Assembly: GCA_030272155.1 (NCBI GenBank)
Contig: CP126196.1
Coordinates: 4,526,501-4,590,500, forward strand
Direction of reading: 5' to 3'
From: Tetradesmus obliquus
Lineage: Eukaryota; Chlorophyta; Chlorophyceae; Sphaeropleales; Scenedesmaceae
Length of the DNA: 64,000 nucleotides
This document shows, piece by piece, positions 1 to 64,000 of the stretch. A model generated the notes under the pieces. The model did no database searches. It was not told the DNA's origin and saw nothing but the letters and a program-made list of their open reading frames with translations. The translations under genes were made by a program, and so were the position numbers. Within the stretch, counting starts at the first letter, position 1. Each line of letters opens with the position of its first letter.

Positions 1-762
1 AACCTGCAGAGCCTGGACCTGAGCGCCAACACAATTGGTGACGCAGGCGCCACCGCGCTGGTGCAGGCAGCGCTGCACTGGCCCAACTTGCAGACCCTGG
101 GCCTGGGCAGCTGCAACATTGGTGATGCAGGCGTCACCGCCATGGTGCAAGCAGCACAGCACTGGCCCAACCTGCAGAGCCTGCAGCTGTACGACAACAG
201 CATCGGTGCTGCAGGCGTCACCGCCCTGGCGCAGGCGGCGCAGCACTGGCCCAACCTGCAGACCCTGGGCCTGGGCGGCAACACAATTGGTGACGCAGGC
301 GCCACCGCGCTGGTGCAGGCAGCGCTGCACTGGCCCAACTTGCAGACCCTGGACCTGAGCGGCAACACAATTGGTGACGCAGGCGTCACCGCCATGGTGC
401 AAGCAGCACAGCACTGGCCCAACCTGCAGACCCTGGGCCTGAGCGGCAACACAATTGGTGCTGCAGGCGTCACCGCCCTGGCGCAGGCGGCGCAGCACTG
501 GCCCAACCTGCAGACCCTGGGCCTGGGCGGCAACACAATTGGTGACGCAGGCGCCACCGCGCTGGTGCAGGCAGCGCTGCACTGGCCCAACCTGCAGAGC
601 CTGCAGCTGTACAACAACAGCATCGGTGCTGCAGGCGCCACAGCTCTTGTGCAGGCAGCGCGGCACTGGCCGCACCTGCAGATCCTAGACCTGCGCGACA
701 ACAGCATTGGTGCTGCAGGCGGCGCTGCTCTCGAGCATTGCTGTCCCAGGGTGGTGCTGTAG
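1..762 (+). CDS. Leucine-rich-repeat protein, ribonuclease-inhibitor type, 3' part
   Basis: The frame is open from the first base of the window and stops at 760-762, so only the C-terminal part is present. It is about nine tandem 28-residue (84 bp) LRR units built on NLQTLGLGGNTIGDAG followed by an Ala/Leu helix and HWP. This is the RNI/NLRC3-like LRR class, a protein-interaction horseshoe with no enzyme activity. The units are nearly identical in DNA, including synonymous positions, which points to recent expansion or gene conversion. The last unit degenerates to a short tail ending in CCPRVVL. Binding partner and cellular location cannot be inferred. It converges on the minus-strand gene at 1908. 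Confidence 0.8.
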   Translation, partial: NLQSLDLSANTIGDAGATALVQAALHWPNLQTLGLGSCNIGDAGVTAMVQAAQHWPNLQSLQLYDNSIGAAGVTALAQAAQHWPNLQTLGLGGNTIGDAGATALVQAALHWPNLQTLDLSGNTIGDAGVTAMVQAAQHWPNLQTLGLSGNTIGAAGVTALAQAAQHWPNLQTLGLGGNTIGDAGATALVQAALHWPNLQSLQLYNNSIGAAGATALVQAARHWPHLQILDLRDNSIGAAGGAALEHCCPRVVL

Positions 763-1907
763 CTGCCGGAGTGATCTGGTTGGGTTCTGAGCCTGGCTGA
801 GCTAGCAATGGTACTGATGATGGCAAAACAATCGTCACTGCCGCGGCTGGACATCAAACACAGCTGGCCCAGCCTGCTGTGCCGAACTAAGTGGACTGTA
901 TACGGTCCTGGGAGTGATGCTGCCTTGTGCACGCAGCGCGGGGCCCTTGACCTAACATTTACTTATGTGCTGGCAGTGCCATCAGTGTGGCATGCCACGC
1001 ATGCCTACACAGGCATGATCCGACAGTAAAGATACTTGACTCAGGTGTACAGTGTGCCACTGTTTCTTGGCAGTGATTTTTTCATTCAACACTGAGACAC
1101 GGCACATGGGCCTGCCTGGTTCAACAGGGGCAGAAGCAGCTAACCAGATGGACCTGCCACTTTAGCTCAATGTATTGTTTTCAGCTGGACAGCCTGTGGG
1201 CTAAGATATTGCTTGGTGGTGAGGCTTGACGCTGCGCACAGTGGTCAAAAACCTGCACCAATGCCCTACGGGCACTGGTGCAAGACTTTCTTCTCATGAG
1301 GGCGTTGGAGCTGGTGGGCACGTGTAAAAGGGTTACAAGTGTGGATGTACATGCTCAATGCTGACACGCTGTATGACGATACCTGTGGCACATTTTGCAC
1401 AACTATTGACATGACGTATGAACAACAAGCGGGCACCCATGAGGGAGTCAATGATGAGATGAGACGTGTCTGGATATAACATGAGAGATTTGGTGCTCAA
1501 GGGTGCGCAGTGTGTTTACGGTGCTCACTCTCCTTTTCTGGTCTCTGACCTTCGTTCAACCTGTTGTGGCTCATACCATCCAAGATGGTGCCAGGACCCA
1601 CATGTAACTATCCTCTCTCAATGATGGGCTCCAACCAAAAACTTCACCAAGTGTTCGAATCATGCACCCGCTGCACCTTGCAGTTGTCGCAATTGAGACA
1701 GTCCTTGTGAGGCATACAGAAGGTGGGTTGTTTGTGGCAACTGCAACCACGATTTGTGTTTTACACGGCAGGACCACAACCCATTTTCAAGCCAATGACA
1801 GGCTCAACCACTTGCAACGATGAAATTCATGGCGTGCACCAGCACTGTCCAGCAAGGGTGGCGCTGCTGCCAGCAGTTTCGGCAGGCATTGCAAAACCTT
1901 CGCCTCC
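763..1907. other. Intergenic region between convergent genes
   Basis: About 1.1 kb between the LRR stop and the stop of the minus-strand SAMHD1-like gene. It presumably holds both 3' UTRs. I see no convincing coding segment, RNA gene or repeat here. Confidence 0.5.
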
Positions 1908-4242
1908 CTACTGCTGCTCCTCGGGCTGGCTGTACGCAAACGGCAGCTGCGCCTGACTCAACTGAGACAGCTGAGAAGGCAGCATGTCAAAGTCATCCAG
2001 TGGCACATCATCTGCACCGCCCTTGAGATCCAGATAGCCCTGTTGCTGTTGATGTTGCTGCTGCTGCTCCTCATCATCATCGTCCAGTTGCAGCACCAGC
2101 CGGGAACTGTCCAGCTCCCGCTGCCTCTTACGCCCCACCTGCTGTGGCTGCGTTTGCTGCTGCTGCTGCTGCATGTGTGGCCGCAATGACAGTGCGGGTG
2201 TCAGCACCATTGGTGATGCCAGCTGCTCCTGTACACCTTGCAGCAGCTGATCTTTCACCAACGGTGAGAGCGTCCTGGTGACGCTCATGCTGCTGCTGGT
2301 GCTGCGGCTGCTGAAGAGCCCATCTTGCTGCTGCTGCTGCTGCTGCTGCGGGCTGTCTGCGCGCTCACGCATCAGGCGCTGCAGCGCCGCCTGCAGCTGA
2401 CTGATGCTGCGGTTGATGAGGGCAGCATTGCGCTGGCAGTCCTTGGCAAGGTACATACGCATCTGCAACAGCAGCAGCAGCAGCAGCAACATCAGCAGGA
2501 GACAGCGCCACGAAAAGCAGCGGCAGCACAATCTATGAATAAGACGGCAGCACCAACCTCATCCTTGTGTAACTCTAGATGCACTGGAACAGGCCAAGCA
2601 GCTGGCAGCCCTGGATGAGAACATTGTCATGTGTCACGCGTTATTCCTGCCGGGTGACGGGTTGTATGTGCAGCGCTGACAATCAAGCAGCACCCACCAG
2701 GCGCTTGGAGAACACAACAGGCTGCTGCAGGCCCTCTTGTGCTGGCCGCGTGTTGAGATCAGCAGCATACAGCAGTTTGAATGCTAGCAGGTCCTGCTGC
2801 TTCCTGTACATCAGAGATCAGACGACAGCACCACAGCGCAACACACAAGTTGGTGACGCTCTGAGGTTCTTCAGGAATATGATTAAGCAGCAAGGTACAT
2901 TTTGCCTCAATACAGTTGCCTGCCAAAGTCGACGCCGATGTTTGTGCAGAACCAATGTGCACGCACCTCTATGGTAGCTGTCATAGCCTGCCCCAGCTGA
3001 AAAGCAATGCACTGGCATATGTGCCAGCAGTGAAACTTGACTTCAAGCAGCTGACATGCTACCCCGAGGTGCGAACGACATGACCAATGTAACACAGGCC
3101 CACCTGCCGTGGCCGATCTCAGCAATTACCACCCGGATGTCCTTTGCTGTTAGGTACTGGCAGTAGCCAGCCAGCTGGCGCTCGACCGTTGCACTGCTGC
3201 AGCTGAGCCGCCGGGGGTCCTGCAGGCAAGTTCAGAGTTTGAAACGGTTCATTGTCAGTTGGCCAGCAGCGCAGGCAATTCTGATGGGTCAGACTGGATA
3301 CACTGACTGCTGTGTTGAAGGTACTGCACGACAGCGCAACAAAACACTTGACAATATAATCCACGAGTTGCTCGCATCACGCTAGCGTAAACAGCGCAGC
3401 TGCTGCTACCCAGAACTCAGCAGCGCTCATCCAGCCAATGACATATAGATCTGCAGCCACTGAATTGCAGGAGCGCAAGGATGGCTCAACCGAAACCCCA
3501 CACCAAATCAAACCCTTACCCAGCCGGTGACGTCCAGCTCTGCAGCCATTGGGTAGTAGTCCCCTGCATCAGCACGCGCTAGGGTGCTCAACCCTACTCA
3601 AACCAGAACCAAAACCCTAAACTCCAGACCCTGACTCCCAACTCCTCACCCAGCCAGTCACGTCCAGCTCTGCTGCCATTGGGTAGTCGTCCCCTGCATC
3701 AGCACGCGCAAGGATGGCTGCTGCCTGCCGCAGGCTGGGGTCGCTGCTGCTGCTGCTGCTGCTGCTGTTGAGCAAGATGCCTTCCTGCCGTATGCGGCCC
3801 AGCAGGCTTTCATCTGACAGGGCGAGGAAGGAGGACGCACTGCAAAAAGGTGAACAAGCTGGAACACGAAGAGGTCAGGAAGGTGCATGCACCTGCGCAG
3901 GCGCTGCTGTGCGAAGAGGACAATCAGATGCATGCAGCCTGCGCAGGCGCTGCTGTGGATGGACAAGCAAGCCAGCAGCACATGTGCTGGTGAGGACACT
4001 GAAGGGTGAGCGAGAGGGCCTTTCCAACGTCCAATCCATGCAAAGCAAAGCATACGTATTTGATGTCAACGGCAGCTGGAGCTGCACACAGGCTGGTGAC
4101 TGCCGCTGCACATCACAAGACGGTGCATTCGAGCCCCGACACAACCTGTCAACGCTCCGCACCTGTCAGCCAGCTCTGGTATGTGCAGCATGTGGTTTGC
4201 AGCAAAACAGAGCGCCAGCCACCATGCGCTGAACTGCCCCGA

Positions 4243-4277
<35 letters not shown>

Positions 4278-6142
4278 GCTGCTGCTGTTGCTGCTGCTGC
4301 TGCTGCACTCCACTGCCCCAACCTGCTAAGACACCCATCCCCTCACACACCTTGAAGCCAGCTCTTGAATACGCAGCACGTGGTTTGCAGCAGTCAGTGC
4401 ATCCGCCACCATGCACTCGACTGCCTTGACCTGCTGCTGCTGGTACACCGTGTCGTGCATCAGCGCGCGTGCCTCAAACTGCGCAGCCAGCACAGACTGG
4501 GCTGACTCCGCGTAGCAGATTGTGTTTACGCCGTCGACTTCCAGCACCTGGGATGTTGTGACAAGCAGGCCTTTTGTTATAGTGTGGCTAACACAGGGTA
4601 GTACAGGATCTAGCAAGTTACCGAAAAGCTGGGCAAGCGCTGGCTGGGCTGACTCAGCGTGACAGTTTGCTTTCTCACCATTAACCAGCAGCTCCTGGGC
4701 TGCAGGGACAGCCAAAAAACCACAATGCGACAGTCACCAGCGCCAAGGTTCAGGGCAGCAGCAGGCAAGGCATCAAAGCTGTGCTGCACGTTGTTGGGGC
4801 GATAGCGCCGAGACAGATGTTGCCGGAGCTGCTCCTACCAGAGCTGCGCCTACCTTGGAGGCTCGTATGAGCTCCTACACGTCATAGTTGTGCTGCATGC
4901 CGGTTGTCACTGCGTCCCTCATCAGGTAGTCACCACGGTCCATGTCAACGTCACCAGCCACCACCTGCAACAAACTGTGTTATAACATGGTATGTGCATT
5001 CAAAGTAACATTTGTTTAGCAGCAGATAGCAGCAGATAAGATGTGCAGCCTGTCTTTCATCAAGTATTTATCACAATTCATCAAGTATGCCACCATCAAC
5101 CACACTCAGCCACGCACCGAGGGCAGCCACTCCTCCGCCCAAAAAATGGCCGGGTGTTGTTCCTCCTCGGATGATGTCCTTCACACGGCCCCACTGCTGC
5201 TGCGACAGGTCCAGGCTGCTGCTGTCTGCGATGTGGTCGATGAGCTGCTCTGACATGTCCTCGTGCTTCCTGTGCAGCGACAGCAGCAGCAGCAGCAGCA
5301 GTCGCAGCAGCGGCAGCGGCAGCAGCAGTGGCAGCAGCATGTACGCAGATCCAGCAGTTGACATCGAGGCACGTTCTGAGCAACAACCGCAGCGGCAGTT
5401 GCACACCCACATGAGATGTCTACCAGTGTCTGGCATGCGCATGCAGAACTAGCGTATACTTGCTGGACAGCAGTGCTGATGCCACATACATGTGCTGTTT
5501 CAACATTGTGCACCGCAGTCAACCCGATCAACTGTTGCTGGTGTCTCCATGAACAGTATGCAAAGCGTGTGCTGCTTTCAGCAGTACTCACCAGCCTGTC
5601 ACTCCCAGCCGTGGCAGAATCTGGCTTTCAAACACATGGCTGAAGGGGCCATGGCCCACATCATGCAGCAGGCCTGCATTTACAAAACACGTTATAACAT
5701 GTAGTTGACCAAGCTTTGCGGTTGATTACCAACGTCCCAGAGCATACATATGAGGCCCCATGTACACAACTCTACATGCAATCGTCTGGCACATGTTATT
5801 TCTGGCGGCAGAACCTCACCACAACCGGGCATTCCTTCGCTCACCGTGGTAGTACCAATGCATTGGTGCACTCTGTTGTTGCTTTTTGTACGACTGCAAC
5901 TCATGCACATTGCAGATCCTGGCACGCAGCAGCAGCATTCTCGCCGCCTCACCTGCCACCCCCAGCAGCATCAGGTCCTCAGCTGCTACATCCTTTGCCC
6001 CATTGCGGTGCAGCTGCATCCCACACTCGACAGCCAGGTGGGACACCCCAAGGGAGTGCTGATGCCGAGTGTGGGTGGCTCCAGGGAAGACCCAATTGGC
6101 ACAGCCCAGCTGCTTGAGGGAATCCATGCGGCGGACTGCAAC

Positions 6143-6202
<60 letters not shown>

Positions 6203-6489
6203 CAGCGTCTTAGTCAGCTTCAATGCTAAGACCCAGTTGGCACAGCCCAGCTGTTTGAGGTGATCCATGCGGCGGACTGCGGATCAGCAGCAGCAGCAGC
6301 ACGGCGTCTGAGTCAGCATCATCATTGGAGAGTGCACAGCCCAGCTGCTTTGAATTCTCCATGCGGCAGACTGTGGGTCAGCAGCAACAGCAGCAGCAGC
6401 AGCATGGTCAGTACCTCTGATAGGAAGCGACAGTGTGCGCAGCCTAGCTGCTTCAATGAATTTGTCCGGTGGACTATGAAGCAGCAGCA

Positions 6490-6575
<86 letters not shown>

Positions 6576-7300
6576 CACAAGCTTGCACTTGTTTCCAACT
6601 TGCCTTGCATGAAATTCGCAGCCTGAATTTCACCCAGTGGCTGGTGACAGCGGCTGTTACCAGCTGTGCTGCTATGTCTGTGCAGCGCAAGGTCACTGCT
6701 GCCTGCCCGCACAAAACTGCTGCAACCATTACAGCATGTAACAGCTGATATGGGCAGATGCTGGCCATGCTATAGCCTGGTGCTGCCAGCATGTGTCTGA
6801 CGCTACAGCCTGGTGCCTCATGCTACAGCCTGGTGGCTCAGGCTACAGCTTTGCGCCTTGCGCTACAGCCTGGTGCCTCAGCAACTGCTGTACTCACATG
6901 GCCAAGTGTGCAGCAGCCGGCTGCTGCGTTCATCAACTGCAACCTCCCATGGGCCATGTCAGCAAGCAGGCTGGCATGAGCACTTCAGCACCGACTGTGC
7001 TGCAGCATGCTGTGCAGCGCAGGGCGACCATATTCAACACTCATCCTTGTCACAAGCTAGCTAATCTGCCAGCTGCTGCTGTAGCACTGGACGGGTTGCT
7101 CTTTGCCTTGCCACACTGAGTTCAACCCCACACCTCAACTCACATGGACGGGTGTGCAGCAGCTGGCTGGCACATTCATCGATTGCAACCTCTCCATGTG
7201 CCACGTCAGCAAACAGGCTGGCACCTGCTGCTGTGTCACGCCGCCGGCTGCGGTACTCTGAGACAGACACGCTTTGCAGCTCATCCAGCAGGCCTGGCAT
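1908..7300 (-). CDS. SAMHD1: SAMHD1-like HD-domain dNTP triphosphohydrolase
   Basis: Predicted to hydrolyse dNTPs to deoxynucleosides and triphosphate. Exons on the minus strand: 7300-7144, 6135-5953, 5673-5592, 5269-5131, 4964-4854, 4547-4351, 3839-3650, 3219-3104, 2803-2698, 2462-1908. Together they make 612 codons in one frame. Family landmarks appear in order: ADVAHGEVAI (family NDPIHGHIEL), QLGCANWVFPGATHTRHQHS (about 61-80), the HD motif LLHDVGHGPFSHVFE (about 115-129, H117/D118), and DVDMDRGDY with the third metal Asp near 199. After KRLMRMYLAK comes a C-terminal tail with a coiled-coil-like stretch, poly-Gln runs and an acidic DDDDEE patch that the family lacks. Codon 217 (4877-4875) is TAG where the family has a Lys-like position, so this allele may be broken, misread or read through. 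The donor of exon 4 (GTGGCT) and the start ATG are the least certain points. No SAM domain is seen. Confidence 0.82.
3426..3720 (-). repeat. Three copies of the SAMHD1-like exon 7 donor edge
   Basis: The true edge is at 3650-3720. Diverged copies lie downstream in the intron at about 3519-3590 and 3426-3490. The first copy keeps a good donor (GTAAGG after GGCTGG). All share the region encoding DAGDDYPMAAELDVTGW with substitutions. Confidence 0.8.
4165..4710 (-). repeat. Echoes of both edges of SAMHD1-like exon 6
   Basis: The 3' part of exon 6 (4373-4443) recurs at 4187-4260, next to a CTG tract. The 5' part of the exon (about 4470-4547) recurs upstream in the intron at about 4625-4705, where AESAQPALAQLFG mirrors AESAQSVLAAQFE. 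One exon is therefore echoed on both sides. Confidence 0.75.
6091..6480 (-). repeat. Four copies of the SAMHD1-like exon 2 acceptor edge, each with a CAG tract
   Basis: The real exon start ends at 6135. Copies lie at about 6231-6283, 6329-6378 and 6428-6478, all upstream on the coding strand. Each unit is about 50 nt encoding RRMDSLKQLGCA-like residues joined to a triplet tract that reads CTG on the coding strand. Drift grows with distance (DHLKQLGCANW, ENSKQLGCA, NSLKQLGCAH). Confidence 0.88.
6479..6572 (+). repeat. Long CAG/CTG tract, nearly pure
   Basis: About 30 CAG triplets on the plus strand with one GAG interruption near its left end. It lies in intron 1 of the minus-strand SAMHD1-like gene, so it reads CTG on the sense strand. 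It adjoins the outermost acceptor echo. Confidence 0.95.
6897..7232 (-). repeat. Echo of SAMHD1-like exon 1 donor edge
   Basis: The true edge (about 7144-7232, SLFADVAHGEVAIDECASQL) is repeated downstream at about 6897-6975 as SLLADMAHGRLQLMNAAAGC. The copy is diverged and its reading shifts within the segment. Confidence 0.75.
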
Positions 7301-9598
7301 GCTGCTCCTGCTGCTGCCGCTGCTGCTGCTGCCGCCGCTGCTACCGCTTGCATTGCTGTCAGAGCAGATGACTCAAGGAAGGAACCTGTGAATGCCAATT
7401 TGCAGAGTTATGTGTTGCAATGAAGGTGCAACTTTTAGCGTGTAATAAGCGAATTTGGGAAAAGGAAGTGAGAGCAAGCCAAGAATGCTAGGATACTAAT
7501 GAGGGGGTCGCTTGGGATGTGCCTGCTGGTAAGCATAGTGTGCTGACGCTCATTGCACCACTTGGAAACGATATCCTAGCAAAGCAGAGCATGTGTGCTG
7601 TTGCTTCTGCAAGTCATATGTGTGTCAGACGTGACACAGGACAGCACCACTGCTGCTGCTGCTGCTGCTGCTGCCAGCAGCGGATACTGCTGCAACTCGG
7701 CCAGCATCCAACCCCTAGCACACGTCATCTTTGTCTGCACACTACAATGCAAGAGGCACCCACCAACCTCCTTCGTGCTCAGCGCCAGCAGAGGTATCTC
7801 ATGCTACTGCATGCCTCCTGCTGCTTGCTCCACCCTGGTTATTGTTGAACGACGACAAAATGAGTAGATTTAGTTGAATGTTACAATATTTTGAGTTCTC
7901 TCTCGCTCTTCGTCCACAAGCGTCTACTTCTGCCAGCGTACATGAGAATCTGCCGCGTACACGCCACGAGGTGAGCAAAAGAAGATACAAAAACGTAGCA
8001 TGACAGCAACAAAATCCTGTTATAGAATGAACAGGTCTGTCAAAGCATACGATATGGTACATTCTCAGGTTAGTCATCGGTAAACTGCCGGACAATCAGA
8101 GCCCTGCTCCTCGGCTGTCATGCTGCAGGTGATGTGTAGTTGTTTAGAGCGTTCATTTGCAAGTTGCGCCATCTGGGCAGTTGTTTGGTGAACACTGTTG
8201 CACAGAAGCAGCCCCGAGGCCTGCTTCACAGTGAACGTGTCAAGAAACAAGGTGACGTGTCTTTCAAAATCCTAATCAACCCCATATAAGGAAAGTTGCC
8301 GAATTGCATTCATTACAACCCCGTGACATACAACCAGCGGTGGAGGTTCAAGACCAACGTTTGGCATGCTTACTGTTGGAGATCAGCTGCAGCTGCTGCA
8401 TCCACTCGATGCAGGACTGTTGCAGTAAACTGCACAGCTGAGCACTGTTGTGCACCTGCCAACCACGTGCACGCTTCACCTAGCTGGCCAAACATTGCAT
8501 CCTCATGCCTGTGGTGCCATACTGCCATGATGCAGTGATGCGCCATACATATTGCCTGCTGTTAGCCCCTGCAATGCCACGCCGACCCCGTATCAAGTGC
8601 ACATGTACATGTGCACATGTGCACCTTGTACCAGGCCAAAGTCAACATATGCCCAGAAGGCCTGCGCCAAGCGCTGTCAGCACCACAATGATCCTGCAAA
8701 CACAGCAGGAGGCTACGCCACCAACCACCATCATGATGTGCAACTCTGGAATCATCCGGTCTGTTGCAAAAGGACCATTCACAGAGGCGCTGATACTGAC
8801 GTGCTGACAGGCCGCGCTGAAGCTGACACCACCCCCAGGCAGAACATGCAACGCTGCAGCATGACCAGACATCCACTGTCTTGAGATGGTCTCAGTACAT
8901 CGTCGGCAGATCCAATTCGAAAGGGCATCTGCATCTGCAGCATGCAGTTACGCTATGCGTGCTGGGAAGACATGCACACAGCCAGCTGCCAGCTGCAGCA
9001 GCAGCCGCCACAGCCTGCCTAGCGCACACACAGTGTCACAGCAGTGCAGCAGCCACGCAATCCTGCACGCATCCCATTTCACAACAGACAGCTGCATGCT
9101 AAAAACTCTGCAAACTCCCTGTCAACAGCTCTCCAATGCCTGCCTGCCAGCTGGCCTGATGCATCACCTCATGATGCTTATACACGGCATAACAGCAGAT
9201 GTGACAGCCGCAAGCACAACGCAGCACAAGATGTGCACACCATCACCACAGACGAATCTGCAGACACAGCAGCGGCGCAACACACTCGCGATGACCGCAG
9301 TCATTCAAAATAAAGCACTTCGCACTCGCATCAACCGGCCAGCACAGCACTCAAGACACCCACCAACAGTGCATACTCGCCCTTTCAAGCCCCACCCTAG
9401 AAATCCATCAACCTCGGGGAACCAGTCGCTGCACCTGATGCCGATCAAACCCACCCAGTGACCCTGTAACCACAAGCCTACTCCTCATCACACCACCATC
9501 ACCACCCCTGCTGCTGTTGCTGCATGCCAACTTAAACCCCAGCCGCTGCATAACTCAAACTTCCACCAACTAGGCAGCCGCCAAGACATACAACCCTC
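7301..9598. other. Intergenic region between two minus-strand genes
   Basis: This holds the 5' flank of the SAMHD1-like gene and the 3' flank of UROD. It includes a short CTG tract at 7652-7674 and a 20 bp perfect palindrome at 8597-8616. No exon could be recognised on either strand. Confidence 0.45.
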
Positions 9599-9737
9599 TT
9601 AGGCGGTCACCAGCTCTGCTGCCTTGATGCTCTTGCTGAGTGCAAACAATTGTGCCACTGCCTCCACTGGTGTGCCCACCAGCACACCATGCCCCAGGTT
9701 CAGGATGTGGCCCTTGCCGCCTGCCTTGACCAGCACA
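9599..9737 (-). repeat. Diverged duplicate of the UROD last exon, stop codon included
   Basis: About 139 bp closely match 9842-9979, the end of the real last exon, including [11 protein letters not shown] and the TAA stop. It lies downstream of the functional stop. It carries substitutions and a small indel. Confidence 0.9.
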
Positions 9738-9841
9738 CTTATACCCAAGCCACAGCAGCTGATTCACACCAACCGGACGCAGCCCGACAGCCTTCACATC
9801 CCCACCAACCTCTCTACAAAGCCCTCCCTGGTAGCATGCAC

Positions 9842-11335
9842 TTAGGCAGTCACCAGCTCCGCTGCCTTGATGCTCTTGCTGAGTGCAAACATGTGCGCCA
9901 CTGCCTCCTCTGGTGTCCCTACCAGCACGCCATGGCCCAGGTTGAGGATGTGGCCCTTGCCGCCCGCCTTGCTGAGCACGTCACGCACGGCAGCCTCGAT
10001 GGCTGCCTCCCCACAGAACAGCACTGTGGGGTCCACGTTGCCCTGCAGGCGGTAGTACATCATATGGATTCGGTTAAACGGGGAGTTGAGTGCAAGGGTA
10101 GTTCAATGAGTACGAAATTTACTGCAGTGGGCGCAGATGCAGTGGGTGCGCGCAAGGCAGCCTCGATGGCGGCCTCGCCGCAGAACAGCACCGTGGGGTC
10201 CACATTGCCCTGCAATACACAAGTAACGCAGTGGGTTGAGTCAGCATATTTGAGGTGCAGTGTGCACAGCTGCTTTGGCAATGCACAGCAGCCTCAACAG
10301 CGGCCTCCGCAGAACAGCACCGTGGGGTCCACATTGCCCTGCGGATTGCAGCACATACAGTGAACATGTGCACTGGGCACATATGCATCGCATGTGCACG
10401 GCGGCCTCGATGGTGGTCTCGCCGCAGACAGCACGATGGAGTCCAAGTCAGTCTGCGGCTGTTCCGTTGCTTGCCAAGCAGGTCCGCGGTACCATACATT
10501 GGCCGTATGCATATACACATGCCTTCAAAAGCGTCGCGGGGTCAGCGCCCTCCTGCAGACTGCATCAGATGCATTAGCGCAGCGGACAAACACACATTGG
10601 CATCGATCAACAACGGCCTCGCCACACCGCCCAGTGTGGCTCTCACCTGCACCGACTTGCTGCCCAGCCGCCTGCGTGCATCAGCCATGTCAACAGTCCA
10701 GTCCAGGCCCACCACATCAGCCCCAGTAGCTCCAAGGCGCTCCAGCAGGCCGCCGCTGCCATTGGCATACAGCGTGAGGGGCGTGCTGGGGTGCGTTGAC
10801 TTGACGCTCTCAATCACGCGCCGCAGGTAGGGGCCGGACCACCTGGAAAAGGCAGCAGCAGCAGCAGCAGCAGTGTTGATACACAGGCATTGAGCACTGC
10901 CCGAGCTTTGTGTAGAGCCGTTCATTGATCATGCACCCCAAATGCAATAACATACAACTTGTGGCTCCTTTCAAAATAGATGTAATAAGCAACAAGCCAT
11001 GTGACAGTACACAACCAGTAACATGAGCTCTACCTATTGCTTCAGATTAGCACTGAACTTTCGACTGCCGCGGCGGCAGCTGGCCGCTCCAGGAGTCGAA
11101 GATCTACCCACACTTTACACGCCTTTTAACAGTCACATAACACAACCGCAACACATCAAGTAACAGCCACTCACTTGTCCCACTGTGAGGGTGGCAGCTG
11201 GCCGCCCCACGAGTCGAAGATCTGCACGCACTGCGCGCCGCTGTCGATCTGGAAGCGGATGTAGTCCGCCATCGCGTCGGCCAGGTGGCTCAGCAGCGCG
11301 TCAAGCAGCGCAGGCTCGCTGTATGCCATAGACCT

Positions 11336-11389
<54 letters not shown>

Positions 11390-14060
11390 TGGGCGGAGGC
11401 GGCAGACGAACAATAAACAAGTCACGCACTGCTCAGCACCACATCAACACCCAAGGGAAGGGGACAGCATATGAGGACAGCCACATCACCGCCATCTTCA
11501 ATCAGCAGACGTATCAGCCGGGCTCACTTGATGGTCTTGTAGAGGCTGCTGCTGGCTCCCTCGATGATGTAGGTGGCAAGTGTCCAGGGGCTGCCCACAA
11601 AGCCTGGCAGCAGCAGCAGCAGCAGCAGTGACAGCACCATTATAGTTTCTGACTGGCTTTGCTACCAGCAGACACAGAATGCTGAAAGCCAGGCAGCTGG
11701 TACTGGCTGTGGAAAGGCTGTGGCCAAGCAGGTACCATTGCCGCAAGTGCCAGGCTGCTGCTGTGCCCAGCAAACTTGCTGCTGCTGGCCCGACACAGTG
11801 CAAATGCTAGCCGAATAAGCCCTCCACACAGGGACTGCTGCATCCGCTGTTGCTGCAATATCTGTCCAGTGCTGCTGCTGCTGCTCACCCAGCACTGCTG
11901 CTTGGTCCCCAACCTCCTGCCGCAGCAGCTTCAGCGACTCGCCCACAAACTGCAGCTGGGACAGGTCCAGCTTGTGCAGCTGCTTCAACTGCAGCAGCAG
12001 CAGCAGCAGTGGTAGCGGCAGAAGCAGCTAAGTAACACATGCAAGGGATCTCGTGCACGACAGTGACGCACATGAACAACTGCAAGAAGATCGAGTCAAT
12101 GAACAGCACTGTGCTGCCCCCTTGACGGAACCAACCGCTGCTGCAGTGCCGTGCTGTGCTGTGTTGCTGTGCTGTGCTGGGTGTTGCGCAGTGCAGTGCT
12201 GTGCTTGAACCCTAAACGCACCTGCTCCTTGCTGCGGATGGGGTTGTCCAGCAGGGGCCCCTTGTTGTCATCGATCTCAAAAGGCACGCCAATGCCTGGC
12301 AGGGGGGTCAGGATGTCGCTGAACAGGATGACGCCGTCAGGCTTGAAGCTGCGGAAGGGCTGCAAGCACAAATGCAGCAGCGGCAGCGGCAGGGCAACAG
12401 GAGCAGGGCATTGGCAATAGCTGTGAATCTGAACAGATGTATGCCATCAGGCTTGGAGCTGCAGAAGGGCTGCAGGCAGGCAAACATGCAGGCGTTGCAG
12501 GGGCAGAGTTTACATTTTATCATTGTGGTATGATAACAAGGGGGTCGGTTTTGCTGAACAGGATCACAACATCAGGCTTGAAGCTGCAAGAAAGTTGTGT
12601 AAGGGCAGCATCAGCAGGGGCAGAGTTGACACTAGCAGTCGCGGCAGCTTACGCAACAACCGCCCAGCTATGTAACGCGCGGTGTGTAACCTAGCCTGCC
12701 GCCTGCATGGAGGCTGACGTCAACGATGAGCTCGTCGCCTCAACCCACAAGCCATCAACAAGCACAACAGCAACCCACAAGCCATCAACAAGCACAACAA
12801 CAACCCACCCGCCATCAACAAGCACAACAGCAATCCACCCGCCATCAACAAGCACAACAGCAACCCACAAGCCATCAACAAGCACAACAGCAACCCACAA
12901 GCCATCAGCAAGCACAACACCAACCCACAAGCCATCAACAAGCACAACAGCAACCCACCTGCCATCAACAAGCACAACAGCAACACACAAGCCATCAACA
13001 AGCACAACAGCAACCCACATGCCATCAACAAGCACAACAGCAACCCACAAGCCATCAACAAGCACAACAGCAACCCACAAGCCATTAACAAGCACAACAG
13101 CAACCCACATGCCATCAACAAGCACAACAGCAACCCACAAGCCATCAACAAGCACAACAGCAACCCACAAGCCATCAACAAGCACAACACCAACCCACAA
13201 GCCATCAACAAGCACAACAGCAACCCACAAGACATCAACAAGCACAACAGCAACCCACAAGCCATCAACAAGCACAACACCAACCCACAAGCCATCAACA
13301 AGCACAACAGCAACCCACAAGCCATCAACAAGCACAACAGCAACCCACAAGCCATCAACAAGCACAACAGCAACCCACAAGACATCAACAAGCACAACAG
13401 CAACCCACAAGCCATCAACAAGAACAACAACAACCCACAAGCCATCAACAAGCACAACAGCAACCCACAAGCCATCAACAAGCACAACAACAACCCACAA
13501 GCCATCAACAAGCACAACAGCAACCCACAAGCCATTAACAAGCACAACACCAACCCACAAGCCATCAACCAGCACAACAGCAACCCACAAGCCATCAACA
13601 AGCACAACAGCAACCCACAAGCCATTAACAAGCACAACAGCAAGCACAACAGCAAGCACAACAGGACATAATTCAATGCCATGGTACTGCTTTCACCTGC
13701 AGGCTGATGTCCACGATGAGCTCTGTGGTCTCGCTGCGCTCCCTGAAGGAGGGGTGCTTGCGCGCCAGCTCGCGGTACGCTGCCTGGTACCTGCAGCAGC
13801 AGCAGCAGCAGCAGCAGTAGCAGCAGCGCAACGTAGCCGGCCAGTGCGAAAGAGTTGTGCTTGCGCGCCAGCACGCGGTTCGCAGCCTGGTACCTGCGGC
13901 ACGTCAGCCAGCACACAATTCACGCAACCAATGGCGCGCATGTCTGTGACGTTGATTGACATCAGGGCAACTGCGGCTGCATGACGCCTCAAGGGACAGC
14001 TGCTCGTGTACATGGATGCATGTGCTCAATTGTCTGTGTGCTGCCAAACCCGTAACACTG

Positions 14061-14106
<46 letters not shown>

Positions 14107-15508
14107 AAAGTCAACGCTTCAGGCAACATTGGAAACTGGAGACACCCGCCCACCAAAGCAGCTTCCTGAAACAGCAAGCATACTACAGAAGACTGCCATG
14201 GCCATGCTGTCAGCAGCGCTGCAACGCGCCGCCAACAGCAAGCAGCATGCAGGCGTCTGCACCACACCAGCAGCAACGACACAACACAGCAGCAACAAAT
14301 TACAGCAGCACCTGCTGGCATACTGCTGCAACACGCCGCAATGAGCGTCTCTGTAAAGCTGAATCTGCACCTGCATGACCCTGCACGACCCTGCAGGAAC
14401 CTCCCTGCCAGCAGCAGCAACAGAAAGCAACCAGACTACCCATCACATGCGCCAGGCCAGGTTCCTGTATACAGGTGTATGCAGATGTGTTGAATGCTGC
14501 AACTACGACACCTAAGCAGCAGTGGCAGCAGCAGCAGCTGCATAACAGCCAGCACCACCTCAACTTATGCTCCTTCCGTGCCAGCTCTGCTGAAGATGCC
14601 ATGCAGCTGCTGCCGACCTTGCTGCGCACACCCCCAGCTGCTGCAGGTGCTACAACAAATCAGCAGCCCAAAGCAGCTGCTGCACACCTGCTGAGCCAGC
14701 TGCAACACACCTCCTGCTGCCCTTGCAGGAACAGCAAAGCAGGACGGCAAATCCACCCACCTGCCGGCCTGTCTCTTCATCCGGCAAGAAGCTCAAACGC
14801 TACAACACCCAGCAGCATCACATCTGCTGCTGCCCTTGCAGGAAACAGTGCTGCCCTTGCAGGAAACATTGCTGTCCCTGCAGGAACAACAATGCCAGAC
14901 CCACCTGCCGGCCTGCCTCATCATCCAGCAAGGAGCACAACCGCTACAACACCCAGCAGCAGCACACCCACTGCTGACTCTGTCACACGGGACACCACTG
15001 CCACATGTCCACCCACCTGCTGGCTTGCCTCATCAAACAGCAAGGGGCCCAACTGCTGCTGTCCTGCATATAACACGCGATAGCGGAGACAGCACCCACA
15101 TGACGACCTGCCTCATCAGCCGACACACCTCGCTGCGGCAAGGGCTACAACAAAGACTGCTATCCTCACAAGAGAGTGACGACGAAAACAGCACCCACCT
15201 GCCAGCCTGCCTCATCATCCAGCAAAAGCACAACCGCTACAATACCTAGCAGCATCACACCTGCTGCTTCCCTTGCACAAAACAAATTGCCAATGCCAGA
15301 CCCACCTGCCGGCCTGCCTCATCATCCAGCAAGGAGCACGCTCTGTTGCCTCGCCACGTGCTGCCCTCACCATAAGGGGTGCGTCTGCAACTGCCGGCGC
15401 TGCTGCTGCCTGCGCCCGCACCACCACTGCGCGCCTGCTGCTGGCAGCTGGCCGCGCCGCGCTGCTGCGCAGCTGCTGCATCTGTTGCTGCATGGTTGCT
15501 GCTGACAT
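9842..15508 (-). CDS. UROD: Uroporphyrinogen decarboxylase, plastid type
   Basis: Decarboxylates uroporphyrinogen III to coproporphyrinogen III in heme and chlorophyll synthesis, in the plastid stroma. Exons: 15508-15306, 13790-13697, 12359-12222, 11988-11889, 11603-11528, 11333-11175, 10842-10647, 10042-9842. These give 1167 nt, 388 residues, in frame at every GT/AG junction. The N-terminus ([20 protein letters not shown], then Ala/Arg-rich) looks like a chloroplast transit peptide. Family signatures follow: MRQAGR at 63-68 split by intron 1, FSDIL with the catalytic Asp114, PWTLATY with Tyr190, [13 protein letters not shown], and HILNLGHG with His359. Length is normal and all key residues are present, so the gene looks functional. 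Introns 1, 2, 6 and 7 contain echoes of adjoining exon edges, and intron 2 holds a 30 bp satellite. It is divergent from the trigger factor gene. Confidence 0.96.
10150..10450 (-). repeat. Three echoes of the UROD exon 8 acceptor edge
   Basis: Copies at about 10150-10213, 10288-10343 and 10394-10450 match the start of exon 8 ([18 protein letters not shown]) together with the preceding CAG. They decay with distance: the nearest is near identical, the second has lost bases, and the third reads only partly. All are upstream of the real exon on the coding strand. Confidence 0.88.
11058..11235 (-). repeat. Echo of UROD exon 6 donor edge
   Basis: About 45 bp of exon 6 encoding [11 protein letters not shown] (around 11187-11235) recurs in the next intron at about 11058-11105 as [10 protein letters not shown]. 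Confidence 0.8.
11336..11388 (+). repeat. CAG/CTG tract at UROD exon 6 acceptor
   Basis: About 17 triplets. On the UROD sense strand it reads CTG and runs directly into the TAG acceptor of exon 6. Confidence 0.9.
12319..12593 (-). repeat. Three copies of the UROD exon 3 acceptor edge
   Basis: The real edge is at 12319-12359. Echoes lie upstream in intron 2 at about 12429-12475 and 12551-12593. They share the codons for FKPDG with drift at flanking positions. Confidence 0.78.
12742..13664. repeat. 30 bp tandem satellite, about 30 copies, in UROD intron 2
   Basis: A 30 bp unit is repeated head to tail for about 0.9 kb with roughly one change per unit. On the plus strand it contains CACAAGCCATCAACAAGCAC. 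Since 30 is divisible by three and the unit lacks stops in several frames, long meaningless frames ([10 protein letters not shown] and similar) run through it on both strands. Its left border at 12701-12742 is an echo of the UROD exon 2 donor edge (13696-13735), so the array sits between an exon end and its duplicate. Confidence 0.93.
13745..13898 (-). repeat. Echo of UROD exon 2 acceptor edge
   Basis: The exon 2 start ([15 protein letters not shown], up to 13790) is repeated upstream at about 13848-13895 as [15 protein letters not shown], with its own CAG just before the copy. Confidence 0.88.
14745..15355 (-). repeat. Six copies of the UROD exon 1 donor edge
   Basis: The real donor is at 15305/15306. 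Echoes occur near 15190, 15100, 15010, 14900 and 14755, at about 90-145 bp spacing. Each carries 30-40 nt encoding MMRQAGRW-like residues and a GTGGGT or related donor. About 49 bp starting at 14889 and at 15292 are identical, so at least one duplication or conversion is young. Beyond about 35 nt into the exon the copies switch to a shared intronic sequence, so the unit is intron plus exon end. Confidence 0.92.
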
Positions 15509-17600
15509 TGTGATGTGTTGGCTGCCTGCTGCTGTGGGAGGTTTCTGCAGAGGCAGCGGGAAAGGCAGGGGGTGGGTTGGATGGACGGGTGGGTGGATTG
15601 GTGGGCACCAAGCAGTAGTGTAAACAGTGCAGAACGTGATGCTGCTGCATGCAAAGCTGCTCACATGCCGAGGTGATGAAGTGCCAACGAGATTAAATCG
15701 CAAGGGTAGCTGTTAGCTGGCATCTGATGATGGTGAGCAGGCAGCCTGCTGTGCTGCATATCTGTTGTGCAGGGGCATTCTCAGCAGGACGCAACAGATG
15801 CTGGATGCTGGCAAGATCTAAGAGTTCGAAACTGTTTATATTGTTTTAAACGTGTCTAAAGACGGCTTGGGGACGATCCAGCTGTGAGCTGTCCTCACCG
15901 CAAGGCCGGCTGCTTCGTGAGTGGTTTCGCAAGGCAAACGCTGAACACGCCAAACTTTAAAGGATAGTTCAGAAGGGATGAAGTGTTTGTAAACAGCACA
16001 CTCACGGCTACAGACACAGTGCAAGTGACTGGCAGCAGTCACTGCAACGTTAACACAACAACAGCAATGTAAGTTGAAGTGTTGTAACCGAGCACATGTC
16101 ATCTCAAGCAGACGTGTGCAGCAGTTGTTACTGCGTGTCGCTGTCAATTGCCTGTGAGGAAGCCTCATTGGCAGCGGTGTTGTCTTCATTAGGTGTTGAT
16201 CCATTTTCTAAAAAGTTTGAGTGCGCAAAAACATGGTTCCCTCTGTTTCAGTGCGAAGTTTGACCGCAGCTGACTGCCCACATGGTGTGTGCGATGACCA
16301 TCCAGGCTTTCCGACAGCAGTAGCTGCTCTTCGCGTCTTCTGGGCTCTCACTCAAAATCTTGGTGCTGCATTAACACCTAACGTGTTTGTCTGCTGCCAC
16401 ATCTGCAGAGCACATTGAACATCAGCAAGGCGCCAGTAAAATTTATCAGCGGCCAGGTGCCTTGTACAGGCCAATGGCTTCTGCTTTGTGATGTGGAAGG
16501 TTGTGCGGATTTATGGCTCGATAGACTGTTCAAAGTGCTGGTGACAGGCACTTGGCACTCCATGCTTCATCAATAAGGACCCCGGGTGAGCAGCCTGGGG
16601 CTGCTCAAGAGGAGTTGGAAGTTTAAGCATACGCAGCACACAGCGTTACATTGCAAAGGCGAAGGACATGCACACTGCGTGTAACGCATTCCCTTTGACA
16701 CTTCATTAGCTCATCGATTTAGGCAATGTGCTTGTACTGGGATTGAGGTCGCCAGAGCACTGGAGGTACACATGCACAGTGTTTGTTGCAGCAGCAGCAG
16801 CAGCAGCATCGTGGTGAGCATCGCTGTTGAATCAAATAGACGTACAAGGTCCCATATTTCTAACAATTTGGCGTGTGCAAGCAGTGCAGAGATCGAGAAA
16901 CGGCATGAAATTTAAACTAGGGTCATGTGCTTGCACCCCACTTGCTGTGACACGTACTGCACGATCATTCAGGGCACCCAAACCACCGCAAATACTTTGG
17001 TAGGCCCGTCAGAGCAAGTTTCTGCTTTTCGTGCTGCGAAGCTTGCTGTGGGCTCTTGCTGAGCCGTCTCTGGGCCTAGTCGTTCCTTACAGCTTGTCGT
17101 CATGCAAGCTCGCGGCGCCAACTTGGCACATTCGCGATGCAATGGTGTGTCTAGGCCCCAGGCGCACGTGCATGCGGTGAGCTTCCGGGAACCCGATACC
17201 ATGTCGCTGTTTGCTTATGTTCTGGCTGCGCATTCTGATTTTCAATGCGAAACATGAAATATGGGATACATAGCAACCTATTTAAATGCCTGACCTAGTC
17301 TGAATGCCCAGAGAATGAGGAGCAACCATGCTTGTTGCTGCTGCTGCTGCTGCTGCCATGCTTGCTGCTGCTGACAATGGTTGTGCAACTCTTTTCAACG
17401 ATGACTGCAGGCCCCCAAGCAGCTGCTGCGTGTGTCAGGACGCCAGTCTCGTGCCAGCACAGTACTGGTGCAGGCAGCAAAGCGCGAGTATGAGGTGCGA
17501 GCATGCGCCAGGTCACACAGCAGCAGCTGTAAACAAGCTCAACTGTTTCGAAGGACTTCTTTATCAAGACTGGAAAGCAGCAGCTGATAGAATGACCTTG
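15509..17600. promoter_or_regulatory. Divergent intergenic region between UROD and trigger factor
   Basis: About 2 kb that must hold both promoters and 5' UTRs. It is less repetitive and lower in GC than its surroundings. A CAG run lies at 16791-16808 and a CTG run at 17336-17354. I could not identify a core promoter or a conserved site by eye. Confidence 0.45.
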
Positions 17601-18031
17601 TAACTTCATGTATCGGTGGGGTGGCCTGCTGGTGGCAGCTGCACCGCGCAAGAGCAGCTCTGACAGATTACAGCTCAGGCAGCAGCTGGCAGCTGCAAGC
17701 ATATCACTGGGCAGCGAACCACACAGCTCGTCAGCCAAGCCAATCCCATACGCATGCACCTACTTGTCATGATGATGACAATGCTGCTGTTAAGTATGGG
17801 GCGACTTGTACGCCAAGGCAGCGCTCCTGTCCCCTTACCAAGGAAGTGTGCAGCAGATGCTCAAAGAAGAGCAGAAGAGACAGCCTGACATTCACTTGTG
17901 ACTCACCAATCAAACGTAGCCGTAATGCAGCCCTGATACAGTGCTGCTGCATTGCTTCGTCTTATCCACAAATCCCTGTTGCTGCTGATGCTGCTGATGC
18001 TGCTGCTGGGGATGCTTTTGTTGTGGTTGAG

Positions 18032-18340
18032 AAGGGTGGTGCGTGAGCTGCTGCCTGCTGACAAATTGAGCCTGACGTCAGGTAATGGTCAACCATCACA
18101 AACCCCAACCACTGATGTGCATCCCAGCTTGCTTGTCACATCGTGCTGCTGCTGCTGCCGCTGCTGTCCTCAGGTGGTGCGTGAGCTGCTGCCAGCTGAC
18201 AAGGTCAGCCTGACCATCACAAACCCAAACCACAAACCTGCATCCCAGCTTGCTTGTCACACTGTGCTGCTGCTGCTGCTGCCGCTGCTGTCCTCAGGTG
18301 GTGCGTGAGCTGCTGCCTGCTGACAAGGTCAGCCTCACCA
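18032..18340 (+). repeat. Three copies of a trigger factor acceptor edge
   Basis: The segment encoding VVRELLPADKVSLTI, with a preceding CCTCAG acceptor in the last two cases, occurs at about 18034, 18176 and 18298. Only the third continues into the full exon. The first abuts a possible upstream exon end. Confidence 0.9.
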
Positions 18341-18409
18341 TCACTGTGCCAGGCAGCATCTGCCAGGAAGGCTTCACAGAGACAGTCAAGATCATGCGCA
18401 GGTGAGAGT

Positions 18410-18449
<40 letters not shown>

Positions 18450-18655
18450 TGTGGGAGCAGCTAGGCTGCCAGAAGCAGGAACAGCAGTTGGGCTGGCAGC
18501 ATATGCCAGGAGCGCTTCGCTGAGACAGACATATGCAGGTGGGCTGGCAGCAGCAGCAGCAGCAGCGTTGGCTGATAGGCTGGCAGCAGCATCAGCAGCA
18601 ACAAGAATGCTGCCGTTATCAGCTGGGCGGCAGAGTGCACGTCAGATTCATCAGA

Positions 18656-18687
<32 letters not shown>

Positions 18688-21600
18688 GAGTTTTGTCGTC
18701 ACAGCATGCTCAGCTTCAGTTCCTTTTTATTCACCTCAGCACTCCATTACATGTGTCCTGCATGCGTGCTGCACTGCACAACATCGAACCCTGAAAGACA
18801 TTGTAGGGCTCCTGGAAGGGCTTCCGCTAGGACAAGATCCCCCTGGGTGGTATTAATGCTGAAATCTAAATGCCCGAGCCCTGAAACCTGAACCTTGAGC
18901 CCCAACTCTGGTGTTATTTTAATCGCAGGGATGTGGTGGGTCCCCTGAAGGGCTTCCGCCAGGACAAGATCCCGCTGAGTGAGATCATCAGCAGGGTGGG
19001 AGGGCAGGCCCAGTTTGACGCCGCAGTGCTGGAGACGGTGCTCATCCGCGCCATGGGTGACGTGAGTTTCAAATGGCTGGCAGCCTTGTGTCAATTGAGC
19101 TGCAGATCTGTTGCATCAGCTCCCAAACCTCCTGTGCTGGTTGTCAACAACTGCCTGCGCATGAGGCCACAGCCCTGCTCCTCAGTGTGACTGCTCTTGC
19201 TGACCGTGCCTTCCGGCACCTGCAATCTGTTGTTGCCCTGTGCCGGTGTTGCCGGTGCATGCTGCGCGCATGCTGCCACGTAACTCATTGAAGCCATTAC
19301 GTCAGTCGTTGCCACATCTCTGCTTCAACATGTGGCTGCTGCTGTGTGTGATGCCAAAACGGCCCTGTGCAGGTGATGCCGGTGCACGCTGCGCGCATGC
19401 TGCCAGGCTCGGAGCAGATCGCCACCAACATGCCGCAGCTGATGGCCGCATTCGACCCAGCAAAGCCGCTCACATTCCAGGTGCGCCAGCAACTGCAGCA
19501 ACAGGATTGGCAGTTGCGGCGACAGTGGTAGTGGTAGCAGCGGTGGCAGCAGCAGCAGCAGCAGCAGCAAGCAGCTCGTGGCTGCCTTCGACCCAGCGAA
19601 GCCACTCTCATTCCAGGTAAGCATTGTGTAGCAGCAGCAGCAGCAGCTTCAACAGCAGCAGGGGTGCAGCCGCCGCAGCAGCAGCAAGCAGTGAGCAGCT
19701 CATGGCAAACCAGCCAAGCCACTCAGCTGTCAGGTGCGCATAGCACAGCAGTGTCAGCAGCAGGAGCAGCAGAAGTAGCAGCAGCAGCAGCAGGTTATCA
19801 ATGTGGGGTGGCAATGCACTAACTTCAAGCTGCCATGAAGCTACATGTCAGCCACACGAACTCCGCCAATGACGGGAACACGCAATGGCTGTGACTGCAT
19901 GTGTGTGTGCTGCAGGTGACGTATTCGCGGCTGCCTGAGGTGCAGTGGAGCAGCCCCTACCAGGACATTGTCATCACGCTGCAGGACTCAGGTGCGGAGT
20001 TCACACTGTTGCAAGGATAAGTTCACTGTGAATGAGGGGTGTTGTGGAGCGGTGTGCAGTGGAGCAGCCCCTACCAGGACGTTGTCATCACTCTGCAGGA
20101 CTCAGGTGGGTAGTTCACACTGTGGCTGGGAAATTCCCTATGAATGAGGGGTGTTGTGCAGCGGTGTGCAGCGGAGCAGCCCCTGCCAGGATATTGTCAT
20201 GACGCTGCAGGACTCAGGTGAACCTCAAACACAGTTGCCTCTGGTGGTACTGCGCTTTCACTGTCTGTGTCACCCAGTCAAGTGCTGTGTGATGGGGACA
20301 TCTCACCAGCACAAAGTTGACCGGCAAGCAGGACAGCAATGCTGACGTCAGGCTCAGCTGCATGGTGTGCAAACGCACTGGCGTCCTGGCCCTGCGAGCA
20401 TTGCTCAAACGGACCCATTGCTTGAATGTTTTGCCGCAACTCCTGGATGGTTTTGCTGATGATGATGCTGTGTCTGCGTCTGTGTCTGCGCCAGGCAACA
20501 TTGAGAGCGACCAGGCTGCAGCGGATGGCCTCATACGGCAGTACCTCAAGCAGGAGGGCCAGAAGCGCGTGGTAGCAGACAGGTGCGGCAGCACATATCA
20601 CCAATGTGTTGAGAAATCATCGAGGGTATGCCAAAGGCATTGACGTAGTGTTGCATGAATCATTAGGCGGTACCTCAAGCAGGAGGGGCAGGAAGCGCGT
20701 GGTGGCAGATAGGTGCAGCAGGAAACATCGGCAGAATCATGTATGGATGTGGTGCACAACATCACACATTGCACTGCTTGCGATCCATTGATGTTGCGAA
20801 GATTTGTTGCAGCCCTGAACGGCATAGCGCCTAATATGGGTGGCAGGGCGGCAGTAGCCGTGCCTGCTGGTGCACTGCGCCACCAGGCTTGATTGTAACA
20901 TGCTGTTGACCAACTGGTTGCCTCATTCAGCACTACTTGACGCGCGGAGCAACTGTCCAAACTGACTGCAGGGGCCTGGCGCGTGGCGATGGTGCCATCA
21001 TCAACATGCGCATCGCGCCCAAGTCCAACCCCTCTGCGCCCTACCCGGGCCTGGAGAAGGAGAAGTTCTTCTTCGACACTGACGCAGACATGCTGGACCT
21101 GACAGACGTGAGTTTGACCGATGTTTGACCAGATGTTGACCAATGTTAGACCAATCATTCGCTTTTTTGTTTGATGAAGATCCAGTCTTACCCAGGGCAG
21201 GAGAAGGAGAAGTTCTTCTTTCACATTGATGCAGACATGCTGGACCTGACAGACGTGAGTTTGACCAAACTTTTACTGTTGTATGTGGCAGATATATTCT
21301 GCAAGGTATGGAAAAGTTCGTACCCTGGCCCCAACAAGCACACATGCTGTCTGCGAGTGATGCAGGCACAGTGAACCCTACAAAACTGCATTTTACTGTA
21401 GTTTGACTGAGTTTTGACTGAAATATCTTTTGTCAAAAAAAACTGCATGTCACAGAAGACGAAAGCTCAAACACGGCCTACCCGACCCTGCTGTGCTTGT
21501 TGCGTGTTGATTTGCACAGAGCCAACGTGCCCTGCACTCGCGGCAAACTGCCAGCAGTGCTTGCATTCTGCCCCTGCCTCCGTTTCCGCAAATCCTGTGT

Positions 21601-24105
21601 CCCCTAATCCCTGCAGCACATGCTGGGCATGCTGCCTGACGAGTGGGGCCGAGCCCGTTTCACCTGCACTCGCGGCAAATTGACAAGCATTGCTTGCATC
21701 CTGACCCTGATGCGTTCTCTGCCTGTTGTGTTTTACCTGAGCACCGCAGCTCTGGCTGAGCAACATGTGCAATCACCCCCACTCCTCAACAACACTGACG
21801 GGCGATGCGTCTCTGCCCGTTGTGTTGTTACCTTTCCGTTTGTGCAGCACATGCTGGGCATGCTGCCTGGCGAGCAGCGCAGCTGGGAGTTTGTGTTTCC
21901 CCAGGACTGGCACGTGGACCTGTGGCGGGGCCAGACGGCAGTGGCAGACATCAAGCTGGAGGAGCTCTTCAGCTACATCCTGCCAGAGGTGCGGTGCTGC
22001 TTTGGTCTCTGGTGTTATGCAAGTGTCATGCAACATGTCATGTATTATCCTTAGAAGTTGCACTTGTGCCTAAAGGAGACGGCAGCGGCGGACATAAAGC
22101 TGGAGCAGCTCTTCAGTTACATTCTGCCAGAGGCGCGGCAGTTGATGCCGCTGTCAGTGATATGTGTTACGTAAGTTGTTATGATGGCTGAGTTACATGT
22201 TGATTTGTGGCGGGGGCAGACCGCAGTGGCGGACACCAAGCTGGAGGAGCTCTTCAGCTACATCCTGCCAGAGGTGCGGCGGTTTGACCAGCAGTTGCAT
22301 GTGTTATTCAACATGTTTTGCTCAGTGGTGGCACAGACCGTAGACATAAAGCTGGTGCAGCTCTTCAGCTACATTCCGCCAGAGGTGCGGCGCTAGTGTG
22401 TTTGGGGACTTGTAAGTGACACATCACGTGTTGTGCCTTTGATATACATACTAGGCGTTTCGGAGCCTTTTGTCTGCTTACGATCAAGCTGCTCCTGCTG
22501 CTGCTGTTGTTGCTGCTGCTGCTGCTGCCTTTGAATCTGGTTATATGTCCATTGCACGATACATTCACAACATCAATAACAATGGTATTAACAACACCTT
22601 GTCCCTGTCTGCTGGCTGCAGTTCAACGACGAGTTTGTGGCGCAGCACTACCCACACTTTGAGTCTGCTGCCGACCTGCGGCAGAGCCTGGTCAGCACCA
22701 CCAGCCTGGAGCGCATGAGGGACATTGAGGATAGAGTGAAGGACGCCATCCTCACACAGGTGCGGGCTGCCCAAGGGTATTAATTGTCGGATATAATGGT
22801 TGAAGATAATGGTCGGAGTTAATGGTGTTCATGGTCCTGCTTGCCCCATTGTTCACATCAACCCTTTGCATCTTCACAACTGCTCTTTGCACTGCAATGC
22901 AGATATCGGCCTGCATGGCCAGCCTCATCCGCGAGGCACAGCTGGCTGCATCCTTTGACTGCTGCTGCTGCTGCTGTTCAAAGCTCATAGGGTTTTTCCT
23001 GAATTCCTACGCTGCGCTGCAGGTGTCTGCCTGCATGGCCAGCCCCGATCCCCAACGCTGCTGCGCGCGTAGGGCGGGAAGGCGTCCCAGGCCACGCTGC
23101 TGGACCACTGCCTGCATGGTGTCTGAGCACAACACACATCTGCCTTGCTCTTCAAAACCTGTGAAATTCTTTCAAGATGACATTGCATCGTCACAACTGC
23201 TCTCTGCACTGTGCCGCAGGTGTCCGCCTGTGTGGCCAGCCCTATTCCTGAGGCGCTGCTTCAGGCGCAGGGCGAGCAGGAGTTCCAGGCCAAGCTGCTG
23301 CACCACTGCCTGCTTGATTTTGAGCAAATGCCGCCATGCGCCTCATCAGGCACTGCTGACCTCTCGCCGTCCTTCCAACCAGCAAGACAAAGAGTGTTGC
23401 AGGATCAAGTCTCACCCTCATATCATGCCTTGACGTTGCTTTGCTTCTGCAACTGCGTTGTGCCGCAGGTGTCGGCCTGTGTGGCAAGCCCTATTCCTGA
23501 GGCCCTGCTGCAGGCTCAGGGTGAGAAGGAGTTCCAAGCCAAGCTGCTGGACCTGGTGCAGCGCGGTGTTGCGAGGATGGAGGACGTCGAGCGCCAGCTC
23601 ACGCAGGAGGGGCTGGATGCCTTCATCGAGTCAGAGTGAGTTGTCACTCTTGTTATATTTGTTGTTACGTATGTCAGTGGTGTTGTTGCGGATATTGGTG
23701 CCGGTGGGTTTTGCAAGGATGGAGGATGCGGAGCGCCAGCTGACACAGGAGGGGCTGGACGCCTTCATTGAGTCAGAGTGAGTTGTTACTCTTGTTACAA
23801 TAGTTGTTATTTTGTCAGTGGTGTTGTTACAGATGTAGGTGCAGCGCAGTGTGGCGCGCATGGAGGATGTGGAGCGCCAGCTCACACAGGAGGGACTGGG
23901 GGCCTTCATCGAGTCAGAGTGAGTTGTTACTCTTGTTACAAATGTTGTTAGTATCACTTAATACTTTTGTCACAGATTTTGGTACCAATGGACGTGGCGC
24001 ACGTGCAGGACGTGGTGCGCCGGCTCACCCACGAGGGGCTGGATGCCTTTATTGCGTCAGAGTGGGTTGTTGATTTTGTTACAATTGACCTTGTTGTGTG
24101 CCTGC

Positions 24106-24147
<42 letters not shown>

Positions 24148-24240
24148 ACGCAATCGCTACCATGAGGCCCATGGGCCTGGAGGAGCGCTGCCGCTACATC
24201 CTGGCCTCCTCACACGACCGATCCTGATGCATGTACCTGC

Positions 24241-24280
<40 letters not shown>

Positions 24281-24303
24281 GCTATTGCTGCTGCCGCCGC
24301 CGC

Positions 24304-24345
<42 letters not shown>

Positions 24346-24668
24346 ACTCACCTGCTCGCAGGCGCATGGGCCTTGAGGAGCGCTGCCGCTACGTGCTGGC
24401 TGCAGAAGCCATCGCCGAGGAGCAGGGCATTGATGTTGACATCGAAGGCCTTGAAGAAGAAGTGGAGCGAGCCAAAGCCCAGTGCAAGGCCGAAAAGGTT
24501 GACTTTGACCCCGATGTGTACAGGCAGGAAACTGTTGAGAAGCTGCGCTATGCAGCAGTGATGCAGTGGCTGCAGCAGAATTTGAAGGTGGAGGTTCTGC
24601 CTTGGGGCGGGGAGGGCGCGGCAGAGCAGGCGGCAGCAACGCAGGCAGCGCAGCCAGCAAGCGTATGA
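18298..24668 (+). CDS. tig: Trigger factor, ribosome-associated chaperone, plastid type
   Basis: Binds nascent chains at the (plastid) ribosome exit. Resolved exons: 18298-18401, 18929-19061, 19373-19480, 19916-19991, 20495-20582, 20972-21107, 21848-21988, 22622-22759, 23469-23635, 24362-24668. They give 1398 nt in one frame to a TGA stop. The order matches the family: an N-terminal ribosome-binding domain with PLKGFRQDKIPLSEII in place of the GFRxGKVP signature; a reduced FKBP-like middle part (GLARGDGAIINMRI, then HMLGMLPGEQRSWEFVFP); and a helical C-terminal domain (RYVLAAEAIAEEQGIDVDIE). The 5' end is unresolved. Residues DAFVVVEK at about 18005-18030 may end the preceding exon, with a transit peptide upstream in 17621-18000. 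The ribosome-binding loop has Gln-Asp instead of Arg/Lys-Gly. Both edges of most exons are echoed. Confidence 0.9.
18791..18985 (+). repeat. Echo of trigger factor second resolved exon, acceptor side
   Basis: About 50 bp at 18795-18845 (DIVGLLEGLPLGQDP) mirror the real exon start at 18929-18980 (DVVGPLKGFRQDKIP), with one indel. Confidence 0.85.
19239..19740 (+). repeat. Echoes on both sides of trigger factor exon 19373-19480
   Basis: Acceptor side: 19245-19277 copies the start (MPVHAARMLPG). Donor side: 19573-19622 and 19695-19740 copy the end (AFDPAKPLTFQ followed by GT). The first downstream copy keeps a strong GTAAGC donor. Confidence 0.85.
19936..20225 (+). repeat. Tandem triplication of a trigger factor donor edge
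   Basis: The exon end encoding QWSSPYQDIVITLQDSG plus about 60 nt of intron is repeated with a period near 111 bp, at about 19946, 20057 and 20168. Both echoes keep the CAGGACTCAG/GTG donor, and the intronic part (AGTTCACACTGT) is copied too. Confidence 0.93.
20528..20720 (+). repeat. Echo of trigger factor exon 20495-20582 donor edge
   Basis: The segment encoding RQYLKQEGQKRVVADR recurs at about 20666-20712 in another frame, with GAT-AGGTGC where the exon has GAC-AGGTGC. Confidence 0.88.
21040..21262 (+). repeat. Echo of trigger factor exon 20972-21107 donor edge
   Basis: The end of the exon (EKEKFFFDTDADMLDLTD with a GTGAGTTTGACC donor) recurs at about 21185-21262 as EKEKFFFHIDADMLDLTD with the same donor. 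The copy stays in frame over its length. Confidence 0.92.
21612..22392 (+). repeat. Echoes on both sides of trigger factor exon 21848-21988
   Basis: One acceptor-side echo lies at about 21615-21665 (HMLGMLPDEWG, then a match to CTCGCGGCAAA-type sequence also present near 21538). Three donor-side echoes lie at about 22075-22135, 22196-22276 and 22325-22392. Each encodes a version of KLEELFSYILPE followed by GTGCGGCG. Confidence 0.9.
22898..23540 (+). repeat. Four copies of a trigger factor acceptor edge
   Basis: Starts near 22901, 23022, 23218 and 23466. All encode VSACVASPIPEALLQAQG or a drifted form, and all follow a CAG acceptor. Only the last continues into the whole exon. The third (23221-23300) is nearly intact and runs about 90 nt. 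Confidence 0.92.
23565..24065 (+). repeat. Four copies of a trigger factor donor edge, period about 135-150 bp
   Basis: The exon end encoding RMEDVERQLTQEGLDAFIES, with its GTGAGTTGTTACTCTTGTTA donor region, occurs at about 23570, 23715, 23850 and 23995. The first three keep GTGAG; the fourth has GTGGG. Confidence 0.95.
24103..24405 (+). repeat. CTG tracts and echoed acceptor before the last trigger factor exon
   Basis: Sense-strand CTG runs at 24112-24148, 24242-24279 and 24305-24346. The first ends at an echo (about 24160-24212, MGLEERCRYILA). The last ends at the real acceptor of the final exon (MGLEERCRYVLA). Confidence 0.9.
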
Positions 24669-24825
24669 GGAGCCACTGAAGCAGCAAGCAGCGGGCATGA
24701 AGGGGATAGCGGCTGCAGCAACACTTCTAGGTGGAAGTATATACTATATCGGTGCTGCCTTGGGGTAGGGAGGGTGCGGGCGAGCAGGCGGCAGCAGAGC
24801 AGGCGCAGCCGGCACGTGTATGAGC
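24590..24825 (+). repeat. Echo of the trigger factor C-terminus past its stop
   Basis: The final about 80 bp of coding sequence with its TGA (24590-24668) are repeated with changes at about 24752-24824, ending again in GTATGAG. A last-exon duplication into the 3' flank. Confidence 0.88.
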
Positions 24826-27049
24826 TGTGCACTTGTCCGACCTGAGTTGAGGAGTGGTGGTCGTCCAAAAGGGGCCTGGGCCAGACGGGTGGTGACTTGT
24901 GGCTGGTTCGCTTGATATGGGTTAGCGTTTGGTGCCAGCTGTGGGGAAGGGCGCAGCATTCGACCTTGTTTGTGGCGCAGTGTATCAAGTCTCTCAAGGC
25001 TGGTTTGTCTGGTTTGGTTATGCTGCGACTGTGCAAAGTTTCCTATGGTGATCGCGGCATGCTGCACCATGCCAACGCTTGAAAGCACTGGCAGCAGCCC
25101 CTGCGTTGACACTTTTTCATCGAAAGGATGTGTGGTGGTAGCGCATGCGTGCTGTGAACAGCCGAGCAGCAGTTGTACTTGCAGAGGAAGCTTGCTGCAC
25201 TTGCATGGCAGCATTCCGCCTGACAATGCCAGGCTGATCCAGAAGGGCTCGCAGCAGTGGCTGGCTGTCACAGTTGATGTCAAAATCAACATATTGTATG
25301 AGTTTAAAATATGACAGATGTGCAGCCGTCTGCTGTCCAGCCTGCAGGCTGTTACAGCCTGCAGCAGGTTTGCTGGCAGGTGCCACCTGCCCAGTGGACT
25401 GCTTGCCACGCCTGCCAGTGTGCACACATTGGCTGTGCATTGCACATGTGCAATGCACGTGTACACGTGTGACACGCGGCTGGCAATGCCGCAGGCGATG
25501 GGCTGTGCTATGATACAGAAGCAGGACACAGCAGGTGTCTGCAGGGTTCAGCACTGAATCTGCCCTAGGCCAGGCAAACTTTGCACTGAAGGCCGGGTCA
25601 CACGGTGCTATCACATTCCCAGGCTGGGACATGCTGCTGCTAAGGTGCTGCAAGCGGCTTGCGTGGTTGAATGTAAAGGTTGTTTCTGCTCTGCATGCTC
25701 AGTGTTTCACTGGGGGTCATTGCCTTACGGGTGGCTGGTGTTCAACCTCAGACTGTTCTGGTGCAACAGTCGCACATATGTATGCGGGAGACCCACGTGA
25801 GAAGTAGCAGGCAGCTTGGAGGCCACCGGTGCTTGATATTACCCCTCGTACTCAATCTAAAACCTTTTTTTCAACTATGGAAGCTTACAGTTTGTTTCCC
25901 GTCCATCGTTCGCGTGTCGTAAACCTGCTGGAACGTGGGAATTCAACCAACGTGCCCATGTGAGTGGCTGAGAAGGGCCGCCAGCTGAGGTGAATGCTTG
26001 CTGAATGGCTTTATATGACATCTGACGAGGTTGAGGAGGAAGCTGCCAAGCACAGTGGACCCAAGGCCCCCTTGTTACGGTGGGTGTGTCAGAAGTGTGG
26101 GCGTGCTTTCTGCATCACAAGCGAGCCAGAGCAACGTGCGGATTGTCAAGATCATAGTGCATGCAAAAGCAGTCAGGGGCCTTGGTATGTGCGTTCACTC
26201 GGAAAGGTTCGCTTTTCGCCACAACGAGAGCTGAGCATGGTTATCTGCCGCCTGTAATGTGTTTTAGTGGTATTAAGATATTTTAGTTGAACACGGACAC
26301 CGTGGCGGTTTGGCCAGGCTACCTGCTGTCCCCTCTTGCAGGTGGGCAGGCGATGGTGCGCCCACGCATACAGCCCTTCATCGCTGCAACTTACATGGAT
26401 GGCCACTTACTACTTTCCTGTGGGTATTTGCAGCCAAACATCGAAGGCGATCTGCGCGTCACCTTGGGGCGAAGGCATGAATGCCCATGACCTGTGCACT
26501 GGTGAGCGCCTGCCCGTCCGTGACAATCTTGTTGCTGTCAAAGCCGGTACGAGTACCCAATCGACTGCTGCTTTGACTCCTTGGCTTCGCAGGCGGACCA
26601 TGGGAGCCTCGGGTGCATAGCTCTAGAAGGGTATCTTCTACAAAGCAGATCAGCCTGGGCCGTTGAAGAGGTGCAGGATGCAGTGTTTTGCTTCAAGGAC
26701 ATGTTTCTGTTGGATCAGCAAGCGCTGACTGCCTCTGTGCAGCAGGTGAGACTGGTCAGGTGCTGTCAACCCATGGGTGCTGTGCAGCAGCAGCACAGGC
26801 CATGAGTCACACGCCGCAGTGCGGGCACACAGCTATTGCTTCAGGTCAACTCGCAGGTCAAGTAAATATGCCAACGTGGCACCAGCAGTGCGCCCAAAGC
26901 AGCGATGCTGTTGTATGCTTGCAGCACGCAGCAGCATCTCTCTCGCTGCATGTTGCGCAGCACAACCGCACCCCGTAAGCTATGCAACAGCTGAGGGACA
27001 ACCGCCATGCCCGTTCGTTTTGCACTGTTTCTGCACTGTTTGCTGTGCA
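24826..27049. other. Intergenic stretch, possible upstream exons of the next gene
   Basis: No recognisable protein family. A plus-strand segment at about 26580-26745, ending at a GTGAGA donor, codes for an acidic and hydrophobic mix (EVQDAVFCFKDMFLLDQQ). It could be an exon of the following membrane-protein gene but is not proven. Two adjoining perfect palindromes sit at 25435-25469. Confidence 0.3.
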
Positions 27050-28499
27050 GGCTTCTGCGCCTCCGTGCCTGGCAAGACCAGCCAGGAAGCAGCGCACTGC
27101 AGCACCCCAGCAGCAGCTGAGCAGCAGCCATGCAGAACCTGCCCTGCCGCAGCAGCAGCAGCAGCATGTCCAGCAGGAGCCGAGTTGCACAGGCCAGGAT
27201 CAGCAGCTACCCCAGTGCATGCAGGCGGCTGCTGATCAGCAGCCGGCTGCTTCCGCAGCAGCAGCAGCAGCAGCTGACGCCGCATCCTGCAAGCCCGCTG
27301 CACAGGGCGAGCTAGCAGCAGCATGCGGCAGCAGCAGCAGCAGCAGTGAGGTCCTGCAGGAGCTGCATAGGTTGCGAGTGACAAAGTTCTGCCAGGCAGC
27401 AGGTCCCCTGATGCTAGGCGTCGTGGCATGCTTGCTAGTGCTTGCGCTGTTACCTCAGCTGCAGCAGACGCTCGCCGGCAGCAGCAGCAGCAGGGGCGGG
27501 CGCTGCAGCAACAGCAAGTGCCAGCTGCTGGTGCAGCTGCTGCCCGGCTTAGCTGCTGTAGCCGTATCTCAGCTGCGGCCGCTGCAGTTCAGGGCGCAGC
27601 TGGAGCGAGGGTTCCAGGGTTGTGCAGTGCGCAGCAAGCGCGCAATCGACCTGTTCTTGAGCAGCTTATGGTGCCTGCTGGTGCTGTGCACGTCACTGCG
27701 TGTCAGCTGGCAGACGGCAGCAGCAGCAGCAAGCGCGGCAGCAGGAAGGGTGACAGTTGCAGTTTCGGCGGCGGTTGCAAATGAGCAATCTTCCTCGCCG
27801 TGCTGGTGTCTGTTGGGCTTCTGTCGAGCTCCTGCCGCCGATCAAGGCTGCGCAGCAGCAGCAGCAGCGTCCTGGGCGCTCGTGGTGCCTCCTGCGGTGC
27901 TGCTGCTGCTGCTGCCGATGACAGCACTACTGCTGGTAGCCTTGAAAGCACCCAACCGCAAGTACCTTGCGCTACGGGAGCCGCTGCATGTGCTAAGCCG
28001 TCTGGCGATGATCAGTAGTGGCCTGCATGCAGCTAGCCAGCCAGCTGGCAGTGGCTTGCTGCTGCTGACGCTGCTGCATGCCCTTACTGTGGCATGCACC
28101 ATGCTGCGCTTCTCAGCCTTTATCCCTATGCAGCTCATGCAGACAGTCGCGCTGCTGCTGTGCACGCGCGGCGCGGCGCTGCTGCCGGGAATGCAGCTGA
28201 TTGCTGCTGGGCTGGTTGTGCCTTGCATAATCGTCCTGCAAGTGGAGGCTGCAGCGAGGCAGGCGTTTCTGTCTGGCGGTTTGACCCAAGCAGAGTCAGC
28301 AGCCACCGGCGGCAATGGATCGGCAGGCGTGGCAGGCGCGGCAAATGCCAAGCGGCTGGGCTTTGGGGGCAGCAGCATTATGCGGCCGGTGCCGGTGGCG
28401 AAGGCTGCTGCTGCTGCTGCTGCACAGCCGGCCTGCTGTGGTGCCGGCGGCTGTGCAGTCGAGGGCGGGACAGGTGGCAGCGCCTGCAGCAGCTGGTGA
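27050..28499 (+). CDS. Multi-pass membrane protein of unknown function, large 3' exon
   Basis: A long frame follows a good acceptor (TGCTGTGCAG at 27040-27049) and ends with TGA at 28497-28499. About 110 polar, Gln/Ala-rich residues come first. Then roughly six to eight hydrophobic helices: GPLMLGVVACLLVLALL, QLLPGLAAVAV, DLFLSSLWCLLVLCTSL, ALVVPPAVLLLLLPM, LLLLTLLHALTVACTMLR, GLVVPCIIVLQV. A Gly/Cys-rich tail follows. The alternation of hydrophobic blocks with charged loops supports real coding. I do not recognise the family; green algal genomes carry many such multi-TM proteins. The N-terminal exon(s) and start codon are not located. Confidence 0.6.
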
Positions 28500-28640
28500 C
28501 AAGTTGGCGTGTTGCTACCTAGGTTGCTGGCTGTTGATTTGTGTCGGCGTTGTGGGTGGGGAGGTTGGCAGCGCCTGCTGTGGTGCCAGCGGTGGCGCTG
28601 TTGAGGGCAGCAGCTGCAGCAGCTGCTGACAACTTGGTGT
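28435..28640 (+). repeat. Echo of the membrane-protein C-terminus past its stop
   Basis: The end of the frame with its TGA and about 30 nt of 3' flank (about 28437-28530) recurs at about 28577-28660 with substitutions and a small deletion. Both contain GCAGCAGCTG(G/C)TGACAA. Confidence 0.8.
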
Positions 28641-28659
28641 GTCGCGAGCTAGCGTGCTA

Positions 28660-29165
28660 GCTGTCGTGTTGTGGCGGCGCAGCGGCGTCTGCCGTGGTTA
28701 TGGGTTAGAGCCTGCGGTCGTGCTTCGGTGGCAGAAGCCGGTATTGTTTATTAGCGCACGCGTTGGCGCCGGCAGCGGCGGTTTGAAGGCGTAGGTTTCT
28801 GATGTGGAACGGAGCCTGTGGCTGTCTGCGCACGATACAGTATGAATGCGAGTTAGTAGTTTGAGTTGAATGCTGCTATGAACAAGCGTGTTTGTCAGCC
28901 TGTGGCATGTGTGCCAGCTGCGCGTCTCGGCGGCTGTCGGTAGAATAAACATCAACGTATTCCAACGTATGAGCTCCCGGCGTCCTGCTCTTAACAAAAC
29001 AAAAGAGGGTCAGGACAGTCCGGTGGGCCTCTCGTGCTGCCGTGTGTAATGTGGCAGCTGTGCAGCATGTGAGGCATGGTGTGTTGGTTTGTGAAACACA
29101 TGCCCTACCGCCTGCTATGTATGTTGACTAGTGCAACAACGTATGTGCCATCTGGCGTGCTGAGA

Positions 29166-29213
<48 letters not shown>

Positions 29214-32200
29214 ACGTATGATATGCGGTGCACCTGCATGAGACAACCTGTAGAGACTTGCTTGGCATGTTGTGGCATCATGAGTATCATCTGTTGGTGT
29301 CAGTTATCGAGTTGGTTTGACTGGCGTTTGAATCCTGGCAGGCTGCCGCAGTCAGTGTCAGTTTTGAGTTCGACTGGCGTTTGAATTCTGGCGGGCTGCC
29401 GCAGCCAGCCTTGGCTAGAAAACGGCACCTGCACTGTTCAGGAATGCCTGGAGCTGACTGCCTCTTTGCGGGCTTGCCGCAGCTGTGGCCACATCTGAAG
29501 CGGCCTCGTCACCTGTCGCTTGTGGCACTGTCAGGTTCCGGGTGTGCTGTGCTTTGCGCCCTGCCAGACTGCAATAAGCGGCTTGCAGTGCTTCGTACCT
29601 GGCCGTTTGATGTAGGCGCTGCTGCAGCCTCTTCCAGCATCGCTGTGCTTGTGAGCATCTGCATGTGACGCTGCTGGTCTGCCTTGTTAGTTCAGGCCCC
29701 TGCTGCTGCACTGTCGTGCTCTGGTGTGGCCTCTGGTTGTGTTCTGGGTGGCGTGTCGGGGTGGCTGAGGTGTATCTCCCCATTCAGCTGCTTGGGGCAA
29801 TGCATGTAGACCTAGCGTGCATGTGTGCGGTTTGCTGCTACTGCTGCCTGTGATAGATGAAGCGAGTAGGCGTGCCTATATCAGATGTTATGTGTGTCAC
29901 ATGCTATCTGGTTGTCCATGGCATGCAGATGACCTGTACAGCGTTTTGCTTGAAACCACACCAGTTCTTTTGACAGTCCCTTTGCAGCTCAACTACACAT
30001 GTCTAGACTGGATCACCAGTCTCAGAACGCCTTGCACGTCGTCTTCAAACCACTGCTGCGGCAGATGCTTCATTGTGTGCCTTCTGCTTCTGCTTCTGCT
30101 TTTGTGGGTGTTTTTGGCCAGGCAGCAGTCACAATGCTCCTGTCAAGGCTCGGTCGCTTGACTCAATCCGTGCTGGCAGCTGCTGCTGCAGCGCCTGATT
30201 TTGGCGCCGCACATGCAGCTTGGTTGCTGCATTGACCAGTTTCGGCTGACGCTGTCTCTCGTGTCATCGTCACCAACCCAGCGCTTGGGAACAACCAATT
30301 CTGAGTTTGGCAAGCATGTGGAATGCATCGTCACCAACAGTGCACCTTGTTTGACACCGGGAGATTCCGAGGTTTGAGGATCAGCTCTCTACCCTTGTCT
30401 GCTGTGCCCCTAAACCACACTTATGCGATATGGTGTTTCTGGCAACGTTGACTTTCACATCTGATCAGGTTACTCTTCTTCAGAGGCTGCTGTGTGGTTG
30501 CTGTGGCAACGTTGTCAGCTTGCATGCTCAGCCTTTATTGCATGCATGCTTGCCCTACCAGCTTTCTCATATGCACGGCATGCTGTGATGCTTGCATGGC
30601 ACTTGCTGCAGCCCGCGTGTGCTTCCTTCTGTTCCGTGTATGTCCTGTGTACCGTATCCGGCTCCGTATGTCGTCGTGAGAGCGATATGCCCCGCTGCCG
30701 TGTGCTGAGCTTTTGATGTGCAGTCCTCAGACAGGCAGCTGTTCGGCGTTGTTGGGTTGCTGGGGACACCAAATGTGTGACGGACTGTTCGAAAGAAGGA
30801 TCAGGTGTGCGGATGAGATGTATGGATGAGGTGTATCGATGAGGCCAGGGCTGGCATACATGCATGCATGGGTTGGCCCCTCCCATAACGCAATGAGCTG
30901 TGCCATGACACGAGCACATCACAGCGTGAACATGCGAAGGCGCCGATGCATCCAAGCAGCCACGCTGTGTGTTCAGGAGCACTGATGCCAGCACGGTTGA
31001 ACCTGTGTTGCGGCTTGCTCAGGCAATCAGCGTATGGCAACACAACAACACGTGCTTGTCTGGTATGGTGGAATGCGGCGGCGTTGATTGAGCTGTAGCT
31101 GGCGCTTGGCGTGTCAGGTCTGCTACAGCCCGTATTCGAGATGTGTGCGAGTCTCTAGGCGTGCTTTGTGAATGCATGGTGGTTGCTCTTCAACATATGA
31201 GCTCATGCCAGCTGCTGACGCATCTCCCAACTCATGCCACAGCCAGTTGCGGATATGCAGGATTGTCAGTCGCCTTTGTAGGCCCTTTCGTGGATCAGCA
31301 TGCATGCCCAACACCTGCGGCACAGCTGCATTGTCAGTGGCGGCGTGCCTTTACCGCACGAGGCGGCATCAGCTGCAGCCAGCGTGCGGTTTTGCGCCTG
31401 CTGCTGTGCTAGGGTTTGATGCCAGCAGAGCGCTTGTCAACACCCCTGCCCCTACCGAGCTCAGGCGAATCTGCTGCTTTCCCCCAACGGGGTATTGCTG
31501 TACTAATAGACTAGCTACTACGTGGGTTTATTTTGCTTACATGTACAGCCGATGGTGCACGCACATGCAGCTGCCAGTCTGCTACGGGGCTGCTGCACGC
31601 TCAGCCCGCAGCAGCTGCAGCAGCGGCAGCAGCGCACGCCGCGCCCTTGCAGGATTGGTTGCTGCTCCTCAGCACGGGTGCGTACTGCCACACCCTGAAT
31701 GCGTGTGGACGAGTGCAGTTTGGATGATCGCATCTTCATACTGACACTCACGAGGACTGCATGTGCTGACGTGGCTTGCTTCAGCACAGCTGGCCTCAAA
31801 TGTGTGCTGCGTGTGTGCTTGCGAGGCGCATCAGCAGATCAGATCAACACACAAACATATAGCCCTCCTTTGCACTCAACGTGATGCAATCTCTTTCCGC
31901 TAACATCATGCCATCAGCCGGCCTGCAGCACTTGCGCATGCTGTGCCTGTTTGCTGGCTTGGCTTCACGCCTGCTGCTAACCGCGCATTTATTGGCTGGT
32001 TGTGTCCTGCAACGTGCGGCAGCACTGTGCAGATCGTTGGCTGTGCATGCACCCCTGTACTGGCAGGCTTCTGCGTGGGGCATTGCTGAGTTACCACGTG
32101 CCAGTGTGTACAGTACAGTAGATGCAGGGGGTTGCTGCGCCCTCTCGCCACCTACTTCGGGCACCGGGCTTTTTGGCGGTTTGTGTTGTGTTGAACTTTG

Positions 32201-32700
32201 GTTCGAAAGGTGTGTGTATGCAGCCGCATGTGTGTGTTGCTGCGGCACCAGAGAGCCTCGAAGATCTGTTGGCGGCGGCAGCAGAACTTGATACAGATAT
32301 GGTTGCAGGACTGCAGGCAATGGCAACGCATGGCAGAAGGGACGGGCTTTGTGGTCTGCTGCAGCACAACGTGGTTGTTAGTAGGCTGAAGTGAAGTGTG
32401 CTGACGCTGCGTGAACTGGTGCAGCAGCAAGCGCATTGCAATGCGCGCTGTTACACACCGGATGTGCCCTGTGTTTTATGTTTGACTAGTCCCTGGACTG
32501 GCTGAACCCTGGCTTTGGGTTTTAGTTTAAAGTTCGACTGCAGCCAGGGCGGCTGAACCCTAGCATGTGTGTGAGGCCAGAAAAGCATGCTGCAGGATGG
32601 CCCTTGCAGGAAAGGACTGCTCCTTGTGGTTTCCTGCAAGACCAGGTGTAGCATCATGCAGCTGCTGGGGCACTGATGTGGGCTGGGCCAACGATGCATA

Positions 32701-32740
<40 letters not shown>

Positions 32741-33918
32741 GACAGCACAGTGCAAAATGCTGCTTGTGGTGGTGCTGTGCTTGAATCATGACACTTCATG
32801 CAGGAACATGATGGCAGGCACAACAGTCCTGCTGGAGTATGCTGCAGCATGAAATTGCCCTCAGCCGCAGGTCTGTGTGCTGCTGCAAATGCATGGGCAT
32901 GCGCTAATGTTGTTGCATGTCGCTGCCAGCGCCTGCGTTCCACGTGCTTTGCTGTGTAGTGCGGCTGTTTCAAACTGTTGCAATATGCATGTTGCACTGC
33001 TCGCCAGTGTGTGGGCCGCCTGCCTTGACCTTTGCTGCCACTCTTTTTGCTCACTCAGTTGCCTTTAGGGGCAAATGCCCCCTTGCCACTTTGTTGCAAG
33101 TAGGCTGTGGCACACTCTGGGACGGCTGATGCAGCAGCCACCGGCCTGGCAGACACAACACATGACTGCATCTTCATGTATGGACGTGTACACATCGACA
33201 TTGCCTGTGCATGGTTTGGCATATTGTGCAGGGTTTTTACGCTTTCTGTATTCGTCAAGTCACATCACAGTACTGTACTGAAGGCGTGGTGGGTGCATCT
33301 GGCATGGCGTGTCATGCATGCACGGCAAACAGCATATGCATACAGATGTACGTTTGCAAGTGAAGTGGCTGTCCTGAGAGTGTGCCAGTGCCAATAGCTG
33401 TAACAGCTTCACTGTCCATCTCAGCTTGCAGTCTTGATGCAGTGCTATGTTGCGGACTAGCTGGTTGCACCTGGTGCTGGTTACACAAGGGACCCTCAGA
33501 GGGTCACGAACATGTGACACCAGCTTGTTCATGCCACGCCGTTCTAAGCGCATACGCCGTGGAAGTCCAAAAAATATGATTACTGCAACACGCCAGACAA
33601 GTTTTGATGTACTGTTGCAGATGAATCTCAATCGTCGACCAATAGTGCGTGTTCTGCTTCAGATGACTGTCAAACAATGTCGCTGTTCAGCGACGACCAG
33701 CTGCATCTGAATTCAAAAGAAATCCACGAACGGTACACGGCCAGCTGTGCAGCGTTACTGTTGGATCCAGGCCGGTGAACTGTTTCACCGTATCCGTGCC
33801 AGTGTTAGTGCAGGCTGTGCTGATGCTGGTGAACACGGCACTGAGGCTCACAACACGTAACATAGCAAGACCAGTATTTGCATCCCTTCGCCACTCAAGA
33901 CCCTTGGTCACGCGCAAC
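28660..33918. other. Gene-poor stretch without recognisable products
   Basis: A CTG tract lies at 29170-29210 and another at 32702-32740. The most coding-like piece is plus-strand 32246-32394 (ESLEDLLAAAAELDTDMVA, ending in TGA), which could be a last exon of an unidentified gene. The remainder gives only short frames with Cys/His/Trp-rich translations typical of noncoding DNA. Confidence 0.4.
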
Positions 33919-34725
33919 ATGGCGACAGCAGCAGCAGAACAGGGGTCTGAAAGACAGCAGGTGGGTTAGCTGCTCTCTTGCAGTGCTATTGTGCATCCCT
34001 CGAGCAAGCACCATGCATTCCTGCAGAAAAACATTATTGTACATACGAAGCAGCAAACTGCGCTGTTGCATCAAATTCATGTCGCAAGCCAGCGGTTGGG
34101 ATCTGCTGACAGCTGCCAACCTGCAATGCTGCTCAGCCTGTGACACCCTCTTCGCGCGTTGGTTGCCTTACTGCTGCTGCTGCGGCTGCTGCTGCTGCTG
34201 CTGCTGCTGCTCCTCTCCTCCAGTACGAGTTCGGGCCCTACCCCATCAATGCCAACGAGGTCTTTGCTAGAACCCAGCTGTCGTTTGCTTTCGTAAACCT
34301 GAAACCCATCGTGCCAGGTGCGCTGAACAATGGTACATTTCATCAAACCTGTCCTGCAAGCACAGTGCAAGCACAGTGCTAGCGCATCTCCTGGTCCAGC
34401 AATGCTTCAAGGTGCGCAGATTAGCATTTTTAAGGCTAGACTGTCCATCTTTGCATCTCATCAAGCTCATGGCGTAGGCCAGCTCCCATACACAGCTTTT
34501 ACTGATCATTGCAGCCAACCGACACACGCCGGGTGCAGCGCTGCTGCTTTGTGGTAACGGCGCATGCTGCTGCTACCAACAGTTGGCCAGTGCAGCACCA
34601 TAATGTATCTTTGTGCTTTTATTAGGCCTAACTCGCAACATTCTGCCCTGCCTCCCTCACACGCAACATCATGCGCCAGTGGCGTCATTGTCGTGCGTCC
34701 GTGCAGCCTTGATTGACCACCACTA

Positions 34726-34760
<35 letters not shown>

Positions 34761-35493
34761 AGGTCACGTGCTGATCAGCCCGATCCGCGTGGTGCGCCGC
34801 TTTGCAGACCTCACCCCAGCGGAGGTAGCAGACCTGTGGGGTTTAGCCCAGCTGGTGGGCAAAACCCTAGAGCCCCACTTCGGGGCACAGTCGCTCACAC
34901 TGGCCATCCAGGATGGGCCGGCAGCTGGGCAGACGGTGCCGCATGTGCACGTTCACGTGCTGCCCCGCAAGCCCGGAGACTTTGACAACAACGATGAAGT
35001 GTACGATGAAATTGACAAGTCGGAGGCGCACCTGTCAAAGTGATTCGACAGCTTGTAGCTCATCCTGCCAAGTTGCGAGAGCCAAGGCACTGTTGTTCAA
35101 TGCTGCGTTGCAGCAACAAATGGCCCATGCTGTGCATTAATTTGTGTCGGTGCTGGTGTGTCAGCTGCACAGACACTGCTGTTTGCCAAAGTGAGGCTAC
35201 AGCCTAAAGTAGTAGTTCAGCAGGGTGGCGGGAGCCGAGGCGCGAGCGCTGCTGCTGACGGACTGTCACGCAGCCACGAGCTAGCATACAGGGGCTGTGC
35301 TGGTGCTTGGACGGCAGTTGCACAGTTGCACAGGCACTGCTCGTCGCCACGTCAGCGTGCTTGCACAGTTGCCTGGGGCATGCCTTCAGCACAAACAGGC
35401 ATGGCCAGCAGCGGGGATCTTTTGGTATCCCCCATGTCTGTCATAACAAGCAGTTGCAGGCTGTCTCTCAATCGTCACCTGTCACCAAGCTGC

Positions 35494-35577
<84 letters not shown>

Positions 35578-35679
35578 CTGAGCGAGAAGCTGGACCTTGA
35601 CAAGGAGCGTGTGGTGCGGACGAGGGAGGAGATGGCAGCAGAGGCGGCAGAGCTGCGGAAGCTGTTTGCAGACAGCTGA
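33919..35679 (+). CDS. FHIT: FHIT, bis(5'-adenosyl)-triphosphatase
   Basis: Hydrolyses diadenosine triphosphate (Ap3A) to AMP and ADP; HIT superfamily. Exons 33919-33960, 34224-34317, 34763-35039 and 35577-35679 join in frame to 171 residues. Human FHIT features align throughout: [32 protein letters not shown], the substrate loop [15 protein letters not shown], and the catalytic triad HVHVHVLP at about 106-113 with nucleophile His108. The typical end [14 protein letters not shown] is present. Exon 1 codes for only [14 protein letters not shown] before the fold begins. All three acceptors are preceded by sense-strand CTG tracts; the last has about 26 triplets. The gene looks intact. Confidence 0.95.
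35497..35574 (+). repeat. CTG tract of about 26 repeats at the FHIT exon 4 acceptor
   Basis: A pure CTG run on the sense strand ending TGCCAG, the acceptor used for the last exon. A clear case of triplet tract and splice acceptor being continuous. Confidence 0.95.
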
Positions 35680-35691
35680 GGAGCTAGCTCT

Positions 35692-35709
35692 CTTTGTCTC
35701 GAGACAAAG
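35692..35709. repeat. 18 bp perfect palindrome just after the FHIT stop
   Basis: CTTTGTCTCGAGACAAAG starts 13 nt after the TGA. In RNA it could form a short hairpin only with a very tight loop. It may be a protein site or chance. Confidence 0.7.
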
Positions 35710-36624
35710 CGCTGGAGGTACCCGCTGGTCCTTTATTGCTACCGCTTGGCAGCCAGTCCAGCAGGTGGCACTGCCACCGTGGCAGGGGGCGTGGCCGGCT
35801 GATATGCCAGCACGGGCAGCGGAGCTACAGCAGCAGCTTGCAGCCAACAGCTGAGGAGAACTTAGCGTTGGAGCCAGGGATCATAGTAAAAAGGCAGACC
35901 ACAAGCATGGCCATGCATTTGCTGGGCACGTGATTGTGGCATCACCCCATATGTTGCATCAAGCACAGCTGATGTTACAACTGTCATTCTTTGTCGAGAA
36001 GTGTATGAAGGTGTTCCCGATGCTTTTGCTCAAGTGTTCTGCTTGGGCGCCGCGTCAGGACAAGGAGCGTAGGACCATAGGTGATCGTTGCGTGGTTCTG
36101 AAGGTGAATGGCATACGCTTTCGCTACGTCCCGAGGGCTAATACATTAAATCGAATTACTGGATAAACCAAGATGATCTAGTCATTGTCCGCGCCATTGC
36201 AGACGTTTTGCGCGGGGCGCAGGATGGCACTGTGATATGCTGGATCCAGATGAAGCGACCTCCAAACAGCTGGACAAGCACAGCTATATTATTTTCATTT
36301 ATAATTGTAGTTTTTGCTGATCAGCAGCATCAGCAGTTCGCCAGGCCTGCTGTTGCCTATGCACCTCTGTTCGGTGAGCGCGGAGTCTGCACAGCCTATT
36401 GCAGAACGTCTGCTGTGTACCACGGCAACTACACGTGTTTTGCAACACAGCGTGTTTCTACCTGTCGATGCGAGGCTGTAACAGCAGGCGGAGCATGAAG
36501 ACAGTCAGGCTACCCCTGCAGCTGACTGAGCAACCTGCATGCTTGACATGCAGAGCATAGCCAGCCTGTAGACGGTGTATCCGAATGATGTTGACAATTG
36601 TCACACATAGGATTAACATGCTTG

Positions 36625-36698
<74 letters not shown>

Positions 36699-36800
36699 CC
36701 ATCACCACCACCACCACCAGCAGCAGCAGCAGCAGCTATTCACCATCCGCTCACCTCCTCACACATTTCACTGCGTTTCTGCCCCAAACTTGCATTGCAG
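35710..36800. other. Region between FHIT and the unknown glycoprotein gene
   Basis: Probably the FHIT 3' UTR and the 5' part of the next gene. A faint copy of FHIT exon 4 (GACAAGGAGCGT) occurs at 36059. A mixed CAT/CAG tract at 36626-36735 lies directly upstream of an acceptor at 36800. No confident first exon was found. Confidence 0.4.
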
Positions 36801-37236
36801 CCGGCACCATTAAGCTTGCTGATGTGCCAGACTATGCCACTCCTGCAGCCCCGCCAGTCATAGCACCCACAGGCCGCAAGCGCCGCTTGCATGGCTTCCC
36901 TGCAGCACCCGAGCTGTCAGCTGCAGTGCTTGAGAGGGCGCTGCTGCAGGCTGCAGGAGGCAACTACGCTCGCAGGAAGCTTCAGCAGCAGCAGCAGCGT
37001 CTGCAAGCAGCAGCTGGAGCTGCAGCTGCATCAGACAATGACCAGCAGCAGCCGGCCCATGCTGTGAGCAGCAAGCAGCCCTCAGCAAAGCAGCAGCAGC
37101 AGCAGGAGCAGCAGCAACCCGGCACTCCACAAGCACGCCCCAACCGCAGCAGCCGCAGCCTGCAGCAGCATCAGCAGCCGCAGCAGCAGCAGCAGCAGCA
37201 GCAGCCACAGCAGCAGCAGCAGCAGCAGCAGCAGCC

Positions 37237-37267
<31 letters not shown>

Positions 37268-39046
37268 AAGCAGCGCCCGGGCTGGACAGGCCTCTGGTGG
37301 GCTGATGCTGGCGGGGTGGGGCTGGCTGCAGGGCCTGGCCATGTGTTACATTCTGTAAGCACTGTGCTGGCTGTGCACAGCGTGGATGCTGCCAGCGGCA
37401 ACCAAGTGGCGGCAAAGACGTTCGCACTGCAGGACTTGTTTGCTCCTGTGGGAGCAGCAAACTGCAGGTGGGTGATGTATGTATGTATGTATGTTGTTTG
37501 TTTTTCTGGTTGCTTGAACTGAGCAAAGCAGCAGTCAACTCAAGGGTTCACAAGAAAGCAAGTAGAGATGATGGCGGGGTGGGGCTGGCTGCAGGGCCTG
37601 GCCATGTGCTACATTCCGTGAGCACTGTGCTGGCTGTGTACAGCGTGGATGCTGCAAGCAGGGGCCAGGCTGCGGCAAAGACGTTTGCCTTGCAGGACTT
37701 ATTCGCCCCGTAGGAGCAGCAAGTTGCAGGTGGATGGATTGCAAGTAACAATGTTGATCTTGTAATTATTTTGTTGCTTTTTGTTGATGTTGTATAGTTG
37801 TTGTACTGGCTGTGTACAGCGTGAATGCATCATGCATATGCTGCCAGCCGCAGCCAGCTGGCGGCAAAGACGTTTGCCCTGCAGGAAATATTTGCCTCTG
37901 TGAGAGCAGCCAACTTGTAGGTGGGTGGACTGTACATGTGGATGATATGAGCTGAACCAAACGCAGCAGCAGTCAACAGCAAAAGGAGCTGCTGGAACTG
38001 CAGGAGTCAGGTGAAGATGGGACTGCTGAAGTAAAAGCTTGTCAGCAGAGGTGATGTTTGCGGCTAGGACAGCAGTCAAACACGTTAGTCTTGACTCCAC
38101 TGACTGCCTTCACCCCAGCCACACAGCACATTTTGACACACGTCGCCACTGCTGCTGTGTCCTGTTGTCTGCTGCAGGGACGGCGTGTACGATGCCATAC
38201 CAGCCTATGACAAAGCAGTTGGACGCTTCCTGATCACTGCCACTTGCAGCGGCAAAGGGGCCGTGCTGCTGGCAGTAACAGCAACAGCAGACCCGCTGGG
38301 ATCGTGGTTCCTGTTCACTCTTGTGGCGGATGCTGCTGGCACAGCAATGGAGTGCACGAGCCCACGAGAAACAGCAGTGGCAGATTCTGTGAGGCTGACG
38401 TATGATGCCAACGGGGTGTACCTATCGCTGTGAGTTGAGATCGGCTGCGGCCGTGTGATAGAGAGTGTGACAGCAAGGCTTCGGCAGACATTTGGGACAT
38501 AAAGGGTGGTAGAAGCGGAGCAGCGGCCATCACCAATACAGCATGCCATGACTGGTCATGTTTGCAGCTTGGACTGGCATTCACCTGCAGGGGCAAACAG
38601 ATGACGTCACCTTTGTTGAAGTGGTTGTGTGCACCATGCACAGATGACTGCCCCCGCCCCTGGCTGTTACACTGCAGCAGCATTGCGTCCATCTCAACAT
38701 TGTATCCCTCTCAACACAATGTGTATGAGGTCTCACTGCTAACATGCAACATGCCACATGCAGGTTCAACTACTGTCCCAGTGACCCTAAAAAGCAGGGC
38801 GCCACCATTCTGGCTCTCCCAAAGCACAAGGTCTACAAGGGGGCACCCAACTTTGTGTATGCGGTCTTCTCAGCCGATCAGATCCTGGCGGCGCTAAACC
38901 CCACTTTGGACTCTGAGCTAAACCCTGAGTTAGGCAGTGCGCTAAACCTCGGCCCCAGCAGCCTCAGGCAGTGCCAGCCGGCACCTCCTCAGACGGCCAA
39001 GGATGCAGCGGGCGCTGCCGCATACTTTGTGTGTGACGTGAGTGCA

Positions 39047-39087
<41 letters not shown>

Positions 39088-42000
39088 GAATGTGGTATTC
39101 AAGACGGTTGTACATCTTTGGTCAATAGCTCAGAGTGAATGCGTGATGTGCTTTGATGGCTGCTCCTGCAAGGTCAATGCTGTGCCTGCAGCAGCCAAGC
39201 ACGCCCGCGCATGATCACTTGCTCCAGCTTGCAGTTTTGGCTTTGCTATGTCGGCCCTGACAGGCGCGGCTTTTAGCAGGCCTTGGCCTGGCCTACGCAT
39301 GTGTTGCGGTGACAGTAGCATGGTGTTGTCTGCCTACCTCATGCTGCTGCACTGCTTGTGTTTCTCTGCACCACCCTGTAGCACATCGGCCCCGACAGCA
39401 GCACCCCCCGCAGCAGCTTCACCCTCGTCAGCATTTCTTCCACACCGCTGCACTGGCTATACACGTGCTCCTTCTCTGCTCTTTCTCTGCTCACTATTCT
39501 GCCTGCTGTGCTTCTCCACTCTGCAGCACATCGGCCCCGACAACAGCACACTCCAATCAGCACCCTATGTGTGTCATCTGCCTACCTCATGCTGCTGCAC
39601 TGCCTGCTGTGCTGTCCTGCTTTGCAGCACATTGGTCAGCAGCACCCCCCGCAGCAGCTTCACCCTGGTCAGCACTTCCAGCAATCAACAACCATCAGAC
39701 GTAGCCTGCAGCTGAGCCAATGTGTTTCCTCTGCTCACCTGATGCCAAATACTGCTTGTTTCTTTGCTCCTTCCCTGCTCCGTCTCTGCTCCTTCTCTGC
39801 TCCTTTTCTACTCACGAACCCTCCTGCATGCTGCTTCATCTTGTAGCACATCAACCCCGACAGCAGCACCCCCCGCAGCAGCTTCACCCTCGTCGGCATC
39901 CTCAACACAGGAGCCCTCTGGCAGTTTGCCGGCACAGCAGCAGCAGCAGCAGCAGCATCGCCGAGCTGTTTCCTGGCTGCTGCACTGGTGCCGAGGGGCA
40001 GGGAAGCCCGGCTGAGCAGTGAGGTGCTGCTGCAGCAGCCTGAGGGGGGCAGCGGGCTGCACGCTGGGGGCACCAGGCCTGTAGGGTTTTGGAGTGGGGC
40101 GGTGAGTGCTACGTCCAGACACGTCTGAGCAGTTAAACATTTGATACAGCAGGCAGCTTCATTATATTGTATTGTAACATCCCCTCTCTTATTGTATTGA
40201 ATAAAACGGAGGGAGGCAGCAGGCTGCATGCTGGGGGCACCAGGCCTGCAGGGTTTTGGAGTGGGGCGGTGAGTGGTGACACCTTGCGGCACATCTGAGC
40301 AGTGCAACACATGACTCAGCAGGCATGTGCATTATCAGTCAGCCGGAGGGAGGCAGCGGGCCGCACGCTGGGGGCAAAAGCCGGTTGGGTTCTGGAGTGG
40401 CGCGGTGAGTGGTGTTACAGTTGTGTTAGGCACTACGACCAGTGGGATGTTTGACACAAGGGGGCTGTATGCTACAAAAAGATATAATGTTTCATGTGGT
40501 ACAGTGTAGGTGCAGATTGCTGCGCTGGTGTTGAGGGGCAGGGAGGCCAGCATGAGTGCTTCAGGGTTCTGAAGTGGAGCGGTGAGTGCTAACGACTTGA
40601 AGCACATCTGAGCAGTGCAACAAAAGACTAAGCAGGCATATGCGTTATCAGTCAGCCTGAGGGGGGCAGCGGGCTGCATGCTGGGGGCACCAAGCCCGCA
40701 GGGTTCTGGAGTGGAGCGGTGAGGGGTGTTACACTTACATCAGGCACCTGCAATTAGTGGGATGTTTGATACAAGGAGACTGTATAGTACATACAAATAC
40801 AATTGTTCATGTGGTACAGCACATGTGCACATTACTGCACTTCCAAGCATGAAAGAGGCTGGGGTGGTTGCAGTATTCTAGGTGGTACTGCCAGTAGTGC
40901 ACAGTGTGCATACATAGTGCATAATGCAGGTCATGATAGAACAAGCAGCAGGCCCGCAGCTCCTGGAAGCGAGGTGGATGCCTTATGGTGTAATCAAGCA
41001 CCCAACCCACTGCACAGTATTGCACATGCTAGAATCCACCATGCTGCTGTATATCGGCTGCCCTTCATTTGAGGTGTAAGCATAAGAATGCTTGTTACAT
41101 TTGGTGTCAAGCAAAGACATTTGCAAAGTGCAATGCAAGGCCACCACAGTTTTGTGTTACGTTTTCCTGCAGGCTGTGCTCTCTGGAGGGAAGGTGTACA
41201 CTGTGGACAGGATTGACGTGGCAGATCCACCCAGGCTGCCGCTGGCTGCTGTTGTCATGCCCTCGCTGATGTGGACAGAAGTCAGCGTGCAGGTGGGGAA
41301 CAACATAACAAATGTTCAGTAACATGTCATTGCCATCACATGCTGCAGCAGAGCTAGCCAGGCCGCCCCTGGCTGCTGTTGTCATGCCCTCGCTGATGTG
41401 GACAGAGATCAGCGTGCAGGTGAAAAACTAACATGTCAGTATCATGTGAGTACAAGTGCATGCTGCAGCAGCAAGGGACTTGTGCACATTGCATTGCATG
41501 AACACCAAGCCGCTGCGATGTGATGTTGAGTTGGTCATTGCGCATTAAGTTAGGAAAAAAACCACCCCCCGCTCGCATACAGCCCTGCGCACCATGCCCG
41601 CAAATAGCAAGCCAGCCAACAGCTGACCTGCCGTCCTTCCAGAACAGCTAAGTAACAGGTGCCACTGTTATGACATGTGCGCTGCAAAACTGTAAACAAC
41701 TGCAGGCCAATGTGTCAGGCGCTGGTGACTGCACAAAGACCGAGGCCTGGGGCAGCAACTGGAACTGGACAAGGGACTGGTCTCAAGATTGGGGCAAGGA
41801 CTTTGATCAGGAATGGAAGGAAAACAAGGAAGCAGCAGCAGCAATGCAGCCTCACATAGACGCTATAGAGGCAGCAGTGAAGCAAGCTATTGCAGAAGCA
41901 GCCGCCAACTGCTCGGCTGCAAATAATGCAACAGGGCTGGCAGTGCAAGGCAACAGTTTGAACAATTCAACTGCTGAAGGTACACCAGGGAGCCAGCAGC

Positions 42001-44402
42001 AGCAGCAGGATGCAACAGCAGGTGACGGGATATCAGATGGCAGTGTTGGGACAGTTGACGGCGCACGGTCAGACCCTTACAACTGTTCAGCTGCCATTGC
42101 AGCAGCGGCAGCAGCAGCAGCGAACATCAGCAACACCAGCAGCGCCAATACCGCAATGCAGCCAGGCACCCCTTTGCGCAGGCTGGCTGCTGCATCAACC
42201 CCAACAGGACTGCTGCTGTCACCAGCAAGCAGCAGCAGCATTCTACAGCATCCCGCGGTAGCTGCCGCGCTGGCAGCTGCAGCAGCAGCCACAAGCAACA
42301 GCACTAGCGTGCAGGACGTGGTGTTGACAGCTGCAACCCTACAGCAGCAGCAGCAGCAGCAGAGGGCATCTCAGCTGTCATTTCAGGACTTTGGTGGGGT
42401 GGATGGCTGGGCGGTGGGCTGCTGGTACTGTGTGGGAAACAACGGTGAGCTGCGCAGCTGTAATATGAACCGCAGGCTTTGACCACAGCTGTTTGTATTA
42501 GCACGTTGCATGTGTGGCTGGTGCAATGTTTAGCTGCTTGGCGGTGAGCTGTGTAGCTGGGTGCTTGGCAGGGAGTTGCAACAGACTTCTGGGCAGCTTT
42601 GGAGGCAGTGCCAATGACCTGACCAGCTAGATATGGTGCTGCTATCTGCCGGCTGCAGGTCAACATGTTAGTCATGGCCATGCTGCTATCGCTGCTGCTT
42701 GCTGCTGCTGCTGCTCCTGTTGCTTGCTGCTGCTGCTCTTGCTGCTGCTTGCTGTTGCATTGCAGGCATCTACTACACAAACAGCTGGTACTACAGGTGG
42801 GTGCCGCCTGCCGTTGATGCTACATGCGAATGAAGTTGACATACAAGCAGTTTCCTGCAAGAGACTGAGGTGCTAATCCACAGAGCACATCGCTCAGTCT
42901 GACCTGGCTGCGGCAGACATGCAGCCTTGTCATGCCAGACTTCTGCAAAACCAAGGCGTCATACCTGCCCTTGGTTGGGAACAAACACATCTGTTACACA
43001 CAGCTGTCACAGTGCTAGTAGCTCTCTCATCAGTTGGGGCGATAACTGGAAGGTCAGGCTTTTGCACACTCACGTGCTCATGTCTAAGCCAAGCCTGTGG
43101 CTGACACCAAGATGGTGCCGGGATCCACATGTAACTATCCTCTGTTAATGTTGATACCTTTTCTTGGACTGTGCTGCAGGTACTGGTACCAGCAGTGGAA
43201 CTTCAATTGGTACACGCGATACAAGAGGAACTACGCCCCTGGCTGGTCAAAGCCCAATAAAGGCATCTACGGCCGCCGCCTGCAGCAGCAGCAGCAGCAG
43301 CAGCTGCTGAATGACACAATCCTCATCCCTCCATGCTTACTGGGCAGCCAGTCCTACAGCAACACCTGCAAGCGGTGTAACTACACAGCGGCCAGCGTCA
43401 GCATGACGGTCAATGTAACAAGATCGGGGGTGGTCAGTCAGCTGGGGCGTAACCCGCTAGGGTTTGCGGCTCCCAGCATTGCAGTGACAGGCAGCGGCAG
43501 CATTGTCATTGTGACAAGCTACAGCGGACCCTTCCAGCACCCCAACAGCACGCTGCCGGCTTACCCAGGTGGGCTGTCATTTATGTTGCATTTTTGTGTT
43601 ATATAACATAGCGGAGCAGCAGGGCCTCAACGATTGCTCTGCTCATGACACCTTTTTGAATGGAGCCACGCATGGTTGTCCTGCATGTTACGCCCCTGAT
43701 GATAACAAACTTTGCCTGAACTTCTGTATTTTGTGGATCCTGCAATATCTTCGCGCAGCGATGGCTGTTGTTGCTGGCGTTGCTCATAGGCATGATGTGC
43801 TGACCTCGTGGCACACATGTATATGCATGCACAATGATGTACAGGCCACAGGCTGCATGCACAATTGCGCTGCCTTGGTCATCCCGTCGTTGACAAGCGC
43901 GTGTCCTGCTTATGTGTGGCGTCACCTACGTGTTATAGAGTGGAGCATGTAATGTAATGTAATGTAATGTATGTTTGCAGGTATCGCGAGCCTGACGATT
44001 TCACCAAACAGCAGCAACGCCGCATGGAAGGTGCTGAGGACCGGCACAGGCAGTGTGAAGTCATTGAGTGGCCGCTGGAGTGACTTCTCATCCATAGATA
44101 TAACGTCTTTTGCTGCGGCAGATGCTGCTGGAGCAGCAACACAGCCAGCAGGCCAGATTTCTGCAGCTGCAGAGGATACAGCGGCAGGGACTGGCAGCAG
44201 CAGCAGTACACTGGCCGCAGCAGCGCCGGCGCGGCTGTACTTTGGAGTGCAGTGGTCTCAGCGGGAGGTGGAGTGCGGGGAAAGTGCTGGCAGCGGCAGC
44301 GGCAGCGGCAGCAGCAGTGGTGGTGGCGGAAGTGGCGAGCTTGAGTATGAGCCAGTGTGTGCTATGCCTGCTCCCTGGATTGGCCAGCTTGATGGTCGCT
44401 GA
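36801..44402 (+). CDS. Large unknown protein, probably secreted or extracellular, Trp/Tyr-rich with many N-glycosylation sequons
   Basis: Nine exons join in frame to the TGA at 44400-44402: 36801-37467, 38178-38429, 38764-39037, 39847-40101, 41173-41292, 41706-42444, 42766-42796 (31 nt), 43180-43568, 43981-44402. They encode about 1048 residues; the 5' exon(s) are missing. A Gln-rich low-complexity region (37100-37265) precedes GWTGLWWADAGGVGLAAGPG. A segment with DGVYDAIPAYDKAVGRFLIT resembles blades of beta-propeller-like surface proteins. Downstream come a Trp/Asp stretch (WSQDWGKDFDQEW), many NxS/T sites, and an aromatic run (YWYQQWNFNWYTRY). The C-terminal part repeats beta-rich motifs (AWKVLRTGTGSVKS). 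Paired Cys residues also suggest an extracytoplasmic protein. I recognise no named family. Echoes of exon edges are especially dense here. Confidence 0.75.
37300..37930 (+). repeat. Three copies of the unknown glycoprotein exon 36801-37467 donor edge
   Basis: The real end (about 37305-37470) is repeated at about 37575-37735 (GGVGLAAGPGHVLHSVSTVL again, then a stop) and in shorter, more diverged form at about 37800-37925. The first echo spans about 160 bp and shows only a few changes. Confidence 0.92.
39378..39880 (+). repeat. Four copies of an acceptor edge in the unknown glycoprotein gene
   Basis: The start of exon 39847-40101 (HINPDSSTPRSSFTLV) is preceded by echoes at about 39378-39435 (HIGPDSSTPRSSFTLV), 39524-39570 (HIGPDNSTL) and 39626-39680 (a shortened form). 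The upstream intron sequence around CTCATGCTGCTGCACTG is copied as well. Confidence 0.9.
40035..40725 (+). repeat. Five copies of a donor edge in the unknown glycoprotein gene
   Basis: The end of exon 39847-40101 (EGGSGLHAGGTRPVGFWSGA plus GTGAGTG) is repeated at about 40208-40273, 40345-40412, 40524-40588 and 40660-40722, spaced 115-180 bp. All four keep the GAGTGG.GCGGTGAG donor context. Intronic sequence between them (TGAGCAGT.CAACA, AGCAGGCAT) is shared too. Confidence 0.95.
41235..41425 (+). repeat. Echo of the donor edge of exon 41173-41292
   Basis: The segment encoding PLAAVVMPSLMWTEVSVQ and its GTG donor is repeated about 120 bp downstream (41362-41423) with only a few changes (TEISVQ). 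Confidence 0.92.
43937..43972 (+). mobile_element. Short 3' tail of a LINE-like element in the last intron of the unknown glycoprotein gene
   Basis: GAGTGGAGCATGTAATG followed by TGTAA-type pentamer repeats. The same sequence, in the opposite orientation, ends the insertion at 45075-45382, so this is probably a severely 5'-truncated copy of the same family. The upstream limit cannot be set. Confidence 0.55.
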
Positions 44403-44707
44403 TGGAGCTGTTGGTTCTTGCAGGTGGTGTTGTAATCATGTTGACAGCAATTGTTATGGGGCCAATTTTATGAACCGGCCTGCCAGGGCTATTGTGGCGC
44501 ATTACTGCCAGCACAGCTGTACAGCCAGTACGCCTGGCTGCTGCAAACAGAGCACATGGCATTTCCCTCGCCACCTTTACCTGAAGCTAAGGGTCGCCAA
44601 TTTTACACGGTAAAGGGTTTTTACACGGAGTGTAAAATCGTCGTTCGACCCCTTAAACAGGCTCGTTGGCCCAATTCGTACGCACGAGCGCATTACACGT
44701 CTGATGT

Positions 44708-45573
44708 AAGGGGGTGTTGACTCCCCTTAACTCCTTTCACACCCCTTGGGGCGGAAGGGTAAATGGTGGAAGTTAGTGATTCTGCTTGCACAGCTGTGTT
44801 GTACGTGGTCTGAATGGGCCAAAGCAACATAGTGAAATTTTAGCTTTTTGTAACTTCTGCTACCTCCCAACTTGCACGAATTTAGGCTGTCCCACTGATT
44901 TTTAACTGCTAACTTCCCATAGAGACCCTCTTCTCTGGGAGTCACGGGAAGCTAGGGCAGCAGTCAAATCTCCTAAATCCCAGGCTGTCACTCATGCCTC
45001 CCTGCACGTGCCGTGCCACTAAATCCCACTAGCCCCCAACTTCCCCAATTTTCGCTTTGCCCACTGAAATTTACATTACATTACATTACATGCTCCACTC
45101 AACGAGGAGTGGGAACCCCAGTCAGGAACCAACGAGAGGCTCATAGGGGGAGGAAACATCGAAGAACAACTCATCATCATCCAAACCGTCAGAAAAAATC
45201 GCAGAAAAAAACTCATCAGCATCATCAATAACTTGAGCAAAAGTCTGACAGGACAGAAGGACCTCAGGATCAGTGTCCGGGTGACACCGCAACAGATAGC
45301 AGCAGTGCACAAAGGCAGCCACCAAAGCAGGTGCCTGCTTCATAAAAGTGATCATGTCATCGCCTGCTGGGTGGCAACCAGCGAAATTTAACCCCCAACT
45401 TCCACTGTTTCACCCCCCTTTTTTGAAAATTGAGATTTTAGTGGATGTTACCATACACGCAGCCTTGTGACGCTTTTTGAAATATTGCTGCCGATTCAAA
45501 AGTACTAACTTCCACCATTTACCCTTCTGCCCCAAGGGGTGTGACAGGAGTTAAAGGGAGTCAACACCCCCTT
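44708..45573. mobile_element. Non-autonomous DNA transposon with 70 bp terminal inverted repeats and 8 bp target duplication
   Basis: The left repeat 44708-44777 and right repeat 45504-45573 are inverted copies differing at only three positions. Each end begins AAGGGGGTGTTGACTCC. TCTGATGT flanks both sides (44700-44707 and 45574-45581), a clean 8 bp target-site duplication. The 866 bp body has no transposase and is AT-richer than its surroundings. The 8 bp duplication is seen in hAT- and P-like groups, but the long inverted repeats do not settle the superfamily. High end identity suggests fairly recent insertion. Confidence 0.92.
45075..45382 (-). mobile_element. 5'-truncated LINE-like insertion nested in the transposon
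   Basis: GAAATTTA occurs on both sides (45067-45074 and 45383-45390), an 8 bp target duplication around 308 bp. On the minus strand the insert carries an open frame of 77 codons from 45355 (MITFMKQAPALVAAFVHCCY, acidic C-terminal part DDADEFF and DDDELFF, stop at 45122). A short 3' UTR and a TGTAA pentamer tail follow. This is the shape of a retroposed 3' end. Family unknown; a mobilised host mRNA fragment is the alternative. Confidence 0.7.
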
Positions 45574-45581
45574 TCTGATGT

Positions 45582-46093
45582 AAATTCCGTCACAGTTTTG
45601 TGAAGGCGCTGCGCGCAAGTACAGAGTATTTGACCAGCATTTTACCATTACCATTACCATTACATTATACCACAGTTTGCTTAACTTAACCTTCAGGATT
45701 GCCAGCCAAGGGACATGCCATGAGCCAGTAACAGTGTTATCCCCACGCTGGCTAGCTGACAGCTACCACAGCAAGAACGCTGGAGCAGCAGCCCTGCAGA
45801 CAAAATATGGAGGTGCTGCAATCGGTGTGACGTAGGCGAAGAATATGGACGCAGTCGCTGGGGCATTGTTGAACACCCAGTCCACTGACTGTCATCATTT
45901 GTACTTCTGTGGTTGAGGGTTTGCACAGCTGGCAGCGCCCAGCGGGCACCACTGGTCAAACGCCAGGCTTGCCTCAGAAGCTTAAGAACATCTTATGATT
46001 GGATAAAAACACGAAAGTGGCTGACGTCTGCAGCACCATCGTCAAAGTCTCCTAGCTGTAGCATCTACGCATACACGCCAATTCAGCGTTGCG
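45582..46093. other. Intergenic region upstream of the DUF1517 gene
   Basis: Contains an ACCATT repeat at about 45645-45665. It probably holds the promoter and 5' UTR of the gene starting at 46094. No gene seen. Confidence 0.45.
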
Positions 46094-47711
46094 ATGGCAG
46101 CAGCAATGCAAAAGATCAGGGCATTTTACGCAGCAAATAAGCATTGCGTTGCTGGCTGCCCAGTGCGCGTGGTGGTGAGCACTGCACGCAGCAGTACACC
46201 TGAGCAGCAGGAGCCTACGTGTCCAGCCGGCATGTTCTGCTGCAGCGGTAATGAACTGCATGCACAATTATCATGTGTCTCTGATACATCACTGTGTAAC
46301 CCGGGAATTCCATCGATCTCAGCTCACATGACGCTCTTGGTATAACCTTCTGCTGTTGGTGTGGTTGCTTGCAGGCACCCCACTTGCAGCGCCCTGCTGT
46401 TCGCTGCAGCAGCGCCAGCAGCATTAGCAGCATCGCATGCCCCACCTCACAGCGTAGTTTAGAGCAGCAGAGGAGGCAGGTGGCATGCAACTACTCAGGC
46501 AGCCGGGAGCTCCCGCGTGTGGCGTTCTTTGGCAGGCAGGAGGACCCAGACCTGACAGTAGCTAAGCTGCAGGTGCGCCTGCTGAGCTGCGGTTGGAAAA
46601 ACATTGCAGGATCACTGCGCATGTGTAGATGCTATGTTTTGTCTTTGTGAGGATGTTCACAGCACAGCAGCAAGGCACTGCTTTGCGCGCAAGGATATGC
46701 CTGCAAGCAGTTGCAGTTGCTGCTTCAATCCACTCCTCGCCCTATCTGCTGGAGCTGGCGCTGGCGCCGCTGCCTGCCGGTGCAGATCCCTAACCCCCCT
46801 GCGCCTAAACCCTTGTCTAACAGAGCTATTGCTGCGCCTCAACCCTTGTCTAACAGAGCTATTGCCGTGGCCAAACCCCGTTGTGCTGCTGGTTGGCGTT
46901 TTTGGCCAGGTGGAGAAGTTTCCGCGCCAGTTGGGCCACACCAATGTACCCAATACGCTTGGTACACGGTAAAACCCTTTGCTGTGCTGTGCTGAAAACC
47001 CTTTGAAACCTTTGCTGTGCTGAACCCTTTGCTGTGCTGAAACCCTGCTGCCGCAGGTGGGCGTGTTTGGCCAGGTGGAGAAGTTCCAGCGAGAGCTGGA
47101 CCGTATTGCCAGCCTGCTGGACAGCGATGATGAGGAGGCCATGGGCGAGCTGGTGCACGGTGCGCGGGGTTGATATGACATATGTATAATCATCAAATTT
47201 CACACTTACATAGCAGTTTTTGTAATGTTGCTCAGTAGTAATAAAGCAGATGCAGCGGCGTTTCATAAGAATAGCACTTCACCTCATCAGGACTGAGTCA
47301 ACAATGTGGCTTTCCAGCCATTGCCAGCCTGGGAATCGATGATGAAGAGGCCATGAGCGAGCTGGTGCATGGTGCGGGGGCTGAGGGTTCTCAGACACGT
47401 AGGTTGCTGATTATATCGATTAAGATGACAAGAACTATTAGACGCAGCGGTGCTAACCGCATCCGAAGTGATTCAACAGCAGTGGTGCTGCTGGTCGTGG
47501 CTGCGCCATGATAACAGAGCACACGCACAGCTGCATTCATACATACTGCGCGGCACTGCTGCTGGAACCGCGCCACTACTGCTGCTGTGCTGCTGCTGCT
47601 GTTTGTTTTTGCGCCTGCAGACGTGGTGTTCCTGTCAGACAGCCTGGCGTACTGCTCCCACGGCCGCATCGCTGTTGCTGCTGCTACTCTTGCCGCTCAA
47701 CATCCACTTCG

Positions 47712-47766
<55 letters not shown>

Positions 47767-48778
47767 ACAGACGTGGTGGTGTTCCTGTCCCGCAACCTGG
47801 AGTACTGCAGCTACGGCGCCAGCAGCCTCTTCCTCACCGACGACTTTGACGAGCTGGAGCAGAAGTACAACCAGGTGGGGCAATTGAAAAGTCAGCAAGA
47901 AATGAGGAATTGTTGTGCAGTGATTCGAGTTTGTGCAATGACAGTGGCGACTTTGACGAGCTGGAGCAGAAGTACAACCAGGTGGGGGTGGGCTGTGCAC
48001 GCTTTTTTGAAAGGGCATTGCTGTCGAATGAAAAGCCTGTATGATCTAAAAGGCATATGCCTTGTGCTGATGACTGTGACGAGCTGGAGCAGAAGTACAA
48101 CCAGGTGGGGCTTCAGGGCAGGATTTACTGCCTAACCCATATTGTGTTCTTGGTCACTTGGCCGTGCTGAGGTTTGTGCATTGATTGTGATGACAACTCT
48201 GACGAGCTGGAGCAGAAGTACCACCAGGTGGGGCTGATGCAGGGATTCCTGCGTCAAACAAACAGCCTGTTTCCACACGACCAGGTGGGGCCCATGTGTC
48301 AGATCCTTGCATGAAAAGCTCAGACTACTGCAGGGTGTGATAAGCGTAGCAGGAGCAACTGCGTAGGGTGTGCCAGCATGCTTGCAGACTTACTAAATGG
48401 GCGACTCAGTTCTCAAATGTACCATGCTGCTGCTGCTTGCTGCACGCAGGCCAGCATCAACGAGCGAGCCAAGTTCAAGGAGGAGACGCTGAGCAATGTG
48501 GGCGGCCGCGTGCTCACCACATCACTCAAGGAGAGTGGCGCAGGTGGGCAGCCTTTTGCACGGTGTTGGGCAGCAGCTGAGGTATTGGTGTGCGGCTGCT
48601 CAATATAGAAGCATATCGCACGGGCAGCAGTTGATGGCAGCTGCTTGGCCGTCACATGCTGCTCTCATATACACCACTCACATGGGGCTCTTGCATTGCG
48701 GATGATTTACGACACATCCATCCCATCCACACAATTGATCGATCTGTCACTGTGCACAACTGTATGTTCTGACGTTGT

Positions 48779-48834
<56 letters not shown>

Positions 48835-49538
48835 GCAGACGTGGGCCTGGACAAGTGGCTATGCGTCAGTCCCTCCCCTCCGTATTTGTCACCTGAGCTG
48901 TTGCTGCAATCTTCATAACCTGCTATGTGTCGTTTGTCTGCTGCTGCCGCAGATGTGGGCCTGGACAAGTGGCTGTGCGTCACGCTCATCATGGCTGCTG
49001 AGGCCGAAGTGAAGCTGCCCAAGATCCGCAGCCTCGCGGTGCGTGCTGCTGTGATCTGCATGTACGTTGGTGCTAGTTTTAAGGGAGAGTAGCGTGTTGC
49101 TGCAGCTGCAGTCGCTTGCTGGTTTATTCCCGCAAGTGCTGTGGCTGCAGATCTGCCGTTGCTTGCAAGTTCATGTTTACATGGGCGGGTTATCACCATG
49201 CCGTGCTGACGCCGCCGCGTCTGCTCCTGTTTTGCTACACTATTCACCTTTCTTCACCTCACAGGACCTGCAGCAGTCGCTGAGCCTAGGCAGCCTCCCT
49301 CCTGATGCCATTGCGGCTGTGGAGCTGACAGTGCTGCTGCTGCTGCTGCTGCTGCTTTTGTCATCGTCGTGCTGTTGGTCTGTGTTTGTAGGATCTGCAG
49401 CAGTCGCTGAGCCTGTTGGGCAGCCTCCCGCCTGATGCCATCGTGGCCGTGGAGCTGCTGTGGACCCCCCAGGAGTCTGGAGACAGCTACAGCAAGGACG
49501 AGCTGCTGCGCGACTACCCCAAGCTGGCCAACCTGTAA
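46094..49538 (+). CDS. DUF1517 (PF07466) protein, FLAP1-like, probably plastid
   Basis: Exons 46094-46174, 46375-46572, 47057-47159, 47771-47874, 48450-48543, 48953-49038 and 49392-49538 join in frame to 270 residues ending in TAA. Family landmarks in order: VFGQVEKFQRELDRIA, the SRNLEYCSYGASS turn, INERAKFKEETLSNVGGR, LDKWLCVTLIMAAEAEVKLP, LLGSLPPDAIVAVELLWTPQ, SKDELLRDYPKLANL. The plant homologue with this domain (Arabidopsis FLAP1) acts in acclimation to fluctuating light at plastid membranes; the same role is inferred here. The N-terminus is basic and Ser/Ala-rich like a transit peptide. The first exon is the least certain, chosen because its GTGAGC donor keeps phase. Echoes accompany almost every exon. 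Confidence 0.87.
46812..47095 (+). repeat. Echoed acceptor and simple repeats before DUF1517 exon 3
   Basis: The exon start at 47057 (VGVFGQVEKF) has an echo at about 46893-46925 (VGVFGQVEKFPRQL). Between them lie short tandem units, CTTGTCTAACAGAGCTATTGC-like twice near 46820-46863 and AAACCCTTTGCTGTGCTG-like several times at 46970-47045. Confidence 0.82.
47105..47385 (+). repeat. Echo of DUF1517 exon 3 donor edge
   Basis: The exon end (IASLLDSDDEEAMGELVHG plus GTGCG) recurs at about 47320-47378 as IASLGIDDEEAMSELVHG. Confidence 0.85.
47618..48290 (+). repeat. Echoes on both sides of DUF1517 exon 4
   Basis: Acceptor side: 47620-47665 (DVVFLSDSLAYCSHGRI) mirrors the real start at 47771 (DVVVFLSRNLEYCSYGA), each after a CTG-rich tract. 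Donor side: FDELEQKYNQ with GTGGGG at 47874/47875 is repeated at about 47948-47985, 48075-48112 and 48195-48232, and partly near 48278. The copies keep the CCAGGTGGGG donor. Confidence 0.9.
48779..48985 (+). repeat. CTG tract and echoed acceptor of DUF1517 exon 6
   Basis: About 17 CTG triplets (48780-48832) run into GCCGCAG and an echo of the exon start (DVGLDKWLCV becomes DVGLDKWLCVS). The real exon follows at 48953 with the same GCCGCAG acceptor. Confidence 0.88.
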
Positions 49539-49762
49539 GGTTTTGCACTAGAGGCTGAACCCTTGGGTTTGAATCAGAGGCTGTGTGGGGGAGACAGCTA
49601 CAGCAAGGACGAGCTGCTGAGCGACTACCCCAAGCTGGCCAACCTGTAGGTTTTTGAATCTAACGTAAAACATTACGTGATGGCGGCAGCTGCAGCAGGC
49701 GGGAGAAGGTTACAGCACGGAGTAGCTGCAGAAAGGAACCTCCCAAGCTGGTTCACCTGTAG
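49258..49762 (+). repeat. Echoes on both sides of the last DUF1517 exon
   Basis: Acceptor side: 49262-49330 (DLQQSLSLGSLPPDAIAAVE) precedes the real 49392-49455. Stop side: GDSYSKDELL-DYPKLANL with its stop is repeated at about 49588-49650 (near identical, ending TAG) and in decayed form at about 49695-49762. Confidence 0.92.
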
Positions 49763-52700
49763 ATTCTGCGAAAGAACTCAACAGTCTCGTCTAATTTAGT
49801 GTGCCATCAGCATTGATGCAAATACTTTGAGTGCAATAGGGTGCAGATGTGGGGTGTGTGCAGCGTTCTCGTCAGTCAGCAGATGGCCATACTGGCAGTT
49901 TGCATCAGTTGTTCAGGTGTCAGACTATTCTCACACCTTGAGCTGTAGCTGGCAGGTTCGTAACTGCATGATTGCAGCAGTAGCTAGGTAGGCAGCTGTT
50001 GAGTGATTTGGATTCTGCATCGCCCCTGCGCGGGCATGTGCTGTGCACTCTCTGGATGTTGCACAGTGGTGGCATCTGGATGCAGTACAAGCAGCACCCT
50101 GCTTCGCGATGGTTGTGTTATACGAGAGCAACACAACAGTCGTGAAGCAGGGTATCCTAACTGGTTTGGACAGCAATGGTCATGACAAGTCCCATAGATT
50201 GGGGACAGTCTGGTGTTTACAGGCATTGGGTTGCTTAAGCTTGTGTGTTGGATGTTCAAAAAGCACAGCACGGTGCTGCTGGTAACAACATCGACCACAT
50301 AGTGCAGCTGCAATGTGCAGACTCATGTGCCATAGCCTGTGGCACATGTGCGCCGCACGCGTGTAGCACACACACAGCAGTTGCTATTTTGTCACTGTGC
50401 ACTTCTGGTCATGCAGCACAGCCGATGAGCGCCGCGACCGTCGCCTTTTCAGCAAGGTACTATCAGCATTACACAGCATGCGTGAACATGCCACAAGCCC
50501 TGCGATTGTGTTGCATCGCTCTGAAAAGCATGTGCTTCGTTCACGTTCAGCCGCAAATGCACACTGGTCGCACACAGCTAGCATTTGAGCAACGCGCAGG
50601 ATATGCATGCCTTCACGCCAAGTTGGCGGCATGCGCAGATCTGCTGCTGCAAGCTGCCCAACTGCTGCCAACAGCAGTGTTTCTGCAACCCCTAGGCGCT
50701 GGCCTGTCGCCGCCATCACAGTTAACAAACAACAAAAAGCATGACCAGAAACCCTGGGTGTGACCCTATCGCCATGAAATGATGTCAAGAATGCTATTCT
50801 ACAGTCAGGCATGCGTTTGTCGGTGGCTCTGCCAAACCAGCAGCCACCAGGAGGTGAATCAACAGACACGCCAATAACACGCAGCAGACTAAATGCAGTT
50901 TTGGTGCAAAGCTTCACAGTACTTTCTTGTCGCTGAGCAGATAAAAAGCACCACCGTCAGAGCAGCACGTGCTTGTGTGCTCAGTTGCACCACAAACACA
51001 CTGCGCCAGTGATTTGCGCGCAGCTGCATGACAGCAACCTACAGCCAAGTACACATGCTGTGTGGAGCCACAGCAATTGCAAGGTGGCCACATGAACGTG
51101 CGACTGCAACTGCGACTGCAGCTTTGCCCATGCACATTATGCGCCTGTGCTGCTGCTGCTGCTGCTGCTGCAACCTCCCCGCAGCTCAATCTCCCAACCG
51201 CAGGCAGCCCCCTGCTGCTGTTGTTGCTGCTGACCCTTCAACAGCTGCAGTGGCTCAGAGCGCTTACAGCTGCCACCTGCTGCTGCCAAAACAGCCAACT
51301 GCACTGCCGCTGCTGCTCAAGCGCACGACGCCAGTTCCACAATGTAGGCCAGTTTGCAGGCCACACAGGCCAGCGGCAGCAGCAGCAGCAGATATCAGCT
51401 TGTCTGCGAGCTGCTGCAGCTCCGGCTGCTGCTGCAGCTTCGGCTGCTGCTGCATCTCCAACTGCTGCTACAGCCCCGGCTGCTGCTGCTGCTGCTGCAG
51501 CAGCAGTTCCAACTGTTGCTGCTGCTCCAGCCGCAGTCGCAGCTGCTGCCAGCTTCACAGCGCCAGCCCAAACACTGTGGTTATGCAGTACATGGTTTTG
51601 TTCTCCCACCGCACTGTCCGGCTGCCGTCTGTGGTGTTGTCCCAGTAGCATGATGCGGCAGTGTGCAGGCCAGCACCTGAGCCAGCAGCAGACAGTGCGG
51701 ATGCATGTCCCACGGCGTCAGTGCTATGGGCCGAATAATCAAAGTGCATGGGCAGGAACAGTTGGAGCTTGTATTCAACCCTGTAAATTTGTTTGGTGTT
51801 CAGCCTGCAGGCTGTTGACAGGTGCGTTGGAAGTGTTGTGCAATGCACGAGGCAGGGCAGTACTCGCCACATGTTGCAGTTGCTGTGTTGTTGTGTGCCG
51901 CAACTTGCCACTGTGGCATGGGCAGCAAGGGATGTTCAAGTTCTGTATGTGCGGCTGTGCTAAAGGCCCATGTGTGGCTGGCAAGCGGTACTTGCATTTG
52001 CTGCCCCCGCAGTTGCTGCTAGTTGAACTAGCGGTGGCAGCGCAGCAGCTCTGGCACAGCTTGCGCTGCCGCTGCCTTCTGCTGCACAGCTGCTGCATTG
52101 TGAGAGCTTTTGTAGCATGTCATGCAATGGATGCGCTTGGCGCACCTGTTTTCTGCATGATGATGCAGGTGACGACGTATTTGTATGGCTTGTTTAAGCT
52201 AGTCAGCCGCTTCATGCATCCCTCAAGGCAGGCAGACGTCCATTGACTGACCTGCACATGCAGCACCACACAACAGGAAAACTTGTAAGACACGCGACAT
52301 GGGCATGCCGAGGCTGCTGCTCGTCTAATGCTGAAGCATGACTGGCTGTGCCTTCATGCTGTTGCAGCACTGCTTGTTGTTGCCGCATGTTGAAACCTTG
52401 TGCGGCTTCTTGTGTGGGGGAAGGCAGGGGTTGGGAAACCAGGGGCACTGCAACCAGGGTGCTGACCAATTCATGCCCAGGTGCTTGAAGCAGTTGTGCT
52501 GCGCTGTGATAAACCCGTTGCTTTCTCTAGGTGCTGCATAGTCCAGCGCTGCTACTGACGGCAGATGCTTGACAGCACATGCTCACCTTCTGTTCACTGT
52601 ACTGCTGGTTCTGCAGCACACTGTCGATGCTCTCCTTGATTATGTTGCTAACGTCGTCTGGTGCAAAGCCAACCTGTGCAAAGTTAACATGCAGAAGGCC

Positions 52701-53180
52701 TGGTTACGGTTTGTGCCAACAGACAACAGTGCTGTTGCCCGCCTAGTGCCATCACTGCTGACGTTGCTGCTGAACAGTTTTGCTTGCCTCGTCAACGTTG
52801 GCACCTTGTTCCATCTGTATGATATATGATTATACTAGAACAGCTAGAATCGTGCACAACAATCGTCCGAGTCAGTGAAAGGGAGCGCGAGTCGATAACC
52901 TGCAGTGAATCAACGAACCGAATCCACGTTGTTGGAATACATCAAGTTGTGTGTGAGGGTCATCTCATCTTGGCCGATGCCTGTTTGAGTGGGGCCATGA
53001 TGTGGGCTGTCAGCACTTTGAACAGGACTGTTGTTTGGGGTGCAAAGCTCAGCTTTGCTGAGGGCCACAGTGTAGAAATGTGGCAGGCCGCCATGCAGCC
53101 TCCGAAAGATGCATCCTACCTCTCTCTGCAGTTGTACTACACCTGATTGCAGGTGACCCACCCAAACACTGTCAGCAGTC
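49763..53180. other. Gene-poor stretch between DUF1517 and methyltransferase genes
   Basis: Several long frames exist (for example plus 51062-52246 and minus 50384-50917). Their translations are Cys/Leu/Ala-rich readings of CTG/CAG-type sequence and match nothing I recognise. A dense CTG/CAG imperfect region lies at 51145-51560. No gene is called. Confidence 0.4.
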
Positions 53181-56087
53181 ATGGCTGCCGCTGCTGCTGC
53201 TGGCGCCAGCCATCATTGCCTGCCATGCGCCTCCAGACAGCACACTCTTTCAATACGTAAGCAAACGTTGAAGATTTCATCAAAGGCCAGCATAGCTCCA
53301 AGACAGTGTCGGCATACCCAGTTAGCCTGCAGCAGCTTGCGCCCTGCAGCTGCTGTTGCCAACACGCGGCTACTTGAACCCGCAGCAGTGGTCGCAGCAG
53401 CAAGCAGCACATCAGCAGCAGCACCTGAAGCTGGCGGACTCAACAGCAGGACCAGCAGCAGCAAGCAGGCTTTGCAGGACAGCAGCGACTGGCAGCAGCC
53501 GCTCCTGCAAAGCTTGCAGGACCCGCAGCAGCTAGTGCGCCTCACTCTGAAAGCCAAAATAACGACGAAGCCGGAGCAGCAAGTAGCAAACGTCAGCGAC
53601 AAGGCAGCAGCTTCCATCAACAGCAGCAGCAGCAGTGGCAGCAGCGGTTCTGTGGCTGCTGCTGCTGCAGCTGCAGTGGCAGCTGGCACTATGCCTTTCA
53701 AGCAGATGACTGTACGGCCTGTGATGCTCAAGGGCAAGCTGCTGGTGCAGATGTCAGTGTTGGACTCCCGCCAGGTGGTTATAAACGAGTTTGAACCCCA
53801 GATACGACAAGCTGAATTAAAGGGGGCCACCACTGATGTCACTTGGCAGTGGAGGCTGTTGATTGCACTGCATTAACGTGCCATTGCGGCACCTTGATGC
53901 GCCGCCAGCCAGCACTGTTTCAGCCAAACTGCACCCACATATGTTCAGACAATGAAAATCATGTCTGCAATCACTTATCCGTTGCTGCTGTGGCCCACTT
54001 GCAGGACACCACCAAGAACTACAGCCCCCAAGAGGCCGCAGAGCAGCTGCAGCAGCTGCTGCGCCTGCCGTGGCACAGCGGCTCACTGCAGACCCTAGCA
54101 TCCACCACCACCATCCAGGTCTCTCGCAAGGGCAAGGTTCTGCTGCAGACAAAGCCTAACCCAGCAGCAGCAGCAGCAGCGGATGCGGCCAGCCTCCCAG
54201 GACCCCTCAGCAGCAGCAGCAGCAGCAGCAGCAGAGGTCTAGCTCCAGCAGCAGCAGCAGCTGGTGCTGCTGGTGGGCTGATCTCGCTGCAGCATGACAG
54301 GGCCAAGGCGCTGCCCATCAACGGCAGCATCTCGGACCCTTTCCTGCAAAGGATCGGCCTGCAGACAGCAGACGGGCGCGTCAAGGCATCCATGCAGGTG
54401 CGCGTATGACACTGATGTAGCTAGGCCAACAGGCAAAGAGCATGAATGGGCCGGCCCAAGGGCTGAAGACAGAGAGAACGATGGTGACCTGTGTGCGGCT
54501 GTCAGTGGCATGAACTGCATGTTCGATGTCCCAAGCATGCTGTGTTGCTTGCAGGTTTCCAACGCTCTTGCAGGATGCAGGAAGCTTGGACATTCCACCA
54601 GTCAGAACCTGACCGTGCCTTCAGTAGTGCTGATGCTGCCGCTGATGCTGCCCATGGTGCCCCTGCTGCTGCTGCTGCTGCTGCAGGCCAAGTTTACGCA
54701 GATCAACGAGTTCCTGAAGCTGCTCATACACACAGGGCAGCTGGAGCACATGGAGCAGCAGCAGCAGCAGCCAAATCCCAGCAGCAGCAGCAGCAGCAGC
54801 AGCGCATTACATGTGCTGGACTGCGGCTGTGGCTCCTCACATCTCACCTTTGGCACGCTGCACTACCTGCACCATGTGCGGGGCCTGCCCGTGCAGCTGA
54901 CAGGCATAGACACAAATGCAGCACTCATGCAGCGCAGCAACCGCTACTGCGCGGACTTGGGCATATCTGACGTGGCGCAGTTCCACACAGCAGCGATCCG
55001 CAGCTATGAGCCGGATACAGCGCCTGATATAGTGCTGGCGCTGCATGCATGTGATACTGCAACCGATGAGGCACTTGCACTGGGAGTGCGCTTGGGAACC
55101 GGCGTGATCATGTCTGTGCCGTGCTGCCAGAAAGACCTGCACAGGCAGCAGGCGGCGGCCCAGCAGCAGCAGCAGCAGCAGCGGCCGGGCAGCAGCAGCA
55201 GCAGCAGCAGCAGCAGCGTAAACGGGGAGCTGTTTGACCCGCTGCTGAGTCACGGCATCTTGCGGCAGCGCATGCTGGACTTGCTGACGGATGGCTTCAG
55301 GGCGCAGCTGCTGCAGCTGGCTGGCTACAGGTGAGCACAACACAGCAAAACCTCACAACAGCAGATGCAGGCGCAGCCCAAAGGGTTGCTGCAACATATG
55401 TGGCTGTCATATTGCTGCATGTCTTGCAACGCATTAGCTGGTTACAGGTCAGCAAGGCGGATATACACAACACCGCAGCCAACTGCAGCACATGTTTGTG
55501 CTTCCATCTGGCATATACAGTGCTGCTGTCTTATTGCACCTCTTGCAACACAAAGCAGCGTTGAATTGTTTGGCTGAGGCAGTGCTGACAGACGTCACTG
55601 GTCCTGCACACCACTGCATTTATGTGTGGCATGTCGCAACCGCACATTTGTTATGACATCGAGCTGTTACAACCTCACAGCACACACTGTCAGCAGTGCC
55701 AGGCCAAGTTGATAATGAAACACTCTGTGGAAATCTGCGGCTGGTGCTGCGCTTGCAGGACTGACGTGGTGGAGTTTGTTTTGTTGGAGCATTGCAAACT
55801 TACAAACCCTGATCACTCCTGGTTGTAACAAACCCCCGTTTTATACCCGGTTCTTGACACCCACCTGCCCCCTGTCTTGCAGGACTGACGTGGTGGAGTT
55901 TGTGTCCACGGAGCACACGCCGCGCAACCTGCTCATCCGCGCGGTGCGGCAGCAGCGGCCGCTGCCAGAGGCTGACCTGACAAGGCTTGCAGGGCAGTAC
56001 AGTGCTCTGAAGCAGTACTGGGGCGTGACGCCACACCTGGAGAAGCTAATGCGGGAGGATGGCACACTGCCTGCTGTGCTGCAGTGA
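53181..56087 (+). CDS. SAM-dependent methyltransferase, Methyltransf_32 (PF13679) type
   Basis: Exons 53181-53774, 54005-54397, 54687-55330 and 55883-56087 join in frame to 611 residues. The N-terminus (MAAAAAAGASHHCLPC, then Ser/Arg-rich) could be an organelle-targeting sequence. The core matches bacterial-type class I methyltransferases of this family: IGLQTADGRV, KFTQINEFLKLL, SAM motif I LDCGCGSSHLTFGTLHYL near 373-390, LTGIDTNAAL, DIVLALHACDTATDEAL, the cysteine pair in VPCCQKDLHRQ, and DVVEFVSTEHTPRNLLIRAV. The substrate is unknown; relatives are suspected RNA or protein methyltransferases. Poly-Gln/Ser/Ala inserts interrupt the conserved blocks, as CAG tracts do inside exons elsewhere here. 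The gene looks intact. Confidence 0.88.
55755..55920 (+). repeat. Echo of the last methyltransferase exon, acceptor side
   Basis: CTTGCAGGACTGACGTGGTG and a following TEH-like stretch occur at about 55754-55795 and again at the real exon start 55883. Confidence 0.9.
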
Positions 56088-56470
56088 TGTGGTACCCGGC
56101 CACACTGCTGCTGCAAACGCCGTGCTCTGCGAACGCCATGGGTGTGCAACATGGCTTTGGTTTTGGCGTTATTGTGTTTTTTTCTGGTTGTGTCAGTGCT
56201 CTGAAGCAGTACTGGGCCGTGACGACACACCTGGAGAAGCTCATGCGGGAGGACGGCACACTGCCCGCTGCGCTGCAGTGATGCAGCACCCTGCCGCACT
56301 GCTGCTACAAACGCCGTGCTCTGCCACTACTGTGCAACGTGGCCGTTCGTTTGGCATATTGTGTGTTTTGCTGGTTGTGTCAGTGCTCTGAAGCAGTACT
56401 GGGGCGTGACGCCACACCTGGAGAAGCTAATGCGGGAGGATGGCACACTGCCTGCTGCGCTGCAGTGACC
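56000..56470 (+). repeat. Three tandem copies of the methyltransferase C-terminus with stop
   Basis: The last about 85 bp (SALKQYWGVTPHLEKLMRED to LQ-stop) occur at 56002-56087, 56197-56282 and 56383-56468. Spacing is about 190 bp, with about 100 bp of 3' flank included in each unit. All three stay in frame and end in TGA; only a few positions differ. Confidence 0.95.
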
Positions 56471-57068
56471 TGCTGCTGCAACCGCTAATGTTGCATATAT
56501 GTTGAGTTGACTGGCTGGCTGGCTGTATGATGGATGCAGCTGTTTTTGTTGGAGGTTTGCTTGTTGTGGTGGCCCAACACTGGGTGTGGCATTGTGTTGG
56601 CATGCCTGCACTTGCACGCTGAAGTGCGGGCTGTTCGGCTGCTGTGCGCTCCTGCAAACTACAACCCACCCAAGCTGAGCAGCAGGCTACATGCAGATGC
56701 AGGATTAACTTGTATTGCCCCCTACTTGCAGTGTTTTTAGTGACAATTGCTTCACAAGCGTGTGCTTGCTTGTTCTGAGGCGGACGCCTCATCATGACAA
56801 GAGACACATGACAGTTAGTGTTGCTTGGCTTCTTGGTGGCATTATCATGCATCACACTTGCATGTTTTTCCACAAGGGATCGTTTGAGTCGTTGTCGCCT
56901 TGCGAACTTTGCTGCATCAAATTTCTGCGCCGTTTCGGCTCTGGAGGGAAAAGGCTCCGGGCTGCTTACGGAGGTCTTGGGGACACCTAATTGCTGTCAA
57001 ACATCATAAATGTCTCGATATTGTCTTTGAAAAACCGAAGGGACATGCATAGGCACGCGAAGTGACGA
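56471..57068. other. Intergenic region upstream of the subtilase gene
   Basis: Holds the methyltransferase 3' end and the subtilase promoter. No gene or motif identified. Confidence 0.45.
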
Positions 57069-57643
57069 ATGGGCTGGCGCGCCACAGCGATTGCAGTGGC
57101 CACTCTTATAGTGTGCCAGCAGCTTGCAACAGGCCAAAGAATACTTATCAGACATGATGCAGCATCAGCATCAAATGTTGCGCAGCGAGGAGCAGCAATA
57201 GGGCTGGAGCGTGTTTTGGTGTCGAAGGGCCTCACAGTGCTGGAGCGTAAAGCAGTAACAGGAAGTGGACGGTCTGGAAAAGAAAAGACTAAGCTACTGC
57301 TTGAAGAAGTGCAGAGATGGCCTGGAGTGCAAGCAGCAGAGGAGGACCAGCCACGGTGAGCAGCAGCACTGTGCAGCGCGCCTGTGCGTGAAAGGCATGG
57401 TAGCGCAGCACGACCCAAGTTTGCTACGCTGCATCAAGCGCGTACCATACATCAATTCGCCCCCCGTAAGATGCCGCTGCCACCACGGAGCACAGCGCAT
57501 GCATGCCAGCAGCATCATCTACCTGTCTGCCGTCTGCTGCTGCTGCTGCTGCTGCCACGGCGTGAAATCCCGTTGCCAGGTACCTCCACCGGCCACTGAA
57601 AGACAACCTGCTTGCAGCACATGCATGCAACATCATCTGTGTG

Positions 57644-57690
<47 letters not shown>

Positions 57691-60600
57691 GGCTGCTGTC
57701 ACGCTGAACGTTTGTTACCAGCTACCTCCACCGGCCACTGAAAGACAACCTGTTTGCAGCGACCAGCAGCAGCAGCAGCACATCCCAACAAGCCAGCTAC
57801 TATGACGACTGCACAGCCAAGGACCTACCCTTGGCCCCTCGCAACAGCACACTCTTTCCGGAGTATGCGCCATACGGGCTTGCGCAGATCCAGGCGGCAG
57901 CCAACAGCAGCAAGCTGCCAAACAGGACGGATGACAAGGGCGTAATAGTCTGCATCATTGACTCGGGGCTGGATATTGGCCACCCAGATATGAAGGTGCG
58001 CAGCTATTTGAGTACAGCAGCAATGCCAGACACAGCTGAGCCAGCAGCTGGTGTGGGTCGCAAGTTCTCTGCCAATGCAAGTTCAGTTCATGCCGCTGCT
58101 TTGTGCGGGGTGCAGCGTGGGATGGGCGCACTGGCGCAGACACATATGCAGCAACAGCAGCAGCAGCGAAAGCAACAGCAGCAGCAGTCGGCAGTTTGCA
58201 GAGGTGATGGGGGTACATCAGCTGTGACTGCACAGACGGCAGAGGTAGCAACAGCAGCAGCAGTGGCAGCTGCAGTGGCAGCATAAAAGTGGGGCCAAAC
58301 AGCAGAAGCAAAGTCGTTAGCGGCACGGCAGTATGCACTATCAACAGTATCTCATGGCGTGCTGGAATCCGCCGGGTGCAGTGCATGCTGGTATCAGCGC
58401 GAATACGTAAATGCTGCCTTCACTTTCCATCATCTCTCAAACCATTCTGAACTGTGGCAGCTGCGTCTCTTGTTTCTTTTTGCAGGGCAACAGCATGGAT
58501 GGCTGCAAGTATGAGGATGAGTTTGCGCCAGCCGGCTGCCCCTTCAAGTATGGCGAGGACTTTGTGGATCATGGCACACACATTGCAGGTGGGCTGTCAC
58601 ACTCCTTGACCACAATAGCAAATCCCAGAAGTCTGTGATTTATATCTGGTTCACAAGCAGCCTTGCATCACAGATTTTCAAACCATCATACACCGCAATC
58701 ATCACACAGGTGCCTGCTGTACACCATGTGACCGCTTCCGTGCTTGCGCCCACCTCCTGCAGGTACCATTGCAGCTCAGAAGAACGGGCTAGGTGTGCTG
58801 GGCGTGATCCCCGGACCCGCTGAGGTGTATGTTGTTCGAGTTTTCAACGACTCGGGCGATGTCAACCAGGGCCAGGGGCTGGTGTACGGCTCCACACTGA
58901 TTCTGGCCTTCACACAATGTGAGGGGCGGCTGGCAGCGATGCAGGTGAGAGGGCGCATGCTGTGGCAGCATGGAACCAGTGCTTCTGGCACCCTGTGTTG
59001 CATCCCGGTAGCATTCGCGTGCTGTGCAAAAACAACAGCCTGTCAGCATGTCTTGCAGCAATGTAAACCAGGGCCAGGGCCTGGTGTATGGCTCCACCTT
59101 TCTCCTTGCACTAATGCCGTGCAAGGGGCGGCTAGAGCCATGCAGGGGTTGTCAGGTTTGCCTATGCCTGCAAAGTGGCCGGGGCAGGGTACTGTGCATC
59201 ACCGGCAGTGTGCTGGCTGGCCGGGCTGGCGGCAGCTGCAGGCGGTCCCTTGATGCAGCATAGCCACCAGCAGCAGCTGCAATATGTGTATCCCTAGTCG
59301 TGCACAGCATTCTCACATGACACCTGCCTGCCCTCCTGCTGCTGCTGCTGCTGCTGCAGCGTGACAACCCTGCGAAGCAGTACCGCATGGTGGTGTCCAT
59401 GAGCTTTGGCGCAGCAGGGCCGCTGTCCATTGAGCGCATGTACTTCAAGTGAGAAAAAGAACTGGTGCCAGCTGACTAAGCTTATTACAGGCTGCTCAGA
59501 ATCGTGCAGAAGCAGTAGATAAAGTGACTGAGGCAGGCTGCTTGGTGTCCGGGTTTGGTGGAATTGTCCTCACAGCAGCAGTGGTACTGTCAGAGGAGTC
59601 GGCAGATGTCCGGGCGGCTGTCCATCGAGCACATGTACAAGTAATAGCACGGCAGCACTCAGCAAGGTTGGCCCAGGCCTTGTGTAAAGCCTCCTGATAT
59701 TGTTTGCCAGCCGCCAACACAGCAGATATATGTATGTTATGTTGGTGGGCATTGTGACCGCCCGCCGCTAACCGCCGCCGCTGCTGCCATCATCACACAA
59801 CAACGGCAGGGAAGCGCTGCAGTGCGGCGACATCATGTTATGCAATTGCTTGCCAGCCACCGGCGCGCAAAACCATGTGTCTCCCGGTGACGTGCATGTG
59901 TGCTGACGCCTTGTGACGCCCTGCCGCCGCCACTGCTGCTGCTCTCATTCAACAAAACAGGGAGGCGCTGCAGCGTGGCGACATTGTGTTTGTCGCGTCC
60001 AGTGGCAACAACGGCACAGCACCCACCCTGATCGACGGCTCGCTCACGTCCATGATAAACCCCGGCAACTACCCCGGATCCTATCCGGAGGTCATCGCGG
60101 TCGCTGCTGTCGATTGCAGCAACAGGCTCGCGCCGTTTTCGCAGAAGAACCCATCAGTAGACCTCGCAGCGCCGGGAGTCAACATCCTGTCAGTCGCGTC
60201 TCGGCAGTATGCCTCGCGGGCAGGTTTTATGGCCGGCGGTTTTGTCAGTGATAGCCCTCGAGTTTTTGTGTCACCAGGGATCGCCAGCAGCGAGAATCTG
60301 GTGCGCTGGGCAGGCATCGGCAGAGTAATAGCCAAGGTGGTTGACTGCGGCGCTGGAAATGCGCCGTGTCCGCAAGCCAAGGACTCAATCTGCTTGGTGC
60401 AGTACGATCCGCAGCTGAAGGAAATAAACGCCACGGGTTCGAATTCGAATTCAAATTCAATTGCGAACAGTGGCAGCGTGTTTAGCCAGATGGCGATGGC
60501 TACGTATGGAGTGACAGAGGCAGCACCGATGATGGGACAGCCAGAGACACCAATGCTGCCGGGAAGGTTCCCCTGCGATATGGTGGAGTTCTGCAGACAA

Positions 60601-61277
60601 CAGGGTGCGAAGGCGGTACTGCTGGCGGCGCCTGCCACTACTACAGGCTACTATGTGAGTCCTTGTCGAGTGACGCATGTGTGTGCAGCTGCTTGTTGTT
60701 TCTGATGTGCCGTCCTGCTTTTGAGGTGCTGTGATAGTGCTGCAACCACCACAGGTGACTATGTGAGTCCACTGAACACCACGTCAAGTCACACAGACAC
60801 ACTGAGCTGTTCATGCTTAATGTGCCTTCCTGCCTTTGTGGTTCTGGAACAGGGCTGCCTTGATGTTTTCTGCACTTGCCGCTCCCGCCATCATATCCTG
60901 GAGTTGTGATTTGACCATGGCAGCTCTTGTTTCCTGAACTTGTGGTCTGGCCTTCAAGCTGCTGCTGCTGCTGCCGCCGCTGCTGCTGCCGCCGCCGCTG
61001 CTGCTGCTGCTGCCAGGGTTCTTTTGGCTTCGAGAGTCCCTCCAGCTGCAGGACACGCCGCTCATTGCCGGTGCTACAGCTATCCACATGACTGCGAGTT
61101 TCACTTCTTCCTGCTGCTGCTGCTGCTGCTGCTGCTATTGTGAATGCAGGATTCCTTTGGCTTTGAGAGCCCCTCCAGCTTCCAGGATATGCCCCTTATT
61201 GCCAGCCTTGACTGCATCAGCTTCAACTGCAGCTGCTGGGCCCGGCTGAACCCTGAACTTTTGGTCTGACAATTTCT

Positions 61278-61326
<49 letters not shown>

Positions 61327-62724
61327 GGGCTCCTTTGGCTTTGAATCCCCCTCCAGCTTCCAAGACATGCCGCTCATTGCCAGCCTGGACTGCAGCAGCT
61401 TCACCTGCAGCTGCTGGTTAACTTGTTGTCTGACCATCCCTCCTCCTGCTGCTGCTGCTTCTGTTCTGCTGCTGCCAGGGTTCTTTCGGCTTTGAGAGCC
61501 CCTCCAGCTTCCAGGATATGCCGCTCATTGCCAGCCTTGACTGCAGCAGCTTCAACTGCAGCTGCTGGGCCCGGCTGCGCGGCATCCAGCGCCCGCCAGT
61601 GACCGGGTTGAGCCTGGGTCAGTATGCAGAGGTGAAGGCGGCACTGACGGCGGCTGGCAAGGCGGGCAAAGCATACACCGGCACGCTGGAGTCGCGGGTG
61701 AGTGAGGTTTTGTGCACCTCTGCAGCTGACCATGATTTGATTGCCATTGCCTGGTGCAGCGGCACACTGGAGTCGCGGGTCAGAGCTGGCGCATCTCTGC
61801 TAGAGAAACTGGATCTTTGGACTCCATCAGTTGCCATCCCGCATCAACTCGTAACAAGTAGCGCATGGCAGACATCATACATACATACTGTCGCGGTGCA
61901 GAGGTAGAGGTATGCTTTTGATGGCGGTGAAAACAAATGCACCTACAGTTTCTGATTATTGCTAACGGCAAGCATGTGTGCGTGTGTTGCAATCATCATC
62001 ATGTTACCATTTAAGCCATAGCAACGTCGCCATCGGCCCCGTGTGTTGCAATGCTTGCAGGAGGACTTGTACCAGCGGCTGTCAGGCACCAGCATGGTGA
62101 GTGGCAGCAGCAGCAGCAGCAGCAGCAGCCTCTCGCCACTGGTGCAGCAACCTAAACAATGCTGCTTGCTTGCTGTGTGATTTCCATACAGCAGCAACAG
62201 CAACTTGCGCCGCTATGCAGCACAGCAGCCTGCGGCGCAAGCACTTGACACAGCAGCAGCAAGGCACAGCAGGTGGCATGCATTTAAGTACCTGGCAATG
62301 CTGCAGCCACTGCCAGCAAGCTATCACTCTTACTTGCTGCCGCTGCTGCCGCTGTTGCGCTCACACTGCTGTTACATGTTACACCCTTGCTGCTGCTGCT
62401 GCAGGCTGTGCCGCACGTCTCTGGTGCCATTGCACGTGTGTGGTCTGCATTCCCCGGCTGCAACGCCAGCAGTGTGCGGACAGCCTTCCAAGAGTCAGCA
62501 TTGGACCTTGGGCCAAAAGGCTTTGATGTGCAGTATGGCTATGGCCTAGTCCAAGCAGAAGCAGCGTATGATTACCTGGCGAGGCAACCATGTGCAAAGG
62601 GGTGGGCATTGTCATCACTTGCGCAGCAGGCTGCAGCAGCAGATGCAGCAGACAAGGCGGCTGACAAGGGTCAGAGCAGCAGTGGTGGCAGCACAGGGCT
62701 GGCTGAGGCCACTGGCAGCAATGC

Positions 62725-62770
<46 letters not shown>

Positions 62771-63259
62771 CAGCAAGGAATACCCATAGCCGACCTCGGA
62801 CCAGCAATAGATGTAGGCACACCCGCACCAGCAGCACCTGCAGCTGCTGCATCGCCAAGCACGCCACCCGATGTTGCAGCAGATGGCGCAGCAGCAGGAC
62901 CTCCTGCAGCAGCAAGTGGTGCAGCAGCAGGGGTGCCTGCCACAGCAACTGGAGCAGCAGCAGGACCTCCTGCAGCAGCAAGTGGCGCAACAGCAGGGGC
63001 CCCTGCAGCAGCAAGTGGCGCAGCAGCAGCAACCCCTGCAGCCGCTGCTACTGTGGAAGCCCGACCACCGCTGCTTGAGGAGCCATCCCGGCCACAGCTA
63101 CAGCCAGTGCTTGCAGCCCCTGCTGCTGCAGCAGCAGCATCGCCTGCATTGCCTGCTGCTGCTGCTGCTGCTGCTGCTAGCAATCAGGGAACGCAGGCGG
63201 TGCCGAGTGATTGGATGCCGCGCACAATCCGGCAGCCAGTGTTTGGCAGGCGGCGGTGA
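57069..63259 (+). CDS. Secreted subtilisin-like serine protease (S8) with PA-like insert
   Basis: Nine exons (57069-57355, 57722-57995, 58486-58588, 58763-58944, 59360-59448, 59961-60654, 61479-61697, 62061-62096, 62405-63259) join in frame to 912 residues. A signal peptide (MGWRATAIAVATLIVCQQLA) and a propeptide come first. The catalytic triad is complete: Asp176 in CIIDSGLDIGH, His216 in DHGTHIAGT, Ser627 in SGTSMAVPHVSG. Oxyanion Asn328 sits in VASSGNNGT. About 290 residues between Asn and Ser form a protease-associated-type insert with KAVLLAAPATTTGYY. After the catalytic domain (YGYGLVQAEAAYDYL) comes a Ser/Ala/Pro-rich low-complexity tail of about 200 residues, perhaps a cell-wall stalk. 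The Ser is encoded in a 36 nt microexon. Confidence 0.93.
57584..57765 (+). repeat. Echo of subtilase exon 2 acceptor edge
   Basis: CTACCTCCACCGGCCACTGA and the following AAGACAACCTG-TTGCAG occur at about 57583-57619 and at the real exon start 57722-57760. The real copy is preceded by a CTG tract (57649-57690). Confidence 0.92.
58855..59150 (+). repeat. Echo of subtilase exon 4 donor edge
   Basis: The exon end (VNQGQGLVYGSTLILAFTQC then GRLAAMQ) recurs at about 59061-59145 as VNQGQGLVYGSTFLLALMPC. Confidence 0.9.
59410..59650 (+). repeat. Echo of subtilase exon 5 donor edge
   Basis: The end of exon 5 (PLSIERMYFK) recurs at about 59616-59645 as RLSIEHMYK. The segment is short but sits in the expected place downstream of the true donor. 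Confidence 0.65.
60635..60775 (+). repeat. Echo of subtilase exon 6 donor edge
   Basis: ACTACAGGCTACTATGTGAG at the true donor (60654/60655) has a copy at about 60740-60768 (CCACAGGTGACTATGTGAGT). Confidence 0.75.
61010..61580 (+). repeat. Four copies of the subtilase exon 7 acceptor edge with CTG tracts
   Basis: Copies start near 61016, 61149, 61327 and 61479. All encode SFGFESPSSFQDMPLIASLD or a close variant, and three follow a CTG-rich tract ending CCAG. Only the last continues to the exon end. The second and fourth also share the downstream CSCWARL part, so unit length varies from about 65 to 110 bp. Confidence 0.94.
61680..61790 (+). repeat. Echo of subtilase exon 7 donor edge
   Basis: The exon end (GTLESR with GTGAGTG) recurs at about 61759-61785 (CSGTLESR followed by GTCAGAG, a weakened donor). 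Confidence 0.8.
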
Positions 63260-64000
63260 GCACAGCAGCAGCAGCAGCAGCAGCAGCAGCTGCTAGCTGA
63301 TTGATCTCTGGCGATGCACAGCTTACTGCGAAGCCATATTACTGTGTTGCTTTTAGGCGGGTGAGTGTCGCTTGATCATGTACATAGCACAGTAGCACAC
63401 GTGTACATACACTCATACATTGTGTACATTGTCACCATGGTTTATTTGTGTCTGAGCCTCAACCGGGGCTGAGCTTTCCCTGTACAGCGTAGGCGTTTTT
63501 AATCGTGCCTATGTTTAAAATTGCAGTGAGAGAATCACTAGCATAGCGTCTGCACAGCAACGGCCTGCGTGACTGGGACTGTCATGCGGTGTGCGATACT
63601 TTCGACTGCTGAATCACTCAGCAGCCATGATGGCTGCACGTTGTTATGCTGGCAGCAGAGCTATGCTGCCATAGGGCTGAAAGAAGCCCCGGATAATGTT
63701 CAGCAGTAACTTTTGACACATTCGGTTTCAATCAGTCAGCATGGCTGGGGAACTGGCTCCAGTGAATGAACGGCAGCCACCTGATTGGAGTTCCCATTCC
63801 TAGGGTAGTGCCAAACCTCGCAAATGAAACGTAACCATACTCCGCCAGGTTTACGTTGCTTTGAGCTGGGTGTCAACATAACATTACAAAGTGTAACATA
63901 ACGCAGCCGAGGCATCACACATGGAGGCTGCAGATGGTTATCAGCTGCGCTGCTGCCAGGCTGCCAGAGGCGCCTTTGCCTTACCAGTCAGCCGCTGCAA
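63260..64000. other. 3' flank of the subtilase gene
   Basis: A CAG run (63265-63289) follows the stop within a few bases. A TGTAA motif, the usual green algal polyadenylation signal, occurs at 63891-63895 and could end the transcript. No further gene seen. Confidence 0.4.

Follow-up and report, generated by a model that had tools for sequence, protein, structure and literature searches.

Copies of exon ends and stop-codon ends in the non-coding DNA beside genes of Tetradesmus obliquus

Short stretches from the ends of exons are copied into neighbouring non-coding DNA in Tetradesmus obliquus, and analysis of a 64,000-nt window (GCA_030272155.1, CP126196.1, positions 4,526,501 to 4,590,500, forward strand) confirmed that the phenomenon is real. 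Self-comparison of the window, the check proposed in the initial annotation of this DNA, bore out an abundance of local direct repeats: 92 direct and 2 inverted near matches lay within 1.5 kb, and 89 direct matches and 1 inverted match within 1 kb once CAG/CTG-rich matches were dropped. With the latter removed, the window holds 44 separate local direct-repeat sets, against none in five dinucleotide shuffles. The initial annotation had counted more than 40 exon-edge sets. The repeats stand, the count only in part: 31 of the 44 sets overlap a coding-like segment, 13 touch no recognised coding segment, and visual typing assigned 19 window pairs at 87% identity or above to exon-edge or stop echoes, an echo being the copy that remains in an intron or 3′ flank. 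The set at 1–737 was rejected as an echo because its repeats form an array within coding sequence, leaving 30 candidates.

A comparison sample of 20 arbitrarily placed 10-kb loci from the same genome yielded 134 near direct and 4 near inverted matches. Echoes are patchy in this sample, with at most one set in 8 of the 20 loci, so the earlier suggestion of pervasiveness across the genome did not hold. A strict effect of contig (C1, C2, C3, C7 and C17 being echo-poor) was considered and is not absolute, because C2 carries a ladder of copies in a kinesin gene. A gene finder of the ab initio type, after training on this sample, called echoes and CAG tracts exons; it was dropped in favour of coding-segment scoring. 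With the UROD and kinesin loci also included, 57 non-redundant blocks at 88% identity or above were obtained, of which 38 were typed and 19 left untyped; two further pairs from another comparison brought the typed pairs to 40 (22 acceptor, 14 donor and 4 stop).

The echoes and repeat sets along the window are as follows, with offsets in bp. Among the gene names assigned earlier, UROD, DUF1517, methyltransferase, subtilase and HIT domain were upheld, while the SAMHD1-like gene gave only a sub-threshold HD match and the trigger factor gene had no Pfam match.

3514..3716, minus strand: donor echo in the SAMHD1-like gene; true exon end 3644–3716, echo 3514–3586; 90% over 73 bp, offset 130, reaching 6 bp beyond the junction (read by eye)
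9598..9979, minus strand: stop-codon echo of the UROD C-terminus; true copy 9841–9979, echo 9598–9736; 89% over 139 bp, offset 243, ending 1 bp beyond the TAA; 9 synonymous and 5 replacement differences in 42 codons
9984..10445, minus strand: set of exon-start echoes in UROD, a stretch of 17 protein letters recurring upstream of the real exon; offsets 167, 246 and 298
13745..13901, minus strand: UROD acceptor echo; 87%, offset 103
14696..15339, minus strand: repeat set in the UROD region with typed donor pair 15193–15225 / 15300–15332; 97% over 33 bp, offset 107
18035..18344, plus strand: three-copy acceptor ladder in the gene initially named trigger factor; offsets 138 and 262
19235..19405, plus strand: acceptor echo with AG changed to CG; 93%, offset 127
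19940..20220, plus strand: three-copy donor ladder, coding part about 55 bp, spacer about 58 bp; typed by motif only
21042..21266, plus strand: donor echo (LEKEKFFFDTDADMLDLTD); 91% over 78 bp, offset 147, reaching 12 bp beyond the junction
21612..21874, plus strand: acceptor echo; 97% over 32 bp, offset 231
21921..22394, plus strand: four-copy donor ladder
22866..23553, plus strand: repeat set with typed acceptor pair 23204–23304 / 23453–23553; 89%, offset 249
23554..24087, plus strand: four-copy donor ladder (RMEDVERQLTQEGLDAFIESE), unit about 142 bp
39323..39899, plus strand: repeat set with typed acceptor pair, by motif only; offsets 145–465
40036..40841, plus strand: repeat set with typed donor pair, by motif only; 92%, offsets 167–617
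47105..47384, plus strand: repeat set in the DUF1517 gene, exon-end motif DDEEAMGELVHGA present twice; 87%, offset 215
47839..48236, plus strand: four-copy donor ladder (DFDELEQKYNQVG) with mutually unrelated spacers; echoes 93–100% identical to the exon, spacers 49–52% identical, random pairs 51%
48824..48982, plus strand: acceptor echo; 96%, offset 114
49263..49457, plus strand: exon-start repeat in the DUF1517 gene; 87%, offset 127
49479..49656, plus strand: stop-codon echo in the DUF1517 gene; 96% over 67 bp, offset 111, ending about 7 bp beyond the stop
55752..55903, plus strand: acceptor echo in the methyltransferase gene; 100% over 28 bp, offset 124
56000..56468, plus strand: three-copy stop-codon ladder in the methyltransferase gene, coding part about 88 bp, spacers 106 and 99 bp; copies one and three 99% identical over 88 bp, the block ending at the stop codon

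The copies are arranged with a strong polarity. The copy that continues as coding sequence lies downstream in 19 of 21 acceptor pairs and upstream in 16 of 18 donor or stop pairs, so that the described geometry, with acceptor echoes upstream and donor and stop echoes downstream, is seen in 35 of 39 typed pairs and its ‘always’ is not. Two of the four exceptions are comparisons of one echo with another. Adjacent offsets have a median of 143 bp (middle half 122–205); 70 of 136 adjacent blastn offsets, and 27 of the 40 typed pairs, fall at 100 to 150 bp, and none of the blastn offsets is below 60. On a coding map built without the pairs, a block end coincided with a coding-segment edge in 26 of 63 blocks; shifting the map circularly 1,000 times gave 6.3 such blocks on average (sd 2.5) and never more than 15. 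Coding edges are thus over-represented about fourfold in the test against shifted positions that had been proposed. The alternative raised with it, that duplicates are equally frequent away from edges, failed in this respect, although 27 of the 63 blocks lie wholly outside recognised coding segments, being either non-coding duplicates or unrecognised exons.

Homology ends on average 6.5 bp beyond the coding edge in the 40 hand-typed pairs, a sharpness that arises partly by construction, as pairs were typed by eye for an edge near the block end. All four stop-codon echoes end 0–7 bp beyond the stop. Across all 36 blocks that overlap coding sequence, the median overhang is 10 bp, and seven extend more than 40 bp outside it. 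Blocks of 28–67 bp at 95–100% identity have offsets of 107–140, and are thus far shorter than their offsets. Simple contiguous duplication is therefore not supported, because it predicts a homology as long as the offset; contiguous homology is confined to the longer arrays and the C2 ladder. The intron-side flanks of typed pairs show no residual similarity (8.46, versus 8.77 in within-intron controls), where a score of about 33 would be expected had flanks diverged twice as much as the block. Single flanks score above the group (18035, 21; 56000, 14; L021 5475, 14). An apparent similarity of intron flanks relative to flanks of other genes (9.2 versus 7.7) vanished against the within-intron controls. 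Four pairs (47841, 55752, L018 1337 and L020 591) show zero or one difference beside unrelated spacers, and recent copying or conversion is therefore needed. The correlation between offset and block length is 0.26 over 25 pairs, few enough to decide little. Introners, or transposon-made introns, would have spacers belonging to a dispersed repeat family; the one spacer searched, 55780–55875, matched only itself in 104.7 Mb, which speaks against a mobile element at that one site. The initial view that a segment of roughly 50–200 bp spanning an exon edge is duplicated in tandem thus fits the local direct copies, geometry, edge excess and units one to two hundred bp long, but not the short homology or the unrelated flanks of typed pairs.

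Codon comparisons reveal fewer protein changes than free echoes would accumulate. The replacement-to-silent ratio was 0.60 versus an expected 1.36 in 27 typed pairs (P=0.00009), 0.72 versus 1.38 in 30 pairs at 87% identity or above (P=0.0007), 0.83 versus 1.39 in 26 pairs of named or curated genes, and 1.06 versus 1.36 over 87 pairs (P=0.004). Pair dN/dS was 0.17 in the 27 typed pairs and 0.27–0.32 in the rest; the floor we expected for conversion plus a free echo is about 0.5. Stops occur in one copy at 6 of 1,527 aligned codons, with about 13 expected for a free echo, and two echo acceptors, 19235 and L001 892, have lost their AG. The view in the initial annotation that each gene carries ladders of splice sites in competition was not supported as stated.

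Ladders of the form e-J-e-J-e, in which e is the coding part and J the spacer, allow echoes to be compared with one another. In 13 hand-chosen arrays, e was more alike than the spacers between echoes in 12 (0.88 versus 0.70, P=0.0005), although e had been picked as the alignable part. Two of the arrays are doubtful, L016 having no known real copy and L019b having spacers of 181 and 67 bp; when both were dropped, e exceeded the spacers in 10 of 11 (0.90 versus 0.73, P=0.002). Restricting the comparison to gap-free columns left 8 of 11 (0.90 versus 0.83, P=0.024), and much of the difference is therefore due to indels. The outermost flank was less like the inner flanks than these were among themselves in 10 of 10 hand-chosen arrays (mean 9.0 versus 24.3). 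Incompatible site pairs were found in two of five arrays, the other three having no informative pairs; these incompatibilities are a hint of exchange. The kinesin ladder on C2 (L049/L050) consists of seven copies in units of 123–141 bp, each joining the end of an intron to 72 bp of exon; a CTG-rich intron end is found in the outermost copy too. This young ladder looks like tandem duplication of an intron end plus exon start; its CTG repeats weaken that inference.

Our leading reading, held tentatively and short of being probable, combines recurrent tandem duplication with decay of non-coding sequence and exchange that keeps the coding parts like the selected exon. Small tandem duplications, typically with units of one to two hundred bp, would arise often in many genes, and those taking in a coding edge would be tolerated, as the original splice site or stop could still yield the old protein. 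The non-coding part of the unit would then diverge until unrelated. The coding part would stay alike, with protein selection holding one copy while e segments keep exchanging sequence by short-tract gene conversion, and unequal exchange would expand some sets into ladders. Repeats, geometry, spacing, edge excess, the sharp boundaries of typed pairs and the anatomy of the arrays are observed; the exchange, like the way in which the duplications arose, we infer. Observations in favour are the excess of direct over inverted matches in both samples (92:2 and 134:4), the clustering of offsets at 100 to 150 bp, the young C2 ladder, the greater likeness of e than of spacers, the near-identical pairs beside unrelated spacers, the divergent outermost flanks, the hint from incompatible sites, and the edge of stop echoes, a boundary to which splicing and DNA processes alike should be blind. 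Blocks of 28–60 bp are short for gene conversion. Ancestral non-coding homology is absent as a group from the intron flanks of typed pairs, and fewer replacement changes are seen than conversion with a free echo would predict; both speak against this reading. Because the gap-free and reduced-array comparison proved weaker, duplication with exchange was rated lower, and plain duplication and function slightly higher.

Alternatively, 20–140 bp of coding sequence ending at an edge might be pasted into non-coding DNA at a distance of roughly one to two hundred bp, in a single step and with no intron sequence attached, by template switching or RNA-linked repair. The sharp edges, unrelated flanks and near-identical copies of typed pairs suit such a route, as does the single-copy spacer. 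It is nevertheless unlikely: all four stop echoes end at a stop codon, which no DNA- or RNA-level process should respect, the offset is tied to block length only weakly (in few pairs), as for a fixed unit, and intron sequence is part of the young C2 ladder. Plain duplication of random segments in tandem, followed by neutral decay, the exon edges being merely the tolerated, slower-decaying subset, would account for direct repeats, spacing, contiguous arrays, the blocks lying off coding sequence and the seven long overhangs; the differences by codon position, 209/187/360 in 125 matches that are partly redundant, are also roughly as for free echoes. We consider it improbable, given unrelated flanks adjoining 95–100% identical blocks, the greater likeness of e than of spacers between echoes (weaker without gaps) and the fourfold edge excess. 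As the whole story it is strongly disfavoured because typed-pair intron flanks retain no similarity, and only a rate of change in introns many times that in echoes could save it.

Selection on the echoes themselves, as alternative exon ends or splicing decoys, would explain the low replacement-to-silent ratios in the 87-, 30- and 27-pair sets and the low pair dN/dS. This appears quite improbable, as the 57 more diverged pairs are near expectation (1.18 versus 1.35, P=0.11), splicing could swap exons precisely in just 3 of 39 pairs (control 6%), some echoes have in-frame stops or have lost their AG, and selection alone cannot yield identical silent sites beside unrelated spacers. Introns might also be born by tandem duplication, in which case the donor of one exon would align with the acceptor of the next; duplications of this type have been published for single genes in the parts consulted of two papers (PMC4974935, PMC3443670). 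Such birth is very improbable here: among the 40 typed pairs, no donor-to-acceptor alignment was seen by eye.

That last process is the tandem genomic duplication model of intron gain (Rogers 1989), which, in the sections used of a review (PMC3443670), likewise involves a short internal tandem duplication within a gene, tolerated as splicing restores the message. Local direct duplication inside genes is common to both. In the model, an exonic AGGT segment gives rise to a new intron, whereas here existing exon edges and stops are copied into existing introns and 3′ flanks, and a duplicated AGGT supplying donor and acceptor was not found by eye among the 40 typed pairs. In potato RdRp, a duplication across an intron–exon boundary created a new intron in one event in one gene, according to the portion consulted of that report (PMC4974935); here there are dozens of sets per 64 kb, some of them ladders, and typed pairs keep little beyond coding sequence. 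Fill-in at paired breaks creates small tandem duplications, with short insertions of under 100 bp and tested overhangs down to 43 bp in the part consulted (PMC8355091). It resembles the present case in making short direct tandem duplications, differs in having no tie to exon edges, and is a possible source of the units. 

Tandem duplicates in concerted evolution, usually whole genes, have their homologous parts kept alike by exchange. The copies here are exon fragments of 20–140 bp, and their homologous parts are likewise more alike than neutral neighbours in most of the hand-chosen arrays, though less markedly in gap-free columns. Among the matches listed from the PMC literature, outside which lie most subscription papers and preprints, there was no genome-wide report of exon-edge echoes, and the portions consulted of the Haematococcus genome paper (PMC7617258) do not describe them. 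Because single precedents for boundary-crossing tandem duplication are published, as in the part consulted of PMC4974935, scale rather than kind may be new.

Gene annotators should be cautious, since echoes resemble exons to coding-potential programs and are taken for them. Were coding edges continually copied into adjoining non-coding DNA, with breakpoints at the coding edge itself and rows of near-identical pseudo-edges that keep pace with the real exon, which we regard as rather unlikely, many genes would have a permanent reserve of extra splice sites and stop codons. Intron lengthening, shifts of exon boundaries and the origin of introns have so far been argued mostly from single cases. 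In a genome where many regions carry several duplications per 10 kb, of varied ages and partly in ladders, those steps would become measurable, in terms of mutation size and fate, splice-site competition and exchange between repeats of 30–100 bp. Rows of look-alike exon ends may thus show small duplications reshaping genes and introns.

Local direct repeats are real and far outnumber inverted ones in the sampled DNA of Tetradesmus obliquus. The window, which lies on C6, one of the 17 contigs of this 104.66-Mb eukaryotic genome, was compared with itself and with 20 loci of 10 kb at arbitrary fixed positions (e.g. 1,000,001). Direct and inverted matches number 92 versus 2 in the window (within 1.5 kb) and 134 versus 4 in the 20 loci (within 1 kb). 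Removal of CAG/CTG-rich matches leaves 44 sets of local repeats and one inverted match in the window, compared with zero sets in five dinucleotide shuffles of it. The initial annotation counted more than 40 sets at exon edges; that figure holds for repeat sets as such, but just 31 of the 44 touch coding-like segments, and one of these, the coding repeat array at 1-737, is not an echo, i.e. a diverged partial copy of an exon start, exon end or stop-codon end in the adjoining intron or 3' flank.

Repeats of other kinds are also present. The array at 1-737 consists of tandem 84-bp repeats that encode units of the NLQTLDLSGNTIGDAG type, which we take to be leucine-rich-repeat-like. The window has two near inverted repeats, one of 30 bp (100% identical) and one of 70 bp (96%); their interleaved arms span about 1.6 kb at 43938-45573 and are possibly a transposon remnant. 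Between UROD exons, 12741-13643 is a minisatellite whose roughly 30 copies of a 30-bp unit are 94% alike; it is open in several frames and on the plus strand would encode peptide repeats. The whole window is very rich in CAG/CTG microsatellites; by eye, some directly precede splice acceptors, where they might serve as the pyrimidine tract. Longer tandem arrays in two of the 10-kb loci (L014 1-1135 and L026 4086-6039; units of about 191 and 350 bp) are satellite-like, with no visible tie to exon edges.

The repeats are enriched at coding edges, as had been proposed. The 63 blocks with identities of 87% or more were placed on a coding map built independently of the pairs, and 26 have an end at the edge of a coding segment (half or more of the block inside, block end -4 to +25 bp from the segment end), compared with a mean of 6.3 and a maximum of 15 in 1,000 circular shifts; 27 of the 63 overlap no coding segment. 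Across the whole 264-kb sample, 60 of 128 non-redundant pairs touch a segment end, versus 27.1. Inspection by eye assigned 38 of 57 non-redundant blocks to an acceptor, donor or stop edge, and 19 remained untyped; two more typed pairs came from another comparison. Acceptor echoes upstream of the exon and donor and stop echoes downstream, claimed as invariable, are seen in 35 of 39 testable typed pairs; two of the four exceptions (39371 and 48062) compare echo with echo. A precise swap of echo for exon by splicing, possible in 3 of 39 pairs (control 6%), was rejected.

In 40 typed pairs, the homologous block reaches 21-138 bp into the coding side and, on the non-coding side, extends by 6.5 bp on average (median 6, maximum 22), a sharp boundary that is partly by construction, as typing looked for a splice motif or stop near the block end. 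Because typing itself selected edge-near blocks, the KS value for this boundary is no independent test. For all coding-overlapping blocks of the 63, the part outside coding has a median of 10 and a mean of 20.5 bp, exceeding 40 bp in 7 of 36. The flank score beyond the block does not depend on where typing made its cut: over the first 50 non-coding bp past the block, 39 typed pairs score 8.46, versus 8.77 for control pieces taken out of register from the same introns and about 33 expected of a flank diverged twice as much as its block. Some single flanks score higher (21 at 18035, 14 at 56000 and 14 at L021 5475). Four stop-codon echoes end 0-7 bp beyond the stop codon, and the relevant boundary of echo homology therefore appears to lie where coding ends.

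Adjacent blastn offsets (distances between copies) have a median of 143 bp, with the middle half at 122-205; 70 of 136 fall at 100-150 bp and none below 60. Arrays of shorter period, detected with Tandem Repeats Finder, are also present but are of another kind. Longer sets often take the form e-J-e-J-e, where e is the coding part of the unit and J the spacer.

Examples of repeat arrays in the window and in two other loci of the genome
L042 537-876: three copies, e about 60 bp, J 79 bp
L018 1572-1978: five copies, e about 63 bp, J 23 bp
Window 56000-56468: three copies
Window 19940-20220: three copies
Window 47839-48236: 40-bp exon ends in four almost identical copies, spacers at random-level identity

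In all 10 of the arrays chosen by hand for this comparison, the outermost flank resembles the inner flanks (mean score 9.0, two at 13 and 16) less than these resemble one another (24.3). Between echoes, identity is 0.88 in e and 0.70 in spacers, with e higher in 12 of 13 hand-chosen arrays; dropping two doubtful arrays gives 0.90 versus 0.73 (10/11, P=0.002), and gap-free columns of the same 11 give 0.90 versus 0.83, with e higher in just 8 (P=0.024).

A young ladder occurs at a kinesin exon on contig C2, where six extra copies of the first ~72 bp lie upstream at spacings of 123-141 bp, each with a CTG-rich intron end. These echoes are nearly identical among themselves; three silent changes and the last compared base separate the real exon from the nearest of them. 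The outermost copy likewise has a CTG-rich intron end, which fits simple tandem duplication, a link that the CTG repeats weaken.

Differences by codon position number 209/187/360 (125 partly redundant matches). The expected replacement:silent ratio assumes a free echo and a fully constrained exon, with the substitution spectrum taken from non-coding columns. Over 87 pairs the observed ratio is 1.06 versus 1.36 expected (P=0.004). The 30 pairs with identity of 87% or more give 0.72 versus 1.38 (P=0.0007), and the 57 that are more diverged give 1.18 versus 1.35 (P=0.11). For 26 pairs whose genes have homology or curated segments the ratio is 0.83 versus 1.39 (P=0.0016), and for 27 typed pairs it is 0.60 versus 1.36 (P=0.00009). 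Pair dN/dS is 0.17 for typed pairs and 0.27-0.32 for others. One copy has a stop codon at 6 of 1,527 aligned codons (about 13 expected), and two echo acceptors have lost AG. Diverged echoes look mostly free of constraint; close echoes carry fewer replacements than the free-echo model predicts, for which we have no good account.

Contiguous duplication followed by neutral decay does not give unrelated flanks beside coding blocks that are 95-100% identical. One-step copying anchored at the edge does account for such flanks but leaves the stop-codon edges unexplained. The most facts are covered by a two-step process, in which tandem duplication would make the echoes and coding segments would then exchange sequence, selection on the real exon being the anchor; the exchange step is one that we infer. 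Three findings weaken this two-step account: residual homology is missing from the flanks, the contrast in gap-free columns is weak and replacements are fewer than expected. Fill-in at staggered breaks, described in PMC8355091, is a possible source of the duplications.

Echoes had been called pervasive, but the arbitrarily placed loci show them to be patchy: in this small sample of 10-kb loci, eight (L009-L013, L017, L027 and L028, on C1, C2, C3, C7 and C17) have no more than one set each, and 12 (L014-L016 and L018-L026, on C4-C6 and C8-C16) hold 2-9. Comparison was extended within the genome to UROD loci, 20 kinesin loci and the C2 kinesin ladder. UROD matches lie at three places (C4, C6 and C13; L001-L005 and L008), all with local direct-repeat sets. 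Kinesin loci are echo-poor on all contigs (sets in 2 of 20), and C2, echo-poor in the 10-kb sample, still carries the ladder; gene, region or contig could therefore each cause the patchiness.

Among the matches listed in a literature search, none described a genome full of exon-edge echoes. Tandem duplication across a boundary has been published for single genes (PMC4974935), and its model is reviewed in PMC3443670. Unlike the single event of PMC4974935, the duplications here are dense and in part form ladders. What seems new is mainly this echo density and the ladders, and coding-edge precision would be new as well, if upheld by an untyped genome-wide test.
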